Shown here: positions 1-64,000 of the stretch, one piece after another
Layout of the letters: every line of letters starts with the position of its first letter
How positions within the stretch are numbered: the stretch's first letter is position 1
Virus record (IMG/VR): IMGVR_UViG_3300010157_000061
Coordinates: 1-64,000 of that record
Length of the DNA stretch: 64,000 nt
DNA from: a virus
Strand: one strand, 5' to 3'
Translations under genes and position numbers: made by a program
Notes under the pieces: model-generated
What the model was told of the DNA's origin: nothing
Databases searched by the model: none
The model's input: only the letters and a program-made list of their open reading frames with translations

Positions 1-47
1 AGGGGCCTTCTTCTTATCTTTAGATAAATCAATTAAAAATAAACGTT

Positions 48-644
48 ATGAATAACAGATTTAAAGTAGGTGATAAAGTAATGATTAGTAAAGCATCACA
101 GTTCTACGGTATTAGTAAGTATAATCCAAAGGATGTTGATGGTGTGATAACTATTATTAATGAGGGTGAAGATCTATCTCACTATGTTGCCTGGAGTAAT
201 GGAGGTACTAATAGTTATGATGCATCAGACCTGATCAAAGTAGAAGGGGTAAAGGAGAAGGAGAAGAGTATCCATGACATCTTAGTAGAAAGAAGTACAC
301 TGGAGGTAGGTGATGTAGTGATGGTTACTCATAAGGTACCTGATTATGACTTGGGTTGGGAGTGTAGCTGGCGTGAAGGTATGTATGATGCTATAGGTAA
401 GGAGTTTACTGTTCTAGATAAACCGGGTAGTTCTGGTGTTAAGCTGGGTGATAGAGGTATGAACTATTACTACCCTTTACAATCAGTACAGCTGGTATGT
501 AAGGGACCTAAACCTATTCATGTACATATCTCTGATGATTATATAGCAGAGGTGACTGAGAAGGGTATCGAGATAAATGATCAAATGATTACCTTTGAGG
601 ACTTCGATGAACTAGCAAAGGCAGTAGCCAAGATGCGTAAGTAA
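48..644 (+). CDS. Hypothetical protein with two SH3-like segments
   Basis: 198 residues, function unknown. Two stretches follow the same plan: residues about 5-65 open with KVGDKVMIS and residues about 86-150 open with LEVGDVVMV. Each continues with a G-rich turn and ends in a beta strand, as in small SH3-like/KOW barrels. The last 45 residues (IHVHISDDYIAEVTEKG onward) form a separate acidic tail. The leader is A-rich (aaaaataaacgtt) with no Shine-Dalgarno. The gene lies at the edge of an accessory block, so it is more likely a host-interaction or regulatory protein than a virion part, but nothing shows this directly. Confidence 0.7.
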   Translation: MNNRFKVGDKVMISKASQFYGISKYNPKDVDGVITIINEGEDLSHYVAWSNGGTNSYDASDLIKVEGVKEKEKSIHDILVERSTLEVGDVVMVTHKVPDYDLGWECSWREGMYDAIGKEFTVLDKPGSSGVKLGDRGMNYYYPLQSVQLVCKGPKPIHVHISDDYIAEVTEKGIEINDQMITFEDFDELAKAVAKMRK

Positions 645-674
645 TCAATCCAGAATAAACTAAACTAATAAAAA

Positions 675-833
675 ATGATAAAGATACTAAGACTAATACT
701 AGCAACCCTAATAATGTGGTTACTATCAAGTATAATAGGAGGTAACTGGAATCCAATGGAGTGGCACTGGGTGTGGAGGTTTATAGCCATACTCTGGTTC
801 CTGGTCGTATGTAGAGAGATAAATAAGGACTAG
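675..833 (+). CDS. Small two-helix membrane protein
   Basis: A 52-residue frame that starts MIKILRLILATLIMWLL and ends CREINKD. Residues about 2-20 and 35-47 are strongly hydrophobic and Trp-rich, so two membrane passes with a short NWNPMEWHW loop are likely. It follows the previous gene by 30 bases and has an A-rich leader (taataaaaa). The N-terminus MIKIL resembles the MIKL peptide of genes near 31-34 kb, but here it leads straight into a membrane helix and lacks an LxE site, so it is probably unrelated. A small holin-like or membrane-modifying role is possible and unproven. Confidence 0.5.
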   Translation: MIKILRLILATLIMWLLSSIIGGNWNPMEWHWVWRFIAILWFLVVCREINKD

Positions 834-1331
834 GACCTAAACTCTTTTCTTGACCGGGGGGAAAAAGTGACCCAAGTCCGACCACGACTGACGGCAGTAT
901 GACACCACTATTTCACCAACATGGTTATAGCCCATATACAGTGTTAGGTAGGATAGGTTGGCTTAATGGAAGTTAGCCACGCTCTTCAAATCTCGACCCC
1001 ATACAAAATATATCTTCATATCTTTTTCCAAACAGACAAAAAATTTAAAAAACATAAAACCCAAATTTCAATGCCGCCAAAAATTTCATCCCCAACGCAA
1101 AATATATATCCTTCTCAAGGTAAAACAGTAATAGTATCGAGTCTAGACAGATTTCGATATATAATACAAGGTTGTTTACCCACACCCCTTAAAATAGTTC
1201 CATCAAGGATTAGAGGTAGGTTCTCCTTCAGATTAACTCCCCAGGAACTAAAATCCTTACAAGACACTTTACAGGGTCTACAAATACCCCCTCGCAATGT
1301 TTTACGATGCTATTAAAAAAACCTAATTCAA
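834..1331. other. Mostly gene-poor, C-rich stretch
   Basis: About 500 bases that look unlike their surroundings: C-rich + strand, little codon structure and no clear promoter. A 116-codon open frame at 966-1316 is its only sizeable + strand ORF. If real, a better start would be the ATG at 1071, giving 81 residues from MPPKISSPTQ. The stretch shows no tRNA fold and no clear terminator. It could be a degenerate gene or acquired DNA. Confidence 0.4.
1071..1316 (+). CDS. Doubtful small basic ORF
   Basis: This in-frame ATG start gives 81 residues rich in Pro, Arg and Leu, ending RNVLRCY. The only support is an open frame and an A-rich upstream run (aaaacccaaatttca). The segment TPQELKSLQDTLQGLQ could form one amphipathic helix. 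No family is recognised and the region has unusual base composition. It may be non-coding. Confidence 0.2.
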   Translation: MPPKISSPTQNIYPSQGKTVIVSSLDRFRYIIQGCLPTPLKIVPSRIRGRFSFRLTPQELKSLQDTLQGLQIPPRNVLRCY

Positions 1332-1832
1332 ATGAAGAGACTAACCCCCGAACAGACACAGTATCATGTCTACCTACCCCCGTCTTCAAACCAGTTATGT
1401 CAGAGGGCGATTGGTTTTACTCTCACTCCACTAGGTGATGGATGGGAGCAGGTCAATTACTACGGTGATGCAATCTTTGACCCGTCAGGTGGTATCCGTA
1501 AACCAGAATGGGTTTATATCCTAGTCAATAAAGATATACCAGGTGTATGTAAAATCGGCATGACCACGACCTCGGTCGAGCAACGGACTCGTGAGATCAA
1601 TTCCGCAACCGGTGTCATCTCTCCATGGTTTCCAGTCTTTAGATATAAATGCGTCAATGCTCGTTATCTAGAACAGGACGTTCATCAATATCTACAGGAG
1701 AGAGGTTATAGGGTGTCGACAAAAAGAGAGGGATTTTATATCGATTCTAAGTCCGCGGCCGATATCATTGAGGTGTTAGGGCAAGACTATCAAACCTGTA
1801 GCCAGACAATGGATAGCCCTTCATCTCCCTAG
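1332..1832 (+). CDS. T5orf172-type GIY-YIG domain protein
   Basis: 166 residues. Residues about 60-140 match the plan of the T5orf172/MUG113 branch of the GIY-YIG superfamily. The first strand is WVYILVN, the second VCKIGMTT (the YIG equivalent), followed by SVEQRTREINSATGV with the helix Arg, then a YLEQDVHQYL helix and a REGFYID strand carrying the late acidic position. Members of this branch are often fused to phage or toxin modules, and many are putative nucleases. The first 58 residues are unassigned. Catalytic activity is inferred from fold only. It may be a free-standing mobile nuclease or part of host DNA attack. A good terminator-like hairpin follows at 1894-1933. Confidence 0.65.
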   Translation: MKRLTPEQTQYHVYLPPSSNQLCQRAIGFTLTPLGDGWEQVNYYGDAIFDPSGGIRKPEWVYILVNKDIPGVCKIGMTTTSVEQRTREINSATGVISPWFPVFRYKCVNARYLEQDVHQYLQERGYRVSTKREGFYIDSKSAADIIEVLGQDYQTCSQTMDSPSSP

Positions 1833-1893
1833 TCTATCTCAAATCATAACAAAGGTATAAGGCCTTTAAAAAAAGGGCTAGAATCCAAGATAA

Positions 1894-1933
1894 CCTTTCT
1901 TCTTTAATTTATTTCTAGAGGGAGGGTTTTTTT
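1894..1933 (+). terminator. Rho-independent terminator
   Basis: CCTTTCTTC (1894-1902) can pair with GAGGGAGGG (1918-1926) over nine positions with several G-U pairs and a 15-base loop. Seven T follow directly (1927-1933). It separates the GIY-YIG gene from the next promoter motif at 1945. Confidence 0.5.
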
Positions 1934-1944
1934 GTGTCTAGTAC

Positions 1945-1953
1945 TATTTATAA
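1945..1953 (+). promoter_or_regulatory. TATTTATAA late-promoter-like motif
   Basis: TATTTATAA lies 22 bases before the ATG at 1976 and just after a terminator. It is the same motif seen before about twenty other genes in the window. Confidence 0.4.
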
Positions 1954-1975
1954 CTATATAGATATATATAAGAAT

Positions 1976-2269
1976 ATGGTTACCGAATATCTTCCTTACG
2001 ATGATGCTGACTTTGAATTTCTTTCTCAAGTTGATCCTGGGATAATAGATACGGTGTTTGAAATACTGGATATAGCTGTGATGGGAGTGTGGGAGGCTAT
2101 GGAATCTGATCCTGAGGAGTTCTTAAAAAAGCTAGATCTAAAACAGGCTACAAGCCTGCAGACTTACTTCAAAAAATTACTAAATCTATATACCCAGTAC
2201 GAATACTATGAAGAATCTATAGAGATTGTACTGATACTAGACCTGCTAGAAAAAAAGTTAGTGAACTAG
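1976..2269 (+). CDS. Hypothetical acidic helical protein
   Basis: 97 residues, no family recognised. The frame is open back to a GTG at 1934, but that start overlaps the terminator T-run and the promoter motif. The ATG at 1976 (MVTEYLPYDDADFEF) is therefore preferred. The protein is strongly acidic and predicted all-helical, with repeated Glu/Leu/Tyr segments (YEYYEESIEIVLILDLLEKK). Such small acidic proteins are common among early phage host-takeover proteins, but this is only a guess. Confidence 0.55.
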   Translation: MVTEYLPYDDADFEFLSQVDPGIIDTVFEILDIAVMGVWEAMESDPEEFLKKLDLKQATSLQTYFKKLLNLYTQYEYYEESIEIVLILDLLEKKLVN

Positions 2270-2291
2270 TTGGAAATATGAAGAAAAAACA

Positions 2292-2329
2292 TTAGCTTTT
2301 TGCTAAATCAATAGCTATTAAAAAATAGC
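2292..2329 (+). other. Two tandem small hairpins
   Basis: TTAGC-ttttt-GCTAA (2292-2306) is followed by GCTATT-aaaa-AATAGC (2314-2329) in the gap before the glutaredoxin gene. Neither has a following T-run, so termination is not indicated. A leader structure or processing site is possible. Confidence 0.3.
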
Positions 2330-2367
2330 AAGATAGAAAGAAAGAGAGAATAAAAAATAAAAATAAA

Positions 2368-2658
2368 ATGTTACAAATATATACGCTAGAAGGTTGTAGT
2401 CGATGTAATGCTCTAGTAAAAGAACTAAATGGTCAAGGTATTAGTTATAGGAATATCGATGCCGATATTAATGCAGAATTAGCAGATAAGGTAGAAAGAT
2501 TACTATCAACTACTATATATCCTATCATACACATTAAAAAATTAACTAAAAGTATTTACCTAACGGGTGAAGATTGTCAACATACTGCTTTTAGCGATAC
2601 TGTTATGACTTATGATTCAATACCTCACGCCGTTATATTAATAAAACAAAACTTATGA
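2368..2658 (+). CDS. Glutaredoxin/thioredoxin-like protein
   Basis: 96 residues with a glutaredoxin layout: a first strand (MLQIYTLEG), then the redox motif CSRC at residues 10-13, helix, strand (ISYRNIDAD), and TIYPIIHI, whose Pro sits at the conserved cis-Pro position before the third strand. T4-like phages carry comparable proteins (T4 NrdC) that reduce ribonucleotide reductase. No reductase gene is in this window, so the partner is unknown. The C-terminal third is less typical. It overlaps the next gene by four bases (ATGA), so the two are probably translated together. Confidence 0.75.
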   Translation: MLQIYTLEGCSRCNALVKELNGQGISYRNIDADINAELADKVERLLSTTIYPIIHIKKLTKSIYLTGEDCQHTAFSDTVMTYDSIPHAVILIKQNL

Positions 2659-2837
2659 GAAATAAACAAGTAGTTACTAGTAAACTAGAGACAGTAGTAA
2701 ATCGTTTAACTAGTCTAGATTCTAGTATGTCGATCGGTAAACCGATTAGAGACCTAAAGTTAGAGATTGAGGATATCAAAGAAAAGTTAGCCGATATCCA
2801 AACTTTAGTAAATAATGAGAGCGATAGTTGGAATTAA
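2655..2837 (+). CDS. Small coiled-coil protein
   Basis: 60 residues, overlapping the glutaredoxin gene at ATGA. Heptad-like spacing of Leu/Ile runs through most of its length (KLETVVNRLTSL, LKLEIEDIKEKLADIQTLV), indicating a coiled coil. No function is recognised. Coupling to the upstream gene suggests co-expression only. Confidence 0.55.
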   Translation: MRNKQVVTSKLETVVNRLTSLDSSMSIGKPIRDLKLEIEDIKEKLADIQTLVNNESDSWN

Positions 2838-2877
2838 GCTAATAAGTCCGTATATTGGTTATTAAATATATAACAAT

Positions 2878-3645
2878 ATGCAATTAACAGCTGAACAGAT
2901 TCAAGAAAATTACCAAATCTTCTTGACCAACATCGAGACCTATATCGAGTCTCCGCGTAAAGAAGCTTTACTTACCTATTATAAGTCTATTGAAGATCAT
3001 CTAGTATTAGCACCTGCTTCTATTAGAGAGACCTATCATAACTGTCTCCCTGGAGGCTATGTAGACCATATCAATAGAGTAGTTAAGGCTTCTTTGCAAT
3101 TGAGTGAACTCTGGAGTCAATTCACGCCTCTAACCTTTACGCAAGAGGAATTAATCTTCGCTGCTATCAATCATGACTTAGGTAAATTAGGTCTAGGAGA
3201 TAAGTCTGGAGTATTTCCTAATGATAATGACTGGCAGGTAAAGAATCAAGGAGTCATGTATAAAATTAATACCGCTCTAACTTTCTCTACTGTACCAGAT
3301 CGTACTTTATTTATCTTACAAAGTATAGGTGTACCAGTTACTGAGAATGAATACCTAGGTATTAAATTACACGATGGTTTATATGATGAATCTAATAAAC
3401 CTTATTTAATATCTTACCAGAACGAAGCTAGATTAAGAACCTCTTTACCTTTAATCTTACACCAAGCTGATTTACTAGCAGCTAGAGTAGAATGGGAGAG
3501 GGTGTGGATGGAGAGATTAACTAGCGGTGTCACTCCTTCAAAACCTAAACCTAAGAGTTTTACTTCAGTAGATGCTAGAAAAGAAGCAGTATCGAAGATA
3601 GGTAAAGCTAATCCTGGTTTGGCTAACATATTAAAAAACTTATAA
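2878..3645 (+). CDS. HD-domain hydrolase
   Basis: 255 residues with the HD metal-dependent phosphohydrolase pattern: H in GGYVDHINRVV, the HD pair in AINHDLGKLG, a further H in IKLHDGLYDE, and the late D in HQADLLAARVEWE. These supply the usual metal ligands. Family members act on nucleotides, cyclic nucleotides or (p)ppGpp, and phage versions are usually linked to nucleotide metabolism. The substrate cannot be told from sequence. The basic tail (about residues 215-255, KPKPKSFTSVDARKEAVSK) lies outside the domain. The leader is AT-rich (attaaatatataacaat). Confidence 0.75.
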   Translation: MQLTAEQIQENYQIFLTNIETYIESPRKEALLTYYKSIEDHLVLAPASIRETYHNCLPGGYVDHINRVVKASLQLSELWSQFTPLTFTQEELIFAAINHDLGKLGLGDKSGVFPNDNDWQVKNQGVMYKINTALTFSTVPDRTLFILQSIGVPVTENEYLGIKLHDGLYDESNKPYLISYQNEARLRTSLPLILHQADLLAARVEWERVWMERLTSGVTPSKPKPKSFTSVDARKEAVSKIGKANPGLANILKNL

Positions 3646-3648
3646 CAT

Positions 3649-3924
3649 ATGATAATAGCAAGCGTCATGTTATGGATTGTTACAATCTTAGGATATGTAA
3701 TCTATAACCTTTACAGTAAGAATACTAAGTTAGAGAAGATGGTGGTTGAGAGGGATCAGATATTATCCGATCTTTCTAATACTATCACAGAATCGGATAG
3801 GGTATTAAAAGAGATAGATAAACTAGGTGCTTTTAAGAGTGATGATGAAATAGGAATCTTTTTCACAACCGTTAAAGATATCCAAGCAGCCCTAAATCAA
3901 TTCACTACCAACAAGATAAACTAA
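3649..3924 (+). CDS. Membrane-anchored coiled-coil protein
   Basis: 91 residues. Residues about 2-22 (MIIASVMLWIVTILGYVIY) form one membrane helix, then a long helical region with heptad character (KLEKMVVERDQILSDLSNTI) and a short acidic linker. No family recognised. The layout resembles small inner-membrane phage proteins. It begins three bases after the HD gene stop, so it is probably co-transcribed with it and with the sigma gene that follows. Confidence 0.55.
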   Translation: MIIASVMLWIVTILGYVIYNLYSKNTKLEKMVVERDQILSDLSNTITESDRVLKEIDKLGAFKSDDEIGIFFTTVKDIQAALNQFTTNKIN

Positions 3925-3928
3925 CCGA

Positions 3929-4678
3929 ATGGATATATTCACACCCGAGATCGAAATCACACTCACACAACAAGGCACGGTAAGAAAGAGGAAGCCTAAA
4001 CAAGCTAATATCTATTTTACCCAAGAGACTGAAGATGCAATCGTAAGATATACTAAGAGTGAAGATGATATAGAGAGGAATGAAATCTTTAATACGCATA
4101 TCAATTATGCCTTTCATAAATTAGCAGAGAATATCATACACACCTTTAAATTTTATTATTCAGAGGTGGAGACGATAGAGGAGTTAAAGCACGAAGTGGT
4201 ATGCGTACTATTAGAGAAGTTAAAGTTATATAAACAAGAAAAAGGTAAAGCTTACTCGTATTTTGGTACAATTGTAAAGAGGTACTTAATTGTTTACAAT
4301 AACAATAACTATAAGAAACTTAAGAATAAAGCTACCTTAGATGAAGTTGATACAGATCAGACTATTGTTGGAGGATTGGTAGATGAAGTGGATTATGAAT
4401 TAGGTAGAGTTAATTTTACAGATGTTTATGTAGACTATATTGACGATAAATTATTTACGCTATTTCCTAAAGAAAAAGAGGCTAGAGTAGCAGATGCTAT
4501 ACTAGAATTATTTAAAAAGAGAGAGAATCTAGATATCTTATCCAAGAAAGCTTTATACATTTATATCCGAGAAATTACAGAAACTAGTACCCCAACCATT
4601 ACAAAAGTCATTAAAAAGCTTAAAACTCTCTATAAGAAACTCCACAACAAGTATCTAGAACAAGGACACCCTTCGTAA
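3929..4678 (+). CDS. 55: gp55-like late-transcription sigma factor
   Basis: 249 residues. The centre (residues about 60-115, HKLAENIIHTFKF, ELKHEVVCVLLEKL, KGKAYSYFGTIVKRYLI) follows the sigma region 2 pattern seen in T4 gp55, a helix bundle with the aromatic/basic face that opens and reads the -10 element. The start NIYFTQETEDAIVRY is one I associate with marine T4-like versions. In T4, gp55 with gp33 and the gp45 clamp directs host RNA polymerase to TATAAATA late promoters. Here a related TATTTATWA motif precedes many virion genes. The C-terminal half (ITKVIKKLKTLYKKLHNKY) is basic and helical. Assignment rests on pattern recognition. Confidence 0.7.
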   Translation: MDIFTPEIEITLTQQGTVRKRKPKQANIYFTQETEDAIVRYTKSEDDIERNEIFNTHINYAFHKLAENIIHTFKFYYSEVETIEELKHEVVCVLLEKLKLYKQEKGKAYSYFGTIVKRYLIVYNNNNYKKLKNKATLDEVDTDQTIVGGLVDEVDYELGRVNFTDVYVDYIDDKLFTLFPKEKEARVADAILELFKKRENLDILSKKALYIYIREITETSTPTITKVIKKLKTLYKKLHNKYLEQGHPS

Positions 4679-4695
4679 TTTTTATAGAAAAGATC

Positions 4696-4704
4696 TATTT
4701 ATTA
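4696..4704 (+). promoter_or_regulatory. TATTTATTA late-promoter-like motif
   Basis: The motif is 14 bases before the ATG at 4719 and opens the baseplate gene block. Confidence 0.45.
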
Positions 4705-4718
4705 GTAAAGAACAGTGT

Positions 4719-5078
4719 ATGGATTTCGAACAAGAGTTATTTAAAGGTAAGAGTTTTTCATCTCTACTCAAAGATATTTACGATAATAGCAGAAGCAAAG
4801 AAAAACAACTCAAGGATTTAGTCGGCCAGTTAAAAGACATGGTTACTGAACCTGGAGATGCTACTCTAATCGTACCTTTACTACAGGGGTATATGGAGGT
4901 AGCTGTTAAGAATGATGAAGCTTTGATTAAGATGGCGGGCATAGTTCAAAAGGCTATGTCGGTGGCAGCGAAAGCAGAAGGCGATACAGAATTACTATCT
5001 GAAAAAGATAAGGAATTGTTGTTCGCTGAAATTAAAAAGATAGATGTACCTGAAGTAACTAAAAAACTAACTGCTTAA
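4719..5078 (+). CDS. Hypothetical virion-associated helical protein
   Basis: 119 residues, predicted almost all helical and acidic (LFKGKSFSSLLKDIYDNS, KEKQLKDLVGQLKDMV). It begins a run of structural genes directly behind a late-promoter-like motif and six bases before the beta-rich hub-like gene. I recall similar small proteins in this position in marine T4-like phages but know of no function. An assembly helper or a minor baseplate part would fit. Confidence 0.6.
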   Translation: MDFEQELFKGKSFSSLLKDIYDNSRSKEKQLKDLVGQLKDMVTEPGDATLIVPLLQGYMEVAVKNDEALIKMAGIVQKAMSVAAKAEGDTELLSEKDKELLFAEIKKIDVPEVTKKLTA

Positions 5079-5083
5079 TACTT

Positions 5084-6028
5084 ATGGCATCTAACCTACT
5101 TGGAGTAAATTACAGCCTGTATAACCAAAATCCCACACAGGGTCTAGGACAGGGCACCATCGTAGCTAGGGTCAATAGAATTATTCTAGGTCCTAGAGAT
5201 TCAAGAGGTAATATAGATACGTATTTTAAAAATAACGGTGAATGGGCTAGTGTAGGAGGTATCTTATATACAATACTTTATACAGATCTTTCAGTAGAAA
5301 CTCTAGACAGTATTCGACCTCTAGCACTCCCTATAAGTACGGCGATTAAAAAATACCCTGTAGAAGGAGAGATCGTAGAATTAATCGCCGGTCCATCACC
5401 TAACTTAAATGATGATGCTTCAAGTAAGCAATACTATTACAGAGAACCGTATAACCTCTGGGGATCAACACATCATAATGCTTTCCCAGACTTAGTTCAA
5501 TACGGTAATTTTACACAAGCTCAACAAACAGGGTATGCTGCAACAGAGGCAGGTGCAACCTATTCAAACGTATCGGAATCAATAAGTTACCCGTTAGGTG
5601 GTACTTTTAAAGAGAAGTCCGATATTAAGAATTTACAGTATTACGAAGGGGATAGTATAGTAGAAGGTAGATGGGGACAGTCAATTAGATTAGGTTCAAC
5701 AGTAAAAGGTAACGGTACGGTTAATCCATGGAGTAGTCAAGGTATAAGTGGTGATCCTATCATTATAATAAGAAATGGTCAAGGTAAACAAACAGTTAAA
5801 GAAGCCTGGATACCTACAATAGAAGATATCAATTCAGATGCTTCCTCTATCTATATCTGCTCAGGACAATCTATCTATATAAAAGATCTAGATAATTACC
5901 CAATGACTTCTTATGCTAGTAGAACTAAGCCAACAGTAGATCAAGTACAGGCAAGAAATACTGTACCTGTAAGCACAGATTCAACTTCAGCACAGTCTCA
6001 AGCACAAAATCAACTAAACACTAAGTAA
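5084..6028 (+). CDS. Baseplate hub-like structural protein (OB-type N-terminus)
   Basis: 314 residues, beta-rich. The pattern GTIVARVNRIILGPRDSRG followed by GEWASVGGILYTILYTD and PVEGEIVELIAG resembles the OB-type domain at the start of gp5/VgrG-like spike proteins. The segment YYYREPYNLWGSTHHNAFPD then resembles a conserved patch I have seen in T4-like virion proteins. Residues 160-290 are Ser/Gly-rich with a basic SIRLGSTVKGNG strand. The Gln/Ser-rich tail (about 295-314) is probably disordered. It overlaps the next gene at TAATG. A position before gp25 and gp6 supports a central baseplate role; no lysozyme domain is present. Confidence 0.55.
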   Translation: MASNLLGVNYSLYNQNPTQGLGQGTIVARVNRIILGPRDSRGNIDTYFKNNGEWASVGGILYTILYTDLSVETLDSIRPLALPISTAIKKYPVEGEIVELIAGPSPNLNDDASSKQYYYREPYNLWGSTHHNAFPDLVQYGNFTQAQQTGYAATEAGATYSNVSESISYPLGGTFKEKSDIKNLQYYEGDSIVEGRWGQSIRLGSTVKGNGTVNPWSSQGISGDPIIIIRNGQGKQTVKEAWIPTIEDINSDASSIYICSGQSIYIKDLDNYPMTSYASRTKPTVDQVQARNTVPVSTDSTSAQSQAQNQLNTK

Positions 6029-6477
6029 TGGCTCAATCATCATATATACCAGAAAAAAGATCTTATAAAGATAACCAGATCATATTGTCATCTGGAAGAG
6101 TGTTGATTCATTCAAAAGATGATAGTACATTAATATTCGGTAAAAAGTCTATCGCTCTATCCTCTCTCGGTACAGTTAACTTTGATGTCTCAAATAGAGT
6201 TATCGTAAATTCACCTAAGATCGAACTAGGATACGAAGCAGAAACTATAGGACAGCCGGTATTACTAGGTAATTCTACAGTACAGTTACTGAATAGAATG
6301 ATTAAGATGCTAGGGGCTTTGAGTGTAGCATTAGGTCAGATATCGGAAACAGAATTAGAGACATCAATACCTGGGATCGTAAAAGCAAGTACAGTTATAC
6401 AAAAGGAATTTCCTCAATTGGCTGCAATTGCAAATCAAAGTGGGGCTTTATTATCACAAGTAACTTATACGAGATAA
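6028..6477 (+). CDS. Baseplate/spike-associated beta protein
   Basis: 149 residues. Residues about 15-75 are short strands with repeated turn residues (NQIILSSGRVLIHSKDD, KSIALSSLGTVNFDVSN, IVNSPKIELG), as in the beta-prism or beta-helix tail of phage spike proteins. The rest is helical. It is locked between two genes by TAATG overlaps, so its product is probably made in fixed ratio with the hub-like protein before it. It may supply the C-terminal spike part that T4 gp5 carries in one chain; this is inference. Confidence 0.5.
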   Translation: MAQSSYIPEKRSYKDNQIILSSGRVLIHSKDDSTLIFGKKSIALSSLGTVNFDVSNRVIVNSPKIELGYEAETIGQPVLLGNSTVQLLNRMIKMLGALSVALGQISETELETSIPGIVKASTVIQKEFPQLAAIANQSGALLSQVTYTR

Positions 6478-8288
6478 TGGCAAAAGGTATAGAAAATGTT
6501 GTAACAAATATATCTAGACAGTTAGGAACTCTAGAAGTAGCGATAGACCAGATCTACTACGGAGATCCTTTGAAAAAAAGCGGAGGTATTAAGTTACCCG
6601 GAACTAGTAAAAATATTAACGGCGTCTTACCTTTAGTTCAAGAGGTGTCTAAATATGATTTGTGTAATATCGTAACAACGACTTTACAGAACGTTAAACT
6701 AGACGGATTAAGTAGTGCGCTAAGTAAAAAACTAGATAAGGTAAAAGAGCAGGCTCAAAAATTATCCAATCAATTAGATACAAGCCAACTATCGGCAGCA
6801 GTGATCAAGAATCCTGAAAAGAGAGATGCATTACTTACAAGTATAAATGAATTATCGAATTCAATAGATAGTGACGTAGCTGCTATCTCTCCTCAAATAG
6901 TCGTTACTAAGAATTATATAGACGATATAGTAGGAAGTATAACTAATGTGAGTATAGGTAAGGATAACTTAAACCAGATACCTAATGCAGATGTTCAGAG
7001 GATACTATCTGGTATTCAAGGAGTTAGATCGACTCTAGATAACCTAGCTAATCTTGGAACAGCTCAAGACTTAATTAATTTAGCATCTAATGTACCTGGC
7101 CTAAACCTAGCATCTCAGATACAGAATCTACAGAAGACAATCAATCCAGCTCAAATAATACCAGCACTCCAACAGATAACAACTTTACTAAAGAGTATTA
7201 ATCAAATAGGATTAAAGATAGTAAGTTACTTAAATATACTACAGATTGTAGGTAAAGTACTAGACGTACTTGTAAAAGTATTCACAGTAGTGAAAGCAGT
7301 ACTATCATCAATAGCAATACCAGGACTCTTAACAGTAACTACAATAACAACTAAATTAGCAACTGGGGTTGAAGATCTAAAGAAACAGATCTTAGAAGCT
7401 AAGAAAAGAGTCAGTGAGATACAAGCTTTAATAGATCTAATCTATAATTTTACGATAGGAGTACTAGGTAAGGTAACTGAATTACAAGCTGCTATCGAAC
7501 CATTAATCTATAACTTAGAAGTATGTAAAGCAACAGAGAATTCACCAACATTACAAGGTTTAAAAGATTCTAAAGCAGTACTAAGTAACACAGCCGTTAA
7601 TCTTAAAACCTTTGTAAAGGATTACGCTAATGTAGATAAAAATCAACAAAAATACGGTAGCTATACTTTGAAAATTGTAGAAGAAGAATTAGTAGATAAT
7701 GGAATTAAGTATAAGCGAAGAAAGGCGATCGCTCTAGATCAAAGAGGAGTCTTGGTAGCAGAGACAGAATTAACCTTTGCTACAGATAACAGTATATTAT
7801 TTGAAGAAATAAAACTACTACTGCAAAACTCCGGTCTTCCTATAGAAACAGGTACAGATATTCAGGATACTTATAAGATGTTAGGTATAGTAAATGAACA
7901 GAAATTAAACACCAATGCAGCAGCAGTTCAGAGAGAGGTATCAAGTTTTGTAGATGGTATTAATAAAGGCGGTAAGAAGTTTAGACGTAAAATGCAACAA
8001 CAATTAGTTAGCTCAACCGCACAGACAGCACAAGGAATTAGATCTGCAGCATTAGCAAACCTAGCTGGCTCTTCATCAAAATATCCTATTCAAGCACAGA
8101 TGCAAACCATCTCAACAGGTACAAAAGTAAATAGTAACCTGTTAACACCTTCTCAAAGAGCAAAGTGGCAGTCGATTTCAACTAGTACAACAGCACCTTC
8201 GATACTAAAGCAAAAAGCAAACCAGGTACTAAAAAATGATCTAGCAGCTCAAGGAGAAGTAGGAATTAGTACTGGTAGAACAAGCTAA
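6477..8288 (+). CDS. Large helical tail/baseplate protein with hydrophobic core
   Basis: 603 residues, no family recognised. Residues 1-240 are helical with regular Leu/Ile spacing (KLDKVKEQAQKLSNQLDTSQ). Residues about 240-300 (VSYLNILQIVGKVLDVLVKV, SSIAIPGLLTVTTITTK) are strongly hydrophobic and could cross or insert into a membrane. The C-terminal 110 residues are Gln/Ser/Thr-rich and probably flexible. A helical protein with a hydrophobic middle in a hub gene block could be a pilot or ejected protein. It shares a TAATG overlap with the upstream gene. Confidence 0.5.
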   Translation: MAKGIENVVTNISRQLGTLEVAIDQIYYGDPLKKSGGIKLPGTSKNINGVLPLVQEVSKYDLCNIVTTTLQNVKLDGLSSALSKKLDKVKEQAQKLSNQLDTSQLSAAVIKNPEKRDALLTSINELSNSIDSDVAAISPQIVVTKNYIDDIVGSITNVSIGKDNLNQIPNADVQRILSGIQGVRSTLDNLANLGTAQDLINLASNVPGLNLASQIQNLQKTINPAQIIPALQQITTLLKSINQIGLKIVSYLNILQIVGKVLDVLVKVFTVVKAVLSSIAIPGLLTVTTITTKLATGVEDLKKQILEAKKRVSEIQALIDLIYNFTIGVLGKVTELQAAIEPLIYNLEVCKATENSPTLQGLKDSKAVLSNTAVNLKTFVKDYANVDKNQQKYGSYTLKIVEEELVDNGIKYKRRKAIALDQRGVLVAETELTFATDNSILFEEIKLLLQNSGLPIETGTDIQDTYKMLGIVNEQKLNTNAAAVQREVSSFVDGINKGGKKFRRKMQQQLVSSTAQTAQGIRSAALANLAGSSSKYPIQAQMQTISTGTKVNSNLLTPSQRAKWQSISTSTTAPSILKQKANQVLKNDLAAQGEVGISTGRTS

Positions 8289-8304
8289 ATTTAGGATTTA
8301 AAAA

Positions 8305-8313
8305 TATTTATAA
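8305..8313 (+). promoter_or_regulatory. TATTTATAA late-promoter-like motif
   Basis: Only four bases separate this motif from the ATG at 8318, so any transcript would be leaderless or nearly so. Confidence 0.45.
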
Positions 8314-8317
8314 ACAT

Positions 8318-8803
8318 ATGACAAAATTAGATGCATTCAGAAAACTAATAAGAGAGGAGTTGAGACAGGTTCTCAAAGAAGAACTTCGTCCAATTCTTTT
8401 AGAGATGAAAAAACAGCCTCTAAATACAACACCTATAACTAAGACATACACCGATACCTTAAAAGAAAGTATCAAAACAAAAGCACCTGCAGTAAGCAGA
8501 AAACCTACACACCAAGTATCAACAGGAGACCCTATTATGGACCTACTCAATGAAACAGCTTACGGTATGGATACTAGTGAATACAGATCACTTGTAAATG
8601 CAGATGCAGGAATGGCTCAAGGGTTTCCACAAATGTACCAACAATCTGCAGGTATGCCGATGGCAGAACCTCAAGTTGTAGAATCGGTACAGGAGATGAT
8701 AGCAAGCACAGGACCGGTTACAGATATACATCAAGTTAATATCGATGCTGTACCAGACTTTAGTGCAATGATGCAAACATTAAAAAGTAAAGGCGCAATA
8801 TAA
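8318..8803 (+). CDS. Hypothetical protein before gp25
   Basis: 161 residues. The N-terminal 35 residues are a charged amphipathic helix (MTKLDAFRKLIREELRQVL) with LxE-like steps (IRE, LKE) recalling the candidate capsid-targeting peptides elsewhere in the window. The middle is basic and Pro/Thr-rich. The C-terminal half is Met/Gln-rich (MAQGFPQMYQQSAGMPMAE) and ends in DFSAMMQTLKSKGAI. No known domain. It overlaps the gp25 gene at TAATG, suggesting a baseplate-linked role, so the head-targeting resemblance may be chance. Confidence 0.55.
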   Translation: MTKLDAFRKLIREELRQVLKEELRPILLEMKKQPLNTTPITKTYTDTLKESIKTKAPAVSRKPTHQVSTGDPIMDLLNETAYGMDTSEYRSLVNADAGMAQGFPQMYQQSAGMPMAEPQVVESVQEMIASTGPVTDIHQVNIDAVPDFSAMMQTLKSKGAI

Positions 8804-9222
8804 TGGCATACGTAGTTGGAAATATAAACCCACTTGATTTAAAACCAAGTACTGCAATCGGAGTAGCAATACCCTTCTCTGCACCTAATGTATTTACTTC
8901 AGTATATACAACCCAAGAACAGTTGAAATACAATATCATCAACTACCTACTAACAGGTAGAAGGGAGAGAGTATTTAGACCTACCTTTGGTGCTGGATTA
9001 AGAGAGCAGTTATTTGAACAGATCACCGACGATACTATAGCAACCATAGAAGCTAATATCAGGATAGGGGTGGAAGCTAATTTTCCTAACGTATTAACAA
9101 CAAAGGTACAGGTGAAACCTTTATACGATCAAAACACAATCAACGTACTATTTAGTTATAGTATAGTTAATACTGGTCAGTTAGACCAGATATTTTTAAA
9201 TTTCGCAAATGGCCAGCAATAG
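8803..9222 (+). CDS. 25: Baseplate wedge protein gp25
   Basis: 139 residues, the size of T4 gp25 (132). It has the W0/gp25-like fold signature: an N-terminal approach (NPLDLKPSTAIGVAIPF), then the helix QLKYNIINYLLTGRRERVFRP, the hallmark FGAGLREQLFEQ, and a closing sheet (VQVKPLYDQNTINVLFSYSI). gp25 is part of the wedge core with gp6 and gp53 and helps start sheath polymerisation. The stop overlaps the start of gp6 by 14 bases. Confidence 0.9.
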   Translation: MAYVVGNINPLDLKPSTAIGVAIPFSAPNVFTSVYTTQEQLKYNIINYLLTGRRERVFRPTFGAGLREQLFEQITDDTIATIEANIRIGVEANFPNVLTTKVQVKPLYDQNTINVLFSYSIVNTGQLDQIFLNFANGQQ

Positions 9223-11098
9223 TACAAATACAAAAGATATAAAGTATCTTAATAAAGATTTTACTGATTTTAAAGCAGCGTTGATTGAGTATGCTAAAGC
9301 ATATTTTCCAACAACCTATAACGATTTCTCAACCGCCTCTCCCGGAACTATGTTCATTGAGATGGCAGCTTATGTAGGTGATGTACTATCATTTTACCTT
9401 GATAATCAGCTACAAGAAACGTTTCTACAGTACGCAAAACAAAAAGATAACCTCTTTACAATGGCGTATATGTTAGGGTATAGACCTAAAATAACATCAG
9501 CAGCAACAGTAGATCTAGATGTATACCAACTACTACCTGCATCAGGCAGCGGTACAAGTTATGCACCTGACTTTAATTACGCTTTGATTATTAACGAAGG
9601 TATGCAAGTAGGTTCAAATACTAATGGAGTATCTAATTTCTATGTACCTGAGAAGATAAACTTCGCTGTTTCTTCATCAAGCAACCCTACTGATATCTCA
9701 GTATATCAGACTTCAGGTAACGTACCAACGTATTATCTGGCTAAGAAAACTGTAAAAGCTCTATCTGGAACAGTTAAAACTACAACATTTACTTTTGATG
9801 CAGCACAGAAGTTTGACACAAGACTCATCCAAGACACTAACATAATCGAAATAACTAATGTAGTAGACAGTGATGGACATATTTGGTACGAAGTTCCGTA
9901 TCTAGCTCAAGATGTTATCTTAAAAGCTGTACAGAATGTACCTGCTATTAATCCAGATTATGCTGCGTATGCCGGTACTGTACCGTATATCCTAGAATTA
10001 CGAACTGTGCCTAGGAGATTTGCAACTAGATTTAAAACAGATGAAACATTAGAACTACAATTTGGATCTGGTATTAATACGATTAGTGATGAAGCTGTCT
10101 TACCTAATGTAGCTAATGTAGGCATAGGTACAATCGACGGATTGAGTAAGAATAATGTAGCTTATGATCCTGCAAACTTTACAACAACAACGACTTACGG
10201 GTTAGCTCCAAATAGAACCACTCTAACAATAACCTACCTAGTAGGCGGTGGAGCTCAAGCTAACGTACCGGTTAACGAATTAACAAAAGTTATCTCTTAC
10301 GATTCATCTTTCACAGGCGGTGTTGTTAATAATACGGTAGGAGCACAGATACTACAATCAGTCGCAATCAATAATGCTACTCCAGCAGTAGGAGGTGGGG
10401 ACGGTGACACTATAGAGCAATTGAGATTAAATACGTTAAATCAATTTCCTTCTCAGATGAGAGCTGTTACTCAACAGGATTATCTAGGATTTGCATATAA
10501 TATGCCTTCTAAATTCGGACAGATTGCTAAGGCATACGTAACCAAGGATGATGTAATCTATAAACAAGATACAGGTGGAGATCAATCTCTAAGTGATCCT
10601 TTAGCTACATCTCTCTATACATTAGCTTATGATATCAATAAGAACTTAATACAACCACCTTTTATATTACAGCAAAATCTTAGAACATATCTATCTCAGT
10701 ATAGAATGTTAACAGATGCTATAAATCTAAAGAGTGCTTATGTGATTAATATCGGAGTATCATTTGATGTCATATTAAGACCCAACTATGCTAGTAGAGA
10801 CGTATTAGCACAATGCATCTTAGCAGTACAGGATTACTTTAATATTGATAAATGGCAAATCAATCAACCAATCATAGTATCAGAAATCTATACGTTAATA
10901 GATCAAATACAGGGTGTGCAAACAGTACAGAAAGTGAATATTACAAATAATACAGGTGAATCATTAGGATATTCTAAATACGCTTACGATATCACAGCAG
11001 CAACGTTGAAAGGAGTTATTTACCCTTCACTAGATCCTTCGATCTTTGAAGTTAAATATCCTTCTACAGATATTCAAGGTAGAGTAGTTACATACTAA
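9209..11098 (+). CDS. 6: Baseplate wedge protein gp6 (J-like)
   Basis: 629 residues, close to T4 gp6 (660). The N-terminus holds the typical run DIKYLNKDFTDFKAALIEYA and TMFIEMAAYVGDVLSFYLDN, and the segment RLNTLNQFPSQMRAVTQQDY marks the J-like core. The C-terminal region, with FNIDKWQINQPIIVSEIY and a VQTVQKVNI strand, also fits. gp6 forms the inner ring that holds the baseplate together and triggers sheath contraction. It overlaps gp25, the usual partner. Confidence 0.9.
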   Translation: MASNSTNTKDIKYLNKDFTDFKAALIEYAKAYFPTTYNDFSTASPGTMFIEMAAYVGDVLSFYLDNQLQETFLQYAKQKDNLFTMAYMLGYRPKITSAATVDLDVYQLLPASGSGTSYAPDFNYALIINEGMQVGSNTNGVSNFYVPEKINFAVSSSSNPTDISVYQTSGNVPTYYLAKKTVKALSGTVKTTTFTFDAAQKFDTRLIQDTNIIEITNVVDSDGHIWYEVPYLAQDVILKAVQNVPAINPDYAAYAGTVPYILELRTVPRRFATRFKTDETLELQFGSGINTISDEAVLPNVANVGIGTIDGLSKNNVAYDPANFTTTTTYGLAPNRTTLTITYLVGGGAQANVPVNELTKVISYDSSFTGGVVNNTVGAQILQSVAINNATPAVGGGDGDTIEQLRLNTLNQFPSQMRAVTQQDYLGFAYNMPSKFGQIAKAYVTKDDVIYKQDTGGDQSLSDPLATSLYTLAYDINKNLIQPPFILQQNLRTYLSQYRMLTDAINLKSAYVINIGVSFDVILRPNYASRDVLAQCILAVQDYFNIDKWQINQPIIVSEIYTLIDQIQGVQTVQKVNITNNTGESLGYSKYAYDITAATLKGVIYPSLDPSIFEVKYPSTDIQGRVVTY

Positions 11099-11127
11099 AA
11101 TAATTAATACCCAAAACTAAAACAAAC

Positions 11128-11748
11128 ATGGATTTAAGTAAATTAAAAGGTAAAATCCCTCAAGCGGTATTAGATATACTGCCTCCGGCTTTTGAAAAGT
11201 ACAGTATTAATACCAATCTTAGAGCAGCACATTTTCTAGCTCAAATAGCTCACGAAAGTGGTGACTTTACAATCAAAACCGAGAGTATGAATTACTCTAC
11301 TCCAGCAAGATTAGTAGAAATTTGGCCATCAAGATTTAATTTAGATGGAACAGGTGGTAAGAAAAAAGCGAGTGACTATGTTAAAAACCAAGAAAAACTT
11401 GCTGAAGCAGTTTATGGTGGTAGAATGGGTAACAATAACCCGGGTGATGGTTTCCGTTTTCGTGGTGGTGGTTGGTTACAGTTAACTGGTAAAGAAGCTT
11501 ATAAAGGATATGCTACTTACCTAGGTAAAACAGTAGAAGAGACAGCTGATTTATTACGTTCTGATAACAAGTATGCATTAGATGCAGCATGTTGGGAATA
11601 CTGTATCAATATGAAATTAAACTCTGTAGCGGATCAAGGTGCAACAGAAGAAATTGTAAAGAAAATTACTAAAACTGTTAATGGAGGACATATTGGCCTA
11701 GCAGATCGTCTCAAGCATTTTCAAACATATCACGCGTTACTATCCTAA
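11128..11748 (+). CDS. GH19 chitinase-type lysozyme
   Basis: 206 residues of a single glycoside hydrolase family 19 domain. AHFLAQIAHESG (Glu43) carries the first catalytic Glu, ESMNYS follows, and GFRFRGGGWLQLTGKEAY and ITKTVNGGHIGLADR complete the family pattern. GH19 enzymes of phages cut peptidoglycan glycan strands. There is no signal peptide or membrane helix, so release would need a holin or delivery on the virion. It sits between gp6 and tail-tip genes, and the hub-like proteins lack a lysozyme domain as in T4 gp5, so it could act as a tail lysozyme or as the endolysin. Confidence 0.85.
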   Translation: MDLSKLKGKIPQAVLDILPPAFEKYSINTNLRAAHFLAQIAHESGDFTIKTESMNYSTPARLVEIWPSRFNLDGTGGKKKASDYVKNQEKLAEAVYGGRMGNNNPGDGFRFRGGGWLQLTGKEAYKGYATYLGKTVEETADLLRSDNKYALDAACWEYCINMKLNSVADQGATEEIVKKITKTVNGGHIGLADRLKHFQTYHALLS

Positions 11749-11791
11749 AAAGTAACAATACATTATAGTTATAAGTATAATTATATCAACT

Positions 11792-12889
11792 ATGTCAGTA
11801 TACAAAATATTCCCTGAAAAAGACGCAACCCTTTACTCTAGCTCACCTACCGCTAATGCAGGCCTTGATGAGATTCTAGAAATCTCTTCGATTAATAGTA
11901 ATAATGCTATTGGAGTAGCAACGGGACTAGATGATATCAGGAGAACCGTAATAGCGTTTTCCGATCAAGATATCGCAACCATTAAAGGATTTAGAACAGG
12001 ATCTTTCCAGGTGAGTCTAAAGATGTATCTAGCCTATGCTTCAGCTCTACCTCAAAACTATACGATAGAATGCTACCCGGTTTCAGAAAGCTGGACGATG
12101 GGTACAGGTAAGTTTGCTGATGTACCAAACCCATTAAACGGAGTTTGTTGGTCCTCAGTAGGAGCTTATGGTCAATCTGCAGTTTGGAACCCACTAAGTG
12201 GCAGTCACAGCTATTTATATACGACAGGTGGAGGTACATGGAATAGTACTTATTCAGGTTCACAATCTTTCAATTACATTTCAGACAAAGATCTAAACCT
12301 AAATGTAACATCGATAGTAGATAAATGGTTTTCAGGTTCAATTCCAAATTACGGATTACTTCTTAAACTAACTGGATCTTTAGAATTGAATCCTAGTTCA
12401 TCACTAGAAACTAAATTCTTCTCTTTCGATACACATACCATCTACCCACCTTGCCTTGAAATGAAATGGGATGATTCTACCTACGTTACTAGTAGCGGAG
12501 TAGAGACTATAAAGGCAGATGATTTTGTTTTACTAGCTGAAAATAACCCTGGAGATTTTAAAGAAGGTAACAGGTATAGAATGAAGTTTAAAGCTAGAGA
12601 TAGATTCCCAGTTAGGAATTTCGGTACAGGATCGGAGTATTTAAACTGGAAATATCTACCTCAAACAAGTTACTGGTCAATACAAGATTATAAGACTAAG
12701 GAGACGATAGTAGATTTCGATACTACATATACAAAGTTGAGTGCTGATAGTTCAGGAAACTATTTCGTACTCTACACCAACGGATTACAACCAGAAAGAT
12801 CATACAAAGTCTTAGTAAAGACAGTATTAATAGACAGTAACGAAGAAGTAATTTTAGACAACAATATTATATTTAAAGTAATAAGATAA
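11792..12889 (+). CDS. Tail structural protein, DNRLRE-like beta domain
   Basis: 365 residues, beta-rich. Residues 1-215 follow the pattern of DNRLRE/CBM96-like jelly-roll domains: an opening KIFPEKDATLYSSSPTANAG, the middle YTIECYPVSESWTMGTGKFAD, and the closing LNVTSIVDKWFSGSIPNYG. Such domains are used for glycan or surface contact. The C-terminal third (FKARDRFPVRNFGTGSEYL) is a second beta domain. It lies directly before two structural genes in the gp7-gp10 part of the order, so a wedge or fibre-attachment role is likely. Confidence 0.55.
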   Translation: MSVYKIFPEKDATLYSSSPTANAGLDEILEISSINSNNAIGVATGLDDIRRTVIAFSDQDIATIKGFRTGSFQVSLKMYLAYASALPQNYTIECYPVSESWTMGTGKFADVPNPLNGVCWSSVGAYGQSAVWNPLSGSHSYLYTTGGGTWNSTYSGSQSFNYISDKDLNLNVTSIVDKWFSGSIPNYGLLLKLTGSLELNPSSSLETKFFSFDTHTIYPPCLEMKWDDSTYVTSSGVETIKADDFVLLAENNPGDFKEGNRYRMKFKARDRFPVRNFGTGSEYLNWKYLPQTSYWSIQDYKTKETIVDFDTTYTKLSADSSGNYFVLYTNGLQPERSYKVLVKTVLIDSNEEVILDNNIIFKVIR

Positions 12890-12890
12890 A

Positions 12891-13232
12891 ATGGTAGAGC
12901 AGGTAAATTTATCCAAGCAAGTCTACGGTACAGCTACCTATACTAGAGTAATCGATACTCAGTTTAAGGAATTGGTTGCACCAACAGAACCTGTTCAAGC
13001 ACCTGTAACCGTTGATAGATTCTTTGAATTGTACGATGAATTATTCTTCCAAATACCTATCACAGGCGATATAAATTCACATGAATACTTAGTTAAAAGA
13101 AGTAGTGAATATATAGGCGGAGAGGTATTAACAGATAACGAAAAAGCATTGATTGAAGAGATCAATAGTTTAAGACAACAATTACTTGACGCTAATAAAA
13201 GCATCATAGACATAAGCTCATTAACAGTATAA
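12891..13232 (+). CDS. Small baseplate-cluster protein
   Basis: 113 residues, unrecognised. The first half is extended and Pro/Thr-rich (FKELVAPTEPVQAPVTVDRF), and the end is a coiled coil (KALIEEINSLRQQLLDANKS). It follows its neighbour by one base and shares TAATG with the giant downstream gene, so it is almost certainly co-translated with these structural genes. It could link a wedge protein to a fibre. Confidence 0.55.
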   Translation: MVEQVNLSKQVYGTATYTRVIDTQFKELVAPTEPVQAPVTVDRFFELYDELFFQIPITGDINSHEYLVKRSSEYIGGEVLTDNEKALIEEINSLRQQLLDANKSIIDISSLTV

Positions 13233-16200
13233 TGGAAATAGTTAACATAGATTTTTTAGGCAATACATCCGATTATCAACAATACGCTGACAAGGATGTT
13301 TCTTTGATTAATACCTCAACAGTATCAACTCCCTTTGGATCACCAAGTGACTACGTAGAGTATTTCATTTATGATTTGAATGGAAATTTACTGTCTGCTA
13401 ACTATTTTGAAAAGAATTATACACCTGTTAACCCCGATCCTGTAACTGGTAATTATACCGCTCTAGAGATCGATCCTGAGGCAGATGTCAAGCTAAACGG
13501 TTACGATAGAGGTTCGGTTGAGATTACGTATAACTTCTTTAGAAACATATTTAGAAGTGATTTTACGAATAGATTCTGGATCAAAGAGATATCCGGAGAT
13601 AGAACGGAGTTAAGGATTTCTAGGCAAGATTTATCAAATCAAGAACTTCAACAAACGTTTCAAGACTTTGATAATCAAGCTCAACTTAAAGCCTATTACC
13701 CCGACTTTTACTTAAATTTTGGAGATAATAACGTACTGATTGGAGTAAATGTTTTATTTACAATCCAGGACGGTGAAGCGTGTCTACTCATAAAATTATA
13801 CGAACCTCTACCCGATAACTTATCTCTAAAAGATACTTTTTGGATTGTAGAACAGTTAAGTGATTCAGTAAAATACCAGGTTACAATTGATATTACTGCA
13901 GAGCAGACTGTACAGACAAACAACTTAAGAGGGCCTAATTTTAATTTAGGACTTGCAGAAAGAGTTAGTCAGACAACACCTCTGTATAATTTCAATAGCT
14001 TATTTGTAACTTCAGGATCCAATTCATCTTCTTCACTCTATCAACAGATTAGGAGTATGATGGATGAAAAAGGGTTAAATATAAACGTAGACTATAGTAA
14101 TTTTTCAAACTTTAGCCACTTCTCATCCGTACAAGAACGTATCTACAACTTTGCTTATAAACTAAGCTTGATTGAGAAATTCAATGCTGATATTGCAAAC
14201 CTAACTACAAATGTAACAGGTAGCAATACGATTACATCTGGAAGTATTTACTTACTTCAACAGCAGATCAACAATATCATAGAGAAGTTTGATGGGTATG
14301 AATATTATCTTTACTACGAAAACGAACCGACGGCATGGCCTAAATCAAGTGATTTACCGCCATATACCCTATACTCCGTAACATCATCTCAAGCCTTATC
14401 TTGGCTAGGAAATGCTGATGCAGGATATGGGATGTTATATTCAGCATCTATCTACGATTCAGATAATAAAGACTTATTCTTAAATACAATCCCGGCTTAT
14501 CTAAGAGAGGATGTAAATAACCTACCTTACGAGACTTTCTTAAACATGGTAGGTCAACACTTCGATAATATCTGGATCTACTACAAAGACGTTAGTGAAA
14601 GATTTAATGCAGAGAATAAACTAACCAAAGGTATTTCTAAAGACTTGGTAGGAGAGGCTCTAAAATCAATGGGTATTAACTTGTATACCAATACGAGTAT
14701 ATCAGATAATCTCTACTACTCAACACTAGGAATCGATCCCGATGGTAGCTTAAAAGTGCCAACAGGATCTGTGAGTGCATCTTACTATATCGCCTACAAT
14801 CCTACAGGACCGTATGTTTACATAGGATATACAGACCCTAATTACTATGTACTAGACTACGACCTAAAACCTACAATCCCAGGTAACGACATTACTCTAG
14901 AATATTATAAGAGAATCTACCATAACCTACCATACCTACTAAAGACTAGAGGTACAACAAGAGGTTTGAGAGCTTTGATAAACTGTTACGGTATACCGGA
15001 CACAATGTTAAGAATCACAGAATTCGGTGGTTCAGATAAATTAGCAGCAACACCAGATCTAGTACAGGATAGATATTCGTTAGCTTACCGTAATACAGGT
15101 AGTATGAACTTAGCCATGCCTTGGGCAGGTCAGGATTATTACTACCAGAGTGCAGGAAGTAGCAGTATCGTACCAGATACGATTGAATTTAGATTCAAGA
15201 CAACAGGTATACCGGATTCTGCACATATCTCACAATCTATCTTTGAAGTTAATAGAGGAGGTACTGCTAAGACATTATTTGGATTACAATTAACCTACAA
15301 CTCTGCTTCAGCAGTAACATCTAGTTCATTACAAAATAACGGTAACCTTGTATTTAAACTACAATCAGGTTCATTAGGAACTGCTTATGCAGCTACAACA
15401 CCTATCACTTTACCATTCTTCGATTCTGAACAATGGTGGACGGTAATGATGAGAAGAGATGTAGGAAACTTTGCAGGATCTAATAGCCAAACCTCTAATA
15501 CGTACTGGGTATATGTTAAAGGAGCAGCTTATAACGAAGAGGGTAACGGAGAGATCACTTACGAAGCCTCTCAAAGCATTACTGTAAATGTACCATACGA
15601 AGGGGCACCTTCTGCTAGCTATAACGTAAACTGGAATACAGTTAATACGTCTTCGCTATCAAATTTATTCTGCGGATATTTAGGAGGACCTATCAACCAA
15701 ACGAGTAGTTTATGTCCCCTAAGAACAACATTCCAAGGCTATTTCCAAGAATTTAGATACTGGAATATACCATTACAAGAGTCGGCTTTTGATGAACACG
15801 TTCAAAACTCTATCTCATATAGAGGCAATACGATAACATCGTCGTTATATGAGTTATCCCTTAGAATCCCGCTGGGAAATAACCTAAACGTACCTTACTT
15901 AACTACGGCGAGTTTAACGCTAAATCCTAAGGATTATCAATATTATCAACTAGGGTTTAGTGAGGTAGATCAAAACGCAGTCCTGACTTCCTACCATCCT
16001 TCAATTACAGGATCATTTACGGTACCGTATACAAGTCGAATAGTGAATGGTATTGGATCTTTTGTGAGTGCGAGTAGACCGATAAGCTACGGTTTATTTA
16101 GTAGTGGAAGTACGAGAACATTTACTCCATTTGTGATAGCGGATCTAGTATCTTCACCATCAACTGGAGTCAACCAAAAAGTCAATAACAAGTTATTTAT

Positions 16201-19200
16201 ACCTCAGCTAAACGATCTACCAGAGACTGTACTATCGCCTTATGTAAGCGTTCAAAGATTCGATCCAGATATTAGCAAGAATTCTGCCGATCTAGAAGTT
16301 GGATTCTCACCTAACGATTTAGTGGATGCAGATATAACAGATCAGTTAGGTTATTTTAATATTGATGACTATATTGGTAAACCAAGTGATGCATATGAAA
16401 CAGAGTATGTAGATTTGAATAATCTAAGGAAGACATATTTCCAAAAGTATATTAGCAAATTTACACTGTGGGATTTCATGAACTTAGTCAAGTTCTACGA
16501 TAACTCCCTATTCAAGATGATAAAGGATTTTGTACCTGCGAGAGCAAATCTATCGACAGGTATCATAATCAAACCACATATCTTAGAGAGACCCAAGTAT
16601 CCAAGACACGAACCTACTTGGGAGTTTAGTAATGAGTATAGTGGATCTGTTAAGATGGTTAAGGTGACGGGTTCAAATCCGGAAGCTATGTACCTAGACA
16701 CTTCTTTCACTCAATCTCTAGTAACATCTCTAGGTACAATTACATCGATTAAAACCGATCTAAGTGAACCATTTACAGGTGAATTTAGCGGTACAACTAT
16801 ACCGGTTACCAATAACGGTAAGTTCACTAATACCGAAGTTTCATCGATTAACTACCCTTGGACATCATCAATTAGTACCGGTCTAGCTATCTTCACGACC
16901 TATTCCTTAGATGCATTATTAAATAACGTAACCGGTAGTAGAAGATCGACTAGATTCCTAGAAACAGATTACAGTTCAAATATAATAATACCGGTAAATA
17001 GTGGATTAATCACAGGAGCTCTAGCTTTGTATCCATCAAGGAGTGCTAATCCAACCTATACAGGATTAGATAGCATATACTGGCCTTTTTCAGATATAAA
17101 TGACTACAACTATTATAGCTATGCTAGAACTAATTCAAGATACAGCGGTTCTAAAGTAGTTAGTCTAACTTATAATACATACAGTAGTCAATCTGCAACA
17201 TGGGGAGGAGATCAATCCTATGGTAGTACAGCAGCTATTGATCATAATAGTTATAAACTAGGATGGGTAAGTAATATACCTTCAGTAAGTAAAAACTTTT
17301 ACGATAAGACAACCGTTAATTTAAAGTACTTAGTAGATCAAGACAGTAATGTCTTAGAGTTATCAGCTAATAACACCAATTTATTTGAAGTACAGAATAT
17401 ATTTAGATCTGGAGATCCTGTAAAAGTATCAGTATCAAACGTAACAGTACCTACCAATCAAGTAGCTTTAGATGGATTAAAAACAATATGGAGAGGAGGG
17501 TATTCATTTGACCCTATTTTATTTAGAGAAAATAATGAACCGCTATCTTTTAGATTTGATCAATCTTACAGCTCTTCTTTAAAAAACGTAATAGGTATTA
17601 ACGCTATAGCAAGTAATAACAGTTTCGGTATATATGCAACTGTTCCTAATACCCTAGGTACTTTTGCGATTAACAATGTAGACTTAACGAAAAATCCAAG
17701 CTCTGCAGTAGGACAAGGTTATAGCGGCCACTACGTATATATTGAAAATGATTTATATGGATTAACAACTATTCCAGCCGCACAACCACAGGATAGGTAC
17801 GATATGACTACCTGGACGTATAGAACAGGATCTATAGGAGTCTCTAAAACACTACCGACAGTCCCACTTATAGTATCCGCTTCAGATTCTAAAACAATAG
17901 TCTATACATTCTCACAACTAAAATTTGACGATGTAAAGACACCGCCAGGATTTAATACAGATTCAGACCCCAATTCATACTCTACTACTCAGACTAACTA
18001 CATATATAAAGTACCGAGAAGTTCAACATATAATATTGATCTGAAAATACCATTCAGCTTCAGAGGTCAACTAATGGGAGCTACCAACACTACCCGTCCT
18101 TACGGAGTAAAATTATTTGCAATACTCGAATCTGCAAATAGCGCAACAACTTCAGCTACTGGATGGTCATTACTAGCAAGCTCAACATTGACAAAATTAA
18201 CAAATAATAGTAATTACACAGTCAATTCAAATTACAACCTGATAACATTTGACTCTGCTAATTCTCCTGAAGATGTATTTGTAGCTACATTAAACTTACA
18301 AAATACTCCCTTGATACAGGGACAATGTTTAAGAATACGCTTCTGTTTTATAGATATCTCTAACAACCTAGGATTTTATCCATCTTTAACCCAGTATTCT
18401 GGAATTAGTGCACTAGGATTCCAGGTAAATTCAACCCTTGCTGCTGCAAATTTAGGTAATAGCGCTGTAACTCTACCGGAAAAATCTTCTTTCCAGATTA
18501 TAGATAGCCAGTTAATCACAGTTGAGGATTATTACATAAAGACCCTACAACAAACACAACCGCTATTTACAAATACATCAGAGAATACTATTAAGTTTAC
18601 ACCGCTAGTTAACGAATACTTCCTATCAGCATCAACATTCTTCCCGTTATCTAGTAATCAAGACTTTTACACACCTGTAGTAGATCACTTTAGCATACAA
18701 CCGTACGACTTAATAAGAATCGGACCCTTTCAATCCTTAAAATCAAAGTATTACACAGTCATAGAGGTTGAAACCGCAATTACAACATACACCCCCTACG
18801 ACTGCTACTTTGACCATGTAGATACTGCTAACCCTCTAGCTTGGGTACAACTACTTATTTACGCATTCTTATTTTTAAACTCAACAACAGGAGCTGGAGG
18901 AGCTACTAATTTCATAGCAATTACAGTACCGCAGACTTTTGATTTTGAAAAATACTTTAGCGTGGGTACTTTATTCAATGTAACAGGGACAACAGGTGGG
19001 ACTTACGATGTTTCAAACGTTACCGTTCTAGGTTATGCAATAGGAGCTGTGAGCATCACACCTCCTAGCGGGTATATAAATTACACACTGGCGGTTGATA
19101 AAACTGTTGTAAGTTCAACATCAACCCCGGCTGTATTTACAATACTAAACCACGGAGAACAGATAACAGTAGTACCAAACATTGATACTGGTTCATTTAA

Positions 19201-19375
19201 TCTAGGACAGACCTTTGCTATATTAAGACCTAAATCAAATGAAACTTCAGTTATACTGGATTATAAAAAACGTGAAGGAGAGGTATCACAGACTATGTTA
19301 ATACCTTATGATGCAAGTGCAGAATTAAAAACTAACGTAGGTACAATATTTGAAAACCTATACACTCAATTATAA
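13232..19375 (+). CDS. Giant baseplate/tail protein in gp7 position, with LamG-like domain
   Basis: 2047 residues, about twice T4 gp7. Residues about 560-605 hold a segment I associate with T4-like marine virion proteins (YHNLPYLLKTRGTTRGLRAL, then CYGIPDTMLRITEFGG). Residues about 640-880 resemble a LamG/concanavalin domain: strands DTIEFRFKTT, EQWWTVMMRRD and a FQEFRYWNIPL closing motif. The remainder is Ser/Thr/Tyr-rich beta structure. Its place after gp6 suggests the gp7 wedge role, enlarged with glycan-binding modules. It is joined by TAATG to genes on both sides. gp7 identity is inferred from position. Confidence 0.65.
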   Translation: MEIVNIDFLGNTSDYQQYADKDVSLINTSTVSTPFGSPSDYVEYFIYDLNGNLLSANYFEKNYTPVNPDPVTGNYTALEIDPEADVKLNGYDRGSVEITYNFFRNIFRSDFTNRFWIKEISGDRTELRISRQDLSNQELQQTFQDFDNQAQLKAYYPDFYLNFGDNNVLIGVNVLFTIQDGEACLLIKLYEPLPDNLSLKDTFWIVEQLSDSVKYQVTIDITAEQTVQTNNLRGPNFNLGLAERVSQTTPLYNFNSLFVTSGSNSSSSLYQQIRSMMDEKGLNINVDYSNFSNFSHFSSVQERIYNFAYKLSLIEKFNADIANLTTNVTGSNTITSGSIYLLQQQINNIIEKFDGYEYYLYYENEPTAWPKSSDLPPYTLYSVTSSQALSWLGNADAGYGMLYSASIYDSDNKDLFLNTIPAYLREDVNNLPYETFLNMVGQHFDNIWIYYKDVSERFNAENKLTKGISKDLVGEALKSMGINLYTNTSISDNLYYSTLGIDPDGSLKVPTGSVSASYYIAYNPTGPYVYIGYTDPNYYVLDYDLKPTIPGNDITLEYYKRIYHNLPYLLKTRGTTRGLRALINCYGIPDTMLRITEFGGSDKLAATPDLVQDRYSLAYRNTGSMNLAMPWAGQDYYYQSAGSSSIVPDTIEFRFKTTGIPDSAHISQSIFEVNRGGTAKTLFGLQLTYNSASAVTSSSLQNNGNLVFKLQSGSLGTAYAATTPITLPFFDSEQWWTVMMRRDVGNFAGSNSQTSNTYWVYVKGAAYNEEGNGEITYEASQSITVNVPYEGAPSASYNVNWNTVNTSSLSNLFCGYLGGPINQTSSLCPLRTTFQGYFQEFRYWNIPLQESAFDEHVQNSISYRGNTITSSLYELSLRIPLGNNLNVPYLTTASLTLNPKDYQYYQLGFSEVDQNAVLTSYHPSITGSFTVPYTSRIVNGIGSFVSASRPISYGLFSSGSTRTFTPFVIADLVSSPSTGVNQKVNNKLFIPQLNDLPETVLSPYVSVQRFDPDISKNSADLEVGFSPNDLVDADITDQLGYFNIDDYIGKPSDAYETEYVDLNNLRKTYFQKYISKFTLWDFMNLVKFYDNSLFKMIKDFVPARANLSTGIIIKPHILERPKYPRHEPTWEFSNEYSGSVKMVKVTGSNPEAMYLDTSFTQSLVTSLGTITSIKTDLSEPFTGEFSGTTIPVTNNGKFTNTEVSSINYPWTSSISTGLAIFTTYSLDALLNNVTGSRRSTRFLETDYSSNIIIPVNSGLITGALALYPSRSANPTYTGLDSIYWPFSDINDYNYYSYARTNSRYSGSKVVSLTYNTYSSQSATWGGDQSYGSTAAIDHNSYKLGWVSNIPSVSKNFYDKTTVNLKYLVDQDSNVLELSANNTNLFEVQNIFRSGDPVKVSVSNVTVPTNQVALDGLKTIWRGGYSFDPILFRENNEPLSFRFDQSYSSSLKNVIGINAIASNNSFGIYATVPNTLGTFAINNVDLTKNPSSAVGQGYSGHYVYIENDLYGLTTIPAAQPQDRYDMTTWTYRTGSIGVSKTLPTVPLIVSASDSKTIVYTFSQLKFDDVKTPPGFNTDSDPNSYSTTQTNYIYKVPRSSTYNIDLKIPFSFRGQLMGATNTTRPYGVKLFAILESANSATTSATGWSLLASSTLTKLTNNSNYTVNSNYNLITFDSANSPEDVFVATLNLQNTPLIQGQCLRIRFCFIDISNNLGFYPSLTQYSGISALGFQVNSTLAAANLGNSAVTLPEKSSFQIIDSQLITVEDYYIKTLQQTQPLFTNTSENTIKFTPLVNEYFLSASTFFPLSSNQDFYTPVVDHFSIQPYDLIRIGPFQSLKSKYYTVIEVETAITTYTPYDCYFDHVDTANPLAWVQLLIYAFLFLNSTTGAGGATNFIAITVPQTFDFEKYFSVGTLFNVTGTTGGTYDVSNVTVLGYAIGAVSITPPSGYINYTLAVDKTVVSSTSTPAVFTILNHGEQITVVPNIDTGSFNLGQTFAILRPKSNETSVILDYKKREGEVSQTMLIPYDASAELKTNVGTIFENLYTQL

Positions 19376-19983
19376 TGACACAACTATACTACACCCCCTC
19401 ATCCGGGTCCGTACTATCAAACCTACAAGTTGTAACAGATAACTTACAACCAGTATATTACTCAGATGTAACTATAACAACATCTTCGATAAGTATTTTT
19501 ATACAGTCCGGAAGTTCAACCCTAGGTGTATATCCCGTAAATAACACAGACCTATACTACCCACCCTTTCCAACCGTAAGCCTACCTACTACATCAACTA
19601 CATCTTCGTATATAAGCATAGATTGGAGATTTGATTTGAACTACACAGAATATATAGAAGCAACTTTAAGCGGGAGTGGATACTCTTTAGTAAGCGGAAG
19701 TACGGTGTACTTAACAGGTAGTTATAATTCAAACCGAGGAAGTACTGTAATTTCAACTCCTAATACAAACTCACAGACCTACACTGCCACTGTATACGGA
19801 AAAACTACAGGCGGAGGTTCGTACACTACCAATGTATTTATTGTTAGCAATCAAGGTATACCGCCTCAAAACTTTATAGCGATAGTATCAGGAAGTAACG
19901 TTTCCTCATCAGCTACATTCACGATGTCACCATCAAGTAATTACACAATGTATTTTACAGTAACAGGCAGCTCTGTACTATAA
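19375..19983 (+). CDS. Ser/Thr-rich tail structural protein
   Basis: 202 residues of predicted beta strand, about one third Ser and Thr, with short turn repeats (GSGYSLVSGSTVYLTGS). No family recognised. It overlaps the giant upstream gene at TAATG and is followed by a promoter-like motif, closing that transcription unit. Its composition resembles fibre or tip domains exposed on the virion. Confidence 0.55.
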   Translation: MTQLYYTPSSGSVLSNLQVVTDNLQPVYYSDVTITTSSISIFIQSGSSTLGVYPVNNTDLYYPPFPTVSLPTTSTTSSYISIDWRFDLNYTEYIEATLSGSGYSLVSGSTVYLTGSYNSNRGSTVISTPNTNSQTYTATVYGKTTGGGSYTTNVFIVSNQGIPPQNFIAIVSGSNVSSSATFTMSPSSNYTMYFTVTGSSVL

Positions 19984-20008
19984 TTTGACCTAAAACCTAG
20001 TTTACATA

Positions 20009-20017
20009 TATTTATAA
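20009..20017 (+). promoter_or_regulatory. TATTTATAA late-promoter-like motif
   Basis: It lies 22 bases before the ATG at 20040, in a 56-base gap between two structural genes. Confidence 0.45.
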
Positions 20018-20039
20018 TAAGATAAACACATAAAACAAC

Positions 20040-20696
20040 ATGGGATACTTAAACGGTACAACAGTCACAGTTGACGCAATTTTAACAAAAAAAGGTAGAG
20101 AGTTACTAGCCCGTAACGATGGTTCTTTCCAAATTACTCAATTTGCATTATCAGATGATGAGATAGATTATACACTCTATAATCCTAATCACCCTTCAGG
20201 TTCAGCATTTTACGGTGAAGCTATTACGGCGATGCCAATCATAGAAGCATTTCCAAATGATAACGAAATCATGAAGTATAAGTTAATTACTCTACCTCGT
20301 GGTACAGCTAAGATACCTGTTCTAGATATAGGTTATACATCGATTACATTAAAACAAGGTGCTTCTCTAGCTATAACTCCACAGACTCTAAACTACTTAG
20401 GTGCAACATCTACTTTCGAACAGTCTGGATACATAGTAACTATTGGAGATGTTAGAACCATGTCATCATTTAACGGTGTAGGTATAAATACTCAAGAAGC
20501 TCAGGCTCTAAACACTACAACTACCATAGGTACAAACGTAAGTAAGACAGTAATCGGTACATCTATCAATATGACTGCTACTACGATCAATACTCTATTT
20601 GGTACTCAAACACAACTACAAACCAATCTAATTGTAATTGGTAGAGATAGTGGTGCACGTATAACAGTACCGGTAACCATCATCAAGCAATCTTAA
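20040..20696 (+). CDS. Conserved virion structural protein
   Basis: 218 residues. The N-terminus (GTTVTVDAILTKKGRELLAR, then FQITQFALSDDEIDYTLYNP) is a pattern I have seen repeatedly in environmental T4-like phages annotated only as structural protein. The second half is strand-rich and ends in ARITVPVTIIKQS. No enzyme motif. With its own promoter-like motif it may be needed in high copy. A baseplate or fibre-base part is plausible from position. Confidence 0.65.
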   Translation: MGYLNGTTVTVDAILTKKGRELLARNDGSFQITQFALSDDEIDYTLYNPNHPSGSAFYGEAITAMPIIEAFPNDNEIMKYKLITLPRGTAKIPVLDIGYTSITLKQGASLAITPQTLNYLGATSTFEQSGYIVTIGDVRTMSSFNGVGINTQEAQALNTTTTIGTNVSKTVIGTSINMTATTINTLFGTQTQLQTNLIVIGRDSGARITVPVTIIKQS

Positions 20697-20717
20697 TAAT
20701 ATTATACAAATACAAAT

Positions 20718-21737
20718 ATGAGCTTTGTCACTTTAGCCCCAACAGATTTCGTAGTAAGTGCAGATTCAGTAACAGCTCCAGCTTGGAGTACTGGTCTACC
20801 CGTTCTAACAACATTTACAACCGCATCCTCAGTATCACCTACATTCTATGTAGATGTATATGCTAGTGGAACGACAGTAACCGATCCAACACCGCAATTT
20901 TCAATAGCATACGGAAACCTAAACGGATCAGGTTCTGCCTACTATAACTCACTAGTACCTTATATTTCACCTAGCAGAACAACTTACGGTCAATACAGGA
21001 CTCTGGTATACGGTGATGAAAATACTAATTTTAACTTCGGTACTGGTAATACAGTATCAAGAGATATCATAGTACTAAACATTAATAGAAATAGGTATAA
21101 ACAACAACTATACCCACCTACTTTTAATATCGCCCTAACCTCAGGATCGTCTACTATAAAACTTACCAACGATAGTGCTACAGCGACAACAATAACTTAC
21201 CTAGACTGCGGTAGAGTTTTTAATATCGTGAGTGGAAGTAACGGGACAGCAGTATCAACTACAGTAGCATCAGGTGTGACAGCAGGCTATACTCCATCAG
21301 GTTCTTATGGATTATTCTTACCAGATATTGGTACGATAATCTTGAATCCAAGAGCATTAGCTCTACCATTTGCATCAGGTGGTATCAATTTATTAGTAAG
21401 TGAATCAGTTAATTCAAATGCTAACAATTACAACTACATTTATAATGCTATATCAGGCGGTGCTAACTTCCAATTGAACAGTGAGGAAACAGTGTCATCT
21501 GATTATATATTTGTAAGAGTAAAGAGTCAAGACTTTAATTACACCACCAATCCATCAATCATAAGTGGTAGTGGTGCATTAAACTTCTCAAGCTTAATTA
21601 ATAACCCACAGACCTATCCAACAACTGTAGGTCTATACAATACCAATAACGAATTATTAGCAGTTGCTAAGATGTCAAAACCTCTAACTAAGGATTTTAC
21701 AAAAGAAGCACTCATTCGCGTCAAGTTGAATTGGTGA
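20718..21737 (+). CDS. Baseplate/tail structural protein A (paralogue pair)
   Basis: 339 residues, beta-rich, Ser/Thr-rich. The last 55 residues match the same region of the next gene: TTVGLYNTNNELLAVAKMSK here against TTVGLYNAANELLAVGKLAQ there, each preceded by an NPSxxSG step and followed by a hydrophobic end (IRVKLNW). The middle segment SYGLFLPDIGTIILNPRAL also resembles YVGNIIYSQGIVILI in the neighbour. The two proteins therefore share a C-terminal fold and probably arose by duplication. A place in the distal baseplate is likely. Confidence 0.6.
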   Translation: MSFVTLAPTDFVVSADSVTAPAWSTGLPVLTTFTTASSVSPTFYVDVYASGTTVTDPTPQFSIAYGNLNGSGSAYYNSLVPYISPSRTTYGQYRTLVYGDENTNFNFGTGNTVSRDIIVLNINRNRYKQQLYPPTFNIALTSGSSTIKLTNDSATATTITYLDCGRVFNIVSGSNGTAVSTTVASGVTAGYTPSGSYGLFLPDIGTIILNPRALALPFASGGINLLVSESVNSNANNYNYIYNAISGGANFQLNSEETVSSDYIFVRVKSQDFNYTTNPSIISGSGALNFSSLINNPQTYPTTVGLYNTNNELLAVAKMSKPLTKDFTKEALIRVKLNW

Positions 21738-21753
21738 TAACTAATACTAAAAG

Positions 21754-22653
21754 ATGAGTTCTGCATACAAGACATTTAAAACATCAGATATAACTGTGTT
21801 TCCGTATAAGGCGAGTAAAACGTTTAGTTATACTCAAGATACGGTTACGGATGCAGGTATTAGTACAATTCAAGCATTTAACTACCCATCCAATACAGTA
21901 CTTTTTACAGCAGGTAAAAGTGTTTATTACAGATCAGCTAGACAGTTATACTATTCAAATGGTTTAGCAAGTCTAGCTCCATCAAAACCCTTATCCGAAC
22001 AGAATTATGATGAGTTAGTTGAGGATGAAAAAGGAGGAGCTAAGACTAGTACAACTCTAATGTATGATAATTTATTACAGTCTACAGCAACATCTGGATC
22101 ATCGGAGTATGATAGCAGAAAGAATTTCCCTACAGAGTATGGAACTCCAATACAGATTGTATCTATACCAACAATACTATACGGGGAGAATATAAAACCA
22201 GGAAGTTTCAGTATAAACAGTACTGATGGTGGTTTCGCAAGTATACAAGATGATGGTAACGGTAATATCGTAACTGTAAGCGGTAATGAGTATGTAGGAA
22301 ATATTATTTACTCACAAGGTATAGTAATACTAATCATCGATATCTACGAAATACTGAACTATCCAACGTTCCTTTACGATCTAAGTTTTAAATCAGAACT
22401 AACCATATATCAATCCCAGGTTAGATGTCATATAAACGAAAATGAATTCAATATGACTCTAAATCCATCGGCAGTATCTGGATCATATGGAGACGTATCA
22501 AATAATATAACAGGTTCCGCTTTTCAACCCTACGCCACAACCGTAGGTCTATACAACGCAGCTAATGAATTACTAGCTGTCGGTAAACTCGCTCAACCCA
22601 CTCCCATACCGTCTAATACAGACGTTACTTTTATTGTGAAGTGGGATAGCTAA
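21754..22653 (+). CDS. Baseplate/tail structural protein B (paralogue pair)
   Basis: 299 residues sharing the C-terminal domain of the preceding gene (TTVGLYNAANELLAVGK). The N-terminal 180 residues differ, with an ARQLYYSNGLASL segment and DSRKNFPTEYGTP, a pattern that I have seen in T4-like structural proteins of unknown role. GFASIQDDGNGNIVTVSG looks like a strand-turn-strand insert. It is the last structural gene before the nucleic-acid module. Divergent N-termini on a shared C-terminus suggest two parts docked at equivalent sites. Confidence 0.6.
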   Translation: MSSAYKTFKTSDITVFPYKASKTFSYTQDTVTDAGISTIQAFNYPSNTVLFTAGKSVYYRSARQLYYSNGLASLAPSKPLSEQNYDELVEDEKGGAKTSTTLMYDNLLQSTATSGSSEYDSRKNFPTEYGTPIQIVSIPTILYGENIKPGSFSINSTDGGFASIQDDGNGNIVTVSGNEYVGNIIYSQGIVILIIDIYEILNYPTFLYDLSFKSELTIYQSQVRCHINENEFNMTLNPSAVSGSYGDVSNNITGSAFQPYATTVGLYNAANELLAVGKLAQPTPIPSNTDVTFIVKWDS

Positions 22654-22667
22654 CAAAACAATCATTT

Positions 22668-23087
22668 ATGGCAAAAAAAGTTAATGTTCGAAGAAGAGCT
22701 ATTCAGCATGGATATCGCTCAGGCTTAGAAGAAACAGTCGCAAATCAACTCAAGAATAAACAAGTAGAATACGAATACGAGAGTAAAGCTAATATAGTCA
22801 AGTACCTAGTACCAGCTAAATCCCATACCTATCTACCAGATTTCAAACTACTCAACGGTATTATAATAGAAACTAAAGGTAGATTCGTATTAGCAGATAG
22901 AAAGAAACACGAACTAATCAAACAGCAATTTCCTGAATTAGATATTAGATTTGTATTCACTAATTCGAACACAAAGATATCAAAGAACTCTAAAACCACA
23001 TACGGAATGTGGTGTGAGAAACTAGGCATACCTTATGCAGATAAGTTGATACCGGAGGCTTGGATAAAAGAATCTCCTAAATCTTAG
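22668..23087 (+). CDS. Endonuclease I-type Holliday junction resolvase
   Basis: 139 residues, close to T7 endonuclease I (149). It shows the PD-(D/E)xK arrangement of that family: RSGLEETVANQLK with the first Glu, then HTYLPDFKLLNGIIIETKGR with the Asp and the E-x-K pair. T7 gp3 resolves DNA branches before packaging and degrades host DNA. T4 uses the unrelated endonuclease VII for that job, so this gene is a functional substitute in a T4-like genome. It opens a three-gene nucleic-acid module embedded among late genes. Confidence 0.8.
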   Translation: MAKKVNVRRRAIQHGYRSGLEETVANQLKNKQVEYEYESKANIVKYLVPAKSHTYLPDFKLLNGIIIETKGRFVLADRKKHELIKQQFPELDIRFVFTNSNTKISKNSKTTYGMWCEKLGIPYADKLIPEAWIKESPKS

Positions 23088-23137
23088 GAGTAAGTTTAGG
23101 TAGGTACTCTAATTAATTTTCCGTATATTATCATAAT

Positions 23138-24082
23138 ATGGATAATACTAGATTGTTATTAGGAATCGTAGAGACTGTACTAGGTAGAGGTAAGCATACT
23201 TCAAGACAGAATTATGCATTCAACTGTCCATTCTGTCATCATGCAAAACCCAAACTAGAGGTCGATCTACAGATATCGGCAGATGATAAGAATTCATGGA
23301 ACTGCTGGGTGTGTAACACCAAAGGTAGATCACTGGCCACTTTACTTAAAAAAGCAGGAGCTAGTAGAGAGAAGATCTTAGAATTAAAGCCTTTTTTAAA
23401 GTATATACCAAAGGGAGGAGAGGGTGAAGAAGCAGAGAAGTTTATAATCACACTACCTAAGGAGTTTAAATCACTACTAGGTGGTAATAAATCTTCGATC
23501 ACTTTCCGACAGGCTCAGGCCTATGCCAAAAAAAGAGGTATAACCGAACAAGATATCATAAAATACGGGATAGGATACTGTGAAACAGGTAGATATGCTA
23601 ATTCACTAATCGTCCAATCCCTAAATAAAGACGGGAAACTAAACTACTTCGTAGGTAGATCTTTTGAAAAAGACCCTGGAAGGAAATATAATACTCCCCG
23701 TTGTGATAAGAATGAAATAGTAGGTTTAGAATATTATGTAAACTGGAAATGTCCAGTAGTTTTATGTGAAGGTATCTTTGATGCAGTAGCTATAAAACGA
23801 AATGCAGTTCCTTTATTTGGAAAAACCATCTCAACAGCACTACAGATGCAGTTAGCACAGAGTGAGGTTAAGACGGTTTATATCGCTTTAGACAATGATG
23901 CACTAAAAGACGCATTAAAACATGCTCAGCATCTATTAGACCAGGGTAAAGAAGTATATCTAGTAGAATTAGATGGTAAAGATCCTTCAGATATTGGGTT
24001 TCAAGAAATGACCAAGCTCTTACATCAAGCTAGTCCGTTGAGTTATGCAAAATTACTTCACAAAAAACTAGAATTATGTTAA
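23138..24082 (+). CDS. 61: DNA primase (gp61-like)
   Basis: 314 residues. The N-terminal zinc domain has CPFCHH near residue 30 and WNCWVCNTKGRS near residue 55, as in CHC2-type primases. A TOPRIM domain follows in the second half: VVLCEGIFDAVA with the catalytic Glu, and VYIALDNDALKDA with the metal-binding Asp residues. T4 gp61 (342 residues) makes primers with the gp41 helicase. No helicase is in this window. The next gene starts 7 bases inside its end, so the two are coupled. Confidence 0.85.
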   Translation: MDNTRLLLGIVETVLGRGKHTSRQNYAFNCPFCHHAKPKLEVDLQISADDKNSWNCWVCNTKGRSLATLLKKAGASREKILELKPFLKYIPKGGEGEEAEKFIITLPKEFKSLLGGNKSSITFRQAQAYAKKRGITEQDIIKYGIGYCETGRYANSLIVQSLNKDGKLNYFVGRSFEKDPGRKYNTPRCDKNEIVGLEYYVNWKCPVVLCEGIFDAVAIKRNAVPLFGKTISTALQMQLAQSEVKTVYIALDNDALKDALKHAQHLLDQGKEVYLVELDGKDPSDIGFQEMTKLLHQASPLSYAKLLHKKLELC

Positions 24083-24744
24083 TTGAACAGCGTTCACCAG
24101 AGTGGTTTAACATTCGAAAAGGAAGAATAACCAGCTCAGAAGTGTGGAAAATTATGGGAGAAGGTAAATCTAAGACAGAAAGTCTTAGTGAGACCGCAAA
24201 AAGCTACTTATTAGAGAAGGTATCCGAAAAACTAGGTGGATTCTCATCACCAGCTCTAGGGCAAGCCCTTGATTGGGGAACTGATCTAGAAGATACTGCA
24301 CGAGATATCTACAAAGCAGCTACAGGATTAGATGTCCAACCCTGCTCTTTCTATACAGTAGGTAATCATTATGGTGGATCTCCAGATTCTATTGTAAATC
24401 CAGACGGAACACTTGAAATTAAATGCCCTTACAACTCAGTAAATCATTTTAAATACGGTTTAATTACATCAGATGCCGAGTTTAAGAAAGCTTCTGCAGC
24501 CTACTACTACCAATGTATCTCACACATGGCAGTAACAGGTGCTAAATGGTGCGATTTTATTAGTTTTGACCCAAGAGTAAGCACGGATTACATGATGTTT
24601 ATTTATAGACTACATAGAGATGAAGATGAAATCAAGAATATGTTGAGTAGGGTCGATATAGCGGTTAGATACATGAAAGAACTTGCTAATAAGTTACCTA
24701 AATCTATAATATCAGAAGAGCAGATTGTAATTAAGGAAGAGTAA
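24076..24744 (+). CDS. YqaJ/lambda-exonuclease family recombination nuclease
   Basis: 222 residues. It opens with the family signature QRSPEWFNIRKGRITSSEVW, continues with the QALDWGTDLEDTARDIY helix, and has the catalytic GGSPDSIVNPDGTLEIKCP (Asp, then E-x-K). AYYYQCISHMAVTG is the usual late helix containing Gln. Lambda exonuclease digests one strand of duplex DNA to allow annealing. No annealing protein is recognised nearby. It overlaps the primase gene, so replication and recombination functions are co-expressed. Confidence 0.85.
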   Translation: MLIEQRSPEWFNIRKGRITSSEVWKIMGEGKSKTESLSETAKSYLLEKVSEKLGGFSSPALGQALDWGTDLEDTARDIYKAATGLDVQPCSFYTVGNHYGGSPDSIVNPDGTLEIKCPYNSVNHFKYGLITSDAEFKKASAAYYYQCISHMAVTGAKWCDFISFDPRVSTDYMMFIYRLHRDEDEIKNMLSRVDIAVRYMKELANKLPKSIISEEQIVIKEE

Positions 24745-24745
24745 C

Positions 24746-24754
24746 TATTTATAA
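24746..24754 (+). promoter_or_regulatory. TATTTATAA late-promoter-like motif
   Basis: It is only four bases before the ATG at 24759, at the switch from the nucleic-acid module to the cargo-like accessory block. Confidence 0.45.
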
Positions 24755-24758
24755 GTGT

Positions 24759-25730
24759 ATGATAAAACTAATACCGTTATTAAAGCAAATACTCCTTGAA
24801 GGAGGTAATGTTTTTGGATCTACCGCACCTATTAAAAGAGAGGATATAGATCCAACATTAGATAAATTTTCAGCAGAATTAGGAAGAATCTTTCCTGCTA
24901 AGGCTAAGACCTTTACAACTTTCCAAACATTAGGATCAGTAGGTAAGAAACCACAATCAGGTGATATCGATCTAGGATACGACGTCAAGTATTTATTCCC
25001 AGACGGTGAAACACCTGACTTTAAAGGTTGGAATGTTGATAAAGCACAGTTCGAAGAGAGGGTGGCAGCGATTGCAAAACGTGCTAGAACAGCCACACCA
25101 GTCCAGAACCAATTAAGAGCTATGATCGAAATGATTGGTGCACAGATTAATGAAAAATCTGATATCATTCAAGTAGATTTAAAACAAGCCGGTGGTGGAG
25201 CGATCTTCTGTGAGACAGGTCAATACAACGACAAAGGTGAAGAATTAGGTAAAACAGTTCAAACCGACATTAATATCGGTAATCTAGACTGGTTAAAGTT
25301 TAGCTACTATTCATCTACCTACCAAGGTAATGTTAAAGGTCTACATAGAACACAGTTACTGGTTGCTTTATTTGGCTATAAAGGCTATACCTTTAGACAC
25401 GGTCAAGGAGTTATTAATAAAGATACTAGAGAGGTTGAGGCTAAGACACCTCAAGAAGCTATTACACTACTAAATAAACTCTACGGAACTAAAATAACTC
25501 CAGATATCTTAGAAGACTATCACAAGTTAATGACGTACCTAGGAAGTAGTTTAAGTACTCAAGACGTTAATGGAATACTAGATATCTATTTAAAGATCTT
25601 AGATTCAACTAGAGCCGATATACCAAGTGATATACAGGACTACTGGATTAAAAATCAAGACAGACTAGGTTTGAAAGGTAAGTTTTTACTTGATGACTCA
25701 GAATTAACCAAGTATAAAACAGAAGCATAA
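24759..25730 (+). CDS. Nucleotidyltransferase-like protein with MIKL targeting-like N-terminus
   Basis: 323 residues. The first 17 residues, MIKLIPLLKQILLEGGN, belong to the set of N-termini shared by seven proteins in this window and end in an LLE step suitable for gp21-type cleavage. TLGSVGKKPQSGDIDLGYDV (about residues 51-70) has the GS...GDIDL pattern of the pol-beta nucleotidyltransferase superfamily with the metal-binding Asp pair. Later segments (FGYKGYTFRHGQGVINKDT) are unassigned. Reaction and target are unknown. The next gene encodes a second enzyme of the same superfamily. It has its own promoter-like motif. Confidence 0.6.
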   Translation: MIKLIPLLKQILLEGGNVFGSTAPIKREDIDPTLDKFSAELGRIFPAKAKTFTTFQTLGSVGKKPQSGDIDLGYDVKYLFPDGETPDFKGWNVDKAQFEERVAAIAKRARTATPVQNQLRAMIEMIGAQINEKSDIIQVDLKQAGGGAIFCETGQYNDKGEELGKTVQTDINIGNLDWLKFSYYSSTYQGNVKGLHRTQLLVALFGYKGYTFRHGQGVINKDTREVEAKTPQEAITLLNKLYGTKITPDILEDYHKLMTYLGSSLSTQDVNGILDIYLKILDSTRADIPSDIQDYWIKNQDRLGLKGKFLLDDSELTKYKTEA

Positions 25731-25777
25731 TGTCAGGATCAGCAGGCGGTAATAGAATACCAAGAAAAGCAGTCTAA
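25730..25777 (+). other. In-frame 5' segment cut off by TAA
   Basis: ATG at 25730 overlaps the upstream stop at TAATG and encodes MSGSAGGNRIPRKAV before a TAA at 25775-25777. The same frame then stays open through the next gene. The 15 residues look like the natural beginning of the downstream nucleotidyltransferase, so the TAA is probably a nonsense change, a sequencing error or a recoded codon. Confidence 0.5.
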
Positions 25778-25822
25778 TCAACTAAAGATTCCTATATAAG
25801 AAAGGTCTTAAGTAAATTTCCT

Positions 25823-28297
25823 TTGTTTAAAGATGCTAAGATCTCAGGATCTTACAATACATCAAGTAAATCTGACTTCGGTGATATAGATTTGATTGTA
25901 ACTTTAGAAGGAGGTCAAGATAAAAAACAACTAAAACAGGATCTAGCAGCATTCTTTGCTAAGTTTCCTGATAACCTTATCGTACCTTTTAGAAGTGATA
26001 AGTACAGAGGTAAGAAATCATTGAGTTCAGGTGAGTTAGTAACCGTATTATACCCTATCGAAGGTATGCCAGGTGAATATATCCAGATTGATAACATGGT
26101 TTCAACATCAGAACAAGAATCTGACTTCAAAAAAGCTTTCTTAGACTATCCAGCCGAGATACAAGGCTTATTACTAGGCCTAACCAAGGTAGTATTACTG
26201 GAAGAAGACCCACAGGCGGTGTTTAAAAGACTAGGTATTAAAGATGTACCGCCTCTAGAGAAGGGTCAGGAGTATGAATTCAATCTTTCTGGTGCAGCTC
26301 TAACATTACGCATAGTAGATCTTTCACCTGATTTTAAAGAAACAGGTAGAAAAGAGGTGTGGAAAACTACAGATTGGAATACAGTTAAGAAATTATACGA
26401 TGGCTATAGAATAGATGGTACTTTTGAAGAGTTATTACAGGATATTAAACGTAAATGTAAGAACGAAAGATCAAAAAACAGGATTAAAGGTATCTTCAAA
26501 TCTATGGTATCGATTAAGAGTGGAGAAGTAGGTACAGCCAAAGGAGCTGGTAAACAAAAAGCTTTAGATTCAGTAGATAACCTACTAGAATTTATGACTA
26601 ATCTAGGTAGGTTAATAGGAGAAGAGGTAGTAAATCAACCAGGAATTTGTTTTTACCCAGGTGGATTCAAACCCCCACACAAAGGACACTTCGAAGTAGC
26701 TAAGGATATGGCATCTCGTAACTATATCACCGCGGTATATGTTATAATTTCAAAGAAAGAGAGGGATGGTATAACGGCAGAACAGAGTCTAAAAGTATGG
26801 CAAACATATCTTAAAGCAGAACCTAACCCTAAAATCTCTGTTAGCATTGCTAAATCAGCATCTCCAATCAGAGATATCTTCGATTATATAGCCGAACACC
26901 CCGAACAATCACCAATCTACATAGTTGGAGGTAAGGATGAAGTAGATGATCAAAATTACTTTGCATCACTGAAGAAAGCCTTCGGAGATAAGATCAAACC
27001 AGTACCGATGGAAGAGAAGTTCGGTAGAATCTCAGCCTCTTATGTAAGAAGACTATTAAGAGCAGGAGATCTAGAAGGTTTTAAAGAAGCTCTACCAGAT
27101 GCAACCTTAAATAAAGGGTATGCAGGCGATATATTCAAGATGTTAGCCTCTACTATAACGCAGACTGCTATCAAAGAGGGATTAGAATTAGATTCAGAGC
27201 AAGAAGGTATAGTGGAAGACATCGAGAAGTTTGTTAGATGGTGTTCTCCCTTGCTAGATTTAAAGCAAATCCCGGAGATAGAGTATATTACAGATCCTGA
27301 TTTCCCTGGGGAGATGCACAGCTTTGGAGGTTATGACCCCACCCATAAAAAGATTGCAACAGTGATTGTAAATCGTAATCTAGCCGACATATTAAGAACA
27401 CTAGCACACGAATTAGTACACCACTGTCAAAATGAGAAATACGGTATAACAGCCGAAGATGGTAAGACGGGATCTGATGTTGAAAATGAAGCAAATGCAG
27501 TAGCAGGGCAGATAATGAGAGAGTACGGTAAAAGAAATCCAGATATCTACACACAGATCATGATAAATGAATCAGTTACACCTGATGAAATAGAGAAAGT
27601 GGATGCATTTGCAGATAACATTCTAGCACCGGTAGATGTAGACCTAACTTCCAAGCACGTATTAGATAGGTTAACAGGAAGAGAATCGGATGTTACGTAT
27701 CAGCAGTTGATTAAGTTTTTTGAAAATTTATCCAAAAAGAAAAAAGAGTTTCTTGAGTTCTTTAATAGGTATTCTGAAATTGTAGCTACAGATAGACAAA
27801 GTAAGCTAAATATACCTTTCCTAAATCTGACTCATAAAGCGATTGCTAAGACGATTATGAGAAAGCCTAACTTCCTAACCCATACACCTCAGTTAACATT
27901 CGAAGATAAAGCAGATGCTAAATGCCCACCTGCCACTCAGAGCATACCGCTTAATTTAAAGAATCGTCAAAGTGCTATTGAAAAAGAACACTACGGACCA
28001 CTAAATCCAAATGAACCAAATATTAAATTCTGGAAGCAAAAAGCAGATATGTGGCAATTGGATTCAATACAAGAAGCTAAGAAATCATTATGTGGTAATT
28101 GTGCAGCCTTCGATCAAACAACTAAGACATTGGACTGTATTGCAAAGGGTATTGGAAACGATGAAGGATCCGAAGATCCATTTGATGTAATTAAAGCAGG
28201 TCAATTAGGTTATTGTAGATTTTTAAAATTCAAATGTGCTTCAGCTAGAACCTGCGATGCTTGGGTTGTTGGAGGACCACTAACCGATAAGAAATAA
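25823..28297 (+). CDS. Four-domain fusion: nucleotidyltransferase, NMNAT-like, HExxH, Cys-rich
   Basis: 824 residues from a TTG start; the natural start is probably the ATG at 25730, behind an in-frame TAA. Domains in order: nucleotidyltransferase (residues 1-130, GSYNTSS and GDIDLIV); adenylyl/cytidylyltransferase of the NMNAT type (about 275-420, YPGGFKPPHKGH as the HxGH-like motif and RISASYVRRLL as the ISSTxxR-like motif); zinc metalloprotease-like segment (LAHELVHHCQN near 530 with a later ENEANAVA Glu); and a C-terminal part with CGNCAAFD and CASARTCDAW cysteines, a pattern I know from marine phages. NAD-related or nucleotidylation activity is inferred from motifs. Confidence 0.65.
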   Translation: MFKDAKISGSYNTSSKSDFGDIDLIVTLEGGQDKKQLKQDLAAFFAKFPDNLIVPFRSDKYRGKKSLSSGELVTVLYPIEGMPGEYIQIDNMVSTSEQESDFKKAFLDYPAEIQGLLLGLTKVVLLEEDPQAVFKRLGIKDVPPLEKGQEYEFNLSGAALTLRIVDLSPDFKETGRKEVWKTTDWNTVKKLYDGYRIDGTFEELLQDIKRKCKNERSKNRIKGIFKSMVSIKSGEVGTAKGAGKQKALDSVDNLLEFMTNLGRLIGEEVVNQPGICFYPGGFKPPHKGHFEVAKDMASRNYITAVYVIISKKERDGITAEQSLKVWQTYLKAEPNPKISVSIAKSASPIRDIFDYIAEHPEQSPIYIVGGKDEVDDQNYFASLKKAFGDKIKPVPMEEKFGRISASYVRRLLRAGDLEGFKEALPDATLNKGYAGDIFKMLASTITQTAIKEGLELDSEQEGIVEDIEKFVRWCSPLLDLKQIPEIEYITDPDFPGEMHSFGGYDPTHKKIATVIVNRNLADILRTLAHELVHHCQNEKYGITAEDGKTGSDVENEANAVAGQIMREYGKRNPDIYTQIMINESVTPDEIEKVDAFADNILAPVDVDLTSKHVLDRLTGRESDVTYQQLIKFFENLSKKKKEFLEFFNRYSEIVATDRQSKLNIPFLNLTHKAIAKTIMRKPNFLTHTPQLTFEDKADAKCPPATQSIPLNLKNRQSAIEKEHYGPLNPNEPNIKFWKQKADMWQLDSIQEAKKSLCGNCAAFDQTTKTLDCIAKGIGNDEGSEDPFDVIKAGQLGYCRFLKFKCASARTCDAWVVGGPLTDKK

Positions 28298-28932
28298 TGC
28301 AACTACTCCTAACAGCCAATCAATTCGATTCAAAACGTACCTGGGATAACCCAATCTGTAAGTATGATTCTCCGTATACAAACTGCTTAGATCTTTTTGA
28401 TGTAAATGGATACGATTTAACAGAATTAGAACAGGATTATGCCGAAGTTAATACTCCAGCAATAGATCATAGATATAAGAAAGCTATTAAAAGAGATTGG
28501 CTTAAATCTTCCAAGACTGAAATAGAGGGAGTACATATAAACCATGCACTGCTATTTGAACGTAAAGGATATTCAGGTCTAGCACTTAATCAATTAAAGA
28601 CTTGGAGTGAAGAATTACCGTTAGTACATAAACTACTAAAAGTACGTTCGAAATGGGGTATAGATCTATCAATAGACTATGTAGACAGACAGGGTAATGT
28701 GTTTGAGGTATTCCATTATGAATGGGATGATTTTAATTTCGAAGCTGTACTGGCTATGAAAGATAGGATTGAAAATCTAGCTCTAACCACCGACTGGGAA
28801 GATGCTGCAAAACGTTTACTCCAAAGGAAAGATGAGTGGTCATCACTATCTTTTTTCGAACAGAGTGATTGGAAGTGTCGATTTTACGGAATAGATTCAG
28901 AGAAGTTTAAGGTAATAATCTGGAATGATTAA
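28297..28932 (+). CDS. Hypothetical protein
   Basis: 211 residues sharing a TAATG overlap with the multidomain gene before it. It is rich in Trp, Tyr and acidic residues (HYEWDDFNFEAVLAMKDRI, DEWSSLSFFEQSDWKCRFYG). No catalytic motif is recognised. The ERKGYSGLALNQLKTWSEEL helix is a clear amphipathic stretch. The tight coupling suggests it works with the upstream fusion protein, although nothing else shows this. Confidence 0.55.
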   Translation: MQLLLTANQFDSKRTWDNPICKYDSPYTNCLDLFDVNGYDLTELEQDYAEVNTPAIDHRYKKAIKRDWLKSSKTEIEGVHINHALLFERKGYSGLALNQLKTWSEELPLVHKLLKVRSKWGIDLSIDYVDRQGNVFEVFHYEWDDFNFEAVLAMKDRIENLALTTDWEDAAKRLLQRKDEWSSLSFFEQSDWKCRFYGIDSEKFKVIIWND

Positions 28933-28958
28933 ATTAATATTATAAAATAAAAATCGTT

Positions 28959-29519
28959 ATGTTAAAGAAAGAATTCAACCATCGAGACGTTCAAAGAGCA
29001 AGAAACCTTATAACAGGTCAGGTAGATGCAGCCACTAGTCTACAATCAGGCTATGAAAGAGGTAGGGTTGAACACAAAGAAGGTGATATTTGGGAGGAGA
29101 GTGGTAGGAAATGGACTATTAAGAATGGAATAAGACAAACTGTTACGAAGTTTGATAGTCTAAAACAGTTAACCGTTTTACCTTTGAGTTGTCCGAAGTG
29201 TAGCAAGCCGATGAAGGTGAATAACCTTAATAAAAAGATGTACTCTATACATAATACCTGTTTTGACTGTGTGATTGAAATGGAATCTCAACTAAAAGCT
29301 ACCGGTAGATACCAGGAGTACGAAAGGAGGATGTTAAATGGAAACAAGAACGGTATATTAGAAGACCTAGAACGTGCTCTAGATGCATGGCTAGTCAATA
29401 CCGATACGTTTATGTCCGAAGATGGTGTAGCGGAAGACTGGAGTAAAGTCAAAGTAAGCCCCGAAGACTATGAAGGGTTGAGAGGGGAAATAAAAAAGGC
29501 TAAAGAGCAGGAAATTTAA
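28959..29519 (+). CDS. Zinc-ribbon protein
   Basis: 186 residues with one treble-clef or ribbon-type zinc site: CPKCSK near residue 77 paired with NTCFDCVIEMESQ near residue 100. The N-terminal 60 residues are charged and helical. The C-terminal part (ILEDLERALDAWLVNTDTF) is a helix followed by an acidic tail. Zinc sites of this type commonly bind nucleic acid or protein. The leader is AT-rich (attaatattataaaataaaaatcgtt). Confidence 0.6.
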   Translation: MLKKEFNHRDVQRARNLITGQVDAATSLQSGYERGRVEHKEGDIWEESGRKWTIKNGIRQTVTKFDSLKQLTVLPLSCPKCSKPMKVNNLNKKMYSIHNTCFDCVIEMESQLKATGRYQEYERRMLNGNKNGILEDLERALDAWLVNTDTFMSEDGVAEDWSKVKVSPEDYEGLRGEIKKAKEQEI

Positions 29520-29520
29520 C

Positions 29521-29529
29521 TATTTATTA
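29521..29529 (+). promoter_or_regulatory. TATTTATTA late-promoter-like motif
   Basis: It lies 19 bases before the ATG at 29549, directly behind the stop of the zinc-ribbon gene. Confidence 0.45.
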
Positions 29530-29548
29530 TTAAAATACGTAACTACAC

Positions 29549-30172
29549 ATGCCATACACACATAAGAAAGTAGGTGACAAGTATGTCGTCTATAAAGCAG
29601 GTAAGAAAGTAGGTTCTACAGCAGGAACAAAGACGGCTCTCGACAAGTATCTAGCCGCTCTACACATTGCAGACAAGAAATCTCCAAAGAAAAAGACACT
29701 AAAAGAATCAGTTAAGGGTACCCACCCCGTAGATACATTAGAATTTTGGGTTGTAACTAAACCTCAGACTCATGAAGATACTCTAGATAACATTTTAATG
29801 CCATGTGACCCATTTCAGTTTGCTGATATGTGCCGTTCAGGTCTAGCACCAGATCAAGTACATGGATTTTACACCGAAGAAGATGAAGCACAGGCACAAG
29901 CCCAGAAACTATTAACAGATAAGTATTCAATAGCTAAAGCTTTAGAAGAAAAAAAGGAAGAAGTATCGGGTAAACTACAAAAGACTATCGATAAGCTTCA
30001 AAAGAAGGCTGAAGAGCATATGAGGATGGTTAAAAAAGATCCTACACAAGCGGATCATCATCACGATGAAGCAGAAAAAATAATGGCACGTATCAAAGAA
30101 CTACGTGGTAAACATAAAATGGTTGAATCATCTAAAAAACAATTAAAACCTCTAGAAGAGAAAGACAAATAA
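29549..30172 (+). CDS. Hypothetical basic/charged protein
   Basis: 207 residues. The N-terminal 40 residues (GDKYVVYKAGKKVGSTAGTK, then a Lys/Ala helix) form a small basic motif I have seen in many T4-like phages. After a linker with TLKES there is a conserved-looking middle (EFWVVTKPQTHEDTLDNILM) and a long charged helix (KLQKTIDKLQKKAEEHMRM) with His-rich DHHHDEAE. No enzyme signature. The basic start could bind DNA, which would suit a protein packaged in the head. Confidence 0.55.
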   Translation: MPYTHKKVGDKYVVYKAGKKVGSTAGTKTALDKYLAALHIADKKSPKKKTLKESVKGTHPVDTLEFWVVTKPQTHEDTLDNILMPCDPFQFADMCRSGLAPDQVHGFYTEEDEAQAQAQKLLTDKYSIAKALEEKKEEVSGKLQKTIDKLQKKAEEHMRMVKKDPTQADHHHDEAEKIMARIKELRGKHKMVESSKKQLKPLEEKDK

Positions 30173-30173
30173 T

Positions 30174-30536
30174 ATGGAACAATACGCACAATTCATCTCT
30201 ATGCTATTTGCATCGAGAACACAAGCACACATCTTTCATCTACAGACAGATTCTTTTGCAGCCCATAAAGCTTTACAGGAATACTACGAAGAAATCGTAG
30301 AAATTGCAGATGGTTTAGTAGAATCTTATCAAGGTCGATACGGTATCTTAAGAGGTTATCAAGGCCAGGCTTCTTTTAAAGAAGACAACCAACCCCTTAC
30401 CTACTTCGAAGCATTAGATAAGTATGTAGAGACTACAAGACACGAATTACCTAAGGACAGCTACATTCAAAACGAGGTAGATACTCTAGTAGCTCTAATC
30501 GAATCAACCAAATACAAACTAAGATTCTTACATTAA
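30174..30536 (+). CDS. DUF5856-type helical bundle protein
   Basis: 120 residues, all-helical. ISMLFASRTQAHIFHLQTDS, then HKALQEYYEEIVEIADGLVE and EVDTLVALIESTKYKLRFL, follow the pattern I associate with the DUF5856 family of marine phages, thought to have a Dps/ferritin-like bundle. The spaced His and Glu residues (HIFHLQTD, YYEEIVE) could form a metal site. The family name is from memory and unchecked. It starts one base after the previous stop. Confidence 0.6.
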   Translation: MEQYAQFISMLFASRTQAHIFHLQTDSFAAHKALQEYYEEIVEIADGLVESYQGRYGILRGYQGQASFKEDNQPLTYFEALDKYVETTRHELPKDSYIQNEVDTLVALIESTKYKLRFLH

Positions 30537-30537
30537 T

Positions 30538-31101
30538 ATGTTAGACGAAAAGAAAGGTACATGCTGCCATAAATGCGGGCACGTTCACGTAAAAGGAACA
30601 TCATGCCCTACTCCCTTTTTAAAAGGAGAGAGAAGCTGTGCGAGAAGAACTAATGAAGTAGAGACAACAGACGAAGGGCTGTGGGCAAATATTAATGCTA
30701 AAAGAGCTCGTGGTGAAAAAGGTGCACGCAAAGGTTCGGAAGCTTACAAAGCAGCTGTTGCTGCTGGAAATAAACTAAACGAACTAGACGAGACGGATAG
30801 TTACTGTCCAACCTGTCTAAAAGAGTACCTAATAGAGCATAGAGATAAGATAGAAGAAGCAGAATATAGAGGACGTAAGGTACAGTTAGGCAAGCCTTTT
30901 TACACCCCTGGTGGACCCAAGAAAAGATCAGTATACGTTAAGAATGTAAAAGGAAATGTTGTTAAGGTTAACTTCGGAGACCCGAACATGAAGATAAAGA
31001 AAAGCATTCCTGCACGAAGAAAAAGTTATAGAGCAAGACATCATTGTCAATCACCAGGACCACGTTGGAAAGCAAACTACTGGTCATGTAGAGCATGGTA
31101 A
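30538..31101 (+). CDS. Double zinc-ribbon protein
   Basis: 187 residues with three cysteine-bearing parts. CCHKCGHVHVKGTSC at residues 5-19 and YCPTCLKEYLIEH near residue 98 are zinc-ribbon halves. The C-terminal part (GRKVQLGKPFYTPGGPKKRS to HHCQSPGPRWKANYWSC) is a basic domain I recognise from marine T4-like phages, where it occurs on its own or fused. A nucleic-acid-binding role fits the many Lys/Arg residues. The gene ends one base before the first of the MIKL genes. Confidence 0.6.
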   Translation: MLDEKKGTCCHKCGHVHVKGTSCPTPFLKGERSCARRTNEVETTDEGLWANINAKRARGEKGARKGSEAYKAAVAAGNKLNELDETDSYCPTCLKEYLIEHRDKIEEAEYRGRKVQLGKPFYTPGGPKKRSVYVKNVKGNVVKVNFGDPNMKIKKSIPARRKSYRARHHCQSPGPRWKANYWSCRAW

Positions 31102-31102
31102 A

Positions 31103-31564
31103 ATGATTAAACTGACCAGTCTACTAAGAGAGATCTTAAACAAACCACTACCCTGGCAATTCAAAGGTGAGTTAGGCAGTGGTAAGGTCGTGTATAAATT
31201 TGAAGCAAAGACCGAAGATAAGACTCAAGAGTATATAGTGTACTTTGGGAAAGAAGGTGAAGGTATATACAATGTATCCTACATGGCTACAGGACATACC
31301 CCTCAGCAACTAACCGGCCAAGGTGCTTCTATCCAAGTACTGTCAACGGTAACCGATATTATAAAAGACTTCATAAGTAAATTCGGTGATAGAGTCGATA
31401 AACTAGTCATAGATGCTGCTAAGACAGAACAGGAAAGAGAGGCTGGAGTAGAAGATTCTAAACGATTCAGAGTCTATACAGCTATGATCGAAAGATTAGT
31501 TAATCCTAAAGAGTATAGTGTTGCAGTGACTGGAGATAATCAAATAACAATAACCAAGAAATAA
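31103..31564 (+). CDS. MIKL-type small protein 1
   Basis: 153 residues. MIKLTSLLREILNKP carries the shared N-terminal peptide with an LRE step at residues 8-10. The rest is an alpha/beta domain (TQEYIVYFGKEGEGIYNVSY, IIKDFISKFGDRVDKLVIDA) ending in a KEYSVAVTGDNQITITKK hairpin. No known family. Overlap with the next MIKL gene at TAATG indicates co-translation. The peptide suggests transport into the prohead, by analogy with T4 internal proteins. Confidence 0.6.
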   Translation: MIKLTSLLREILNKPLPWQFKGELGSGKVVYKFEAKTEDKTQEYIVYFGKEGEGIYNVSYMATGHTPQQLTGQGASIQVLSTVTDIIKDFISKFGDRVDKLVIDAAKTEQEREAGVEDSKRFRVYTAMIERLVNPKEYSVAVTGDNQITITKK

Positions 31565-31890
31565 TGATTAAGCTAACCGATATACTAAACGAAGCAAAGA
31601 AACAAGACGATAATTTTGAAGACTTTGCTGAAACAAGAGGCAAGGGTGCAGAGAAGATAGCAGATACTGCTAAAGAGAAAGGTGGTCTTTCTATGCTAAC
31701 CTACAACCACTTTAAAGTTAAGCTACCTTACTATAAGAAAGCATCTGAAGGTAAGTTTGATATGGAGAAAGCCAAGAAAGAATACGAACAGGTATACAAG
31801 AGTATATCTTTAACTATGACTCAGATAGAGTTTCAAAAAGCAGTAGGTAGACTAGAAGTACTTGGAGAACTTATAATTAGAGACAAGTGA
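31564..31890 (+). CDS. MIKL-type small protein 2
   Basis: 108 residues. MIKLTDILNEAKK is the clearest LxE example in the set (LNE, then Ala), close in form to the T4 internal-protein leader as I recall it. The remainder is charged and helical (AETRGKGAEKIADTAKEKGG, YNHFKVKLPYYKKA). Its stop overlaps the GTG start of the next gene. No enzyme motif is seen. Confidence 0.6.
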   Translation: MIKLTDILNEAKKQDDNFEDFAETRGKGAEKIADTAKEKGGLSMLTYNHFKVKLPYYKKASEGKFDMEKAKKEYEQVYKSISLTMTQIEFQKAVGRLEVLGELIIRDK

Positions 31891-32252
31891 TTAAGTTAGT
31901 AAACATACTAAAAGATTTACTCGAAGAGAAGAAAGCAGATCGCTGTCTACGTATAGCACGTCAGAAGTACGACAAACCCTCTGCATATAGATCAGGAGCG
32001 ATAGTGAGATGTCGTAGAGGAGAGATATGGAAGGATTTAAAGGAAGATGAATCATTACACAAATGGTTTTCAAGAAAAGGTGGAACCGGTAAAGCAAAGG
32101 GTTGGGTGGATTGTAATACATGTAGGAATGGTAAATGTAAATCTTGCGGTAGAGAAAAAGGAGAGAAACGAGCTGAATATCCTTCCTGCCGACCTACACC
32201 TACTCAATGTAAACAACCAGGTAAAGGTAAAGACTGGGGTAAAACAAAATGA
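31887..32252 (+). CDS. MIKL-type small Cys-rich protein 3
   Basis: 121 residues from a GTG that gives the same MIKL start as its neighbours, which supports this start. MIKLVNILKDLLEE is followed by a basic domain: DRCLRIARQKYDKPSAYRSG, then KWFSRKGGTGKAKGWVDC, CKSCGRE and YPSCRPTPTQC. The second half matches a small Cys/Lys domain common in T4-like and other large phages (I believe DUF5872, unchecked). At least six cysteines suggest zinc binding and a nucleic-acid partner. Confidence 0.65.
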   Translation: MIKLVNILKDLLEEKKADRCLRIARQKYDKPSAYRSGAIVRCRRGEIWKDLKEDESLHKWFSRKGGTGKAKGWVDCNTCRNGKCKSCGREKGEKRAEYPSCRPTPTQCKQPGKGKDWGKTK

Positions 32253-32440
32253 TAAAATTACTAGACATACTAAAAGAAATAGAAGAAGGTATTGATGATC
32301 CTGTCAAATCAGGCATCTTAAAGAAGAGATTAGGTAAGTTATCTTGTAGTAGAGTCAGGTCAGCTAAAGCGGGTTTAAAAGATAAAGGAACACATTATGC
32401 TAAAGCTTTACAAAGATATCTAAACTACCACTGCCAATAA
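32249..32440 (+). CDS. MIKL-type small protein 4
   Basis: 63 residues, overlapping the previous gene at ATGA. After MIKLLDILKEIEEG (LKE step) there is only a short basic helical domain (VKSGILKKRLGKLSCSRVRS). If the leader is removed after Glu10, 53 strongly basic residues remain, the kind of small DNA-binding internal protein known in T4 heads. Confidence 0.6.
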   Translation: MIKLLDILKEIEEGIDDPVKSGILKKRLGKLSCSRVRSAKAGLKDKGTHYAKALQRYLNYHCQ

Positions 32441-32441
32441 C

Positions 32442-32450
32442 TATTTATTA
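32442..32450 (+). promoter_or_regulatory. TATTTATTA motif two bases before ATG
   Basis: The motif ends two bases from the start at 32453. The same two-base spacing recurs at 37787 and 44953. Confidence 0.4.
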
Positions 32451-32452
32451 AT

Positions 32453-32788
32453 ATGATAAAACTAGTAGACTTATTTAACGAAAGTAAAAACACCAATCTC
32501 TATGAACTAATAGGGAAATTGACTGCTAATACTACCAAGAGAACTTTAGGAGATATATTATCAGATATGAGAGCGATTATAGGAGTGACTATTGTTAGAG
32601 GAGAAGGTCATAGCAGTGACGTACCAACTAATAACCCTTCTTATACAGAAGAAATTAAGCTCAAAATAGACCCTTACCCATTTGCTTCTTTTGGTAAAGA
32701 TCAGGTAAGAGATATTATCAGTCAAATCAAACATATCGACGGTGTAACAACCTTTATACCAAATACAAACGCACGTAAAATCTCATAA
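32453..32788 (+). CDS. MIKL-type small protein 5
   Basis: 111 residues. MIKLVDLFNESKN has FNE in place of LxE. The body reads as an alpha/beta fold (TLGDILSDMRAIIGVTIVRG, EIKLKIDPYPF, VRDIISQIKHIDGVTTF), similar in rhythm to a ferredoxin-like fold. No family is recognised. It has its own promoter-like motif, unlike the four coupled genes before it. Confidence 0.6.
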   Translation: MIKLVDLFNESKNTNLYELIGKLTANTTKRTLGDILSDMRAIIGVTIVRGEGHSSDVPTNNPSYTEEIKLKIDPYPFASFGKDQVRDIISQIKHIDGVTTFIPNTNARKIS

Positions 32789-32803
32789 ATATTAACACAG
32801 ACC

Positions 32804-33097
32804 ATGATACAAAAGATAAGAGTTAACTTAAAAGAATGTGATGGATGCGATAGAGCAGCTCAAGATAGTCAAGACTGGACCAATGGTCACGACCATGAAG
32901 GAAGTATGGCTAAAGGTGAATTAAAGGATTTAATCCTAAACGCAGTATCTATTTATAAAATGCTAGGTACTAATGATCAACTTCCAGGTTGTACATCTGC
33001 CTATATCTCCTTAGCTTCAGATTATATACACTCAGTAAAAGAGTCTCTAAGCGGACAATTAGACCAAGTATTACCTGAAGAATTAACAGCAGAATAA
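32804..33097 (+). CDS. Hypothetical small protein
   Basis: 97 residues. The start MIQKIRVNLKECDGC carries a CDGC pair and an LKE step, so it may be a distant member of the leader-bearing set. The middle (DWTNGHDHEGSMAKGELKDL) has clustered His and Asp that could bind metal. The C-terminal half is a helical bundle (YISLASDYIHSVKESLSGQL). It is flanked closely by MIKL-type genes. Confidence 0.5.
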   Translation: MIQKIRVNLKECDGCDRAAQDSQDWTNGHDHEGSMAKGELKDLILNAVSIYKMLGTNDQLPGCTSAYISLASDYIHSVKESLSGQLDQVLPEELTAE

Positions 33098-33099
33098 TT

Positions 33100-33612
33100 A
33101 TGAAGCCAAATAAAATATTAAAATACCTCATCGAACAAGAAGTACGTAAGTACCTAAAAGAAGAGGAAGAGGCACCGGGCAAGATTGCACCGGTTCGTTC
33201 TTTTGAAGAAGATCCGATTAATTTTATTCTAGCTAAATATCCTTCTCTAGCACAAACACTTATCTACTTATTAACTGATGCGTATAAAGACTACGTTACA
33301 GGAATTTACATCGTAGCACCTAAACCAACTACGTTTAAAATCGTACTACATAATGGACAATTCTTTTACCTAGCTTTTCTAGGCAGAGCCTATGAAGCTA
33401 AGGTATTAGGTAAGAGATACTACCTACTAACAGTAGGAGAGAAACAGAGAGCAGTCCTAGCTATAGCAGGATTATTAGAACTAGGTGCACCTATCAATAC
33501 AAAAGGTCCTGAACAGGAGACACCAACAGAAGATACCGCAACCGCACCGCCACCAGCCGACCAAGAAGAAATACCGGCAAGTCAAAAAGAAGAAGAAAAA
33601 ACAGAATCTTAA
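33100..33612 (+). CDS. Hypothetical protein with acidic leader helix
   Basis: 170 residues. The N-terminus NKILKYLIEQEVRKYLKEEE is an amphipathic helix with LIE and LKE steps, comparable to but distinct from the MIKL peptide. Residues 45-130 form an alpha/beta core (YKDYVTGIYIVAPKPTTFKI, HNGQFFYLAFLGRAYEAK), and the last 40 residues are a Pro/Glu/Thr-rich tail that is probably disordered. It is followed immediately by the nuclease-like MIKL gene. Confidence 0.5.
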   Translation: MKPNKILKYLIEQEVRKYLKEEEEAPGKIAPVRSFEEDPINFILAKYPSLAQTLIYLLTDAYKDYVTGIYIVAPKPTTFKIVLHNGQFFYLAFLGRAYEAKVLGKRYYLLTVGEKQRAVLAIAGLLELGAPINTKGPEQETPTEDTATAPPPADQEEIPASQKEEEKTES

Positions 33613-34752
33613 ATGATCAAACTACTAGATATACTAAAAGAAGTGATGGTATTGAGGGAGGCGTATACTGACTTTCCAACATCTGCAGAAGAGATTGATA
33701 ATCCCGATACCAAACGACTATTTAACGCCATACAAAAATACCTATCTAGTAAACAGATTAGTATACCTGCCCCTATTGCTATAAATCCAGATAACCCTAA
33801 CGCGGTTAAGATCACAAGAAGCTTACAAAGGGACGATAAATTCGCAGACTACATCAACAAAGAACTAGGAGCAACTATTAGACCTGATGGTAAATTTAAA
33901 GTAGGTAATCTAACAGTTGCTTACGGAGAAGGATCTAGAGGAGGTAGAGGAGTGCACAGTAAAGGGTTAAAATTTGAACATGAATTAGTAAAAGATTTAG
34001 AAACTCTTTCAAAACAAGGCATCAATCAAGCCAATCAAGATGAATACCAATACCCAGACCTGATAATAGAGCTTACAAAAGAACTAAAATTAAAACCCGG
34101 CAATTTTACAGTTGAGTTAGTAGGAGAAAAAAATCAATCCCGTCCATTAAAATTTGAAAACGGAGGACCTGTAGTAGCATTTTCTGCTGGTTCTGCTGCT
34201 GAAACATTAGCAGATATCATAATTACAGTAGGATCTGAGAAATATTATCTATCAGCTAAATTCGGAACAGGAACTACATTCTTCAACTCCGGGGTAACTA
34301 AGATATTCCCTGCTAGTGAAATAAAAGCAGGGGAGATAAAAAATGCAGACGGTAAATCTTTACTAGAAACACTGGGGATAGATAATAAAACGTTCTGTAA
34401 AGTATTTAACGAGTATGGAGAATCAAATTTTGCACAGCAAAGCGGTCCTTCAGAAAAATACAATACTACAAAGCTACAAAATTTAATAAAATCCGGTATA
34501 GGAGAAGACTATTACTTAGTTAATGGAGGTTCAAAAAATGCAGGAGTATATAAAGTAGATAGTAGCTATGCTGACCAAGCTTCCGATATAACATCTGGCG
34601 TCAACGTTGTATACTATGGAGGTACAGGTGGAGCAGGTAAGCGTGTAGATGTAGTAGTAGAATCAGCACTATACAAATTTAAGATTAATATTAGGAATAA
34701 AGCAGGTGGGGTGTACCCCTCTCATATAATGTGTGATTATATAAAAAAGTAG
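33613..34752 (+). CDS. MIKL-type protein with restriction-endonuclease-like core
   Basis: 379 residues. MIKLLDILKEVMVLREA gives the shared leader with LKE and LRE steps. The core has the order expected for a PD-(D/E)xK-type fold: HSKGLKFEHELVKDLETL with an early Glu, then AETLADIIITVGSEKYYLSA, where D-I-I-I-T-V leads to the strand YYLSAKFG with a candidate catalytic Lys. NKTFCKVFNEYGES and the C-terminal strands are unassigned. If real, this would be a nuclease packaged in the head and delivered with phage DNA. Nuclease assignment is by pattern and tentative. Confidence 0.5.
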   Translation: MIKLLDILKEVMVLREAYTDFPTSAEEIDNPDTKRLFNAIQKYLSSKQISIPAPIAINPDNPNAVKITRSLQRDDKFADYINKELGATIRPDGKFKVGNLTVAYGEGSRGGRGVHSKGLKFEHELVKDLETLSKQGINQANQDEYQYPDLIIELTKELKLKPGNFTVELVGEKNQSRPLKFENGGPVVAFSAGSAAETLADIIITVGSEKYYLSAKFGTGTTFFNSGVTKIFPASEIKAGEIKNADGKSLLETLGIDNKTFCKVFNEYGESNFAQQSGPSEKYNTTKLQNLIKSGIGEDYYLVNGGSKNAGVYKVDSSYADQASDITSGVNVVYYGGTGGAGKRVDVVVESALYKFKINIRNKAGGVYPSHIMCDYIKK

Positions 34753-34813
34753 AGTCCCAAAAACAAGTTGATTAAATGGGATTTAATTCATATCTTTATG
34801 AAAAATAAACACT

Positions 34814-35059
34814 ATGAGTCAAGGAACATTCAAAACAATTAGAACACCAGAGGGTGTAGTCTTACACACCTACAACCAACAAGGTAAAAATCCTGTACCA
34901 CATTCTTTAGATGGTCCGGCGATCAAATACCCAGCAGGTAATAAGAAAAAAGACGAGTACTTTATATTTGGAATAGCGTACACAAAAGAAAAATGGTTGG
35001 AAGTTAAGGAAGATGCTAAGGTAAAATACATGCCTATCGACCCTAAACTAGAAGGGTAA
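34814..35059 (+). CDS. Small hypothetical protein
   Basis: 81 residues: EGVVLHTYNQQGKNPVPHSL, then DGPAIKYPAGNKKKDEYFIFG and TKEKWLEVKED. This is like the small beta-hairpin units (DGPA...YYI.G) that occur singly or repeated in large phages and some bacteria. Function unknown. It stands alone between two AT-rich gaps; the gap before it holds only a weak hairpin. Confidence 0.55.
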   Translation: MSQGTFKTIRTPEGVVLHTYNQQGKNPVPHSLDGPAIKYPAGNKKKDEYFIFGIAYTKEKWLEVKEDAKVKYMPIDPKLEG

Positions 35060-35073
35060 TCTTTCATTCCAGC

Positions 35074-35082
35074 TATTTATTA
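35074..35082 (+). promoter_or_regulatory. TATTTATTA late-promoter-like motif
   Basis: It lies 29 bases before the ATG at 35112, the longest spacing among the motif sites listed. Confidence 0.35.
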
Positions 35083-35111
35083 TAAATCAATAAAAACCAT
35101 ATAATAAAACA

Positions 35112-36281
35112 ATGGCAAAACAACAACTAATCAAGGAAGCATTTAAGTTACAACAAATAGCTGGAATTAGACCACTCTATGAATTCGAAAGTAGACTAGT
35201 AAGAGAAGATCTAGGATCATCAACTCATCAAGGTAAAAAAATCACCTGGGACGACTACGAAGTAGAAGAAAAAGGCATTGATGGTGGAGCTACTGATTCA
35301 GTAACACTAACCGGTATTGATGATGAAGGTAACAAGTATGATGCAATGGGAGAGATGGTTCACGGAGAATTAGACCCAGATACTATTACAGATATTCAGT
35401 TACTAGGCGGTATTCAAGAAGGTATGGATAGTGCAGATGAACTCGTAGATATACTATTAGGGCATGTAAAAGATCCAGATCAAGCTGAAAAATATGCTAG
35501 TATGGATCCAGAAATGTGGCCAGAATGGTTAGAAGCTAGTCTAAATAGAGATCCTAAGTATACTGAATTTGCAATGGAGAAGATCCAAGAAGCAGATGAC
35601 GATGACGATGCAGAAGATATGGAAGATGATTGGAATAAAGCAGACAGTGACGACGATTATGAACAAGAGCCAACTAAGAAAGATATCCAAGTAGGTGATA
35701 AGATGGTAGGAGTGTTAGGTGGAAGCCAAAGCAGACTACAGACTCTAATGAACCAAAAAGATGCAATCTTAGCTAAATTCAAATCCGGTGAAATTTCTAT
35801 CGACCAATATAAACAAGAGATTGGTAATATACCTCAACAAATCAAGAATCTACAAGCTACTATTGAAAAACAGATGAGTGGTGGAGAGGAAGGAGAAGAT
35901 GAGATGTTAAATGAATCTGAAATTCACTATTTTTATAAAACAGACAGATACGGTTCTAGAGTATGTCATGCAAAAGACGATGAAGGTAATGTTTGGAAAG
36001 TAGATAATAGTAAGTGTAAGAGAGTAGGAACATATAATAACCAACGCGATGAAGTAAAGAAAGAGAGCGTTTTAGGAAAATATATTCGTCAAGAAGTGGT
36101 TAGAACTTTAAAAGAAAACGAAGGCGTTGAAGGAAAACAAAAACATGACTACCCTAAAGATAGATTTAAAGACGACGAAGAATACGAAAAATTCTTAGAC
36201 GATACTTTAAAAAAATTAATGGATAAAATTACTAATGACCCTAAACTATTAAATGTATTCAAGAGATTGAAAGACAAATAA
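35112..36281 (+). CDS. Acidic LAGI-type core/cargo protein
   Basis: 389 residues, strongly acidic. The N-terminus IKEAFKLQQIAGIRPLYEFE shares the QQ(L/I)AGI peptide found at the start of two later genes and at the C-terminal end of gp22. Residues about 150-190 are an Asp/Glu run, and 205-255 a Gln-rich helix (LMNQKDAILAKFKSGEISID). The end includes LGKYIRQEVVRTLKENEG. Acidity and LxE-like steps (MLNESE, LKENE) resemble prohead core proteins. It may be an internal scaffold part or a packaged protein. Confidence 0.55.
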   Translation: MAKQQLIKEAFKLQQIAGIRPLYEFESRLVREDLGSSTHQGKKITWDDYEVEEKGIDGGATDSVTLTGIDDEGNKYDAMGEMVHGELDPDTITDIQLLGGIQEGMDSADELVDILLGHVKDPDQAEKYASMDPEMWPEWLEASLNRDPKYTEFAMEKIQEADDDDDAEDMEDDWNKADSDDDYEQEPTKKDIQVGDKMVGVLGGSQSRLQTLMNQKDAILAKFKSGEISIDQYKQEIGNIPQQIKNLQATIEKQMSGGEEGEDEMLNESEIHYFYKTDRYGSRVCHAKDDEGNVWKVDNSKCKRVGTYNNQRDEVKKESVLGKYIRQEVVRTLKENEGVEGKQKHDYPKDRFKDDEEYEKFLDDTLKKLMDKITNDPKLLNVFKRLKDK

Positions 36282-36289
36282 AAAAAGTA

Positions 36290-36637
36290 ATGCTAGACAC
36301 CTTAAAAAAACTAATACCGACTATAATAACCGTAGCCTTAACAGCTGCGGTTGTTTGGTTTATTATATCCAGTAATCAATCAAACATACCTATTGATCTA
36401 AAAGCTAAGATAGATTCATTATCTCAACTAGATAAACAGTTCATCATCCAACAACGTAAACTAGATAGTAGCATACATGTTGATGAAGAACATGTTCAGA
36501 ATTTAGATACTAAGATAGGTAGTATAAAGGAAAAAATTACTATCGTTCGTGAATACTATCACGAAGTAAATCAAGCAACTAGTAAATATACACCAACTCA
36601 AATAGATTCATTCTTTAAAGTAAGATACACCTATTAA
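36290..36637 (+). CDS. Inner-membrane spanin-like protein
   Basis: 115 residues. An N-terminal membrane helix (LIPTIITVALTAAVVWFII) is followed by a periplasmic coiled coil (LDKQFIIQQRKLDSSI, KIGSIKEKITIVREYYHEV). This is the plan of inner-membrane (Rz-like) spanins, which act with an outer-membrane partner to fuse membranes at lysis. It lies one base before a gene with a signal peptide, the usual pair order. No sequence family is recognised, so the role is inferred from layout. Confidence 0.5.
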   Translation: MLDTLKKLIPTIITVALTAAVVWFIISSNQSNIPIDLKAKIDSLSQLDKQFIIQQRKLDSSIHVDEEHVQNLDTKIGSIKEKITIVREYYHEVNQATSKYTPTQIDSFFKVRYTY

Positions 36638-36638
36638 T

Positions 36639-37010
36639 ATGAAAAAACTACTATTAGTACTAACGCTGTTATGTTCACTAACTACATTACAAGCTCAAGA
36701 CACAATCAAAATACCTACTCCTATAGCTAAATCAATCATTCACGATTTGATAAGCGGAGATAGTGCTAAAGTAGAACTAAAACTAACCAAAGAAGTATTA
36801 GATTCTACCGAAAAGAAAGTCGTAATCAAGGATTCATTAATCGCTAAATGGCAGAATAAGTACATGGTTTGCGATAATAACCTTAGGAACGAGAAGACGA
36901 AATTTGAATTACAGAGTCAATACGTTACTCAATTAGAACGTGGTAAAACTAAACTAAAGGTAGTAGCAGGTTTTTTTATCTTTACAACAATCTTCGCTTT
37001 ATTAAAATAA
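36639..37010 (+). CDS. Secreted coiled-coil protein, possible lysis partner
   Basis: 123 residues. Residues 1-20 are a signal peptide (KKLLLVLTLLCSLTTLQAQD) with a Bacteroidetes-style AQD end; no lipobox Cys is present. A coiled-coil region follows (KVELKLTKEVLDSTEKKVVI) and the C-terminus is a membrane helix (KVVAGFFIFTTIFALLK), so this would be anchored at its end. It pairs with the preceding spanin-like gene. Its last 131 bases occur again at 37651-37781. Confidence 0.6.
   Translation: MKKLLLVLTLLCSLTTLQAQDTIKIPTPIAKSIIHDLISGDSAKVELKLTKEVLDSTEKKVVIKDSLIAKWQNKYMVCDNNLRNEKTKFELQSQYVTQLERGKTKLKVVAGFFIFTTIFALLK
36880..37010 (+). repeat. 131-base direct repeat, copy 1 (3' end of gene)
   Basis: It starts accttaggaacgagaag and runs to the stop codon of the secreted protein gene. 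Copy 2 at 37651-37781 differs at seven positions, all transitions. Confidence 0.9.
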
Positions 37011-37014
37011 CAGA

Positions 37015-37023
37015 TATTTATTA
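37015..37023 (+). promoter_or_regulatory. TATTTATTA late-promoter-like motif
   Basis: It lies 15 bases before the ATG at 37039. Confidence 0.4.
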
Positions 37024-37038
37024 ATATAAACTTTAAAA

Positions 37039-37635
37039 ATGAAGAGACAAATTAACGAAGTAGTTAGAATGAGACGCCTGGCCGGTCTAATTACAGAAGC
37101 TGAAGAACAGCAAGAGCTAGAAGCAGCAGGGTCAAAACTACCTAAAATAGCTAAGATCGAAAAGAGTAGTAAGCCTGGAATCTTTCATAGAGACGGAATA
37201 CTCTACAGCATCACCTTAGATAATGGTGACAAGGTCGAAGCAACCGATAGAACTCTATACAGTATCTTCGGAGATGATCCTTCAAACCCACAAGTATTTG
37301 TTGGTCAGGAATGGGATCAAGCCCCTTATAACGGAGATAAGCAAAACTTAAAAGAAGGTCCTGCTGTACAATTAGTAGTAAAAGCAGTACAAGCAGCATT
37401 AGCTAAAGGAAGCACAGTTGAAGTAAACGGTGAAGAAGTAATTAGTGTAGTACCTTTAGCAGGTCGTTTTAAGACATCTAATGGTGGAATGATTAAAATC
37501 GGAGATGTGGAAAATGTTGAGATTGATGGAGAACCCTTAGACTTAGAGATGCCAGACATAGATCAATCATCTCCTAACTTTAAATACACACCAACCGATC
37601 CAGGTGACTCTATAACAGGTTATCATGGAGATTAA
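37039..37635 (+). CDS. LAGI-type protein 1
   Basis: 198 residues. The leader MKRQINEVVRMRRLAGLITE has RMRRLAGL and an ITE step, related to the gp22 C-terminus YRMQQLAGI. The body is beta-rich and acidic (GILYSITLDNGDKVEATDR, GSTVEVNGEEVISVVPLAG) and ends in a Pro/Asp-rich tail. No enzyme motif. The gene lies between the two copies of the 131-base repeat, and a second LAGI-type gene follows copy 2, so the repeat plus LAGI gene may have been duplicated as a unit. Confidence 0.55.
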   Translation: MKRQINEVVRMRRLAGLITEAEEQQELEAAGSKLPKIAKIEKSSKPGIFHRDGILYSITLDNGDKVEATDRTLYSIFGDDPSNPQVFVGQEWDQAPYNGDKQNLKEGPAVQLVVKAVQAALAKGSTVEVNGEEVISVVPLAGRFKTSNGGMIKIGDVENVEIDGEPLDLEMPDIDQSSPNFKYTPTDPGDSITGYHGD

Positions 37636-37650
37636 AAAATAAGTGATGTT

Positions 37651-37781
37651 ACCTTAGGAACGAGAAGACGAAATTTGAATTACAGAGCCAATACGTTACT
37701 CAATTAGAACGTGGTAGAACTAAACTAAAGGTAGTAGTAGGTTTTTTTATCTTTACAACAATCTTTGCTTTACTAAAGTAG
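37651..37781 (+). pseudogene. Duplicated 3' fragment of the secreted-protein gene (repeat copy 2)
   Basis: This 131-base block matches 36880-37010 except at seven transitions. In the original frame it still reads 42 codons to a stop with two amino-acid changes (Lys to Arg, Ala to Val). It has no start codon, and a TGA lies in frame just upstream, so it is a gene remnant. Five of the seven changes are silent. Confidence 0.8.
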
Positions 37782-37786
37782 GTTAA

Positions 37787-37795
37787 TATTTATTA
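37787..37795 (+). promoter_or_regulatory. TATTTATTA motif two bases before ATG
   Basis: The motif is separated from the start at 37798 by TT only. Confidence 0.4.
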
Positions 37796-37797
37796 TT

Positions 37798-38325
37798 ATG
37801 AACGAACTAAAAAGAATGCAGCAATTAGCTGGAATACTGAAAGAGAGTACTGGACTAGGAAGCAGTATGAGCTGGCTTAAAAGACTAACTCCGGAAATAG
37901 AAAAAAGCATAGACCGCTTAAAACAAAATTACCCTGACTATACAATTAAAATCACTGATAACAGTACTTGGAGAAGAGATAGACCGGACCTTAAAGGAAC
38001 TTATACATTATCTGTAGACGGACCTGTAATAACACCCGAGTTAAAGGTTGATATAGGTAGAATAGTTGATATGTCCAGGCTACAAGAAGGATTCCAAGGA
38101 GATAATGATGATCAAGATGATGGAATGAGTGGATTTAGAGGAGGAGCATTAGATAGATCAACTCCTAATGAACCTTCAATAGATAAGTCTAAACTAGGAT
38201 GGCAATCCTATCGTCTACTAGATAGATATATTACAAAGATGACTCAAGAACAGAGATTTAGACTGTATCAAACTATAGCTCAATTTCTTACTAAACAGGG
38301 TATAAAGAATCCAGATGAAGACTAA
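37798..38325 (+). CDS. LAGI-type protein 2
   Basis: 175 residues. MNELKRMQQLAGILKESTG carries the same RMQQLAGI string as the end of gp22, followed by an LKE step. An alpha/beta part follows (PEIEKSIDRLKQNYPDYTIK, GTYTLSVDGPVITPELKVDI), then an acidic Gly/Asp linker and a helical end (YRLLDRYITKMTQEQRFRLY). Beyond the leader it does not clearly match the other LAGI proteins. A strong terminator follows. Confidence 0.55.
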   Translation: MNELKRMQQLAGILKESTGLGSSMSWLKRLTPEIEKSIDRLKQNYPDYTIKITDNSTWRRDRPDLKGTYTLSVDGPVITPELKVDIGRIVDMSRLQEGFQGDNDDQDDGMSGFRGGALDRSTPNEPSIDKSKLGWQSYRLLDRYITKMTQEQRFRLYQTIAQFLTKQGIKNPDED

Positions 38326-38387
38326 TTGTTCCAATCTACCTTAGGAACATACCGTTGAACATTTCTAGACCAAATGTGCAATTTTTA

Positions 38388-38417
38388 AGCTCAACCCCGT
38401 AAGGTTGAGTTTTTTTA
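38388..38417 (+). terminator. Rho-independent terminator
   Basis: CTCAACC (38390-38396) and GGTTGAG (38403-38409) form a perfect stem with a six-base loop, followed by eight T. It ends the accessory block before the GIY-YIG and terminase genes. Confidence 0.85.
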
Positions 38418-38448
38418 TATAAATATACGGTTTGATGTCCTTTTGATA

Positions 38449-38456
38449 TATTTATA
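38449..38456 (+). promoter_or_regulatory. TATTTATA late-promoter-like motif
   Basis: It sits 12 bases before the GIY-YIG start and just after a strong terminator, so the endonuclease and terL probably begin a new transcript here. Confidence 0.45.
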
Positions 38457-38468
38457 TAAAATAGACTA

Positions 38469-39059
38469 ATGCCACAACAGGTAAGTAATGTAACTTATAT
38501 ATATGTAGTAACAGGTATAGAAGGAAATTCCAATAAAGTGTACGTAGGTAAGACGAAAAATACTTCTCGAGAAAGGGATCATAAAAACAAGTACGGTAAT
38601 GGTATTGAATTTGCGTTTATAGACTATGTGGAGTCTTTAGAAAGAAAGTATTGGCAACCGTTAGAAACATACTGGATTGAGCAATTCAATGCATGGGGAT
38701 TTAACGTTGTTAATGTAAAGAAAAAAGGTGGGAGCGGTGTCGAATACCACACAGAAGATACTAAACAGAAGATACGAGCGAAAAATCTAGTAAGTAGTAG
38801 GAGAGGTATAGATCATCATAATTTTGGTAAACCTAACCCTGCTCTAAGTAGGTTGAATAAGTTAAAAGTAGGTAGAAACCACCCAATGTACGGTAAGATT
38901 AATTTGGGAGCGAGCAAGAGTAGTAGTGCTAGAGTAGGTAGTAATAATCCGAACTATAGTAAAGTTTGGATAACTGATGGAATTGTAAGTAAAATGATAA
39001 ATCAAGACTCAGAAGTCCCGTCAGGATTTCACTTAGGCAGAACGTACATAAGAAAATAA
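38469..39059 (+). CDS. GIY-YIG homing-type endonuclease
   Basis: 196 residues. The catalytic module has YIYVVTG and KVYVGKT as the GIY and YIG strands, an Arg in TSRERDHKN, and the late Glu in LETYWIEQF. Three NUMOD3-like DNA-binding repeats follow (HHNFGKPNP, NHPMYGK, NNPNYSK). The end (KVWITDGIVSKMINQDSEV) is a typical WxTDG-type C-terminal unit. Such enzymes cut a specific allele so that their own gene is copied in. It stands 8 bases upstream of the terminase gene that carries the split intein, a likely homing target. Confidence 0.8.
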   Translation: MPQQVSNVTYIYVVTGIEGNSNKVYVGKTKNTSRERDHKNKYGNGIEFAFIDYVESLERKYWQPLETYWIEQFNAWGFNVVNVKKKGGSGVEYHTEDTKQKIRAKNLVSSRRGIDHHNFGKPNPALSRLNKLKVGRNHPMYGKINLGASKSSSARVGSNNPNYSKVWITDGIVSKMINQDSEVPSGFHLGRTYIRK

Positions 39060-39067
39060 AAACTATA

Positions 39068-39919
39068 ATGAATGAACAAGTAAATTATAAAGCAATAATA
39101 AAACAAGAATTTGTCAAGTGTGCCACAGACCCAGTGTATTTTATGAAACGCTATTATTGGATACAGCACCCTCAACGTGGACGTATTCAATTTAACTTAT
39201 ATCAATTCCAAGAACAGGTCCTACATCTATTACAGAATGATGAGTATATCATAATCAACAAATCAAGACAGTTAGGTATCTCAACCCTAGTATCTGCGTA
39301 TGCATTATGGTTGATGATATTCCAGAAGGATAAGAATATACTAGTTATTGCAACCAAGCAGGAGACGGCCAAGAACATGGTAACCAAGATAAGGTTTGCC
39401 TACGATCAATTACCGGCCTGGTTGAAAGTAAAATCAGTAGAAGATAATAGATTAAGTCTTAGACTAGCAAATGGTTCACAGGTAAAAGCAGTAGCAGCAT
39501 CACCGGATGCAGGTCGTTCGGAAGCAGTATCACTACTGATCTTAGATGAGGCTGCATTCATCGATAACATAGATACAATCTTTACCGCCGCTCAACAAAC
39601 CCTAGCCACTGGAGGACAATGCTTTGCAGTATCAACTCCCAACGGTACATCGAATTGGTTCCATAAAACCTATTCAAGGGCACAGATTAAGGAAAATAAA
39701 TTTACACCCCTTTCTTTACCTTGGACAGTACACCCGGAAAGAGATCAGACCTGGAGAAACGAACAAGATAAGACCTTAGGAGTTAGAGAAGCAGCTCAAG
39801 AGTGTGATTGTATATGGGGAGACAGCAGTGTAACAGTTCAATGCAAAGAGACAGGAGAGGTGAAAATCCTTTCGTTAGAACAGTTATATGCAGAAATGCA
39901 AGAATGTGATTATTTATAA
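39068..39919 (+). CDS. 17: Terminase large subunit, N-terminal part plus N-intein
   Basis: 283 residues. Residues 1-247 are the packaging ATPase: NKSRQLGIST (Walker A, 66-73), LLILDEAAF (Walker B, from 156) and the coupling segment FAVSTPNGTSNWF. Residues 248-283 are intein, beginning CIWGDSSVTV (block A with Cys1) and ending CDYL before TAA. The match to T4 gp17 resumes only in the next gene. The product should be inactive alone and must join its partner by trans-splicing, giving TerL of 247 + 281 = 528 residues. The next gene lies in the same frame after nine bases. Confidence 0.85.
   Translation: MNEQVNYKAIIKQEFVKCATDPVYFMKRYYWIQHPQRGRIQFNLYQFQEQVLHLLQNDEYIIINKSRQLGISTLVSAYALWLMIFQKDKNILVIATKQETAKNMVTKIRFAYDQLPAWLKVKSVEDNRLSLRLANGSQVKAVAASPDAGRSEAVSLLILDEAAFIDNIDTIFTAAQQTLATGGQCFAVSTPNGTSNWFHKTYSRAQIKENKFTPLSLPWTVHPERDQTWRNEQDKTLGVREAAQECDCIWGDSSVTVQCKETGEVKILSLEQLYAEMQECDYL
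39809..39916 (+). other. N-terminal half of split intein (36 codons)
   Basis: It begins at Cys1 after extein ...AAQECD. The block A pattern CIWGDSSV and the strand EVKILSLEQLYAEM are present; block B is absent from this half. An N-half this short is atypical, since most natural split inteins divide after block B. Confidence 0.85.
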
Positions 39920-39928
39920 GACTTAAGT

Positions 39929-40255
39929 ATGATACAGTTTAAATCAAACAATAAATATAGAGTACAAACACCTAGCGGATTTAAAGATTTCTCAGGAATG
40001 AGAAAGACTACAAAATCTAAGGTAGTAGAGATTACGTTATCTAACGGTAAATACTTGGAAGTATCAGAAGAACACAGGTTTTTAGGTATTGAAAACGTTG
40101 AAATACTAGCTAAAGATTTAATTGAAGGGATATGCCTAACAAAAAAGCTTAGTGTTACAAAGGTTAGTATTGTTGAAAAAGAAACATTTCTATATGATCT
40201 AACAGATGTAGGAGATGACAGCTACTATCTTACAGACGATATAGTATCACATAAT
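39929..40255 (+). other. C-terminal half of split intein (109 codons)
   Basis: It starts MIQFKSNNKYRVQTPSGF, contains a block-B-like EVSEEHRFLG, and ends with YYLTDDIVSHN before Cys+1 of the extein (CDFMTSG). Terminal His-Asn and Cys+1 are the expected splice residues. No homing endonuclease domain fits in the 145 residues total. Confidence 0.85.
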
Positions 40256-41101
40256 TGTGACTTTATGACCTCAGGTGCTACCGTCTTAGAACCGGAATTA
40301 TTAAATTGGTACGATGCTACTTGTGCTCAGGATCCTATGCAGAGAACGGGTATAGACAGTAATATATGGTTGTGGGAGATGCCAGACTATAGTAGAACTT
40401 ATGCAGTAGTAGCCGACGTAGCCAGAGGTGATGGTCGAGATTATTCATCGTTTCACATACTGGATATTGAATCAGCCAAGCAGGTCGGAGAATATAAAGG
40501 ACAGCTAGATACCAGAGATTTCGGTAATATGTTAGTAGGTGTTGCCACTCAATACAATGATGCATTACTGGTAATAGAGAACACAGGTATTGGATGGGAT
40601 GTCGTACAGACGGCAGTACATAGAGAGTATAGAAACCTATACTACTCTCCTAAATCCGATGCAGCTATGACTGATATCGAAGTCTACATCTCTAAATTTG
40701 ATAAAGGAGATGGTATGGTACCAGGCTTCTCAACCACGCAACGTTCAAGACCTTTAGTGATAGCTAAGATGAAATCATATATGCAAGAGAAATCTTGTAC
40801 CATACAATCTAAAAGACTCTTAGAAGAATTAAGAACCTTTGTATGGAAGCATGGCAAAGCACAAGCCCAGGAAGGTTATAATGATGACCTAGTAATGGCA
40901 TGGGCGATCGGTCTATTCCTGAGAGATACTACATTAAGATTCCAACAAGTAGGCCAAGACCTATCCAGAGCTACTCTTGGAGGTATGACAAAATCAAACT
41001 ACGGGTACCAAATCTACCAACCCACAACCTCAACCGGACAAAATCCTTGGGAGATGCCGAATCCTTACGGCCAGCAAGAAGATATTAGATGGGTCCTGTA
41101 A
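39929..41101 (+). CDS. 17: Terminase large subunit, C-intein plus nuclease part
   Basis: 390 residues. Residues 1-109 are the C-terminal half of the intein. From residue 110 (CDFMTSGATVLEPELL) the terminase continues with its RNase H-like nuclease: VVADVARGDGRDYS with the first Asp pair, LLVIENTGIGWDVV with the Glu, and GYNDDLVMAWAI with the last Asp. These cut the concatemer and end packaging. An ATG start at 39929 is supported by the match of MIQF to the start of the AceL-TerL C-half as I recall it. The frame is shared with the upstream gene. Confidence 0.85.
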   Translation: MIQFKSNNKYRVQTPSGFKDFSGMRKTTKSKVVEITLSNGKYLEVSEEHRFLGIENVEILAKDLIEGICLTKKLSVTKVSIVEKETFLYDLTDVGDDSYYLTDDIVSHNCDFMTSGATVLEPELLNWYDATCAQDPMQRTGIDSNIWLWEMPDYSRTYAVVADVARGDGRDYSSFHILDIESAKQVGEYKGQLDTRDFGNMLVGVATQYNDALLVIENTGIGWDVVQTAVHREYRNLYYSPKSDAAMTDIEVYISKFDKGDGMVPGFSTTQRSRPLVIAKMKSYMQEKSCTIQSKRLLEELRTFVWKHGKAQAQEGYNDDLVMAWAIGLFLRDTTLRFQQVGQDLSRATLGGMTKSNYGYQIYQPTTSTGQNPWEMPNPYGQQEDIRWVL

Positions 41102-41110
41102 ACACTTAAA

Positions 41111-41119
41111 TATTTATAA
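41111..41119 (+). promoter_or_regulatory. TATTTATAA late-promoter-like motif
   Basis: It lies nine bases before the portal start. Confidence 0.5.
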
Positions 41120-41128
41120 ATACAACAT

Positions 41129-43063
41129 ATGGCAGAAAATAATTTATTTAGTAGTCTTAAGAGACTCTTTTCCACTGATGTAATCATTCGTAACATTGGC
41201 GGTAATGAGATCAAGGTAATGGATACAGACCGTATTCAAACCAACGGTGTATTACAGACAAATGCACTCATCGATAGGTTTAATAGGGTGTATACCACTT
41301 CAAACTCTTACGCCTACAACCTAAATACAACACAGAACTACCAAGCTATGCGTATTCAGCTCTATGCCGATTACGAAGCTATGGACACAGATGCTATCAT
41401 TGCATCAGCTCTAGATATCATCTCAGATGAATGTACTCTAAAGAATGAAGCCCAAGAGGTCTTACAGATTAGATCCTCAGATGAAAACGTTCAAAAGATA
41501 CTATACAATCTATTCTACGATGTACTTAACATAGAATTCAATCTATGGTCGTGGATAAGAAATATGACTAAATTTGGTGATTTCTACCTAAAATTAGAGA
41601 TTGCAGAAAAGGTAGGTGTATATAACGTAATACCTTTCTCAGCCTACACCATAGTAAGAGAAGAGGGTACAGATTTAAGAAACCCTTCTTATGTAAGATT
41701 CAAGTACGATCCCACCGCAGTATCATCTGGTGCTAGTGGATATGTGGGAGCTTACGCTAACCTATTAGGTCAAACAGACTCAATGTACTTTGAGAACTAT
41801 GAAATGGCACACTTTAGACTATTAGGAGACGTTAACTACTTACCGTATGGTAGATCCTACTTAGAACCAGGTAGAAAGATATTTAAACAAATGGTTTTAA
41901 TGGAGGATGCGATGATGATACATCGTATAGTACGTGCCCCGGATAAGAGAGCTTACTTTGTTAACGTAGGTGCGATACCTCCTAATGAGGTTGAGACTTA
42001 TATGCAGAGAATGATCTCTAAAATGAAGAAGATACCGTATATCGATCCACAAACCGGTCAATATAACCTAAAGTATAACATGCAGAACTTACTAGAAGAT
42101 TACTTTATTCCAGTAAGAGGTAATGATACTGCAACCCGTATCGAGACTGTACCTGGACTGCAGTATAACGGTATCGAAGACGTACAATATTTAAGAGATA
42201 AGCTATTTGCTGCTCTAAAAATACCTAAAGCATTTATGGGTTATGAGAAAGATCTAACCGGTAAAGCTACTCTAGCAGCAGAAGATATTCGTTTTGCTAG
42301 AACCATCGAACGTATACAACGTATTGTACTATCCGAATTAACTAAGATAGCATTAGTACACCTATACACACAAGGGTATAGAGATGAGACGATGGTAAAC
42401 TTTGAATTAAACCTAACCACACCGTCAATCATCTACGACCAAGAAAGGATTGCATTGATGCAAGAAAAAGTAGATCTAGCAACACAGATGATGGAGAGTA
42501 ATCTATTCCCAACTGATTGGATCTATGATAAGATCTTCCAATTAAGCGATGATCAATTAGATGATGTTAAAGCTCAGGTATTAGAAGATAAGAAACGTAA
42601 GTTTAGATACGATCAGATTGAAGCTGAGGGTAATGATCCTCTAGAATCAGGTCAAGCCTTTGGTACACCGCATCAAATCGCTAGCTTATACGGTGGTAAC
42701 GCCAATTATACAGCAGCAGCAGAGGTACCGGTAGGTTATAATGAAAAGAATCCTTTAGAACCAACAAAAGTACCGGGAAGACCTCAAGAAAAGAATTCAT
42801 TCATTGGTACCGCTAACGATCCTCTAGGTAGAGATAGAATGGGTACATACGATCTGAAAGCAAAACCTGCCGGAGGTGAAGATGGAGCTATGAGAGTTAA
42901 ATACCAGGGTGGTTCAGCACTATCATTAGAGGGTATACATACTAAGGTAGTTTATAATAATTTGAAGTCAAGCCTTGATCAGATAGGTCTTAACCGAAAA
43001 GTTACTTTATTCGAAGAACCAACTCTTTTAGACGAAGCCAATATAATAGAGGAGATTCAATAA
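41129..43063 (+). CDS. 20: Portal protein gp20
   Basis: 644 residues (T4 gp20: 524). Family landmarks are IIASALDIISDECTLKNEAQ, DFYLKLEIAEKVGVYNV, PYGRSYLEPGRKIFKQM with EDAMMIHRIVRAPDKRAYFV, and LPKAF-type KIPKAFMGYEKDLTGKAT. The portal forms the 12-fold ring at the head vertex, starts prohead assembly and docks TerL. The C-terminal 120 residues (GTANDPLGRDRMGTYDLKAK onward) extend beyond T4 gp20 and end with acidic LFEEPTLLDEANIIEEIQ, which has LxE-like steps. Confidence 0.92.
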   Translation: MAENNLFSSLKRLFSTDVIIRNIGGNEIKVMDTDRIQTNGVLQTNALIDRFNRVYTTSNSYAYNLNTTQNYQAMRIQLYADYEAMDTDAIIASALDIISDECTLKNEAQEVLQIRSSDENVQKILYNLFYDVLNIEFNLWSWIRNMTKFGDFYLKLEIAEKVGVYNVIPFSAYTIVREEGTDLRNPSYVRFKYDPTAVSSGASGYVGAYANLLGQTDSMYFENYEMAHFRLLGDVNYLPYGRSYLEPGRKIFKQMVLMEDAMMIHRIVRAPDKRAYFVNVGAIPPNEVETYMQRMISKMKKIPYIDPQTGQYNLKYNMQNLLEDYFIPVRGNDTATRIETVPGLQYNGIEDVQYLRDKLFAALKIPKAFMGYEKDLTGKATLAAEDIRFARTIERIQRIVLSELTKIALVHLYTQGYRDETMVNFELNLTTPSIIYDQERIALMQEKVDLATQMMESNLFPTDWIYDKIFQLSDDQLDDVKAQVLEDKKRKFRYDQIEAEGNDPLESGQAFGTPHQIASLYGGNANYTAAAEVPVGYNEKNPLEPTKVPGRPQEKNSFIGTANDPLGRDRMGTYDLKAKPAGGEDGAMRVKYQGGSALSLEGIHTKVVYNNLKSSLDQIGLNRKVTLFEEPTLLDEANIIEEIQ

Positions 43064-43071
43064 CTATTAAC

Positions 43072-43080
43072 TATTTATTA
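43072..43080 (+). promoter_or_regulatory. TATTTATTA late-promoter-like motif
   Basis: It lies 20 bases before the ATG at 43101. Confidence 0.45.
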
Positions 43081-43100
43081 GTAGTATTATACTAAACTTT

Positions 43101-43961
43101 ATGAATAATATAAAGAAACATTCAAAATATAAGAACACCGGAATACTGTTTGAACTACTTGTTAGACAGGTAACAGCAGATATGGTGTCTAATCAAGACT
43201 CAAGAGCGGTTAAGATTATAAAGAAATTCTTTACTAACAGTGAGCTATTGAAGGAATTCAATCTTTATAACGCTCTAACCAAAGCACCAAAACTAACTGA
43301 AACAAAAGCAGAGAGTTTGATTAATACTGTACTAGAAGAGAGTAAGAAATTAGATAAGGACGTATTAAATAGAGAAAAATACAACCTAATCAAAGAGATT
43401 AAGAAGTACTTCGATGTAGAAAATTTCTTTAAAGCTAAGATAGACAACTATAAGACCTCAGCAGCTATCTATACGTTGTTTGAAGCGGGGAGATCAAAGG
43501 ATCTCGTAAGCACTAAACATCTTATCATAAATAAAATTACCCTCTTAGAACACATCTCTCAAGCGTTTAGCACACCGGCAAAAGTTGAGAAGAAAGCAGT
43601 CCAAGAATTCTTAAAAGAGGATAAAGATATTAGAATATTAGCCTACAGATTAATTGTAGAGAAGTATAACGAAACTTACAAAGAATTATCTGACGATCAA
43701 AAAGATATCTTAAAAGAGTATATTGCTAATATCTCAGATACTACACAATTAAAAACCTATTTGAATAAGAAGATAGTGGAGGTTAGACAAAAACTAACTG
43801 CATTACTACCGACTATAAAAGATCAAGTAGTAACAATCAAGTTAAAAGAAGTAATCAATTTAGCTAAACCTATTACAGAGCGTCAATCCATCCAGGATGA
43901 GCATCTAGTATCATTACTTCAATACTTTGAATTATATAAAGAACTAAATCCAGTTAAATAA
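43101..43961 (+). CDS. Hypothetical head-cluster protein
   Basis: 286 residues, Lys/Glu-rich and predicted all-helical. The opening (KYKNTGILFELLVRQVTADM, then SRAVKIIKKFFTNSELLKEF) is a pattern I recall from a protein next to the portal in marine T4-like phages, function unknown. It ends in a coiled-coil-like stretch. Its place between portal and core genes makes a prohead assembly role likely. The next gene starts three bases after its stop. Confidence 0.65.
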   Translation: MNNIKKHSKYKNTGILFELLVRQVTADMVSNQDSRAVKIIKKFFTNSELLKEFNLYNALTKAPKLTETKAESLINTVLEESKKLDKDVLNREKYNLIKEIKKYFDVENFFKAKIDNYKTSAAIYTLFEAGRSKDLVSTKHLIINKITLLEHISQAFSTPAKVEKKAVQEFLKEDKDIRILAYRLIVEKYNETYKELSDDQKDILKEYIANISDTTQLKTYLNKKIVEVRQKLTALLPTIKDQVVTIKLKEVINLAKPITERQSIQDEHLVSLLQYFELYKELNPVK

Positions 43962-43964
43962 CAT

Positions 43965-44507
43965 ATGAGTGAGATAGATAAGATACTAGAGACTCTATAT
44001 AAAGAAACATCTGGAACAGGCGGAGGAGTGACGACTGGTGCTAATACTCAAGGCGGTACTGGAGAACAAACCTTTACACCTGTTAGGGTTAAGAAACCTA
44101 AGAAAGAGGAGAAGGATGTAGAACCTAAATTAGCAGCAGGTAAGGTCAAAGACAATTACGCTGTTTCTCATTTTGGGTACACTCCCGTATCTCATAAACC
44201 TAACCGTGCTTCAAAGGCAATCGATTATAAGCAGTTATTTGAAGAAGAGCCTATAGTAGAGAACTATGGTAAGTTTAGAACGGAGACTTCTAAAAGGAAT
44301 GCACCCGAGCAGTTACACAAAGCAGTGAAGACAATCAAACAAAAGATCGTAGAACTGGATAGATTATTAGAATATACTCAGAGATTGAGATCAGAAATTA
44401 CAGAGAGTTCAGAAGACTTCAAATATATGAAACACACCGAGAGAGCTTTAGAACAGATCCAGGAAATGATTAAACACACATACATAAAAACGAAAAAACT
44501 AAAATAA
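43965..44507 (+). CDS. Hypothetical head-cluster protein
   Basis: 180 residues. The first 60 are Gly/Thr- then Lys/Glu-rich and probably disordered; a central part reads AVSHFGYTPVSHKPNRASKA and IDYKQLFEEEPIVENYGKF. The last 80 residues are a helical hairpin (KTIKQKIVELDRLLEYTQRL, MKHTERALEQIQEMIKHTY). No domain recognised. It is tightly linked to genes on both sides in the prohead block. Confidence 0.6.
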   Translation: MSEIDKILETLYKETSGTGGGVTTGANTQGGTGEQTFTPVRVKKPKKEEKDVEPKLAAGKVKDNYAVSHFGYTPVSHKPNRASKAIDYKQLFEEEPIVENYGKFRTETSKRNAPEQLHKAVKTIKQKIVELDRLLEYTQRLRSEITESSEDFKYMKHTERALEQIQEMIKHTYIKTKKLK

Positions 44508-44508
44508 T

Positions 44509-44814
44509 ATGTCAGACAATTTTGACCTAAGGAAGTTTATATCTGAAAACAGAGTAGGCCCTTACATTAGAACCGAAGGTAACGATCTACCACCAGCACC
44601 ATCTGATGAAGAAACAGCCGCCAACCAAGTAACTGAGACTTCTTTAGAAGCTATGGAGAGAATGGATGGATTAGCACCGATCGATTCTGTTAAACGATTA
44701 ATCGCAGCAGCAGGAAAGATTATACGTGACCTAAAAGAAGAAGGCTTTGATGAAGAAGATATCTACGAATATATTATCGAGAGAATTAAATTGTTAGACG
44801 ATCAAAATTACTAA
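44509..44814 (+). CDS. Small acidic core-like protein
   Basis: 101 residues, acidic. DLRKFISENRVGP near the start contains an ISE step resembling a gp21 cleavage site. The end (IDSVKRLIAAAGKIIRDLKE, then DEEDIYEYIIERIKLL) is helical. The size, charge and position between portal and gp21 match the small prohead core proteins (T4 gp67/gp68 position), although no sequence match is claimed. Confidence 0.55.
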   Translation: MSDNFDLRKFISENRVGPYIRTEGNDLPPAPSDEETAANQVTETSLEAMERMDGLAPIDSVKRLIAAAGKIIRDLKEEGFDEEDIYEYIIERIKLLDDQNY

Positions 44815-44821
44815 GTAAGAC

Positions 44822-44947
44822 ATGGCAAAAGCATCTACCACCGGGGCAAATAAGGTTTCTTTCGGTAAACGTAAACAAGGTTCTGCTAAAAAATCTTATA
44901 ACAAACACAACCCAAGACCTAAAGCCTATAAAGGGCAAGGGAAATAA
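44822..44947 (+). CDS. Tiny basic protein in prohead block
   Basis: 41 residues: MAKASTTGANKVSFGKRKQG followed by a Lys/Tyr/Pro-rich end (NKHNPRPKAYKGQGK). It is one of the smallest genes here but has the position, A/T-rich leader and composition of a real gene. I recall near-identical short basic proteins beside the capsid genes of other T4-like phages. With about a quarter Lys/Arg it probably binds DNA or the acidic prohead core. Confidence 0.65.
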   Translation: MAKASTTGANKVSFGKRKQGSAKKSYNKHNPRPKAYKGQGK

Positions 44948-44952
44948 CCCTA

Positions 44953-44961
44953 TATTTATTA
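44953..44961 (+). promoter_or_regulatory. TATTTATTA motif two bases before ATG
   Basis: The motif ends two bases before the start at 44964, with the same spacing as at 32442 and 37787. Confidence 0.4.
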
Positions 44962-44963
44962 AT

Positions 44964-46799
44964 ATGAAATCAATAGTACAACAATACCGTGATCTAAACG
45001 AAGGTAAGATGTCGAAAGCTAACTTTATGACTAACGTTAGACGTCAATTCCCCGATTGGATCTCATCTGTAAATAGTTACCAAGATGCTATAAGCATTTT
45101 AAAGAGTAAGAGAATCCTGAGTGAGGAGTTAGGATCTGGAAGTGAGATGACTGTTAGTTCGGCGATAGAACATATCTTTGACGGTGATTTTGATGGTAAC
45201 CCACTAAAACTAATAAAAGCTAAAGAGTTGGTTAGTACATCAAATCATCCTGATAAAGCAGTTACTCTACATATGATAGAGAAGAAACTAGAAGATGCTT
45301 TAGATGCTGAGATGAAAGGTCAAATGGACCATGATAAAGCACAGTGGGATATGGAGATGAATGAAGATGAAAGTGGAAAGCAAAAAGAATTTGCTGCACT
45401 AGCACCACCTAGAAATAAGATTACTTATGCCGATAAGATTGCAGGTGCGAAATTGAAGAAAGAAGAAGAAGTATCGATGGAGGGTAAGAAACCATTCTAC
45501 CTAGTATCTGATAGCGGAGAGATTGTAGATAGTACAATGGCTGAAGATGAAACTGAAGCTAGACAGTACTTTGAAAATGAATACGAAGGTATCGGTAGTA
45601 GCATGACAATTATACATACTAATAACCCAGACGAAATTGGAGATGTATATGCTGAAGATAGTTTAAATGAAATTAGAAAAAAGAAACCCTCTACAGGTCT
45701 ATCTCAAAAGAAAAAATCAGCTATAGTTAAAAAAGCTAAAGCAGGTGGAGATATAGGTAAGAAAGGTAAAGGCTTTGAAAAAATAGAGAAGACAGCAGAA
45801 AAGAAATATGGTTCAAAAGAGGCTGGAGAAAAAGTTGCTGCAGCTGCGATGTGGAAATCACAAGCTAAAAAAGCTACAGTAAAAGAAGCTAAGGAAGAGA
45901 GTGAAGGCTACTACAAACACGTAACAGGAAAGGACGAATACTCTGTTTTCGATGAAATCGATAGAGTTAATCCTTACGAATTTAAAAGAGGTGTTAATAT
46001 AGAGATGGGAATGCAATACAAACCAATTCCTAAATACTTCACACCTGAATTCAATCCTGAAACACTTGCTAAGGCTACCAAAAAGGTATTAAAGAATCTT
46101 GAAAAAGATCCTGCATACTATACAAATATGATTTCAGCTGAGTTTGAAAAGAAATCAGGCTTACTTCAACATCCAAAAGAACTAAAAGTAGGTCCGGACG
46201 GAAGAGCTAAAATACCTGGATTTACAGATGCTAAATCTAATACAGAGACTAATCAAAGTAAAAAAGAGAGAGCTAAAGGTGGACCAGAGGGCGTAAAAGA
46301 GATGAAGCCATCAAAGAAATCGATGGGTGGAATAAAAACTATGAAGTCTAATGATAAACTACCTAAAGGTGTTGAATTGATGAAAGAATCTTTAAACGAA
46401 GGTGGTGATTATACATTTAACGGGCACTTTAAAACAGGTGAATTAGCTAAACTAAAACAGCAAATACCGGATGCTGAGATTGATACAGATACAGAAGAAG
46501 GGCAATCAGTTAAAACAACTGTAATGTCTAAGAAGTATAACGAAAAGACGATCCAACAAGCTGTTAATAATGTCTTAGGTATGGGTAAATCAAATGAATT
46601 CCCTATCAAAGGTCAGATGATGGAAGATAAAAAAGCTAAACAGTTAAAAAAGATCAAAGAGACTGTAGCTAAGAAGATTAAAGAAGATTTATATAAGAAC
46701 ACCAAATCAGGTAATGTACAGTCTTTCAATCCAGCAGATCCAGCAGATCAAAAGACAATAAGAGACCCTAAGTTTAACCAAGTATTTAAAAAAGCATAA
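44964..46799 (+). CDS. Large Lys/Glu-rich prohead core-like protein
   Basis: 611 residues. The N-terminus IVQQYRDLNEGKMSKANFMT has an LNE step. Residues about 240-310 contain a basic block, KKKSAIVKKAKAGGDIGKKG then EKKYGSKEAGEKVAAAAMW, a motif I have seen in many marine T4-like head-region proteins. Other parts are acidic. The C-terminus has an alpha/beta unit (TGELAKLKQQIPDAEIDTDT, KKYNEKTIQQAVNNVLGMG). It shares TAATG with the protease gene, so it is probably made with the core. It may be scaffold, DNA-binding internal protein, or both. Confidence 0.6.
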   Translation: MKSIVQQYRDLNEGKMSKANFMTNVRRQFPDWISSVNSYQDAISILKSKRILSEELGSGSEMTVSSAIEHIFDGDFDGNPLKLIKAKELVSTSNHPDKAVTLHMIEKKLEDALDAEMKGQMDHDKAQWDMEMNEDESGKQKEFAALAPPRNKITYADKIAGAKLKKEEEVSMEGKKPFYLVSDSGEIVDSTMAEDETEARQYFENEYEGIGSSMTIIHTNNPDEIGDVYAEDSLNEIRKKKPSTGLSQKKKSAIVKKAKAGGDIGKKGKGFEKIEKTAEKKYGSKEAGEKVAAAAMWKSQAKKATVKEAKEESEGYYKHVTGKDEYSVFDEIDRVNPYEFKRGVNIEMGMQYKPIPKYFTPEFNPETLAKATKKVLKNLEKDPAYYTNMISAEFEKKSGLLQHPKELKVGPDGRAKIPGFTDAKSNTETNQSKKERAKGGPEGVKEMKPSKKSMGGIKTMKSNDKLPKGVELMKESLNEGGDYTFNGHFKTGELAKLKQQIPDAEIDTDTEEGQSVKTTVMSKKYNEKTIQQAVNNVLGMGKSNEFPIKGQMMEDKKAKQLKKIKETVAKKIKEDLYKNTKSGNVQSFNPADPADQKTIRDPKFNQVFKKA

Positions 46800-47422
46800 T
46801 GAGTAAACAAGTCTTAATAGAATACCTAACTTTTCAACCTCAACCCACTCAATTAAATGAAGCAAGGTTTAATCCAAGCAAGAATTTAATTGTATCTGGA
46901 AAGATACAGTCTGAGGGTAAACCTAATGCCAATAAGAGAGTCTATGGACCTTCTTTGAGAAGAGAGGTAGCTAGCTATATATCAGGACCGGTAGCCGAGA
47001 AGAGAGCTTTAGGAGAGTTAGATCACCCTGAAACAGGTATCATCAATCTTAAGAACGTATGTCATAATATGACTAGGTTATGGTGGGAGGGTGATGACTT
47101 ATATGGAGAATTTGAAATCCTAGCAACACCATCGGGTAATATCTTAAAAGAATTATTTATGAACAACATCAATGTTGGTGTAAGTTCTAGAGCGATGGGA
47201 TCCGTTACTCCACTAGGAGAAGGCCTGGTACAGGTAGAGGATGACTTAGAATTAATATGTTGGGATTTTGTATCAACACCTTCAACCTATGGAGCATTTG
47301 TTAAACCGGTAGGAGGATTAAACGAAGGATATAACCCGGTATTTGAATCACCGTATAGAAAAGCCAATCAGATAATAGGAGAGTTGATCTGTACTCAAAC
47401 AGGTATCTGCTGTCTAAAATAA
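46799..47422 (+). CDS. 21: Prohead core protease gp21
   Basis: 207 residues (T4 gp21: 212). It is a U9/herpes-assemblin-type serine protease. His76 lies in GELDHPETGIINL and the Ser in NVGVSSRAMGS (129-130), with the strand VYGPSLRREVASYI before them. T4 gp21 cuts scaffold, capsid and internal proteins after (L/I)xE when assembly is complete and then destroys itself. An LNE step at residues 19-21 could be its own processing site. A strong terminator follows, isolating it from gp22. Confidence 0.9.
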   Translation: MSKQVLIEYLTFQPQPTQLNEARFNPSKNLIVSGKIQSEGKPNANKRVYGPSLRREVASYISGPVAEKRALGELDHPETGIINLKNVCHNMTRLWWEGDDLYGEFEILATPSGNILKELFMNNINVGVSSRAMGSVTPLGEGLVQVEDDLELICWDFVSTPSTYGAFVKPVGGLNEGYNPVFESPYRKANQIIGELICTQTGICCLK

Positions 47423-47450
47423 AGCAAAACCACAATACAATAAAGGAAAG

Positions 47451-47477
47451 AGTTCGTAAAAAATACGAACTTTTTTT
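47451..47477 (+). terminator. Rho-independent terminator
   Basis: AGTTCGTA (47451-47458) pairs perfectly with TACGAACT (47464-47471) around an A5 loop, and seven T run from 47471. It ends the transcript after gp21. Confidence 0.9.
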
Positions 47478-47498
47478 GTGTTTACAGTAAAAGTGACA

Positions 47499-47507
47499 TA
47501 TTTATGA
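47499..47507 (+). promoter_or_regulatory. TATTTATGA late-promoter-like motif
   Basis: It lies between the gp21 terminator and the gp22 leader, so scaffold and capsid genes probably have their own transcript. Confidence 0.45.
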
Positions 47508-47513
47508 TTATAT

Positions 47514-47533
47514 ATGCCGTCCCAATACGGTAT
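47514..47533 (+). promoter_or_regulatory. Leader hairpin covering an upstream ATG
   Basis: ATGCCGT (47514-47520) and ACGGTAT (47527-47533) can pair over seven positions with one G-U. The pairing buries an in-frame ATG 96 bases before the preferred gp22 start. Confidence 0.35.
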
Positions 47534-47609
47534 CAAACGAATTTACAATTCATTATATTGCTTCCCCAACCCCAATAAGCAATCAGAAGTCCAAAAACAA
47601 TTAACAAAA

Positions 47610-48851
47610 ATGGCAAACAAAGATTTATTCGAGCAAGCGATTGCTGACGCCAAGGCATTGAAAGAAATTTCTTTAGCTAACGCAAAACAACAAATCGAAG
47701 AAACATTTGCTCCAAAGATTCAAGAGATGTTCCGCCTTAAACTTTCAGAGATGGAAGATGAAGGGTACGATGACATGCAAGAAGACATGGAGAGAGAAGA
47801 ATCTGAGATGGAAGAAGGAATGTCAGGACCTGCTAACGATCCTGATGACGGAGTTCCGAATCAAAATTACAATAAAGGTAAACAAGGTGCACTAGTGAAT
47901 CCAATCGACGAAATGACTTTAGACGAAATCCTAGCTGAGCTAGAATTAGAAGAAGGTATGGAGGATGATTATGAGGATGCAGTAGATAACCTAGACGACG
48001 GTGATGCTTTAGAAGAAGGTCATTCTTATTCTGACACAGAACCTTTCGGAGACTTACCAGGCACAGAAAAAGGCTGGGTAGGAGGTAAGAAAGATGTTAA
48101 GGGTACAGAGAAAGGAACACCTTACAAAGAAGCTAAGAAAGCTGATGCAGAAGATGCTGAAGAGGTAGATGATGCAGAAGAAGATGCTGAAGAAGCAGAA
48201 GGTGAAGTAGCTGAATTATCGGTTGAAGAGTTTAAAAACCTAGTTCGTGATATCGTAGCAGACGTAATGGGCGGTAAAACACAACCTGAAGAAGGTGGTG
48301 AAGAAGACCTAGAAGGTGGCGAAGATATGACAGTAACAGCTGATGAAGAAGGCGATGAAACTATTTCTTTAGATGAAATCTTAGCAGAGATCGGCCTTAT
48401 GGAAGGCAAAAAGAAAATGGTTGCGAAGAAAGATGACAAGAAAAAAGAAGACAAGAAGAAAGAAGACGAAAAGAAAGAGAAAGAAGATTTAAAAGAGGCT
48501 ATTAGAACGATACACGTTTTAAAAGCTCAATTAAACGAACTTAATCTTTTAAACGCTAAATTACTTTACGTTAACAAGTTATATAAAGCAAAAAACCTAA
48601 ATGAAGGTCAAAAAGTAAAAGTTTTAGCTGCTTTTGATAGAGCAACAACTATCAACGAAGCAAAAAACATTTACGCAACATTAAAAGATTCTTTACAAGT
48701 TAATGCTCCTGTAGCAAAAGGACAACTTAAAGAGTCTCTAGGCTTTGCATCAAAACCAATTGGTTCAGCTCCAGCTAGACCAATCGTAGAGGCTGATTCA
48801 TATGTTTACCGTATGCAGCAATTAGCTGGTATCAAAAAACCAAATATTTAA
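47610..48851 (+). CDS. 22: Prohead core scaffold gp22
   Basis: 413 residues from ATG 47610 (MANKDLFEQAIADAKALKE), preferred over an in-frame ATG at 47514 whose extra 32 residues look unlike any scaffold start. The middle is extremely acidic (EDAEEVDDAEEDAEEAEGE) with Lys runs near 285-310, and there are repeated LxE-type steps (LAELELEEG, LAEIGLMEG) suited to gp21 digestion. The C-terminus YVYRMQQLAGIKKPNI shares RMQQLAGI with the start of the 37798 gene. gp22 is the main core protein around which gp23 assembles. It is between gp21 and gp23 as in T4. Confidence 0.85.
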   Translation: MANKDLFEQAIADAKALKEISLANAKQQIEETFAPKIQEMFRLKLSEMEDEGYDDMQEDMEREESEMEEGMSGPANDPDDGVPNQNYNKGKQGALVNPIDEMTLDEILAELELEEGMEDDYEDAVDNLDDGDALEEGHSYSDTEPFGDLPGTEKGWVGGKKDVKGTEKGTPYKEAKKADAEDAEEVDDAEEDAEEAEGEVAELSVEEFKNLVRDIVADVMGGKTQPEEGGEEDLEGGEDMTVTADEEGDETISLDEILAEIGLMEGKKKMVAKKDDKKKEDKKKEDEKKEKEDLKEAIRTIHVLKAQLNELNLLNAKLLYVNKLYKAKNLNEGQKVKVLAAFDRATTINEAKNIYATLKDSLQVNAPVAKGQLKESLGFASKPIGSAPARPIVEADSYVYRMQQLAGIKKPNI

Positions 48852-48876
48852 AAAAACAAAAACCCAAATTAAAAAA

Positions 48877-50577
48877 ATGGCAAACACAATTCAATCACTG
48901 TTAGAGTCGGCGAACCCGTACCAATCAGTGCAATCAGATGCCGAAAGACTAAGCAGAAAGTGGGCTAAATCAGGCTTACTTGAAGGTCTAGACGGATATC
49001 ATAGAAAGAACATGTCTATGATGCTTGAAAACCAAGCAAAACAATTAGTAGTTGAATCTTCACTTACAGGTGGCGGTACAACTTCAGGTGCTAACTTTAC
49101 TACAGGTACTGGTGAGCAATGGGCTGGAGTAGCTTTACCGTTAGTTCGTAAGATCTTCGGTCAAATCTCTTCAAAAGAGTTCGTTTCAGTTCAACCAATG
49201 AACTTACCTGCTGGTCTAGTATTCTACTTAGATTTCCAATATGGAACTAACGGTGTACAACCTTTCCAAACTGGTTCAGCTTCTGGATCTTTATTCGGTC
49301 AGCAATCAATCCAAGGTGATTCTACATTTGGTAACGCTGCTGCACAAGGTTTATACGGTGCTGGTAGATTCGGATACTCAATCAATCAATTCTCTGCTTC
49401 AACTAACATCTCAGGTAGTGGTACTGCAGGTAACTACGTAGCTTCTGCTTCATTCTCTGAAGTTAACTACAGTGCTGCTTATTCTGCATCATTTGCAGCA
49501 GGTGAGATTAAGAAATTAGTTGTTACTAATGCTAGTACTTTACTTTCAAGCTTTGACGCTAATAACGTACGTGCTTTCGTTGTAACTTCAGGTTCAACTG
49601 TAACTACAGCTACTAACATCCAAGAGTTAACAACTACTAACGGTACAACAATTAACTTCTTTGTTACCGCTTCATCAGCAAATATTGCTACTTCAGGTTC
49701 TTACACAATTTACTTTGAAAAAGCAACTGGATTTGCTACACGTGGTGATTTTGAAGATCAACCAGCTTCAGAAAACTTCTCTGTACCAAATGCTCAATCA
49801 GCAACTACAATCTCTATACCAGAGGTTAACGTTCAAATGAGATCAGAAGCTATTGCAGCTAAGACTCGTAAGTTGAAAGCACAATGGACTCCAGAATTTG
49901 CACAAGACTTGAATGCTTACCATTCATTAGATGCGGAAGCTGAATTAACTTCTATGTTATCAGAGTATATCTCTTTAGAGATTGACTTAGAGATCTTAGA
50001 TATGTTAATTGAGAACGTTCCAACTTCTAATACAACTGCTTGGTCAGCTCAGGTTGGTAACCAATTAAACGCTACAGGTACTGCTTTCACAAGTAATACA
50101 GCAGGTGTTTACTACACACAAATGACTTGGTTCCAAACTTTAGGTATCAAATTACAAAAGATATCTAACTTAATCCACCAAAGAACTTTAAGAGGTGGTG
50201 CTAACTTTATGGTTGTTTCTCCAACTGTAGCTACAATCTTAGAATCTATTCCAGGATTTGCAGCTGATACAGACGGTGCAGCAGATACAATGAAGTATGC
50301 ATTCGGTGTACAAAAAGTAGGTCAATTAAATAGCCGTTACAAAGTATATAAGAACCCTTATATGATTGAGAACACTATCTTAATGGGCTTCAGAGGTAAT
50401 CAATTCTTAGAGTGTGGTGCGGTTTATGCCCCTTACATTCCATTAATCATGACTCCATTAGTGTACGATCCGAACACATTTACCCCAAGAAAAGGGATTA
50501 TGACAAGATATGCTAAGAAAATGATCAGACCAGAATACTACGGTAAGGTTTGGGTAGCAGATCTTCAAGTAGTTTAA
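48877..50577 (+). CDS. 23: Major capsid protein gp23
   Basis: 566 residues (T4 gp23: 521). The gp23 pattern is clear: an N-terminal arm, then FGQISSKEFVSVQPMNLPAG with VFYLDFQYGTNG, and later GANFMVVSPTVATILESIPG and FMGYRG-type ILMGFRGNQFLECG. In T4 the first 65 residues are removed after LTE; here QLVVE60-SSLTGG is the matching place. Residues 140-290 are a Ser/Thr/Gly-rich insert. The leader is pure A-rich (cccaaattaaaaaa), and a terminator follows directly. Confidence 0.95.
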   Translation: MANTIQSLLESANPYQSVQSDAERLSRKWAKSGLLEGLDGYHRKNMSMMLENQAKQLVVESSLTGGGTTSGANFTTGTGEQWAGVALPLVRKIFGQISSKEFVSVQPMNLPAGLVFYLDFQYGTNGVQPFQTGSASGSLFGQQSIQGDSTFGNAAAQGLYGAGRFGYSINQFSASTNISGSGTAGNYVASASFSEVNYSAAYSASFAAGEIKKLVVTNASTLLSSFDANNVRAFVVTSGSTVTTATNIQELTTTNGTTINFFVTASSANIATSGSYTIYFEKATGFATRGDFEDQPASENFSVPNAQSATTISIPEVNVQMRSEAIAAKTRKLKAQWTPEFAQDLNAYHSLDAEAELTSMLSEYISLEIDLEILDMLIENVPTSNTTAWSAQVGNQLNATGTAFTSNTAGVYYTQMTWFQTLGIKLQKISNLIHQRTLRGGANFMVVSPTVATILESIPGFAADTDGAADTMKYAFGVQKVGQLNSRYKVYKNPYMIENTILMGFRGNQFLECGAVYAPYIPLIMTPLVYDPNTFTPRKGIMTRYAKKMIRPEYYGKVWVADLQVV

Positions 50578-50604
50578 TAATTGAGGAAAGTAAATAAAAA
50601 AATA

Positions 50605-50636
50605 GAAAAGCCAGCAATAAAATGCTGGTTTTTTTA
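50605..50636 (+). terminator. Rho-independent terminator after gp23
   Basis: CCAGCA (50611-50616) and TGCTGG (50623-50628) flank a six-base loop, with flanking A and T tracts extending the stem; seven T follow. Confidence 0.9.
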
Positions 50637-50657
50637 TGTTCTTTACTGTCATGATAC

Positions 50658-50666
50658 TATTTATAA
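50658..50666 (+). promoter_or_regulatory. TATTTATAA late-promoter-like motif
   Basis: It lies ten bases before the HNH start, within a 15-base string (actatttataataaa) that recurs before phoH at 51282. Confidence 0.45.
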
Positions 50667-50676
50667 TAAAGGAACT

Positions 50677-51243
50677 ATGATAGGTATAAAAACACACACG
50701 TGTACAAGTTGTGGAAAAGAGTTAATTTATGAGAATAAGGTTAGCTGGATGAATGCTAGGACGAAGCTAAATAAGACAGGAGTATTACGATGCCAACCCT
50801 GTGCAGGTAGAGAAGGCAGAGCAGCAAGTAATAAGCAAGTAACAGGAAGGCCAAAAGGAAGTAAGACTTGTCTAGAAAAGAGAATGAGCCATAGTCGACC
50901 TGGTTCAGGAAGTCGGTTAAATAATTCACTAACTTTCGAACAAAGAATGCAAGGAATTGCTAGAAGAAACGGGTATGAAACTTACGAAGAGTATAGAACT
51001 AGTCTAGATGCATGGGAAGCTTATAAAATAGACGTATGGAGAATAACTAACCAACAACCATTACATCTGTTAGAAAATTACGATAAAAGAGGTATAAACG
51101 GAGAAGATGGTGCGTATACGTTAGACCACATTTATAGTATTCGAAAAGGTTTTAACAATAACGTACCTCCAGACGAAATAGGTACGATATCTAATCTCCA
51201 GATGCTACCTTGGCTAGATAATATAATAAAGGGGTGGAAGTAG
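50677..51243 (+). CDS. HNH homing-type endonuclease
   Basis: 188 residues from ATG 50677 (MIGIKTHTCTSCGKELIYEN). The longer TTG-started frame from 50581 would run through the gp23 terminator and is rejected. A zinc ribbon is formed by CTSCGK and CQPCAG. A basic NUMOD-like linker (GRPKGSKTCLEKRMSHSRPG) follows, then the HNH core YTLDHIYSIRKGF, with NLQMLPWLDN supplying the Asn and final residues. Such free-standing enzymes commonly sit next to conserved phage genes. It separates gp23 from phoH and carries its own promoter-like motif. Confidence 0.8.
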   Translation: MIGIKTHTCTSCGKELIYENKVSWMNARTKLNKTGVLRCQPCAGREGRAASNKQVTGRPKGSKTCLEKRMSHSRPGSGSRLNNSLTFEQRMQGIARRNGYETYEEYRTSLDAWEAYKIDVWRITNQQPLHLLENYDKRGINGEDGAYTLDHIYSIRKGFNNNVPPDEIGTISNLQMLPWLDNIIKGWK

Positions 51244-51283
51244 TGTAACAGGCTTTTTTATGTTATATACTTAAGATCTAAAC

Positions 51284-51292
51284 TATTTATAA
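51284..51292 (+). promoter_or_regulatory. TATTTATAA late-promoter-like motif
   Basis: It lies 18 bases before the PhoH start. The flanking sequence repeats that before the HNH gene. Confidence 0.45.
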
Positions 51293-51310
51293 TAAATCAT
51301 AGAGTGTTGT

Positions 51311-51973
51311 ATGAATACAAAGCGTAAACCTAAGAACCCTATCAAGTTTCAAATTTCTTTAAACGAAGAACAAAAAGAAGCTAAGACATTAATAGTTAAC
51401 AACACAATCACAATCCTAACCGGACAGGCAGGATCGGGTAAAACCTTAGTAGCTTGTCAAGCAGCCCTGGATGCTTTATTTACAGGCGAGGTTGAGAAGA
51501 TTGTAGTAGCTAGACCAGTTGTAACGGCTAAAGAAGAAATAGGCTTTCTACCTGGAAGTATGAAAGATAAACTAGATCCTTTTATTGCTCCAGTATTTGA
51601 TAACCTACACCGTCTATACAATAAAGAAAAGATAGATGCTTTGATACAGGAGAATATAATTGAGATCATACCAATAGCGTTTATGAGAGGTAGAAACTTT
51701 TCAGATAGTTTTGTTATCTTAGATGAGGCACAGAACATAACCGACAGTCAATTAGAATTAATCATAGGAAGACTTTGTGTAGGCTCTAAAATGGTAATCT
51801 CCGGAGATGTATCTCAAATAGATCTAAAAAACAAAAAGGAATCAGGTTTATTCTTTTTCAATAAAGCGATTGCAGGACAGGTAGAAGGAGTAGCTTCGAT
51901 GCACTTAAAGACCAATCACCGTCATCCAATCATCGAACCGATTCTAAACATATACAAACAATTAAGAGACTAA
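51311..51973 (+). CDS. phoH: PhoH-like ATPase
   Basis: 220 residues consisting of one PhoH-type P-loop domain: TGQAGSGKT (Walker A, 37-45), VARPVVTAKEEIGFLPGS, FVILDEAQNITDSQ (Walker B) and VISGDVSQIDL (sensor), ending at KTNHRHPIIEPI. PhoH proteins are RNA-linked ATPases, often carried by marine phages. The phage role is unsettled. It is placed among head genes, four bases before gp13, so it is expressed late. No RNA-binding KH domain is fused. Confidence 0.9.
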   Translation: MNTKRKPKNPIKFQISLNEEQKEAKTLIVNNTITILTGQAGSGKTLVACQAALDALFTGEVEKIVVARPVVTAKEEIGFLPGSMKDKLDPFIAPVFDNLHRLYNKEKIDALIQENIIEIIPIAFMRGRNFSDSFVILDEAQNITDSQLELIIGRLCVGSKMVISGDVSQIDLKNKKESGLFFFNKAIAGQVEGVASMHLKTNHRHPIIEPILNIYKQLRD

Positions 51974-51976
51974 AAA

Positions 51977-53143
51977 ATGGCTAATAAAGCAATCTATAAC
52001 GGATCACCAGGTATCATTTCAGGTTCAACTCCCTTTGGGTTCTACGACCTAGATGCACAGTATCAGGTAGATGGACCAAAGGTAGCAAATTTTGTTGCCC
52101 GTAAACTAGGCTACCCTATTATGGATGTCGAACTACAGGATCAGAATATCTATACCTGTTTTGAAGACGCAGTAACGACTTACGGTAATGAGCTATACCT
52201 CTTTAAGATAAGGGACAATTACTTATCTCTTGAGGGTAGTAAGACTGGTTCAAGTTTGAATAATACTGTGATAACCCCAAGCTTAAACGCAATCGTCACT
52301 ATAGCTGATAGTTTATATGGAGTCGAAATAGGGGCTGGAGGATTTGAGACCTGGTATACAGGTTCGGTTAAGTTAGAACCTAGACAATCTATAGTCGATC
52401 TAACGGCCTGGGCATCGTCTTCAGGTATAGTAGAACCTGGAGATTCAATCGTTGTAAGGAGAGTATTCTATCAACAGAGTCCAGCTATAGTAAGATACTT
52501 TGACCCTTATCTAGGTTCAGGGTTTAACTATCAAGGTCTACTTGAAACGTTTGGATGGGGCTCTTATTCACCGGCAGTTTCTTATATGATGTTCCCTCTA
52601 TATTGGGATCTAGAAAGAATACAAGCTATTGAAATGTCTGACTACGTTAGAAGATCTCAATACTCATTTGAATTAGTTAATAATAAACTAACCATATTTC
52701 CAACCCCAGGTTCAGATGGAGGATATATTGCAATACAGTACACTAAGAGATCAGAGGGAGCTAGTCCAAGTAATGGACCATACTCTGGGTCTACTAACCT
52801 AGTTTCAAATATGGGTAATGTACCTTACGGTAATCCAGTCTATACACAGATTAATGCACCAGGTAGATATTGGATCTTTGAATACACAGCAGCTCTAGCT
52901 AAAGAGATGCTAGGCTACATTAGAGGAAAATATACAACAGTACAGATACCAGGAGCTGAAACAACATTAAACCAGTCGGATTTATTAGCAGATGCTAGAG
53001 CAGAAAAAGCAGCTTTACTTGAAAAACTTAGAGGAGATTTAGATGAGACTACTCGTCAAAAGCAACTTGAAAGGAAACAAGCAGAGAATTTAGCTATGAA
53101 ATCTACATTTGATAATATGCCACTACAAATATTTATAGGATAA
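51977..53143 (+). CDS. 13: Neck protein gp13
   Basis: 388 residues (T4 gp13: 309). The N-terminal part (FGFYDLDAQYQVDGPKVANF, RKLGYPIMDVELQDQNIYTC) and the central YMMFPLYWDLERIQAIEMSD follow the gp13 family as I know it from T4-like phages. With gp14 it closes the packed head and prepares it for tail joining. The C-terminal end is a charged helix (ARAEKAALLEKLRGDLDETT). It is followed after two bases by the gp14-position gene. Confidence 0.8.
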   Translation: MANKAIYNGSPGIISGSTPFGFYDLDAQYQVDGPKVANFVARKLGYPIMDVELQDQNIYTCFEDAVTTYGNELYLFKIRDNYLSLEGSKTGSSLNNTVITPSLNAIVTIADSLYGVEIGAGGFETWYTGSVKLEPRQSIVDLTAWASSSGIVEPGDSIVVRRVFYQQSPAIVRYFDPYLGSGFNYQGLLETFGWGSYSPAVSYMMFPLYWDLERIQAIEMSDYVRRSQYSFELVNNKLTIFPTPGSDGGYIAIQYTKRSEGASPSNGPYSGSTNLVSNMGNVPYGNPVYTQINAPGRYWIFEYTAALAKEMLGYIRGKYTTVQIPGAETTLNQSDLLADARAEKAALLEKLRGDLDETTRQKQLERKQAENLAMKSTFDNMPLQIFIG

Positions 53144-53145
53144 TT

Positions 53146-53643
53146 ATGGCAATCTTTGGTAGCATAAACGATATCGATACATTCAAAATAATCTCAAGAG
53201 AGTTAGTAAATAATGTAGTAACTCAACAAATAGGTTACTATAAACTAAGTCTTCAAGACACAGTTCCAAATATTTATGGAGAGGCTCTATCAAAGAGTTA
53301 CGTAGGCCCTACATTATTCAACTGTCTAATCGAAAGAGGAGACTTTAATGCTCCAGCAGATGACTTTGGGGTAAGTACAACACGTGATGCTACATTTAGA
53401 TTCTTAAGAGATGATATGATAGATGCTAATACTGTACCGGATGTTGGAGATATTATAATGTATAACGAATTATATTACGAAGTAGATAACGTTAACAACA
53501 ATCAATTAGTACTAGGTAAAGATAATCAATACGCATACTCAAGTGGATTAGAAAACTTTGGTAATAACTTCTCCATCGTACTAAATACACATCTATCACG
53601 TGGAAACAGATTAAATATCCTACCAGTTATACCTGTAAGCTAA
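53146..53643 (+). CDS. 14: Neck protein in gp14 position
   Basis: 165 residues, shorter than T4 gp14 (256). Beta-rich: PTLFNCLIERGDFNAPADDF, RFLRDDMIDANTVPDVGDII and MYNELYYEVDNVNNNQLVLG read as a small barrel. It lies between gp13 and a gp15-like gene, the T4 order, and contains the GD-I-I-x-YNxxYYEVD pattern that I associate with head-completion proteins. The assignment is mainly positional. Confidence 0.65.
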   Translation: MAIFGSINDIDTFKIISRELVNNVVTQQIGYYKLSLQDTVPNIYGEALSKSYVGPTLFNCLIERGDFNAPADDFGVSTTRDATFRFLRDDMIDANTVPDVGDIIMYNELYYEVDNVNNNQLVLGKDNQYAYSSGLENFGNNFSIVLNTHLSRGNRLNILPVIPVS

Positions 53644-53656
53644 ACTATAAACCAAT

Positions 53657-54931
53657 ATGGCAAACCAATCTAAACCACGCCCGGAGAATAGACGAGAGAT
53701 GATGGACAATCTCGTTGAACCCTATGATCAAACCATAGGGAATCCTAATGATATGTACTCAAAAACAGTTAGACCTGGTCAACCAGAATTCAATAGAGCA
53801 TACGAAATTTCAGAAAAGAAGGACAAAGATATCAACGTATCTGTTGGTATTAAAGATATTGATGAGGCGGTGATGTACTACTTTAAAAATGTTATCAAAC
53901 CAACAGTTATACAGAATAATGTACGGTATGTAGTACCTATAATCTACGGTGCACCAGAGAGATGGAAATCAGTACAGGCCGATGGCTACTATAAAGATTC
54001 AGCAGGTAAGATTCAGGTTCCACTCATTATGTTCAAAAGAGATAGTATAGATAGGAATAGGGATTTAGGTAATAAACTAGATGGTAATAAGGTTAATAAC
54101 TTGATACTGGTACAGAGAAGATTCAATAGGAGAAACATCTATGATAACTTTTCTCTACTCACCAATAGAGTACCTCAGAAAGAATACATCGTAGCATTTC
54201 CACCTGATTATATAACATTGACCTATAGCTGTATCATCTTTACAGACTTCGTAGAACAGATGGACAAACTAGTTGAAATGATTAACTTTGCCTCTGATTC
54301 TTATTGGGGAGATCCAAGTAAGTTTCAGTTTAGAGCAAGAATAGATTCTTATTCTACTCAGGTTTCTTTAGAAGCCGGTCAAGATAGAGCAGTCAAGAGT
54401 ACATTTAATATCGTGATGAGTGGATATATTATTCCGGATAGTCTGAATAGAGAGATAGCGAGTTCAAATAGAATCTTCTCAACCTCACAAGTCATATTTG
54501 GCTTAGAGACTGCTGAATCTAGTGAACAATTTACCGCCAATCTTAAAAAACCTGTACGAAGAACTCAAGCAGGTATTGTTTCAAGTGATTCAACCAACGT
54601 AACTATTAATAACATAACGGTGAATAACGGAGGAAGTACAGGTGATCTAACATATTTGAATACAAATAATACTGCAGTATCAAATAGTGCAACTACATCG
54701 GTTATAACATTTACCGGTTATACCATAACTCAACCACCTGCAGGATCATCTCTACCATCGACTACTAAAATTAATTTTGCTTTGTATAGAAATGGTCAAT
54801 ATGTAGGACAGGAATACATTATATCAATCATTCAAGTAGGATCTAATATAGAGGTAACTGTTAATACATCGACATTAGGTTATAATCTAGAAGTAACAGA
54901 TACATTTGAATTAATAGGAAAACTACAATAA
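53657..54931 (+). CDS. 15: Tail completion/sheath-stabilising protein, gp15-like
   Basis: 424 residues (T4 gp15: 272). The middle, RYVVPIIYGAPERWKSVQAD to QVPLIMFKRDSIDR, followed by EYIVAFPPDYITLTYSCIIF, fits the tail-terminator type seen in gp15-like proteins. Residues about 290-424 are an added Ser/Thr-rich beta domain (VTINNITVNNGGSTGDLTYL). gp15 caps the tail and binds the neck. The order gp13, gp14, gp15 is kept as in T4, which supports the call. Confidence 0.65.
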   Translation: MANQSKPRPENRREMMDNLVEPYDQTIGNPNDMYSKTVRPGQPEFNRAYEISEKKDKDINVSVGIKDIDEAVMYYFKNVIKPTVIQNNVRYVVPIIYGAPERWKSVQADGYYKDSAGKIQVPLIMFKRDSIDRNRDLGNKLDGNKVNNLILVQRRFNRRNIYDNFSLLTNRVPQKEYIVAFPPDYITLTYSCIIFTDFVEQMDKLVEMINFASDSYWGDPSKFQFRARIDSYSTQVSLEAGQDRAVKSTFNIVMSGYIIPDSLNREIASSNRIFSTSQVIFGLETAESSEQFTANLKKPVRRTQAGIVSSDSTNVTINNITVNNGGSTGDLTYLNTNNTAVSNSATTSVITFTGYTITQPPAGSSLPSTTKINFALYRNGQYVGQEYIISIIQVGSNIEVTVNTSTLGYNLEVTDTFELIGKLQ

Positions 54932-54935
54932 CAAC

Positions 54936-57900
54936 ATGCCAAATTTAATACATAGCAATCAATTATTATACCCTTTATCGGGCTCATTTAGTGGATCTTT
55001 ACAGGGAACATCATCATATGCTACTACTGCTAGTTATGTAATAAGTAGTTCATATGCAATTTCTGCAAGTTATTCAACAACTTCATCTTATGCTGTATCA
55101 AGTTCTTATGCCCTAAGTTCATCACAAGCTACTAGTGCATCTTACGCTTTTAGTGCATCGTATGCTGCAAGTGCATCTTACGCTACTAGTGCTTCATATG
55201 TTGTAAGTTCTAGCTATGCTTTAAGTGCCTCATTTGCTACCTCTGCTTCATTTGCAATCTCTGCATCATGGGCACCGCCTTCATCTGTATCAGCAGGTGG
55301 TACAGATAAATCTATACAATTTAACAATAACGGACCATTAAGTGGATCTAATAACTTTACATTTGATAAAGCAACTAGTCAAGTATCTCTAACCGGTTCT
55401 ATGGATCTTGCTGGTTATGTAAAATTTGATCCTGTAACAACTAATATAAACCAAAGTATATCAGCATCCTATATTTATGTATCAGGATCAACACAAGATT
55501 TATACTTTACACAAAATGGTAGTGGATACGGTAATACAACACGCCTAAGATGGCTTGAATCTGTATTATACACAGGTATACTAAATGGCGGTGTACTAAC
55601 ATCAACACCTGATACTACTACATTTTCAATAACATCTGGTAGCGGTTTAATCGTTACTCAAAATGCTTCTACGAATAATAATCCATATCCGGTAGTTAAA
55701 CAAATATCCTGGCCAACACAAACTTTACCTATTACATACTCAGGATCAGCTAAGATTACTTATGTAGGTATTGACAATACAGGTACTATTATACAACAAA
55801 CAGTACCTTGGGGTACTCTAGATATAAACCAATGGGATAATTCAATAGCAATAGGTGTTGTACTAACACTAAGCGGCAGCGTATCAACAGGTGTATTTAA
55901 TTCACCTCAAATATCATACGGACCAGCACAAAAGACCGATGACTTTTTTAGAGCATTTGGACCATTAAAAATGTCGGGGCACACTCTTAGAGCAAGTGGT
56001 AGTTCACCAACATTAAGTATTATTAAAGATGCGGGAACATCATATCGTGAAGGTGCTAACTATGTTATTAATCCAAATCACCCATCTACTGTAGTAGAAA
56101 ATAGTATTAATACATCTAAAATATACAGGTATTATATATCAGGCTCTACACCTGTAATTGATACTGGTGTAAATAATGCTGGTTATACAGCTATTGATAG
56201 TAAAAACTACGTTGATACTACTACAGGTCAATTAGCATTAGTAGGTGGAGCTTATTGGTCAATACAAAGAGTATTTTGGGTTCCAAACTCTCCAACAAAT
56301 GCCTTTATTGTATACTATGGTAATGATAGGTATCGTAGTTTAGTAGATGCTACAAATGCACGAGATAGTGAACCATTTGTTGAAGCACCTAACACAGCTC
56401 AAAATGCTATATTCATAGGATATATTATTATACAAGGAGGTGGTAGCGGTACTCCTGCTCGTGATCTATTAAACGCCAGTGAAGCAACTATCCTTCAAGC
56501 AGGATTATTTAGAAGTATTGGAGGGGTAGGTTCATCAGGAACAAATTTTGTATCAACAACATTAGCCGGATTAGCCGATGTATCTTTATCAGGTAATACA
56601 CCAGGTGATTTATTGGTATACGGAACTAATTCTACCTGGAATAATAAAAAACAACTAACTGGGTCTTACGAATTAACAGGATCGTTAGTTGTAACACAAA
56701 ATATATCAGCTAGTTCATTTACCGGATCTTTATTCGGCACAGCTACTACAGCATCCTATGTCCTACAGGCAGTAAGTAGTTCATTTGCTTCAACAGCTAG
56801 TTACGTACAAACAGCACAAACAGCTAGTTACGTATTACAAGCAGTATCAGCATCATTTGCTTCAACAGTACCTTCAACCGGTATAATAGGTAATATAACA
56901 AGAATAGCAACAGGTTCAGTTACAGCTTCAGTTACACCAACTGGGTTTACGGTAGTGAGTGGAAGTTCAACTGAATTATCCGTAACAGGTACAGGTGTTA
57001 CTATAGGTAATGCTATAACAGATACACATAGAATAACAGGTTCTCTAGCTATAACTGGTTCGGCTGCTATAGTAGGTTCTTTTAACGTAGGTACAGCATT
57101 GAATGTAACTGCTTCAACTAATAACGTTCAGATTGGTACAACAGTAGATGCTGGTTTTAAACTAGATGTTAATGGTACAACAAGACTAGCAGGTGCAACT
57201 ACAGTAACAGGTAATACTTATTTAGGTACTACTTCTCTAAGTAGAGTAGGTATTTTTACTACCACACCAACTGCTTCTTTACACATTTTAGGAACTATAT
57301 CAGGTTCTGGACCTGTAACTGGTAATGAGGTTTTAAGAGGAACTTGGTTACAATCAGTTTTACACCCATCAAGTTCAGGAGGTACTCTATATGGACTAGA
57401 AGTAAACCCAACATTTGATAGAGTATTCCCAGGAGATGGATCGAGTCCATATACCCAATATAATACTAGAATGTTTATGTCTGCTAGTGCTACAGTTTCT
57501 TCAGATGGACTGGGTATATTAACACTAGAAGGTACTCTTACAGATAATAATAGTGTTAACAATACTACTGTTAGACTTATAAACATAACACCTACAGTAA
57601 ATAGAATATTAGGGAATCCATCTAATACTCTACTATTTAACAATAGTATATACTCAGCACCAACAATCCAGACGGGGTCAGGAGCTTCAACAACGTTAAA
57701 CGGATATTGGAGAGATATAGTTAGTGTGCCCACCGTTAGGGGATTTCAAAATATAGAACAGGTAATGTGTTTTTATGCCTCGCCGACTGTTATACCAACA
57801 GCAAACCAAAATGGATTATGGGGATATTACTATAGCGGTAGCGGTGGCACAGCTATTAACCATACTGCTTATGAAAATGTTAACGGTAATAATGCTTTAA

Positions 57901-58271
57901 ATACACTATCAGGAAGTACTTTCATAGGCTACCCTACTAAAAACAATACTACAACATTTAAACTAGATGTATTAGGAAATACTAGACTATCGGGTAGTTT
58001 AAATATATCTGGTTCTATAACAGTAACAGGTTCTCTACTAATGCCATCGGGTTCAAATACAAGAGTAGGTACAGCAACCTTAGTAGGAGGTAATACTTTA
58101 GTAGCTAATACAACAGTTACAGCTAACTCACTAATCTATCTAACTACTCAAACAGTAGGAGGAATACTAGGAGCATTGTATATAGGTGCTAAATCAGCCG
58201 GTACTTCATTTGCAGTATCATCATCAAACGTAGCCGATACCTCAACCTTTGCATATTTTATAATCAACTAA
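54936..58271 (+). CDS. Tail fibre with hexapeptide repeats
   Basis: 1111 residues. Residues 27-110 are 14 consecutive six-residue units of the form S-Y-A-x-S-A (for example SYAISA, SYATSA, SFATSA). A weaker set (TASYVLQAVSSSFASTASYV) recurs near 605-645. Between and after these lie Ser/Gly/Thr-rich beta segments, with stretches such as GFKLDVNGTTRLAGATTVTG and TTFKLDVLGNTRLSGSLNIS, typical of fibre shaft repeats. The C-terminus (SAGTSFAVSSSNVADTSTFA) may be the trimer or tip domain. No chaperone domain is recognised. It is the best receptor-binding candidate in the window. Confidence 0.7.
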   Translation: MPNLIHSNQLLYPLSGSFSGSLQGTSSYATTASYVISSSYAISASYSTTSSYAVSSSYALSSSQATSASYAFSASYAASASYATSASYVVSSSYALSASFATSASFAISASWAPPSSVSAGGTDKSIQFNNNGPLSGSNNFTFDKATSQVSLTGSMDLAGYVKFDPVTTNINQSISASYIYVSGSTQDLYFTQNGSGYGNTTRLRWLESVLYTGILNGGVLTSTPDTTTFSITSGSGLIVTQNASTNNNPYPVVKQISWPTQTLPITYSGSAKITYVGIDNTGTIIQQTVPWGTLDINQWDNSIAIGVVLTLSGSVSTGVFNSPQISYGPAQKTDDFFRAFGPLKMSGHTLRASGSSPTLSIIKDAGTSYREGANYVINPNHPSTVVENSINTSKIYRYYISGSTPVIDTGVNNAGYTAIDSKNYVDTTTGQLALVGGAYWSIQRVFWVPNSPTNAFIVYYGNDRYRSLVDATNARDSEPFVEAPNTAQNAIFIGYIIIQGGGSGTPARDLLNASEATILQAGLFRSIGGVGSSGTNFVSTTLAGLADVSLSGNTPGDLLVYGTNSTWNNKKQLTGSYELTGSLVVTQNISASSFTGSLFGTATTASYVLQAVSSSFASTASYVQTAQTASYVLQAVSASFASTVPSTGIIGNITRIATGSVTASVTPTGFTVVSGSSTELSVTGTGVTIGNAITDTHRITGSLAITGSAAIVGSFNVGTALNVTASTNNVQIGTTVDAGFKLDVNGTTRLAGATTVTGNTYLGTTSLSRVGIFTTTPTASLHILGTISGSGPVTGNEVLRGTWLQSVLHPSSSGGTLYGLEVNPTFDRVFPGDGSSPYTQYNTRMFMSASATVSSDGLGILTLEGTLTDNNSVNNTTVRLINITPTVNRILGNPSNTLLFNNSIYSAPTIQTGSGASTTLNGYWRDIVSVPTVRGFQNIEQVMCFYASPTVIPTANQNGLWGYYYSGSGGTAINHTAYENVNGNNALNTLSGSTFIGYPTKNNTTTFKLDVLGNTRLSGSLNISGSITVTGSLLMPSGSNTRVGTATLVGGNTLVANTTVTANSLIYLTTQTVGGILGALYIGAKSAGTSFAVSSSNVADTSTFAYFIIN
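55014..55265 (+). repeat. 14 tandem 18-base units encoding SYAxSA
   Basis: The period is six residues without a break from residue 27 to 110. Synonymous codons differ between units (tct/agt/tca for Ser), so the repeat is kept at protein rather than DNA level. Confidence 0.85.
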
Positions 58272-58284
58272 AACTAATAATATA

Positions 58285-58491
58285 ATGGAAATAACAATTA
58301 CAAAAACAGCAACCAAGATAAGATGGTATATGTTGAGTTACCCAGAAAGTACAGTAAGTTATTACGAACTACAGACCGAAAGTGGAGAAACAGTTAGTAG
58401 AGGTAATGTAACTATACCCCAAGAAGTAATAGATGTATGGGGGACAGATGATAGTGTGATAGAGAACTATATAATAAGTCAAATTAGTTAA
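58285..58491 (+). CDS. Small hypothetical protein
   Basis: 68 residues. The first half forms strands (ITITKTATKIRWYMLSYPES, YYELQTESGETVSRGNV), and the end is a short acidic helix. No family recognised. It follows the fibre gene by 13 bases and stands one base before the next gene, so it may be a fibre-linked accessory protein. Confidence 0.5.
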   Translation: MEITITKTATKIRWYMLSYPESTVSYYELQTESGETVSRGNVTIPQEVIDVWGTDDSVIENYIISQIS

Positions 58492-58492
58492 G

Positions 58493-58975
58493 ATGAAATA
58501 TACCTGTCCAAAAAACTTTCATAACTTCCTACCAAGCTTTCCAAGATTATACTGGAAGAAGAATGTATACCGATGGGAGGTAGTCTTTAATGAAAACTGT
58601 GCCTACGATTTAAAAAGTAATGACCAATTAGATTGGAATAAACTAGTCGGAGTATCTCAACATTTTAATCCTAGACTCAATAGTCTAAGATTTGTTTGGA
58701 GGTATAATCTAGACACTAAGCTAATAGAGATAGGCGTGTATTCTGAGAAGAATTATGTGTTTGAATACAAACTATTAACCACGGTAAAACCCACGGAGAA
58801 ACTCAATCTAACAATGTATTTTCAAGGTTCTACAGCACTTCTAATAGCTAATACTCAAGTCCAAGTAGTACCCTATGTCTTAGACAAGAGTATGACTATA
58901 AGATGTAATCCATACTTTGGAGGCAACCGTACAGCACCACATTGTATGACTCTAAGTCTTAAAAAAAGTAGTTAA
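58493..58975 (+). CDS. Hypothetical beta-sandwich-like protein
   Basis: 160 residues with alternating strands throughout: YRWEVVFNENCAYDLK, SLRFVWRYNLDTKLIEIGVY, EKLNLTMYFQGSTALLIANT. The end NPYFGGNRTAPHCMTLSLKK is distinctive. The pattern resembles a jelly-roll/concanavalin-like lectin fold and would suit a surface-binding protein placed beside the tail fibre. No family name can be given with confidence. Confidence 0.5.
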   Translation: MKYTCPKNFHNFLPSFPRLYWKKNVYRWEVVFNENCAYDLKSNDQLDWNKLVGVSQHFNPRLNSLRFVWRYNLDTKLIEIGVYSEKNYVFEYKLLTTVKPTEKLNLTMYFQGSTALLIANTQVQVVPYVLDKSMTIRCNPYFGGNRTAPHCMTLSLKKSS

Positions 58976-59003
58976 TCAAGGTAGGTTTAGTAGATTTACA
59001 GCC

Positions 59004-59012
59004 TATTTATAT
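59004..59012 (+). promoter_or_regulatory. TATTTATAT late-promoter-like motif
   Basis: It lies 17 bases before the ATG at 59030. Confidence 0.4.
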
Positions 59013-59029
59013 ATATAAAACTATACAGC

Positions 59030-59269
59030 ATGATTATATTTAGTATATTATCGGGAGTAATGATTGCTACCCTATTAATGGTCAATATGTATATCGTAAA
59101 AAATTCGGCAGAGATTAATAACAATCAGCCCTTACCCGAAGACGACCAAGTCTTAAGTGAAGATTACGTTAAAGAAGAAGTAACGATACAAGAACCTGTA
59201 GTCATACCTACCACCCCACCTTCAATACCGGTGCAACCAAAAAAGAAAAAATCAAGTAAAAAACAATAA
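59030..59269 (+). CDS. Small membrane protein with Pro/Lys tail
   Basis: 79 residues. Residues 2-24 (IIFSILSGVMIATLLMVNMY) form one membrane helix. The rest is acidic, then Pro-rich (TTPPSIPVQP), and ends in a Lys/Ser cluster (KKKKSSKKQ). The layout resembles inner-membrane spanin or holin-accessory proteins. It is five bases before the next small gene. The role is unknown. Confidence 0.5.
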   Translation: MIIFSILSGVMIATLLMVNMYIVKNSAEINNNQPLPEDDQVLSEDYVKEEVTIQEPVVIPTTPPSIPVQPKKKKSSKKQ

Positions 59270-59274
59270 ATTTT

Positions 59275-59520
59275 ATGACAGAAGTTAAAACAGTTACTCA
59301 AGAAGAGTTACAGGAATTAAAAGGCCTAAGAAATAAATCAGATGAATTTATAATTCACTTAGGAGAGATACATTATCAAAAGACTATCTTGGATGCTCAA
59401 GAGAATCAACTCAAAGAAGGTATCATTGCTCTAAAGTTAGAAGAGAAATCAGTTACAGATAAATTAGTTGCAAAATACGGAAATGTTTCTATCGATATAG
59501 AAACCGGCACTATCAATTAG
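59275..59520 (+). CDS. Small coiled-coil protein before sheath gene
   Basis: 81 residues. A continuous helix (ELQELKGLRNKSDEFIIHLG, LDAQENQLKEGIIALKLEEK) is followed by a short strand pair (YGNVSIDIETGTIN). I recall such proteins in many T4-like phages near tail genes, unnamed. It may assist tail assembly; the evidence is position only. Confidence 0.6.
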   Translation: MTEVKTVTQEELQELKGLRNKSDEFIIHLGEIHYQKTILDAQENQLKEGIIALKLEEKSVTDKLVAKYGNVSIDIETGTIN

Positions 59521-59555
59521 TGTGAAATAAAAAATGGTTTTGCCTTTTAAGTATC

Positions 59556-59564
59556 TATTTATTA
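59556..59564 (+). promoter_or_regulatory. TATTTATTA late-promoter-like motif
   Basis: It lies 20 bases before the tail sheath start, a gene that needs very high late expression. Confidence 0.5.
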
Positions 59565-59584
59565 TTAGAAACTAATTTATAAAC

Positions 59585-61771
59585 ATGGCAGAAACTTTAA
59601 TATCTCCGGGTGTATTCTTACAAGAGAATGACCAATCACAAATCCAACAAGGACCTATCACAGTAGGTGCAGCTATCATCGGACCAACCGTCTATGGACC
59701 TGTAAACATTCCAACTGTCGCAAGATCATACTCTGACTTCAAAGCGAAGTTCGGAGCGTCTTTCGTTAGTGGAGGGACTAGCTTTGAGTACCTAACCTCA
59801 ATCGCAGCTTTGAACTACTTCAACCAAGGTGGTGAAACATTGTTAGTAACAAGAGTAGTATCAGGTACGTATAGTTCCGCTACAGCTTCTGTTGGTAATA
59901 ATATCGCATCAGTAACCGGTCTAACAGCTAATGCTTCTATCGAGACTAGTACCTGGACTGCAGCTAATACAGCATCAGGTGTAGCACTTACAATCGTAAC
60001 TCCGGATAACAACTACCGTTATGTAGCAGGAGCTGCATTTGGAGCAGGTAACAATGTAAATGTTTATTATCCGACTCTAGACTACGGGTATTTTAGCCCT
60101 AACTCAGGTAACGGATACACAAAAGACCAGTGGACAGGATCTTTAATTACATTTGTTGCTGCCCAACCGGAATTAGCTGGTTTATTTACTATATCAAGTT
60201 CAGGTACTAAATTAATTATAAGTGCTTCTTCAGCTGGTACAGCTTTAAACGGAACTAAGTTCTATACAGGCTTATATATAGGATCACCTACAGGCTCTAC
60301 AGTAGCTTCAGGAACTTTAGCAGGCGGTACTGCTCCAACCTTATCTACAGCATTTACTATTGAGACACTATCTCAAGGTATTATAATGAATAATGATTAC
60401 GCAGCTACTACACCAACTAGTTCATTACAGTCAGGTTCAGCTAATAACGTTAGATATGAGGTAAGTTTTTGCGATACTGGATCTGGTTTATTTACTTTAA
60501 TAGTAAGAAGAGGAGATGATTACCAACAACAAAAGAACGTATTAGAGACTTGGAATAATCTATCTCTAGATCCAAATCAAGCTAACTATATCAGCTATGT
60601 AATCGGTGATCAAACAGTAAATTATGCTCAAGATGAAACTGGCGCTTATTATCTACAGTACAGTGGATCTTATCCAAATCAGAGTAGATACATTAGAGTT
60701 AAATCAGTAGCATATCCAACACCAAATTACTTAGACAATCAAGGACGAGCACAGACACAATACCTAAGCTATATGCCGGTAGTAGGATCTGGTTCAGCAA
60801 ACGGATCATTCGGTGGAGCGGTAGGTAATACTATTCAATCAGCTGCAATGAATCTATTCGAAAATATTCCAGCAGCAAATAGTGTAGCAACATCACCAAC
60901 AACAAATATTCAAGGTGTATTCCAAAGTGATTACGCAGTAGCGATCGGATTACTAGGTAATAAAGATCAATACGATTTTAAAACCATTTCTGCACCTGGC
61001 TTAACAGCACAGAATGCAAGTTCAAAAGTAAGTGATTTATTGAGCCTATCACAGACCAGAGGTACAAGTATCTCAGTGGTAGATATGACTTCATATGCAC
61101 AGAATATAACAACCGCTACTCAACAAGCTGGTACTTTAGATTCAAGCTACGGTGCAACATATTGGCCTTGGGTTCAATTAAGATCTCAAGAAACAGGTAA
61201 ATTATTCTTTTGTCCTGCATCTACAATCGTACCTGCAGTATACGAATACAGTGATAAGATATCTGCAGAATGGTTCGCTCCAGCAGGTCTAACTAGAGGT
61301 GGTTTAACAACAGTTATTCAACCAGAAAGAAGATTGACAGTAGGTCAACGTGATATCCTATATGCAGCGAGTGTGAATCCAATCGCAATTTTCCCAGGTC
61401 AAGGTACAGTAATCTACGGTCAAAAGACACTACAAGCTAAACCAACCGCTCTAGACAGAGTAGGTGTAAGAAAACTATTAATCGCTTTAAAACGTTACAT
61501 TGGAAATATTGCAGAAGGATTAGTATTCGAACAAAATACACAATCAACACGTAATAACTTCTTAAACCAAGTTAACCCGTACTTACAATATGTACAGCAA
61601 AAACAAGGTTTATATGCTTTCAAAGTAGTAATGGATGATTCAAATAACACACCGGATGTAATTGATAGAAACCAATTAGTAGGTGCGATTTACTTACAAC
61701 CAACTAGAACTGCCGAATTTATTATGATCGACTTCAACGTTCAACCAACCGGTACAACATTTGGAGTATAA
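59585..61771 (+). CDS. 18: Tail sheath protein gp18
   Basis: 728 residues (T4 gp18: 659). N-terminal sheath signature SPGVFLQENDQSQIQQGPIT with GAAIIGPTVYGPVNIPTVA, then YSDFKAKFG. The C-terminal contractile core has ISAEWFAPAGLTRGGLTTVI, VNPIAIFPGQGTVIYGQKTL and VRKLLIALKRYIGNIAEGLV. It forms the outer tube that contracts to drive the tail tube into the host. The middle (residues about 90-330) is a Ser/Thr/Gly-rich surface insert. Confidence 0.95.
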   Translation: MAETLISPGVFLQENDQSQIQQGPITVGAAIIGPTVYGPVNIPTVARSYSDFKAKFGASFVSGGTSFEYLTSIAALNYFNQGGETLLVTRVVSGTYSSATASVGNNIASVTGLTANASIETSTWTAANTASGVALTIVTPDNNYRYVAGAAFGAGNNVNVYYPTLDYGYFSPNSGNGYTKDQWTGSLITFVAAQPELAGLFTISSSGTKLIISASSAGTALNGTKFYTGLYIGSPTGSTVASGTLAGGTAPTLSTAFTIETLSQGIIMNNDYAATTPTSSLQSGSANNVRYEVSFCDTGSGLFTLIVRRGDDYQQQKNVLETWNNLSLDPNQANYISYVIGDQTVNYAQDETGAYYLQYSGSYPNQSRYIRVKSVAYPTPNYLDNQGRAQTQYLSYMPVVGSGSANGSFGGAVGNTIQSAAMNLFENIPAANSVATSPTTNIQGVFQSDYAVAIGLLGNKDQYDFKTISAPGLTAQNASSKVSDLLSLSQTRGTSISVVDMTSYAQNITTATQQAGTLDSSYGATYWPWVQLRSQETGKLFFCPASTIVPAVYEYSDKISAEWFAPAGLTRGGLTTVIQPERRLTVGQRDILYAASVNPIAIFPGQGTVIYGQKTLQAKPTALDRVGVRKLLIALKRYIGNIAEGLVFEQNTQSTRNNFLNQVNPYLQYVQQKQGLYAFKVVMDDSNNTPDVIDRNQLVGAIYLQPTRTAEFIMIDFNVQPTGTTFGV

Positions 61772-61793
61772 TTAAAAATAACTAGACTAAAGA

Positions 61794-62087
61794 ATGCAAA
61801 CTATAAAAGTACGAATACCTTCTAAACTATATGAATCTTTTAAAAAGAAAGGATTCTTAAAAGAAGAAGAGCTTCAAGACGAAGCAGCTAAAGTAAGACA
61901 GGAACCAAAAAGAGGAGGTCATATCGAATACATCATTACTTCAAATGATAAAGGAGAGGTAGAAAAAGAGGTAGCAGATATAAAAAAAAGATTTCCTTCA
62001 GGAGGCTATGGTACAACACTTAAAAAGATGTATCAAAAAGGTTCAACCTGGATAGCAATCGTATCACGTGGTCAATCATCAGATTAA
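61794..62087 (+). CDS. Small basic protein between sheath and tube genes
   Basis: 97 residues, basic. It opens TIKVRIPSKLYESFKKKGFL and continues with a charged helix, the strand HIEYIITSNDKGEVEKEVAD, and GSTWIAIVSRG. No family known to me. T4 has no gene between 18 and 19, so this is an insertion or lineage-specific tail protein. The start IPSKLYESF also resembles an amphipathic helix with an LKE step (GFLKEEELQ). Confidence 0.55.
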   Translation: MQTIKVRIPSKLYESFKKKGFLKEEELQDEAAKVRQEPKRGGHIEYIITSNDKGEVEKEVADIKKRFPSGGYGTTLKKMYQKGSTWIAIVSRGQSSD

Positions 62088-62120
62088 TCAAAAATAAGTT
62101 ACAATTTTAGTAAACCAGTA

Positions 62121-62129
62121 TATTTATAT
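62121..62129 (+). promoter_or_regulatory. TATTTATAT late-promoter-like motif
   Basis: It lies 14 bases before the tail tube start. Confidence 0.45.
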
Positions 62130-62143
62130 TAAATAAACAAAAC

Positions 62144-62629
62144 ATGAGCGTTTTAGACCCTAACGAAATATTTTTCACAGCATTTGAACCACAGGTACAA
62201 AACAGGTTCATTATGTATATCGACGGTATACCTTCTTACTTAGTTAAAAAGGCGTCAGCACCAGGCTTTGAAGCAGGTGAGATTATCTTAGATCACATCA
62301 ACGTCTACCGTAAAGTAAAGGGTAAGGTTAGATGGAATGATATCACACTAGCTTTATACAATCCAATCACTCCTTCAGGAGCACAATCGGTAATGGAGTG
62401 GGCTCGTCTAGCACACGAATCTGTAACAGGTAGAGATGGTTATTCTGATTTCTACAAAAAAGACATCACTCTAAACTCTCTAGGACCAGTAGGTGATATC
62501 ATCGGAGAATGGATCATAAAAGGTGCTTACGTTAAGACTGCTACATTTGGTGATTATGATTGGTCTGCAGATGCAGCAATCGAATTAGCTGTAACACTAG
62601 CATGCGATTTTTGCGTTTTGAACTTTTAG
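62144..62629 (+). CDS. 19: Tail tube protein gp19
   Basis: 161 residues (T4 gp19: 163). QVQNRFIMYIDGIPSYLVKK and SAPGFEAGEIILDHINVYRK mark the tube fold, followed by ITLALYNPITPSGAQSVMEW and the closing strands WIIKGAYVKTATFGDYDWSA and VTLACDFCVLNF. It forms the hexameric rings of the inner tube. It is preceded by its own promoter-like motif and followed by a terminator, so it is a single-gene unit suited to high expression. Confidence 0.95.
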   Translation: MSVLDPNEIFFTAFEPQVQNRFIMYIDGIPSYLVKKASAPGFEAGEIILDHINVYRKVKGKVRWNDITLALYNPITPSGAQSVMEWARLAHESVTGRDGYSDFYKKDITLNSLGPVGDIIGEWIIKGAYVKTATFGDYDWSADAAIELAVTLACDFCVLNF

Positions 62630-62663
62630 ACTGTGTTCTAAATTTCTAATAAAAAATAAAATT

Positions 62664-62695
62664 AAAGTCCTCTATGAAAATAGGGGATTTTTTTT
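62664..62695 (+). terminator. Rho-independent terminator after gp19
   Basis: GTCCTCTAT and ATAGGGGAT pair around gaaa with G-U pairs, and eight T follow. Confidence 0.8.
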
Positions 62696-62704
62696 GTTTG
62701 TAGA

Positions 62705-62713
62705 TATTTATAT
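62705..62713 (+). promoter_or_regulatory. TATTTATAT late-promoter-like motif
   Basis: It lies 24 bases before the ATG at 62738. Confidence 0.4.
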
Positions 62714-62737
62714 ATAGATAAAAACATTTACAACGTT

Positions 62738-63508
62738 ATGCAAACACCAACACAATCGGCTTCAAAATTTAGCCTGCCTACTGAAACAGTAGAACTACCG
62801 TCAAAAGGATTATTATATCCAAAAGAATCGCCTCTATCAGAGGGTAAGATTGAGATGAAGTATATGACCGCAAAAGAGGAAGATATACTATCCAATAGTA
62901 ACTACTTAAAAGATGGTACAGTTATTGATAAACTTCTACAAGCTCTAATCGTAACCAAGGTTAACTATGATGAGTTATTGATCGGAGATAAGAATGCTAT
63001 CTTGGTTGCTGCTCGTGTATTAGGATATGGTAAAGACTATACTTTTGAAACCGTTAATTCAAATGGTCAAAAAGAGAAGGTGACCTGTGACCTGTCTAAA
63101 CTAAGAGATAAGCCCTTAGATGAAACACTTGTTAAACAGGGTTTAAATGAGTTTTCTCTTGATCTTCCTACCACCGGTACTACTATTACATTTAAGCTAT
63201 TATCTCATGGAGACGACAAGAAGATCGATGCAGAGATTAAAGGCTTATTAAAGCTATCACCTAAAGGTTCTTTTGATAGAACCACAAGACTCAAACACAT
63301 CATCACATCAGTGAATGGAGATAGAGATCAAAAAGCTATCCGTGAATTTGTCGATAATTACTTGGTTGCAAAAGATTCAAGAGTATTGAGAAGTTATTAC
63401 GAAAAAGTATCTCCAGACGTAGAATTAAAACACTACTCAGACGATGCAGAGGAGGGCATTGATATCCCAATCGGGCTAGATTTTTTTTGGCCAGGGTCAG
63501 ACGAGTAG
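62738..63508 (+). CDS. Tail assembly protein (gp26-like / chaperone G position)
   Basis: 256 residues. ETVELPSKGLLYPKESPLSE and GKIEMKYMTAKEEDILSNSN form an opening common to T4 gp26-like hub proteins and tail assembly chaperones of contractile phages. The core continues with LDETLVKQGLNEFSLDLPTT and TRLKHIITSVNGDRDQKAIR, and the chain ends LDFFWPGSDE. The gene lies between tube and tape-measure-like genes, exactly where G/GT chaperones occur. A T8 run near its end (63481-63488) allows a shift into the next frame. Confidence 0.65.
   Translation: MQTPTQSASKFSLPTETVELPSKGLLYPKESPLSEGKIEMKYMTAKEEDILSNSNYLKDGTVIDKLLQALIVTKVNYDELLIGDKNAILVAARVLGYGKDYTFETVNSNGQKEKVTCDLSKLRDKPLDETLVKQGLNEFSLDLPTTGTTITFKLLSHGDDKKIDAEIKGLLKLSPKGSFDRTTRLKHIITSVNGDRDQKAIREFVDNYLVAKDSRVLRSYYEKVSPDVELKHYSDDAEEGIDIPIGLDFFWPGSDE
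63481..63488 (+). promoter_or_regulatory. T8 run, candidate ribosomal frameshift site
   Basis: Codons read GAT TTT TTT TGG in the upstream frame. The downstream frame opens at 63480 (TAG at 63477-63479) and the upstream frame stops at 63506-63508, so the shift must occur in about 29 bases. The T-run allows +1 or -2 slippage. Confidence 0.55.
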
Positions 63509-63755
63509 GATAGGTCTATTCTCAGAAATACACGAAATTGTGTTTCATGGTCAGGGAGGATATGATTGGGAGACGATCTATAATATGCCGATTTGGTTGA
63601 GGAAGTTCACTTATAACAAAATGAAAGTATATTACGAGAAGAAGAATGCTAGTAATAATACACAACCTCAAGACCCAGCTCAGATATTTAAACCCAATAT
63701 CCAACAACCTCCAGCAGACTATGTAACAAAAACTAAATCGGCGGCTAAGAAATAG
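63489..63755 (+). CDS. Frameshift extension (chaperone T-like part)
   Basis: 88 codons in the frame reached by a +1 (or -2) shift. There is no ATG near the start; the first GTG (63540) falls inside the conserved-looking helix RIGLFSEIHEIVFHGQGGYD. The segment YDWETIYNMPIWLRKFTYNK resembles short proteins that follow gp26-like genes in other phages. The end is Gln/Pro-rich and basic. Translation as a fusion with the upstream protein is favoured over a separate GTG-started 71-residue protein. A terminator hairpin overlaps its stop. Confidence 0.6.
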   Translation, partial: GQGQTSRIGLFSEIHEIVFHGQGGYDWETIYNMPIWLRKFTYNKMKVYYEKKNASNNTQPQDPAQIFKPNIQQPPADYVTKTKSAAKK

Positions 63756-63765
63756 TCGCCTTTTT
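63740..63765 (+). terminator. Rho-independent terminator
   Basis: GGCGGCTA (63740-63747) pairs with TAGTCGCC (63753-63760), one G-U, loop of five, then five T. The stop codon of the upstream frame lies in the stem. Confidence 0.75.
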
Positions 63766-63767
63766 CC

Positions 63768-63776
63768 TATTTATAT
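63768..63776 (+). promoter_or_regulatory. TATTTATAT late-promoter-like motif
   Basis: It lies 19 bases before the ATG at 63796, just after the terminator T-run. Confidence 0.45.
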
Positions 63777-63795
63777 GTACAAAGTATAAAATATA

Positions 63796-64000
63796 ATGGC
63801 AAATACACCGTTTGATCAACAAGGCTTAGAGAATGCAGTCGACCAGAGTAGGGCGTTGGTAGATAATGCTAACGAGTTGCAGAGGATTTACAAGAAAGCT
63901 GGGTCAGCTATACAGGATACTTTTGCACAAGCTACAAAATCTCTATCTAAAGATCTAACCAACCTAGCTAGTCAGTTTGATAAGTTATCTACGAACGATT
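63796..64000 (+). CDS. Start of a tape-measure-like tail protein (partial)
   Basis: 68 codons are visible before the window ends. The chain is helical with polar residues and regular small hydrophobic spacing (DQQGLENAVDQSRALVDNAN, AIQDTFAQATKSLSKDLTNL). It follows sheath, tube and the two-frame chaperone gene, the standard position of the tape measure protein. Too little is visible to confirm its identity. Confidence 0.5.
   Translation, partial: MANTPFDQQGLENAVDQSRALVDNANELQRIYKKAGSAIQDTFAQATKSLSKDLTNLASQFDKLSTND

Follow-up and report, generated by a model that had tools for sequence, protein, structure and literature searches.

Late transcription in phage T4 depends on the gp55-gp33-gp45 system (PMC2988020, PMC7892883), whose promoters consist of a single short, AT-rich box, the 8-bp TATAAATA, located roughly one turn of the helix upstream of the start and unaccompanied by a -35 element. 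Phage mRNAs without a leader are known from Thermus phage phiYS40, most of whose middle and late mRNAs are leaderless (reviewed in PMC3594737). In cellular genomes, leaderless genes are recognised by a TA-like box some 10-12 nt upstream of the ATG, as in the TA-led genes of bacteria (PMC3160421) and the -10-adjacent ORFs of Deinococcus-Thermus (PMC12340547).

A recurrent TATTTAT box was analyzed in a 64,000 nt stretch of viral DNA (hereafter the window) and in its relatives, which include the cultured Flavobacterium phage immuto. As in T4, the box is short and AT-rich, lacks a conserved -35 element and precedes late genes of a T4-like myophage, head and tail genes among them, and a sigma region-2 protein is encoded in both systems. 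It differs from T4 in its sequence (TATTTAT in place of the 8-bp box), in lying about 2 nt nearer to the predicted start, and in that the gene 3929 product carries an additional C-terminal domain and is not significantly similar to gp55 in sequence. Leaderless middle or late mRNAs are predicted here for a subset of genes, in which two or three families retain the arrangement, compared with most in phiYS40, and the host group is another; the TA-led and -10-adjacent ORFs are cellular genes, whereas the boxes described here would be late promoters of phages, in a clade that is related to those infecting Flavobacterium. Taken as a whole, we consider it probable that TATTTAT is a single -10-like late-promoter element, read with the gene 3929 factor, and that some of the resulting mRNAs are leaderless. 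The system would be a new variant of the T4-type late promoter. A literature search of incomplete coverage found no earlier report of the motif, and nothing relevant on a TATTTATA phage promoter, on RM378 promoters or on gp79.

The TATTTAT box in the window

The first-pass annotation had listed 22 coordinates of a recurrent motif before about twenty genes, and at all 22, TATTTAT is found on the + strand a short way upstream of a gene. Sixteen of these sites are exact matches to TATTTATWA; the remaining six read TATTTATAT (38449, 59004, 62121, 62705 and 63768) or TATTTATGA (47499), and the real core is therefore the 7-mer TATTTAT. All sites given below are on the + strand. The leftmost box, cTATTTATAACTA (1944..1956), precedes a gene start at 1976 with a spacing of 24 nt, both taken from the sequence, and the next (4695..4707) precedes gene 4719, whose position equals that of immuto gp117 by gene order. 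Boxes are then found before gene 8318 (8304..8316; near-leaderless, with 6 nt to the ATG), gene 20040 (20008..20020), gene 24759 (24745..24757; G at the start position and 6 nt to the ATG), gene 29549 (29520..29532), gene 35112 (35073..35085), gene 37039 (37014..37026), gene 38469 (38448..38460), the gp20-type portal gene 41129 (41110..41122), gene 43101 (43071..43083) and gene 47514 (47498..47510). The box at 50657..50669 is followed 12 nt later by an ATG at 50677, in frame with the ORF at 50581-51243. Toward the right end, boxes precede the PhoH-like gene 51311 (51283..51295), gene 59030 (59003..59015), the tail sheath gene 59585 (59555..59567), the tail tube gene 62144 (62120..62132), the baseplate hub gene 62738 (62704..62716) and the gene starting at 63789 (63767..63779). 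The suggestion that the motif directly follows terminators holds for some sites, with a hairpin and T-run before 50658, 62705 and 63768.

TATTTATWA occurs 19 times in the window; dinucleotide shuffles give 7.8 +/- 2.6, and at most 13. Of the 19 matches, 18 lie on the + strand, and the lone - strand match overlaps a + strand site. The 7-mer itself is found 34 times on the + strand and 7 times on the - strand. Had the motif been equally frequent inside genes, its link to promoters would have been in doubt; among the 74 genes called in the window, with starts assigned by a simple longest-ORF rule, 23 have TATTTAT at -60..-1 and none at +20..+80. Almost all of the 12 unlisted + strand occurrences fall inside genes, and they do not show the flanking signature of the listed sites. 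This signature comprises an A or C directly before the box (22/22 listed sites) and, counting the first T of TATTTAT as 0, an A at index 11 (21/22 listed sites compared with 4/12 unlisted + strand sites); the broader logo reads [A/C]TATTTAT[A/T]NN[not G]A.

Conservation in related phages and the predicted start

In approximately 160 related viral loci, TATTTAT is the top 7-mer before genes. Of 1053 upstream regions, 463 contain it, while the count for the opposite strand is 70. It precedes 362 of 1190 genes at -60..-1 as compared with 3 at +20..+80 and with 67 genes preceded by its reverse complement, ATAAATA; because related phages share ancestry, these raw counts overstate independence. In one relative with genes on both strands (G003), the motif is on the coding strand before genes of either orientation. 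Orthologous gene families retain the box, as seen for the immuto gp117 family (62/62 members), the orthologues of gene 43101 (57/57) and two further families (37/37 and 56/65), and it is absent before mid-operon genes, including gp23 (0/68 orthologues), the protease gene (0/63) and other such genes.

Late genes are preferentially preceded by the motif in five genomes, where "late" was assigned by annotation and homology and not by expression. In immuto, it precedes 20 of 64 late genes and 13 of 154 other genes (p 5e-5), and in the four further genomes the late-gene odds ratios are 5.6-13.7. The 13 immuto genes show that the motif is also borne by some non-late genes.

Among relatives' sites 9-45 nt from the ATG, 80% have an A at index 11 (31% in control sites), and an A stands directly before the box in 76% (29% in control sites). 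These flanking bases are fixed relative to the box and not to the ATG. In 491 sites, the stretch from -30 to -5 before the box contains no position of notable information content. Judging by this pattern, transcription likely starts at the A at index 11; initiation would occur at a purine, usually A, 11 nt after the first T, placing the box at approximately -11 to -5, with no conserved -33/-35 element taking part. The late bias in five genomes, the conservation before orthologues and the position-fixed start signature together lend good support to the original proposal of a late promoter. For the large, mostly uncultured T4-like group to which immuto is related, this predicts a start base and provides a candidate consensus for the late promoter. 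The clade of distant T4-like myophages that carries it probably infects Bacteroidota.

Similar boxes are found in more distant phages. Rhodothermus phage RM378 has TATTTAA boxes before many genes, which differ from TATTTAT in their last base (A). In Mel-JY01, TATTTAT precedes 10 of 36 genes, at 13-37 nt from the ATG, and the stretch examined contains no leaderless site; 58% of its genes have a Shine-Dalgarno (SD) sequence.

The sigma-like protein and alternative readings of the box

Gene 3929 (3929..4678, + strand) encodes a 249 aa protein that, in its AlphaFold model (pLDDT 72.5), looks like a sigma factor, with a region-2 fold at residues 25-135 and a weakly region-4-like C-terminal domain. 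Residues 32-135 align with region 2 of sigma-E (2map; Z 9.5, 2.9 A over 92 residues), and region 2 also aligns with 5or5 at 2.4 A over 91 residues. Sigma factors dominate the list of structural matches, in which Z values under 13 can be common among helical proteins, and the Foldseek E-values are not significant. The best match for the C-terminal domain model is SigA region 4, with a low Z of 5.7 (3.4 A over 68 residues). At the sequence level, Pfam Sigma70_r2 weakly matches 10 of 23 homologues (best E 0.0012) and there is a single weak match to the phrog_234 "late sigma" family (E 0.67). A PDB sequence search with the sigma alignment returned nothing up to E 10, and no similarity to the annotated sigma of RM378 was recognisable by BLAST. 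The protein had first been labelled gp55-like: the sigma region-2 fold partly bears this out, but hhalign of its profile against 15 T4-type gp55 sequences gave a probability of 1.1%, and the extra C-terminal domain sets it further apart. Based on co-occurrence and fold, the 3929 protein is likely the reader of the box, probably acting with host RNA polymerase. A phage single-subunit RNA polymerase was rejected as the reader following a PF00940 search with no match in immuto or its relatives (T7 control 1e-110). The gp45 clamp C-domain (PF09116) likewise has no profile match in immuto, G001, G003, G006 or the window's record (T4 control 4e-53), a result that does not prove the clamp to be absent.

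The sigma-A promoter of Flavobacterium includes a TTG part (TTG-N-TAnnTTTG). Its boxes span -12 to -5 (PMC9723704), nearly the same register to the start as TATTTAT, and it is conceivable, if unlikely, that the box is a promoter read by the host sigma-A holoenzyme as a variant of the -7 element, with no phage factor involved. The early promoters of immuto, TTG-N20-TATATTTAG, do resemble the sigma-A class, and their boxes have an ATATTTA core in common with the late boxes. However, TTG is located exactly 25 nt upstream of 17 of 20 early boxes, while a TTG at any position in -26..-19 precedes only 6 of the 37 late boxes. The late boxes do not show the TTG at -33 combined with TAnnTTTG that characterizes flavobacterial sigma-A promoters, and TAnnTTTG itself is absent from all the immuto upstream regions examined (57 early and 21 late). 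The late-gene bias would, moreover, require some regulator. The TATTTAT boxes can thus be told apart as a late class separate from the early promoters.

Much less probable is that UAUUUAU acts in the RNA, as a signal for ribosome recruitment or processing upstream of start codons, and is not a promoter. Such a role would suit a motif found near start codons in a clade without SD sequences, and would account for the fixed distance to the ATG in the 4 nt class described below. At most sites, however, the fixed partner of the box is the A at a constant distance from it, regardless of how far away the ATG lies. Mid-operon genes such as gp23 and the protease gene need translation too and do not have the motif, the box shows a preference for late genes, and SD-using Mel-JY01 retains it, at 13-37 nt from the ATG. 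Finally, TATTTATA becomes exactly TATAAATA when reverse-complemented, but T4-type late boxes firing antisense were rejected on orientation and on the downstream start signature: the sole strong flanking signals (an A or C preceding the box, and the A at index 11) fit initiation to the right, nothing comparable to a start signal is seen upstream of the box, and in the genomes examined the box faces its downstream gene. Chance, which the A+T richness of the window's genome might favour in intergenic DNA, is already refuted by the 463 to 70 strand ratio in the same regions, the 19 observed to 7.8 expected matches in the window and retention of the motif in orthologues with randomised flanks.

Spacing to the start codon and predicted leaderless transcripts

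The distance from TATTTAT to the ATG is bimodal, at either 4-6 nt or 10-30 nt. For most late genes, a promoter of the kind proposed would start transcription 6-26 nt before the ATG and produce a short leader without an SD sequence; approximately 5% of genes have one. In a second class, the first transcribed base would be the A of the ATG (4 nt spacing) or lie 1-2 nt before it, making these mRNAs leaderless or nearly so. A spacing of exactly 4 nt was found in 107 cases from 13 gene families; counted by family, spacings of 5 nt (11 families) and 6 nt (10 families) are about as common. In all 107, the ATG begins 11 nt after the first T of the box, in agreement with the sequence criterion for leaderless genes in PMC3160421, and the predicted start coincides with the A of the ATG.

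Three putative promoters of the window belong to the 4 nt class, each with its likely start on the A of the ATG: cTATTTATTAATATG (32441..32455, + strand) at gene 32453, aTATTTATTATTATG (37786..37800, + strand) at gene 37798 and aTATTTATTAATATG (44952..44966, + strand) at gene 44964. These are the genes at which the first-pass annotation had noted a gap of two bases between TATTTATWA and the ATG, equivalent to 4 nt after TATTTAT. Its suggestion that they are leaderless is strengthened here; its alternative, a start inside the ATG, is not, since the distance from box to start is about 2 nt shorter than in T4 and the predicted start therefore falls on the A.

Two gene families hold the 4 nt spacing across dozens of phages. 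Gene 44964 is located between the portal and prohead protease genes, and 43 of its 65 orthologues have a spacing of exactly 4 nt; within this family there are 15 different spacers and identity between the upstream flanks is only 35%, while the box and its distance are retained. Orthologues of gene 8318 have this spacing in 27 of 37 cases. As the spacing is held while the flanking DNA has been randomised, transcripts of the 4 nt class should be leaderless. A phage-encoded S21 was rejected as a translation partner, being present in Mel-JY01 and LR756508 and absent from the window's record, immuto, RM378 and seven relatives.

Leaderless host mRNAs are rare in the bacteria that relatives of these phages infect, making up 5.5% in F. 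psychrophilum (PMC9723704). The late mRNAs predicted here would be a natural, repeated case of conserved leaderlessness in phages whose relatives' hosts do not rely on SD sequences, and the cultured relative immuto makes a direct test of the arrangement possible. We put forward tentatively, at slightly below even chances, that the distance from box to start codon selects the mode of translation, with a small fixed set of genes under selection for strict leaderlessness (one between the portal and prohead protease genes and one adjoining the baseplate wedge genes) and the rest having short SD-less leaders. The strict design would then be the box, 4 nt ending in C or T, and the ATG, and late infection by these phages would include leaderless initiation as part of its program. 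The base before the ATG is C or T in 107/107 members of the 4 nt class, compared with genes without the motif, 46% of which have an A at this position. C or T is also favoured (72%) in genes with a distant motif, so some of this signal extends beyond the leaderless class.

The TATTTAT box and late genes

The window encodes a T4-type portal, major head protein and tail sheath, so the phage is a distant T4-like myophage; the + strand of its 67.7 kb viral record holds nearly all genes. Its closest cultured relatives are the Flavobacterium phage immuto isolates (head protein 58% identical, homologue of the sigma-like protein encoded at 3929 50%). The best explanation for the TATTTAT box is a late promoter of T4-type logic, with one -10-like box, late genes and a phage sigma-like protein, that differs from T4 in box sequence and register and has a conserved leaderless subset. 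Because leaderless phage mRNAs have precedent in phiYS40 (reviewed in PMC3594737), they would not be new in kind, and a late promoter with a leaderless subset would be a variant.

The first-pass annotation had reported a recurrent box before genes at 22 sites (1945 to 63768), and TATTTAT is indeed present on the coding strand at all 22. TATTTATWA occurs 19 times in the window (7.8 expected), and TATTTAT 34 times on the + strand and seven on the - strand. The base before the box is A or C at each of the 22 sites. Counting the first T as index 0, an A occupies index 11 at 21/22 of them, as opposed to 4/12 other TATTTAT sites, which lack the longer signature common to the 22. In two open reading frames, 1934-2269 and 50581-51243, the start of the longest frame (GTG 1934 and TTG 50581, respectively) lies upstream of a box and an in-frame ATG (1976 and 50677) downstream; these ATGs are likelier to be the true starts.

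Two scans of viral contigs yielded 160 related loci; the second scan was built so that each of its loci contains the 3929 protein. Of all 7-mers upstream of genes in these loci, TATTTAT had both the highest frequency and the strongest strand bias (463/1053 upstream regions versus 70 on the opposite strand). Among the head-protein loci, it was found in the -60 to -1 region of 362 of 1190 genes and the +20 to +80 region of only three, and is thus not equally frequent inside genes, the outcome named beforehand as contrary to a promoter. With genes classed as early or late from their genome region in immuto, and in other genomes from their homology to immuto (annotation, not expression), the motif precedes 20/64 structural-region genes of complete immuto versus 13/154 others (p 5e-5), and the direction is the same in three further large genomes and the phage's own record (odds ratios 5.6-13.7). 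The proposed enrichment before late genes therefore holds in five genomes, but not exclusively, given the 13 other immuto genes. Between immuto genes, where the gap is 30 nt or more, the motif occurs in 18/21 late and 10/57 other regions. In a related genome with genes on both strands (G003), the motif lies on the coding strand ahead of genes in either direction. In Rhodothermus phage RM378, a distant relative, many genes have a TATTTAA box in front, which suggests a related promoter there.

Predicted transcription start and leaderless class

At sites 9-45 nt from an ATG, A is enriched at index 11 (80% versus 31% of TATTTAT elsewhere), immediately before the box (76% versus 29%) and at index 7 (66% versus 32%). 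The distance of the index-11 A is constant to the box and not to the ATG, as expected of an initiating purine. With this A as the predicted start, the box would span roughly -11 to -5, as compared with -12 to -5 for Flavobacterium sigma-A boxes (PMC9723704) and a T4 late box that starts at -13 (PMC2988020). No conserved element was found upstream of the box at sites in the related loci. Together with the late-gene bias, this start signature favours the candidate late promoter of the first-pass annotation, judged from sequence.

The spacing between box and ATG is bimodal: it is exactly 4 nt in 107 cases, 7-9 nt is uncommon, and a broad hump follows at 10-30 nt. At 4 nt the index-11 A coincides with the A of the ATG, so that the leaderless transcripts suggested earlier are predicted for these 107 cases. 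All 107 have C or T before the ATG, a pyrimidine that would stop initiation from slipping one base upstream; this base is A in 46% of motif-less genes and C or T in 72% of those with a distant motif. Members at 4 nt occur in thirteen gene families. In the family of the gene at 44964, between portal and prohead protease, the motif precedes 56/65 members. Of these, 43 have a spacing of exactly 4 nt; the spacer occurs in 15 sequence versions, and identity between the upstream flanks is only 35%. The family of the gene at 8318 has the motif in 37/37 members (27 at 4 nt), and in a family of 23 whose N-terminal sequence is similar, the spacing is 4 nt in 23/23. As spacings of 4, 5 and 6 nt are similarly common by family (13, 11 and 10 families), the transcripts are most safely described as "leaderless or within 2 nt". 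Within the clade, a Shine-Dalgarno-like sequence precedes only 5% of genes. The more distantly related Mel-JY01 retains TATTTAT, but 13-37 nt from the ATG, and has Shine-Dalgarno sequences before 58% of its genes.

Candidate recognition factor and early promoters

We infer that the box is recognised by the 249 aa protein encoded at 3929-4678 (+). Residues 25-135 of its AlphaFold model (pLDDT 72.5) match sigma region 2, and sigma factors fill the match list (2map: Z 9.5, 2.9 Å, 92 residues; 5or5: 2.4 Å, 91 residues), with Foldseek E-values that are not significant. Sigma70_r2 matches 10/23 homologues weakly (best E 0.0012), as does the phrog_1740 sigma factor 6/24; the C-terminal domain matches SigA region 4 best, with a low Z (5.7). 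The earlier gp55-like label is supported in part, for the modelled region 2 fold and not for orthology to T4 gp55. Searches of the relatives found neither a T4-type clamp nor a polymerase of T7 type, and the T4 and T7 controls were positive.

TATTTAG boxes before immuto genes are clustered at 60-76 kb, and 17/20 have TTG exactly 25 nt upstream. This early class, TTG-N20-TATATTTAG, is near the sigma-A type of the host, and the TTG is missing from late boxes. The seventh base and the upstream element distinguish early from late boxes, as would fit a change of recognition factor between the two. The class is clear only in immuto, with few TATTTAG sites in other genomes. In the 60-76 kb region of immuto it is strongly conserved as AGTTGC...TATATTTAGGTAT, the TTG keeping a constant distance.

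Other features

A ribosomal protein S21 homologue is encoded by Mel-JY01 and LR756508; none was found in immuto or the phage's own record. A split intein appears, from the sequence, to divide the large terminase gene. The first frame (39068-39919) encodes terminase sequence and then an intein-like N-terminal piece at its end, while the second (39929-41101) opens with a match to Intein_splicing (E 7.5e-5) that ends ...VSHN, after which terminase sequence resumes at C. Several proteins encoded at 24759-37798 have short N-termini that look helical and end in motifs of the L-x-E type (MIKL..LLEGG, MNELKRMQQLAGILKE); these recall the T4 capsid-targeting sequences that are cut by the prohead protease.

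Follow-up and report, generated by a model that had tools for sequence, protein, structure and literature searches.

The window analysed here, 64,000 nucleotides of the IMG/VR virus record IMGVR_UViG_3300010157_000061, contains seven open reading frames (starts at 24759, 31103, 31564, 31887, 32249, 32453 and 33613) whose products all begin with MIKL, as the initial annotation had reported; every feature given with coordinates below lies on the + strand. The start codon of 31887 is GTG, not ATG. An (L/I/F)xE step had been claimed for most of these proteins and is found by residue 14 in all seven, and the claim that they diverge completely after the peptide is borne out by BLAST, which finds the seven bodies unrelated. 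A short N-terminal extension of about 10–20 residues is common to unrelated bodies. Glu occupies residue 10 in five proteins (31103, 31564, 32249, 32453 and 33613); residue 10 is Asp in 31887, with the step at 13/14, and Gln in 24759, with the step at 14. If Phe is allowed in the first position (32453 has F8-N9-E10), all seven in the window end in a gp21-type (L/I)-x-E sequence. The run of tagged genes that had been placed at 31103-34752 is present, but the tag is not confined to it, recurring at 24759 and in related genomes.

Leaders and bodies in the window

The leader of 24759, MIKLIPLLKQILLE (24759..24800), has its predicted cut after E14, before GGNVF. Three homologues (L199, L200 and L202) begin straight at M-GGNVF without a leader, and another (L011) has MISLIKILKTIITE followed by GGNVF. 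The body (24801..25727) carries a GS..SGDIDL motif that is invariant in five homologues, with G59, S60, G68, D69 and D71 all invariant, and is a candidate DNA-polymerase-beta-like nucleotidyltransferase: its best Foldseek matches are pol beta (E ~2e-3, TM ~0.3, probability 0.99), and the AlphaFold model has a pLDDT of 74, falling below 50 in residues 1-25. The leaders of 24759 and 31887 are both probably cut at residue 14.

Four of the remaining leaders were read directly from the ORFs. MIKLTSLLRE (31103..31132) precedes a weakly DUF6934-like body (31133..31561; PF22028 E=1.9e-4, below cut-off). MIKLTDILNE (31564..31593) precedes a body of a family of unknown function (31594..31887) with 23 related ORFs in the loci, and homologues of this protein carry the leaders MKLLQLLRE, MRLLELLRE, MIRLLQLLTE and MTKLLDILKE. 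MIKLLDILKE (32249..32278) is followed by a small basic body (32279..32437, ORF reading), which in one homologue (L097) is joined to an unrelated extension, MEMKNTEFANLIQELAAEVLAE. MIKLVDLFNE (32453..32482) is followed by a body of unknown function delimited by homologue comparison (32483..32785); three homologues (L197, L206 and L207) have class B leaders, and a fourth (L204) starts inside the body. The GTG-initiated leader MIKLVNILKDLLEE (31887..31928), with D at residue 10, is joined to a DUF5872-like, Cys/Lys-rich body (31929..32249; PF19197 E=5.2e-5, below cut-off). Among DUF5872-like homologues with a conserved body start, 44 of 45 have [LIVMF]xE 0-6 residues before it, and their extensions differ. 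Finally, the leader MIKLLDILKEVMVLRE (33613..33660) ends at the E16-A17 boundary. On the evidence of a 14-sequence alignment, in which E16 is invariant among members with differing N-termini, E16 is the conserved boundary of this protein. Its body (33661..34749) belongs to the phrog_8438 family (E=2e-63) and is possibly a PD-(D/E)XK-like nuclease; D201 and K216 are invariant or nearly so among homologues, and the fold search is weak, with Hjc resolvases in the top rows (E=0.23). In the AlphaFold models, leader ends with pLDDT <50 stand beside folded bodies.

Other leaders occur in the same window. A leader-like N-terminus of another type, MKPNKILKYLIEQEVRKYLKEE, was recognized at 33100..33165 by ORF reading and homologue comparison. 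ORF reading further yields a class C-like leader, MAKQQLIKEAFKLQQIAGIRPLYE (35112..35183), two class C leaders, RMRRLAGLITE (37039..37098) and MNELKRMQQLAGILKE (37798..37845), and a class D leader, MSDNFDLRKFISE (44509..44547), the last in a gene between portal and protease.

The head genes comprise a portal protein (gp20; 41129..43063, phrog_213 E=2.2e-60), a prohead protease (gp21; 46799..47422, PF03420 E=4.9e-20, phrog_207 E=1.7e-42), presumed to be the leader-cutting enzyme and already claimed in the initial annotation, and a major capsid protein (gp23; 48877..50577, phrog_138 E=6e-67). An S77 prohead protease is encoded together with T4-like portal and capsid proteins in one genome. This gp23 has an E10 of its own (SLLE), and VVE60-S is a candidate site for its maturation. 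The leader genes adjoin primase and exonuclease, and also TerL and portal.

Distribution of the tag

A MIKL start has a probability of ~0.0018 per gene, so that ~0.12 would be expected in 68 genes; seven are seen (P ~4e-11). A scan of the genome with ATGATHAARYTN gave seven matches on the + strand and none on the - strand. The seven are six of the tagged genes, 31887 being absent because it starts with GTG, and 28925, a six-codon chance ORF (MIKLIL*).

A search for the peptide in related genomes, as had been suggested, found dozens of different proteins bearing the tag. In 232 related loci no start tetrapeptide is commoner than MIKL (184 genes, all on one strand). As single-linkage clustering of all bodies put 948 proteins (864 in another run) into one family, the count of families was repeated for the tagged proteins by themselves. 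The tag then lies on 46 BLAST-level cargo families in related viral contigs, or 83 by an unbiased scan; 46-83 is an upper bound because BLAST splits distant relatives, and the lower bound is 29-30. The profile is M-I-K-L-x-D-[IL]-L-[KN]-E, with family-weighted conservation of 93% for I/L7, 82% for L8 and 93% for E10, L4 being fixed by the search itself. Information reaches 3.3 bits at E10 and then drops to 1.0 and 0.5.

Searched against IMG/VR, the leader DNA alone matched at least 119 stretches, and a permuted-peptide control matched 3. Among the matches listed (80 stretches), 91 were located, 88 of them at the start of an ORF no shorter than 40 aa, and these ORFs fall into 48 families. A 12-base pattern for MIKL only was too loose on whole contigs, where the reversed control scored too, and a 30-base pattern was used instead; it gave 37 matches in 20 long contigs, on one strand per contig, and none in the reversed control. 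The gp21 gene co-occurs in 22 of 43 leader-found contigs; in the control set, an imperfect one, the figure is 9 of 36. The comparison is weak since the control start pattern MNELKDI meets part of the leader register, and many of the contigs are fragments. In bacterial genomes only 16 stretches matched, a few of them in phage-like contigs and seven being the same DLANSRIKDEIFDW-type protein. This match is presumably an internal Met of arginyl-tRNA synthetase.

Exchange of leaders

In related loci the class C pattern is found on 31 body clusters and the class D pattern on 16. Flavobacterium phage immuto has cargo with related leaders, and in both immuto and the window there are small genes with class B and D leaders between those for portal, protease and MCP. 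Homologues of a given cargo may have quite different N-terminal extensions, or none, joining at the same (L/I/V/M/F)xE boundary. As judged from sequence comparison, such genes have several leader types, of which the MIKL tag is one; it is exchanged between cargoes and sometimes absent.

The bodies themselves are varied. Relatives carry zeta-toxin-like kinases over the cut-off (PF06414) and, as weak matches, ART-PolyVal and PBECR3, which would fit injected effectors, and the tagged proteins also include metabolic-looking ones (5'-nucleotidase, gamma-glutamyl cyclotransferase).

Proposed role of the tag

The capsid-targeting peptides of T4 had been offered as an analogy, and it holds when IPII/IPIII, Alt, gp24, gp22 and gp21 are read from NC_000866: the T4 leaders share length, hydrophobic residues 4/7/8 and Glu 10. 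IPII/IPIII (MKTYQEFIAE), Alt (MELITELFDE) and gp24 (MAKINELLRE) stand in the same register as the MIKL profile, and residue 6 is usually acidic, as in the tag. In T4, mutational mapping assigns residues 4 and 7 to targeting and residues 8 and 10 to processing (PMC9026906); the conserved tag positions 4, 7, 8 and 10 coincide with the residues so described. The likeness is one of register in a short sequence, and homology is not statistically alignable.

With a probability of roughly 0.85, MIKLxDILxE would be a T4-type capsid-targeting propeptide, removed by gp21, whose body is packaged in the head and enters the next host along with the DNA. The leader (ten residues at the N-terminus, more in three of the seven proteins) would form a short amphipathic helix and bind the prohead core via hydrophobic residues 4 and 7, so that the protein would be built into the prohead. 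A gp21-type protease would cut behind the Glu that ends the (L/I/F)xE step, releasing the body inside the head; candidate substrates of the gp21 at 46799-47422 are MIKLTDILNE-AKKQ-type peptides, e.g. MIKLTDILNEAKKQ, which would be cut after E10. The freed body would exit the head with the DNA and enter the next host. Packaging, cleavage, core binding and ejection or injection of the tagged proteins are steps that we infer. The genes are best read as a large, exchangeable head-cargo set, part of it apparently enzyme-like. Counted against this explanation are the metabolic-looking cargo, the two of seven proteins lacking E at residue 10, the leaderless homologues, the modest gp21 co-occurrence and a T4 match confined to register and short sequence.

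Tentatively, the interchangeable leaders may constitute a multi-address loading system in which at least ten different proteins per virion are sorted among distinct docking sites, or distinct stages, of the prohead core. The leader types concerned are MIKLxDILxE, MKKSxLKxIIKEE, RMQxLAGIxxE, NFDLKKFLxE and the ~40-residue YKFPKGYPDMNN, and all of them end in gp21-like sites.

Alternative explanations

The tag might direct proteins to the prohead and be cut by gp21 while most of the bodies are components of the core or scaffold that stay, or leave at maturation, rather than injected effectors. The T4 protease gp21 digests core proteins too (PMC9026906), and the position of the class B and D leaders among the portal, protease and MCP genes fits such a role. 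This is nevertheless rather unlikely, as the cargo is unusually diverse and in part enzyme-like (kinases, a nucleotidase, the NTase motif), and it is patchy, exchangeable and at times leaderless, unlike core scaffold genes. A docking tag for some other phage or host complex, such as the replication or transcription machinery, unrelated to the head, would agree with the primase and exonuclease that adjoin the leader genes in addition to TerL and portal; the exact T4 targeting and processing register, the gp21 protease in the genome and an (L/I/V/M/F)xE that stays at the boundary though the rest of the extension changes make this improbable.

It is very improbable that the common N-terminus reflects a feature of the RNA or DNA, whether an element for translation initiation or a stretch of DNA copied recently. 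The initial annotation had noted that codons differ between genes and had taken the peptide, rather than a recent DNA copy, to be conserved; quantification with a single gene from each cargo family shows that I2, K3, L4 and E10 have the codon identity expected from genome codon usage, so that the leaders are not recent DNA copies, and since synonymous codons are mostly randomised, the peptide is the kept feature. Between families, residue identity is 0.70 over residues 1-10 and 0.079 over residues 11-20, coding nucleotide identity is 0.74 up to codon 10 and 0.32 beyond it, and identity in the 36 nt upstream is only 0.32-0.37. Of 111 genes, however, 108 use ATA for Ile7 and 49 for Ile2, a codon-level constraint. 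The codon data rule out DNA copying and a translation element as the main explanation, and an added RNA-level role may exist alongside the peptide. Secretion signal peptides or chance likeness of phage N-termini are refuted by the statistics, including the permuted-peptide control, and by composition, since the tag has no hydrophobic core of seven or more residues and residues 6 and 10 (Asp6 and Glu10) are acidic in most families, although one MIKL start in Mel-JY01 (L023 15385) is signal-peptide-like, so that chance cases do occur.

Implications

To our knowledge, injected phage proteins normally go unrecognized without proteomics. As the tag lies on dozens of different proteins in related uncultured phages, it is usable as a marker for probably injected proteins. 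If the capsid-targeting propeptide works as proposed, head cargo could be predicted from ten residues for a large group of uncultured T4-like phages. Dozens of proteins (kinases, nuclease-like and nucleotidyltransferase-like proteins and many of unknown function) would become candidates for first-minute effectors, and the heads of such phages could be loaded with proteins by means of a short peptide. Multi-address loading, if true, would mean dozens of swappable effectors, a head-borne counterpart to the effector set of a secretion system.

Comparison with known systems

The literature searched yielded no virion proteome of Flavobacterium phage immuto. The P1 protein DarB has an N-terminal signal that suffices to package a reporter and is used for anti-restriction proteins; it is longer than the tag (the first 30 residues are sufficient) and has one named cargo, a distinction drawn from its description (PMC9024508). 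In the giant phages SPN3US and phiKZ, N-terminal propeptides that are cut after xxE occur on proteins that are packaged and ejected; the SPN3US propeptides are 111-130 residues long with the motif A/S-x-E, vs the short tag here, and the accessible portions of these sources describe no shared short peptide (PMC7411985, PMC9026906).

The closest parallel is T4. Its gp24 (MAKINELLRE), gp22 (MLKEQLIAE) and gp21 (MNEPQLLIE) show the same register or terminal motif as the tag; they are shell, scaffold and protease, unlike the variable cargo here. With IPI-IPIII and Alt, the tagged proteins share a 10-20-residue N-terminal propeptide, hydrophobic residues 4/7/8, Glu 10, unrelated mature parts and a gp21-type protease. 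The peptide differs (MIKLxDILxE here vs MKTYQEFIAE in T4), and so does the number of carriers, seven here and 46-83 BLAST-level families in relatives vs four known CTS-bearing packaged proteins in T4. Here, unlike in T4, one and the same cargo may carry different leader types, and packaging is predicted. The principle is already known from T4; the peptide, the scale of the cargo and the several exchangeable leader types are, as far as we have found, new.

Conservation of the tag

Seven proteins (genes starting at 24759, 31103, 31564, 31887, 32249, 32453 and 33613) carry an N-terminal tag of the MIKLxDILxE type. As the initial annotation had claimed, all seven begin with MIKL (31887 from a GTG start codon), and the (L/I/F)xE step that it assigned to most of them is reached by residue 14 in every case: at residue 10 in 31103, 31564, 32249, 32453 and 33613, at 13/14 in 31887 and at 14 in 24759. 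Only 0.12 MIKL starts are expected in 68 genes, against these seven (P about 4e-11). MIKL is also the commonest starting tetrapeptide in 232 related loci (2.87 Mb), where it opens 184 distinct genes, all on the late-gene strand; sorted by the sequence past the tag, these form 46 families and one chance case, a signal-peptide-like protein. The family-weighted profile reads M I K L x D(74%) [IL](93%) L(82%) [KN] E(93%), and its information content collapses directly past E10. The complete divergence and mixed codons described at the outset both hold: between-family identity falls from 70% at residues 1-10 to 8% at 11-20 and 6% at 21-30, and the codons of I2, K3, L4 and E10 vary as codon usage predicts. 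Thus, the proteins share a conserved peptide of ten residues and are otherwise unrelated.

IMG/VR was scanned, irrespective of neighbouring genes, with a DNA pattern encoding MIKLxD(h)LNE, which gave at least 119 stretches versus 3 for a permuted peptide of identical composition. Among the matches listed (80 stretches), 88 of 91 lie at the start of an ORF of 40 aa or more, and these ORFs fall into 48 families; the first set and the matches listed from the scan together comprise 83 BLAST-level cargo families. A 30-base pattern had 37 matches in 20 long contigs, on a single strand in each, and its reversed control had 0; in a large set of bacterial and archaeal genomes it occurred in 16 stretches, for the most part a single protein found repeatedly, plus a few phage-like contigs. 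The prohead protease gp21 was present in 22 and the major capsid protein gp23 in 18 of 43 tag-found contigs longer than 20 kb, as against 9/36 for gp21 in a control set; this co-occurrence carries little weight, given an imperfect control and the fragmentary state of many contigs. No earlier description of the MIKL tag was found in the open-access papers searched.

Codon 7 shows a separate peculiarity. Ile7 is ATA in 108/111 genes across all loci and, among the matches listed, in 46/48 of the unbiased set; for comparison, Ile2 is mixed (49/111), and [DN]IL motifs elsewhere use ATA for Ile in 266/636. This bias is a constraint at codon level.

Leader-body boundary

Homologous bodies with different N-termini provide the strongest added evidence. 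In the DUF5872-like family of 31887, 45 homologues with a conserved body start bear 45 different extensions, from MENLNE to MTRLEKLINEVLSEEKKKR and MQDLHSNLIKKVLLEK..., and a [LIVMF]xE step lies 0-6 residues ahead of that start in 44 of them. The N-terminus of 24759 is MIKLIPLLKQILLE/GGNVF (slash, predicted cut); three relatives begin M-GGNVF and one carries MISLIKILKTIITE/GGNVF. In 33613, E16-A17 is an invariant junction of the body with a leader of either the MIKL type or the 40-residue YKFPKGYPDMNN type. Leaders are swapped also among homologues of 32249 and 32453, one 32453 homologue beginning within the body. Shared fold or whole-protein ancestry fails to explain swapped extensions, which follow directly if the leader is detachable and meets the body at a protease site. 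Some homologues have no leader, suggesting that certain cargo need not always be loaded.

Rough patterns place three further leaders in related loci: class B (MKKSxLKxIIKEE) on 27 body clusters, class C (RMQxLAGIxxE) on 31 and class D (NFDLKKFLxE) on 16. The window has class C leaders at 37039 and 37798, a similar one at 35112, and a class D leader at 44509, between portal and protease. By analogy, these classes may also target the head. An N-terminal block of about 40 residues, YKFPKGYPDMNNxxDxxxLE, common to proteins of related loci L009, L016, L151, L199 and others, is a possible fifth type; the bodies, largely different, retain a D and a K that may belong to a nuclease site.

Head genes and neighbouring features

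The window covers 64 kb of a 67.7-kb virus record. Profile matches identify T4-type head genes for the portal (gp20), the S77 prohead protease (gp21), whose presence is thereby confirmed, and the major capsid protein, which is 57.6% identical to that of Flavobacterium phage immuto, the closest isolate in the phage collection by this protein. Gene order is alike in both: primase, exonuclease, variable block, TerL, portal, protease, capsid protein.

The terminase large subunit (39068-41101) is split across two ORFs that show features of a split intein: a short fragment of about 36 aa, CIWGDSSVTVQCKETGEVKILSLEQLYAEMQECDYL, closes the N part, and the C part begins MIQFKSNNKYRVQTPSGFKDFSG and ends VSHN/C. 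Both halves align to immuto TerL, and the PF14890 match is weak; the arrangement resembles the atypically split AceL-TerL intein. A GIY-YIG/NUMOD3 homing-endonuclease-like ORF (38469-39059) lies immediately upstream. TATTTAT, a candidate late-promoter element, has 34 sites on the plus strand and 7 on the minus strand (e.g., 24746, 32442, 41111, 44953, 47499, 59556 and 62121); it lies 11-30 bases ahead of the starts of 466 of 2657 genes, versus 159 for its reverse complement, and stands in front of both leader genes and those for portal, core, sheath and tube. An in-frame stop, either a mutation or a sequencing error, lies close to the N-terminus (25731-25823) of the ORF at 25823, which is NTase-like, cytidyltransferase-like and metalloprotease-like; its copies in immuto and related locus L106 are intact.

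Cargo

Function calls for cargo, in the window and in relatives, are tentative: 24759 may be nucleotidyltransferase-like and 33613 possibly a PD-(D/E)XK-like protein, and the other window cargo gives weak DUF6934 and DUF5872 matches or has no assigned function. Cargo of relatives includes, above the Pfam cut-off, zeta-toxin-like kinases and 5'-nucleotidase, together with gamma-glutamyl cyclotransferase and weak ART-PolyVal and PBECR3 matches, domain types that have been discussed as phage-injected effectors (PMC5512222). Leader-bearing proteins of immuto (18367-18806) and related locus L259 (404) look protein-kinase-like by eye, with no Pfam match.

Comparison with T4 capsid targeting

In the proposed process, the leader would bind the prohead core, gp21 would cut after the leader Glu, and the body would stay among the DNA in the head and then be ejected. 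The likeness to T4 leaders suggested initially extends to both register and experimentally mapped residues. Leaders taken from the T4 genome record (IPII and IPIII, MKTYQEFIAE/A; Alt, MELITELFDE/D; gp24, MAKINELLRE/S) share the register of the tag: hydrophobic residues at 4, 7 and 8, an acidic residue at 6 and Glu at 10. According to PMC9026906, the T4 gp21 site is L/I-x-E, and T4 experiments mapped targeting to residues 4 and 7 and processing to residues 8 and 10, the very positions conserved in the tag here.

What the first reader, a model, noticed from the sequence alone, without database searches (positions are those of the whole stretch)
39068..41101. Terminase large subunit split inside an atypical split intein
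The first gene ends in 36 intein residues (CIWGDSSV...) and the next begins with 109 more that end SHN before Cys. Removing them joins ...AAQECD to CDFMTSG..., a normal terminase of 528 residues with Walker A, Walker B and all nuclease acidic residues. The break lies between splicing blocks A and B, unlike common split inteins, which break after block B. From memory this matches the AceL-TerL intein of an Antarctic lake metagenome (about 25 + 104 residues, C-half starting MF and ending VVSHN), but the N-half here is longer. An essential packaging motor that depends on trans-splicing is remarkable, and another natural atypical split intein is useful for comparison.
Basis: partly seen in the sequence, partly recalled or inferred. 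Interest (0 to 1): 0.95.

Follow-up and report, generated by a model that had tools for sequence, protein, structure and literature searches.

The report
Split intein terminase with deleted-endonuclease scar
This phage makes its DNA-packaging motor as two proteins that a split intein almost certainly joins, and the DNA between the two genes still carries the tail of a lost homing-endonuclease gene, which shows how one such natural split arose.

Summary
TerL is encoded as 39068-39919 (247 aa extein + 36 aa IntN) and 39929-41101 (109 aa IntC + 281 aa extein). Two independent contigs carry the same junction. IntC matches the consensus AceL/GOS-type split intein "Cat" (PDB 6DSL, E=9e-13). All splicing residues are present and the read-through intein folds as HINT (pLDDT 92). 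So this is a new member of the known atypically split TerL intein family; 36+109 is close to GOS-TerL (37+115).

What is new is how the split arose. The nearest fractured relatives (L016, L104) have a 244-aa endonuclease gene between the halves. The window's junction encodes that gene's last nine codons (FIRLKYDTV*, relatives FIRIKYDSI*), out of frame with the intein. The deletion lies at a 7-bp repeat present in L016. Two other phages lost the gene independently and kept the split; one (L187) is identical over 4,830 bp to a contig that still holds it (L184). Endonucleases of at least three families sit at this position, often beside a short copy of the uninterrupted terL site. The window's TerL groups with intein-free phages, so the intein is mobile. 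A GIY-YIG gene, absent from those sisters, has inserted at terL's start codon. Trans-splicing itself was not tested.

The parts
38441..38468 (+). Leader sequence (TTTTGATATATTTATATAAAATAGACTA) that in intein-free sister phages lies directly before the terL start codon; here it lies before the homing endonuclease gene
   Evidence: Comparison with L010/L011/L013/L015
38469..39059 (+). Free-standing GIY-YIG homing endonuclease gene (196 aa, NUMOD3), inserted between the terL leader and the terL start codon
   Evidence: Pfam NUMOD3 1.4e-5, GIY-YIG 0.0017; absent from intein-free sisters; close relatives found only in the same phage from other samples
39068..39808 (+). TerL N-extein, 247 aa, ATPase domain (P-loop KSRQLGIST, Walker B LLILDEAAF)
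39809..39919 (+). IntN, 36 aa with Cys1 (block A), ending ...MQECDYL, and stop TAA 39917-39919
   Evidence: same end in fractured relatives L016/L104/L028
39899..39911 (+). Short copy of the uninterrupted terL insertion site (CAAGAATGTGATT versus CAAGAGTGTGATT)
   Evidence: p=0.002 in this locus; pooled 7 of 21 loci p<0.05
39912..39918 (+). ATTTATA, the 7-bp sequence present at both ends of the endonuclease insert in L016; inferred deletion breakpoint
39913..39942 (+). Scar: last nine codons and stop of the lost interposed endonuclease gene (FIRLKYDTV*), out of frame with IntN/IntC and overlapping the IntC start
   Evidence: 16 nt upstream of ATG match L016 14/16; no other 16-mer of 127,968 in the window does
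39929..40255 (+). IntC, 109 aa: block B SEEH, block F D90, block G SHN
   Evidence: PDB 6DSL CatC E=9e-13; AlphaFold2 HINT pLDDT 91.6; Foldseek inteins
40256..41101 (+). TerL C-extein, 281 aa, starting Cys+1 (CDFMTSG), nuclease domain
   Evidence: tree

Best explanation
The two genes make the halves of one TerL, each ending or beginning with part of a class-1 split intein. The 36-aa IntN docks into the 109-aa IntC to complete a HINT fold. Cys1, the block B His, the block F Asp, and His108/Asn109/Cys+1 then carry out N-S shift, transesterification, Asn cyclisation and S-N shift, joining ...AAQECD to CDFMTSG... into a 528-aa motor (inferred from homology; not shown here). The split arose because an endonuclease gene had invaded the intein at this point ('fractured gene'). 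In this lineage that gene was later deleted through a short direct repeat, leaving a 3' scar, while the split remained (shown by comparison; direction inferred from the scar's protein-coding content).
For: Anatomy. CatC match. HINT fold. Invariant splicing residues across 22 relatives. Relatives L016, L104, L004, L109 etc. with the endonuclease gene between the halves, about 740 nt apart, where read-through cannot connect them. Purifying selection on the fractured pair L016/L104: dN/dS IntC 0.06, IntN 0.20, endonuclease 0.12. Scar FIRLKYDTV* versus FIRIKYDSI*. Chimeric junction: left side matches L016's 5' flank 29/44, right side its 3' flank 28/40, against 12 and 14 for the swapped comparison. 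Independent losses in L130 (CKFIRI scar) and L187 (WKNI* scar; 4,830 nt identical to the endonuclease-bearing L184). Identical junction in two other metagenomes.
Against: No protein data. The scar is short (16 informative nt), and the 7-bp repeat is not remarkable by length alone in such AT-rich DNA (shuffle p=0.65). L184's contig ends inside the endonuclease gene, so that pair shows only the 3' side of the difference. Relatives of the window that also lack the endonuclease gene and could show selection after its loss were not found.
Confidence: 0.85

Rival explanations
1. The halves are joined in cis: ribosomes read through the single in-frame TAA and the contiguous 149-aa intein splices normally.
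For: Both halves are in the same frame, one stop and 9 nt apart. Contiguous versions exist in relatives L017-L019. The read-through intein is predicted to fold well.
Against: In L016, L104 and the other fractured relatives the halves are separated by a whole gene, so trans-splicing is needed there. IntC begins at an ATG conserved with those relatives (MIQFK/MIEFR).
Confidence: 0.05
2. The split came first and the endonuclease genes invaded split inteins later; the window shows the ancestral state, not a loss.
For: Split forms without an interposed gene exist in three lineages.
Against: The junctions contain codons for C-terminal elements of the nucleases: FIRLKYD and CKFIRI (the last part of the nuclease; a weak MTES_1575 match in L004 reaches close to its C-terminal end), and WKNI of the GIY-YIG type. 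An uninvaded ancestor would not be expected to hold these.
Confidence: 0.08
3. Decay or artefact: a contiguous intein with a nonsense mutation, or a sequencing error, so that TerL is broken.
For: A single TAA separates the halves.
Against: The same junction appears in three assemblies. The second ORF has its own conserved start. All splicing and terminase residues are intact. TerL is essential, and no other TerL copy matches in the record.
Confidence: 0.02

Closest known systems
AceL-TerL, GOS-TerL and the consensus Cat atypically split inteins (PMC11766414; PDB 6DSL)
   Same: Host protein TerL; IntN of 25-37 aa and IntC of 104-115 aa; Cys+1; IntC with a TPSGF motif near its start and ending VSHN; sequence match to CatC E=9e-13
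   Different: About 40% identical to CatC; Cys1 where GOS has Ser1; host phage of another lineage (nearest cultured TerL: Flavobacterium phage immuto, 50%); carries an endonuclease scar
Fractured genes (Dassa et al. 2009, NAR 37:2560; described from memory, paper not held)
   Same: Split intein interrupting a phage gene, with an endonuclease gene between the halves in the relatives; PD-(D/E)XK/Vsr-like endonuclease among them
   Different: In the window the endonuclease gene is gone, leaving its 3' end; the split lies between blocks A and B, not at the canonical endonuclease insertion site
Split TerL of cultured T4-like phages (Salmonella phage SG1, Shigella phage JK32, Escherichia phage kaaroe)
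   Same: Related split intein in TerL with an interposed or fused endonuclease
   Different: Inserted at Walker B (IYIDE|C...SHN|CAFI) instead of QECD|CDF; endonuclease TnsA/Endo I-like (SG1); IntN fused to the endonuclease in JK32 and, by the same gene layout, kaaroe
Collaborative homing (ICP1 terL intron with neighbouring T5orf172 gene, PMC10448857)
   Same: A homing endonuclease gene next to an interrupted terL, outside the intervening sequence
   Different: Intein rather than intron; homing activity of 38469-39059 not shown

Membership tests
Atypically split TerL inteins (AceL/GOS/Cat) | Inserted in phage TerL, the conserved host gene | tested here: met
   Pfam Terminase_6N and intein-free relatives at 77-86% identity
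Atypically split TerL inteins (AceL/GOS/Cat) | Short IntN (about 25-37 aa), break between blocks A and B, IntC about 104-115 aa | tested here: met
   36 + 109 aa; literature values in PMC11766414
Atypically split TerL inteins (AceL/GOS/Cat) | Sequence homology to the solved member 6DSL | tested here: met
   IntC versus CatC E=9.3e-13; structural rank 4, 40% identity, rmsd 2.0. IntN alone gave no match, being short
Class 1 intein | Nucleophile at 1, block B His, block F Asp, penultimate His, terminal Asn, C/S/T at +1 | tested here: met
   Cys1, H49, D90, H108, N109, Cys+1; H, D, H and N invariant in the alignments
Class 1 intein | Splices in trans | not testable with these tools
   Needs expression
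Fractured gene | Endonuclease gene between the halves | tested here: not met
   Only 9 nt here; no match to the L016 endonuclease elsewhere in the 67.7 kb record. The 3' scar shows descent from one
T4-type terminase large subunit | Walker A, Walker B, RNase H-like nuclease acidic residues after joining | tested here: met

The most novel reading that the evidence does not exclude
The point between blocks A and B of this intein family is a landing pad. Endonucleases of unrelated families invade it, beside a copy of the terL homing site, and thereby split the intein. When the endonuclease is lost by deletion through short repeats the split persists, and the phage is left dependent on trans-splicing of its packaging motor; exact re-fusion is rarer but may occur (L141). 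In the window a GIY-YIG gene newly inserted at the terL start codon has taken over mobility of the endonuclease-free split intein.
Probability: 0.35. Interest if true: 0.7.

Novelty: new member of a known kind. Interest (0 to 1): 0.58.

Why it matters
How split inteins arise is an open question. Fractured genes were proposed as the link (from memory of Dassa 2009), and the fixed position of endonucleases in inteins has been called puzzling (PMC6801210). This locus and its relatives form a series (empty gene, fractured gene, endonuclease-free split with scar, contiguous form). It includes a pair identical over 4.8 kb, one of which keeps the endonuclease gene, so origin and persistence can be tested directly. 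The family also offers some twenty further natural short-IntN split inteins for protein labelling, and cultured E. coli phages in which a trans-spliced packaging motor can be studied.

Tried and rejected
Stop-codon reassignment: rejected, TAA ends ordinary genes here. Sequencing error: rejected by two other assemblies. A strict Smith-Waterman test of the terL-site copy was weak in several loci, so it was repeated with matched control windows: 14 of 21 loci are individually not significant, and the claim rests on the pooled result. The 7-bp repeat alone is not significant by length; only its position at the breakpoint counts. A scar in the contiguous L017 linker could not be recognised. Intein DNA is not clearly more similar to L016 than the exteins are (63.9-70.0% against 65-66%), so a recent donor was not identified. 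dN/dS between window and L016 is saturated. The upstream GIY-YIG gene has no close relative inside other TerL inteins. Dassa 2009, Stevens 2018 and Bachmann 2015 are not held.

Full report
OBSERVATION. The window is part of a 67.7-kb virus record of a T4-like phage (portal gp20; gp23 capsid and tail sheath). TerL is encoded in two ORFs of the same frame, 39068-39919 and 39929-41101, separated by TAA and nine bases. The first ends in 36 residues and the second begins with 109 residues that do not belong to TerL. Without them the exteins make 528 residues, matching intein-free relatives with 77-86% identity in the C-extein. Contigs from two other metagenomes are 99.94-99.99% identical and have the same junction.

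WHAT IT IS. IntC matches CatC of PDB 6DSL, the engineered consensus of AceL/GOS-TerL, with E=9e-13; gp41-1 follows at 5e-7. A close AceL-like relative, L160, matches CatC at 5e-36 and is inserted at the corresponding terL position (FE|CEF), with a GIY-YIG gene between its halves. The intein read through the stop is predicted as a confident HINT fold (pLDDT 91.6, pTM 0.85), with its least certain stretch at residues 31-40, the split. The best Foldseek matches are inteins, 6DSL at rank 4. Block B His, block F Asp and SHN are invariant in 22 relatives. AceL-TerL is 25+104 with Cys1/Cys+1 and GOS-TerL 37+115 with Ser1/Cys+1 (PMC11766414). The window, 36+109 with Cys1/Cys+1, sits between them.

STATES OF THE SAME LOCUS. 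Scanning IMG/VR gave four states. (i) Intein-free terL (for example L010-L015, L021, L025). (ii) Contiguous intein in one ORF (L017-L019, L141/L143, L148, L157, L188/L189). (iii) Split intein with an ORF between the halves, an endonuclease wherever tested: 32 junctions in 31 loci, close relatives included. (iv) Split intein with no gene between: window, L130, L187. Endonucleases at the split belong to unrelated families: PD-(D/E)XK-like (L016, L004 group; weak Pfam support), GIY-YIG (L005, L022, L142, L160) and HNH_3 (L145); the Walker B intein of Salmonella phage SG1 has a TnsA/Endo I-like one. They sit at the same place in the intein, between blocks A and B.

THE SCAR. In L016 and L104 the endonuclease ORF runs 14 nt into IntC and ends ...CKFIRIKYDSI* or ...CKFIRIRYDSI*. 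In the window the bases 39913-39942 read FIRLKYDTV* in that same out-of-frame register, with the stop at the same place relative to the IntC ATG. The 16 nt upstream of the ATG match L016 at 14 positions; among 127,968 16-mers of the window only this one does. IntN ends ...QECDYL* as in L016. Left of ATTTATA the window follows L016's 5' flank (29/44 against 12/44); right of it, L016's 3' flank (28/40 against 14/40). ATTTATA occurs at both flanks in L016. Inference: about 720 bp were deleted between these repeats. The gene is not found elsewhere in the record.

OTHER LOSSES. L130 has 27 nt between its halves, and the junction encodes RCKFIRIAYYEVE*, the tail of the same endonuclease type. L187 keeps the WKNI* end of a GIY-YIG gene; from that point on it is identical over 4,830 nt to L184, which still has the gene. 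So the endonuclease gene has been lost at least three times with the split retained, once very recently. L141, contiguous, keeps the internal MLENKINN start of its fractured relatives L144/L145 and a codon (TTG) where they have the TAG stop. This suggests that re-fusion also occurs, but the evidence is thin.

COPY OF THE TARGET SITE. Several fractured loci carry, at or just after the IntN stop and before the endonuclease start, a short copy of their own uninterrupted terL site: L160 TTGAGTGTGAGTTCTTAGG 19/19; L136 CAAGAATGTGATTGT 15/15; L187 17/19; window CAAGAATGTGATT 12/13. Against control windows of the same loci, 7 of 21 non-redundant loci reach p<0.05 (binomial 5e-5) and 6 reach p<0.01 (5e-8). 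This is what invasion by an endonuclease at, or together with, a sequence like its terL target would leave; the td intron/I-TevI case is similar (Loizos 1994, from memory).

MOBILITY. In a tree of 106 C-exteins the window groups with intein-free L010/L013 (SH-aLRT 99), and the intein label needs 14 changes, at least 10 forced by supported branches. L010/L011/L013 have TNFS where the window has CDFM, including Cys+1, consistent with co-conversion when the intein arrived. A 196-aa GIY-YIG gene (38469-39059) is absent from these sisters and lies between terL's former leader and its start codon. It could mobilise the endonuclease-free intein, as in collaborative homing proposed at ICP1 terL (PMC10448857), but no activity is shown.

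SHOWN AND INFERRED. Shown: the split, family membership by sequence and predicted fold, relatives in all states, the scar, the near-isogenic pair, patchy distribution, purifying selection on the fractured pair. Inferred: trans-splicing, direction and mechanism of the deletion, the role of the upstream gene. The kind of object is known; the endonuclease-loss series did not turn up in the held literature, but the key 2009 paper could not be read.

Noticed in passing
38441-39067: A GIY-YIG homing endonuclease gene has inserted exactly between the terL leader and the terL start codon, so terL now starts 9 nt after its stop.
   Followed up: partly
L148:801-1223, L157:2594-3001, L188:3268-3696, L035: Some loci carry two related inteins in terL at two sites (Walker A or B and the QEC|CDF site); L035 has both split, each with its own interposed ORF.
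   Followed up: partly
L129:4350-4640: The endonuclease ORF appears fused in frame to IntC (ILKGDSWKEVEFKKNNEYEILTP), the reverse of JK32 where IntN is fused to the endonuclease.
   Followed up: no
36880-37031 and 37651-37803: A direct repeat of about 153 bp, 91.5% identical, flanking the 198-aa ORF 37039-37635.
   Followed up: no
37039-37635, 37798-38325: Two neighbouring ORFs begin with similar short motifs (RMRRLAGLITE / RMQQLAGILKE), reminiscent of protease-cleaved targeting peptides of T4-type internal head proteins (I/L-x-E).
   Followed up: no
L024:1537-4389, L023, L194: Cultured Salmonella, Shigella and Escherichia phages have terL annotated as two genes, one sometimes as 'hypothetical protein', because of a split intein at Walker B that the annotations do not name.
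   Followed up: partly
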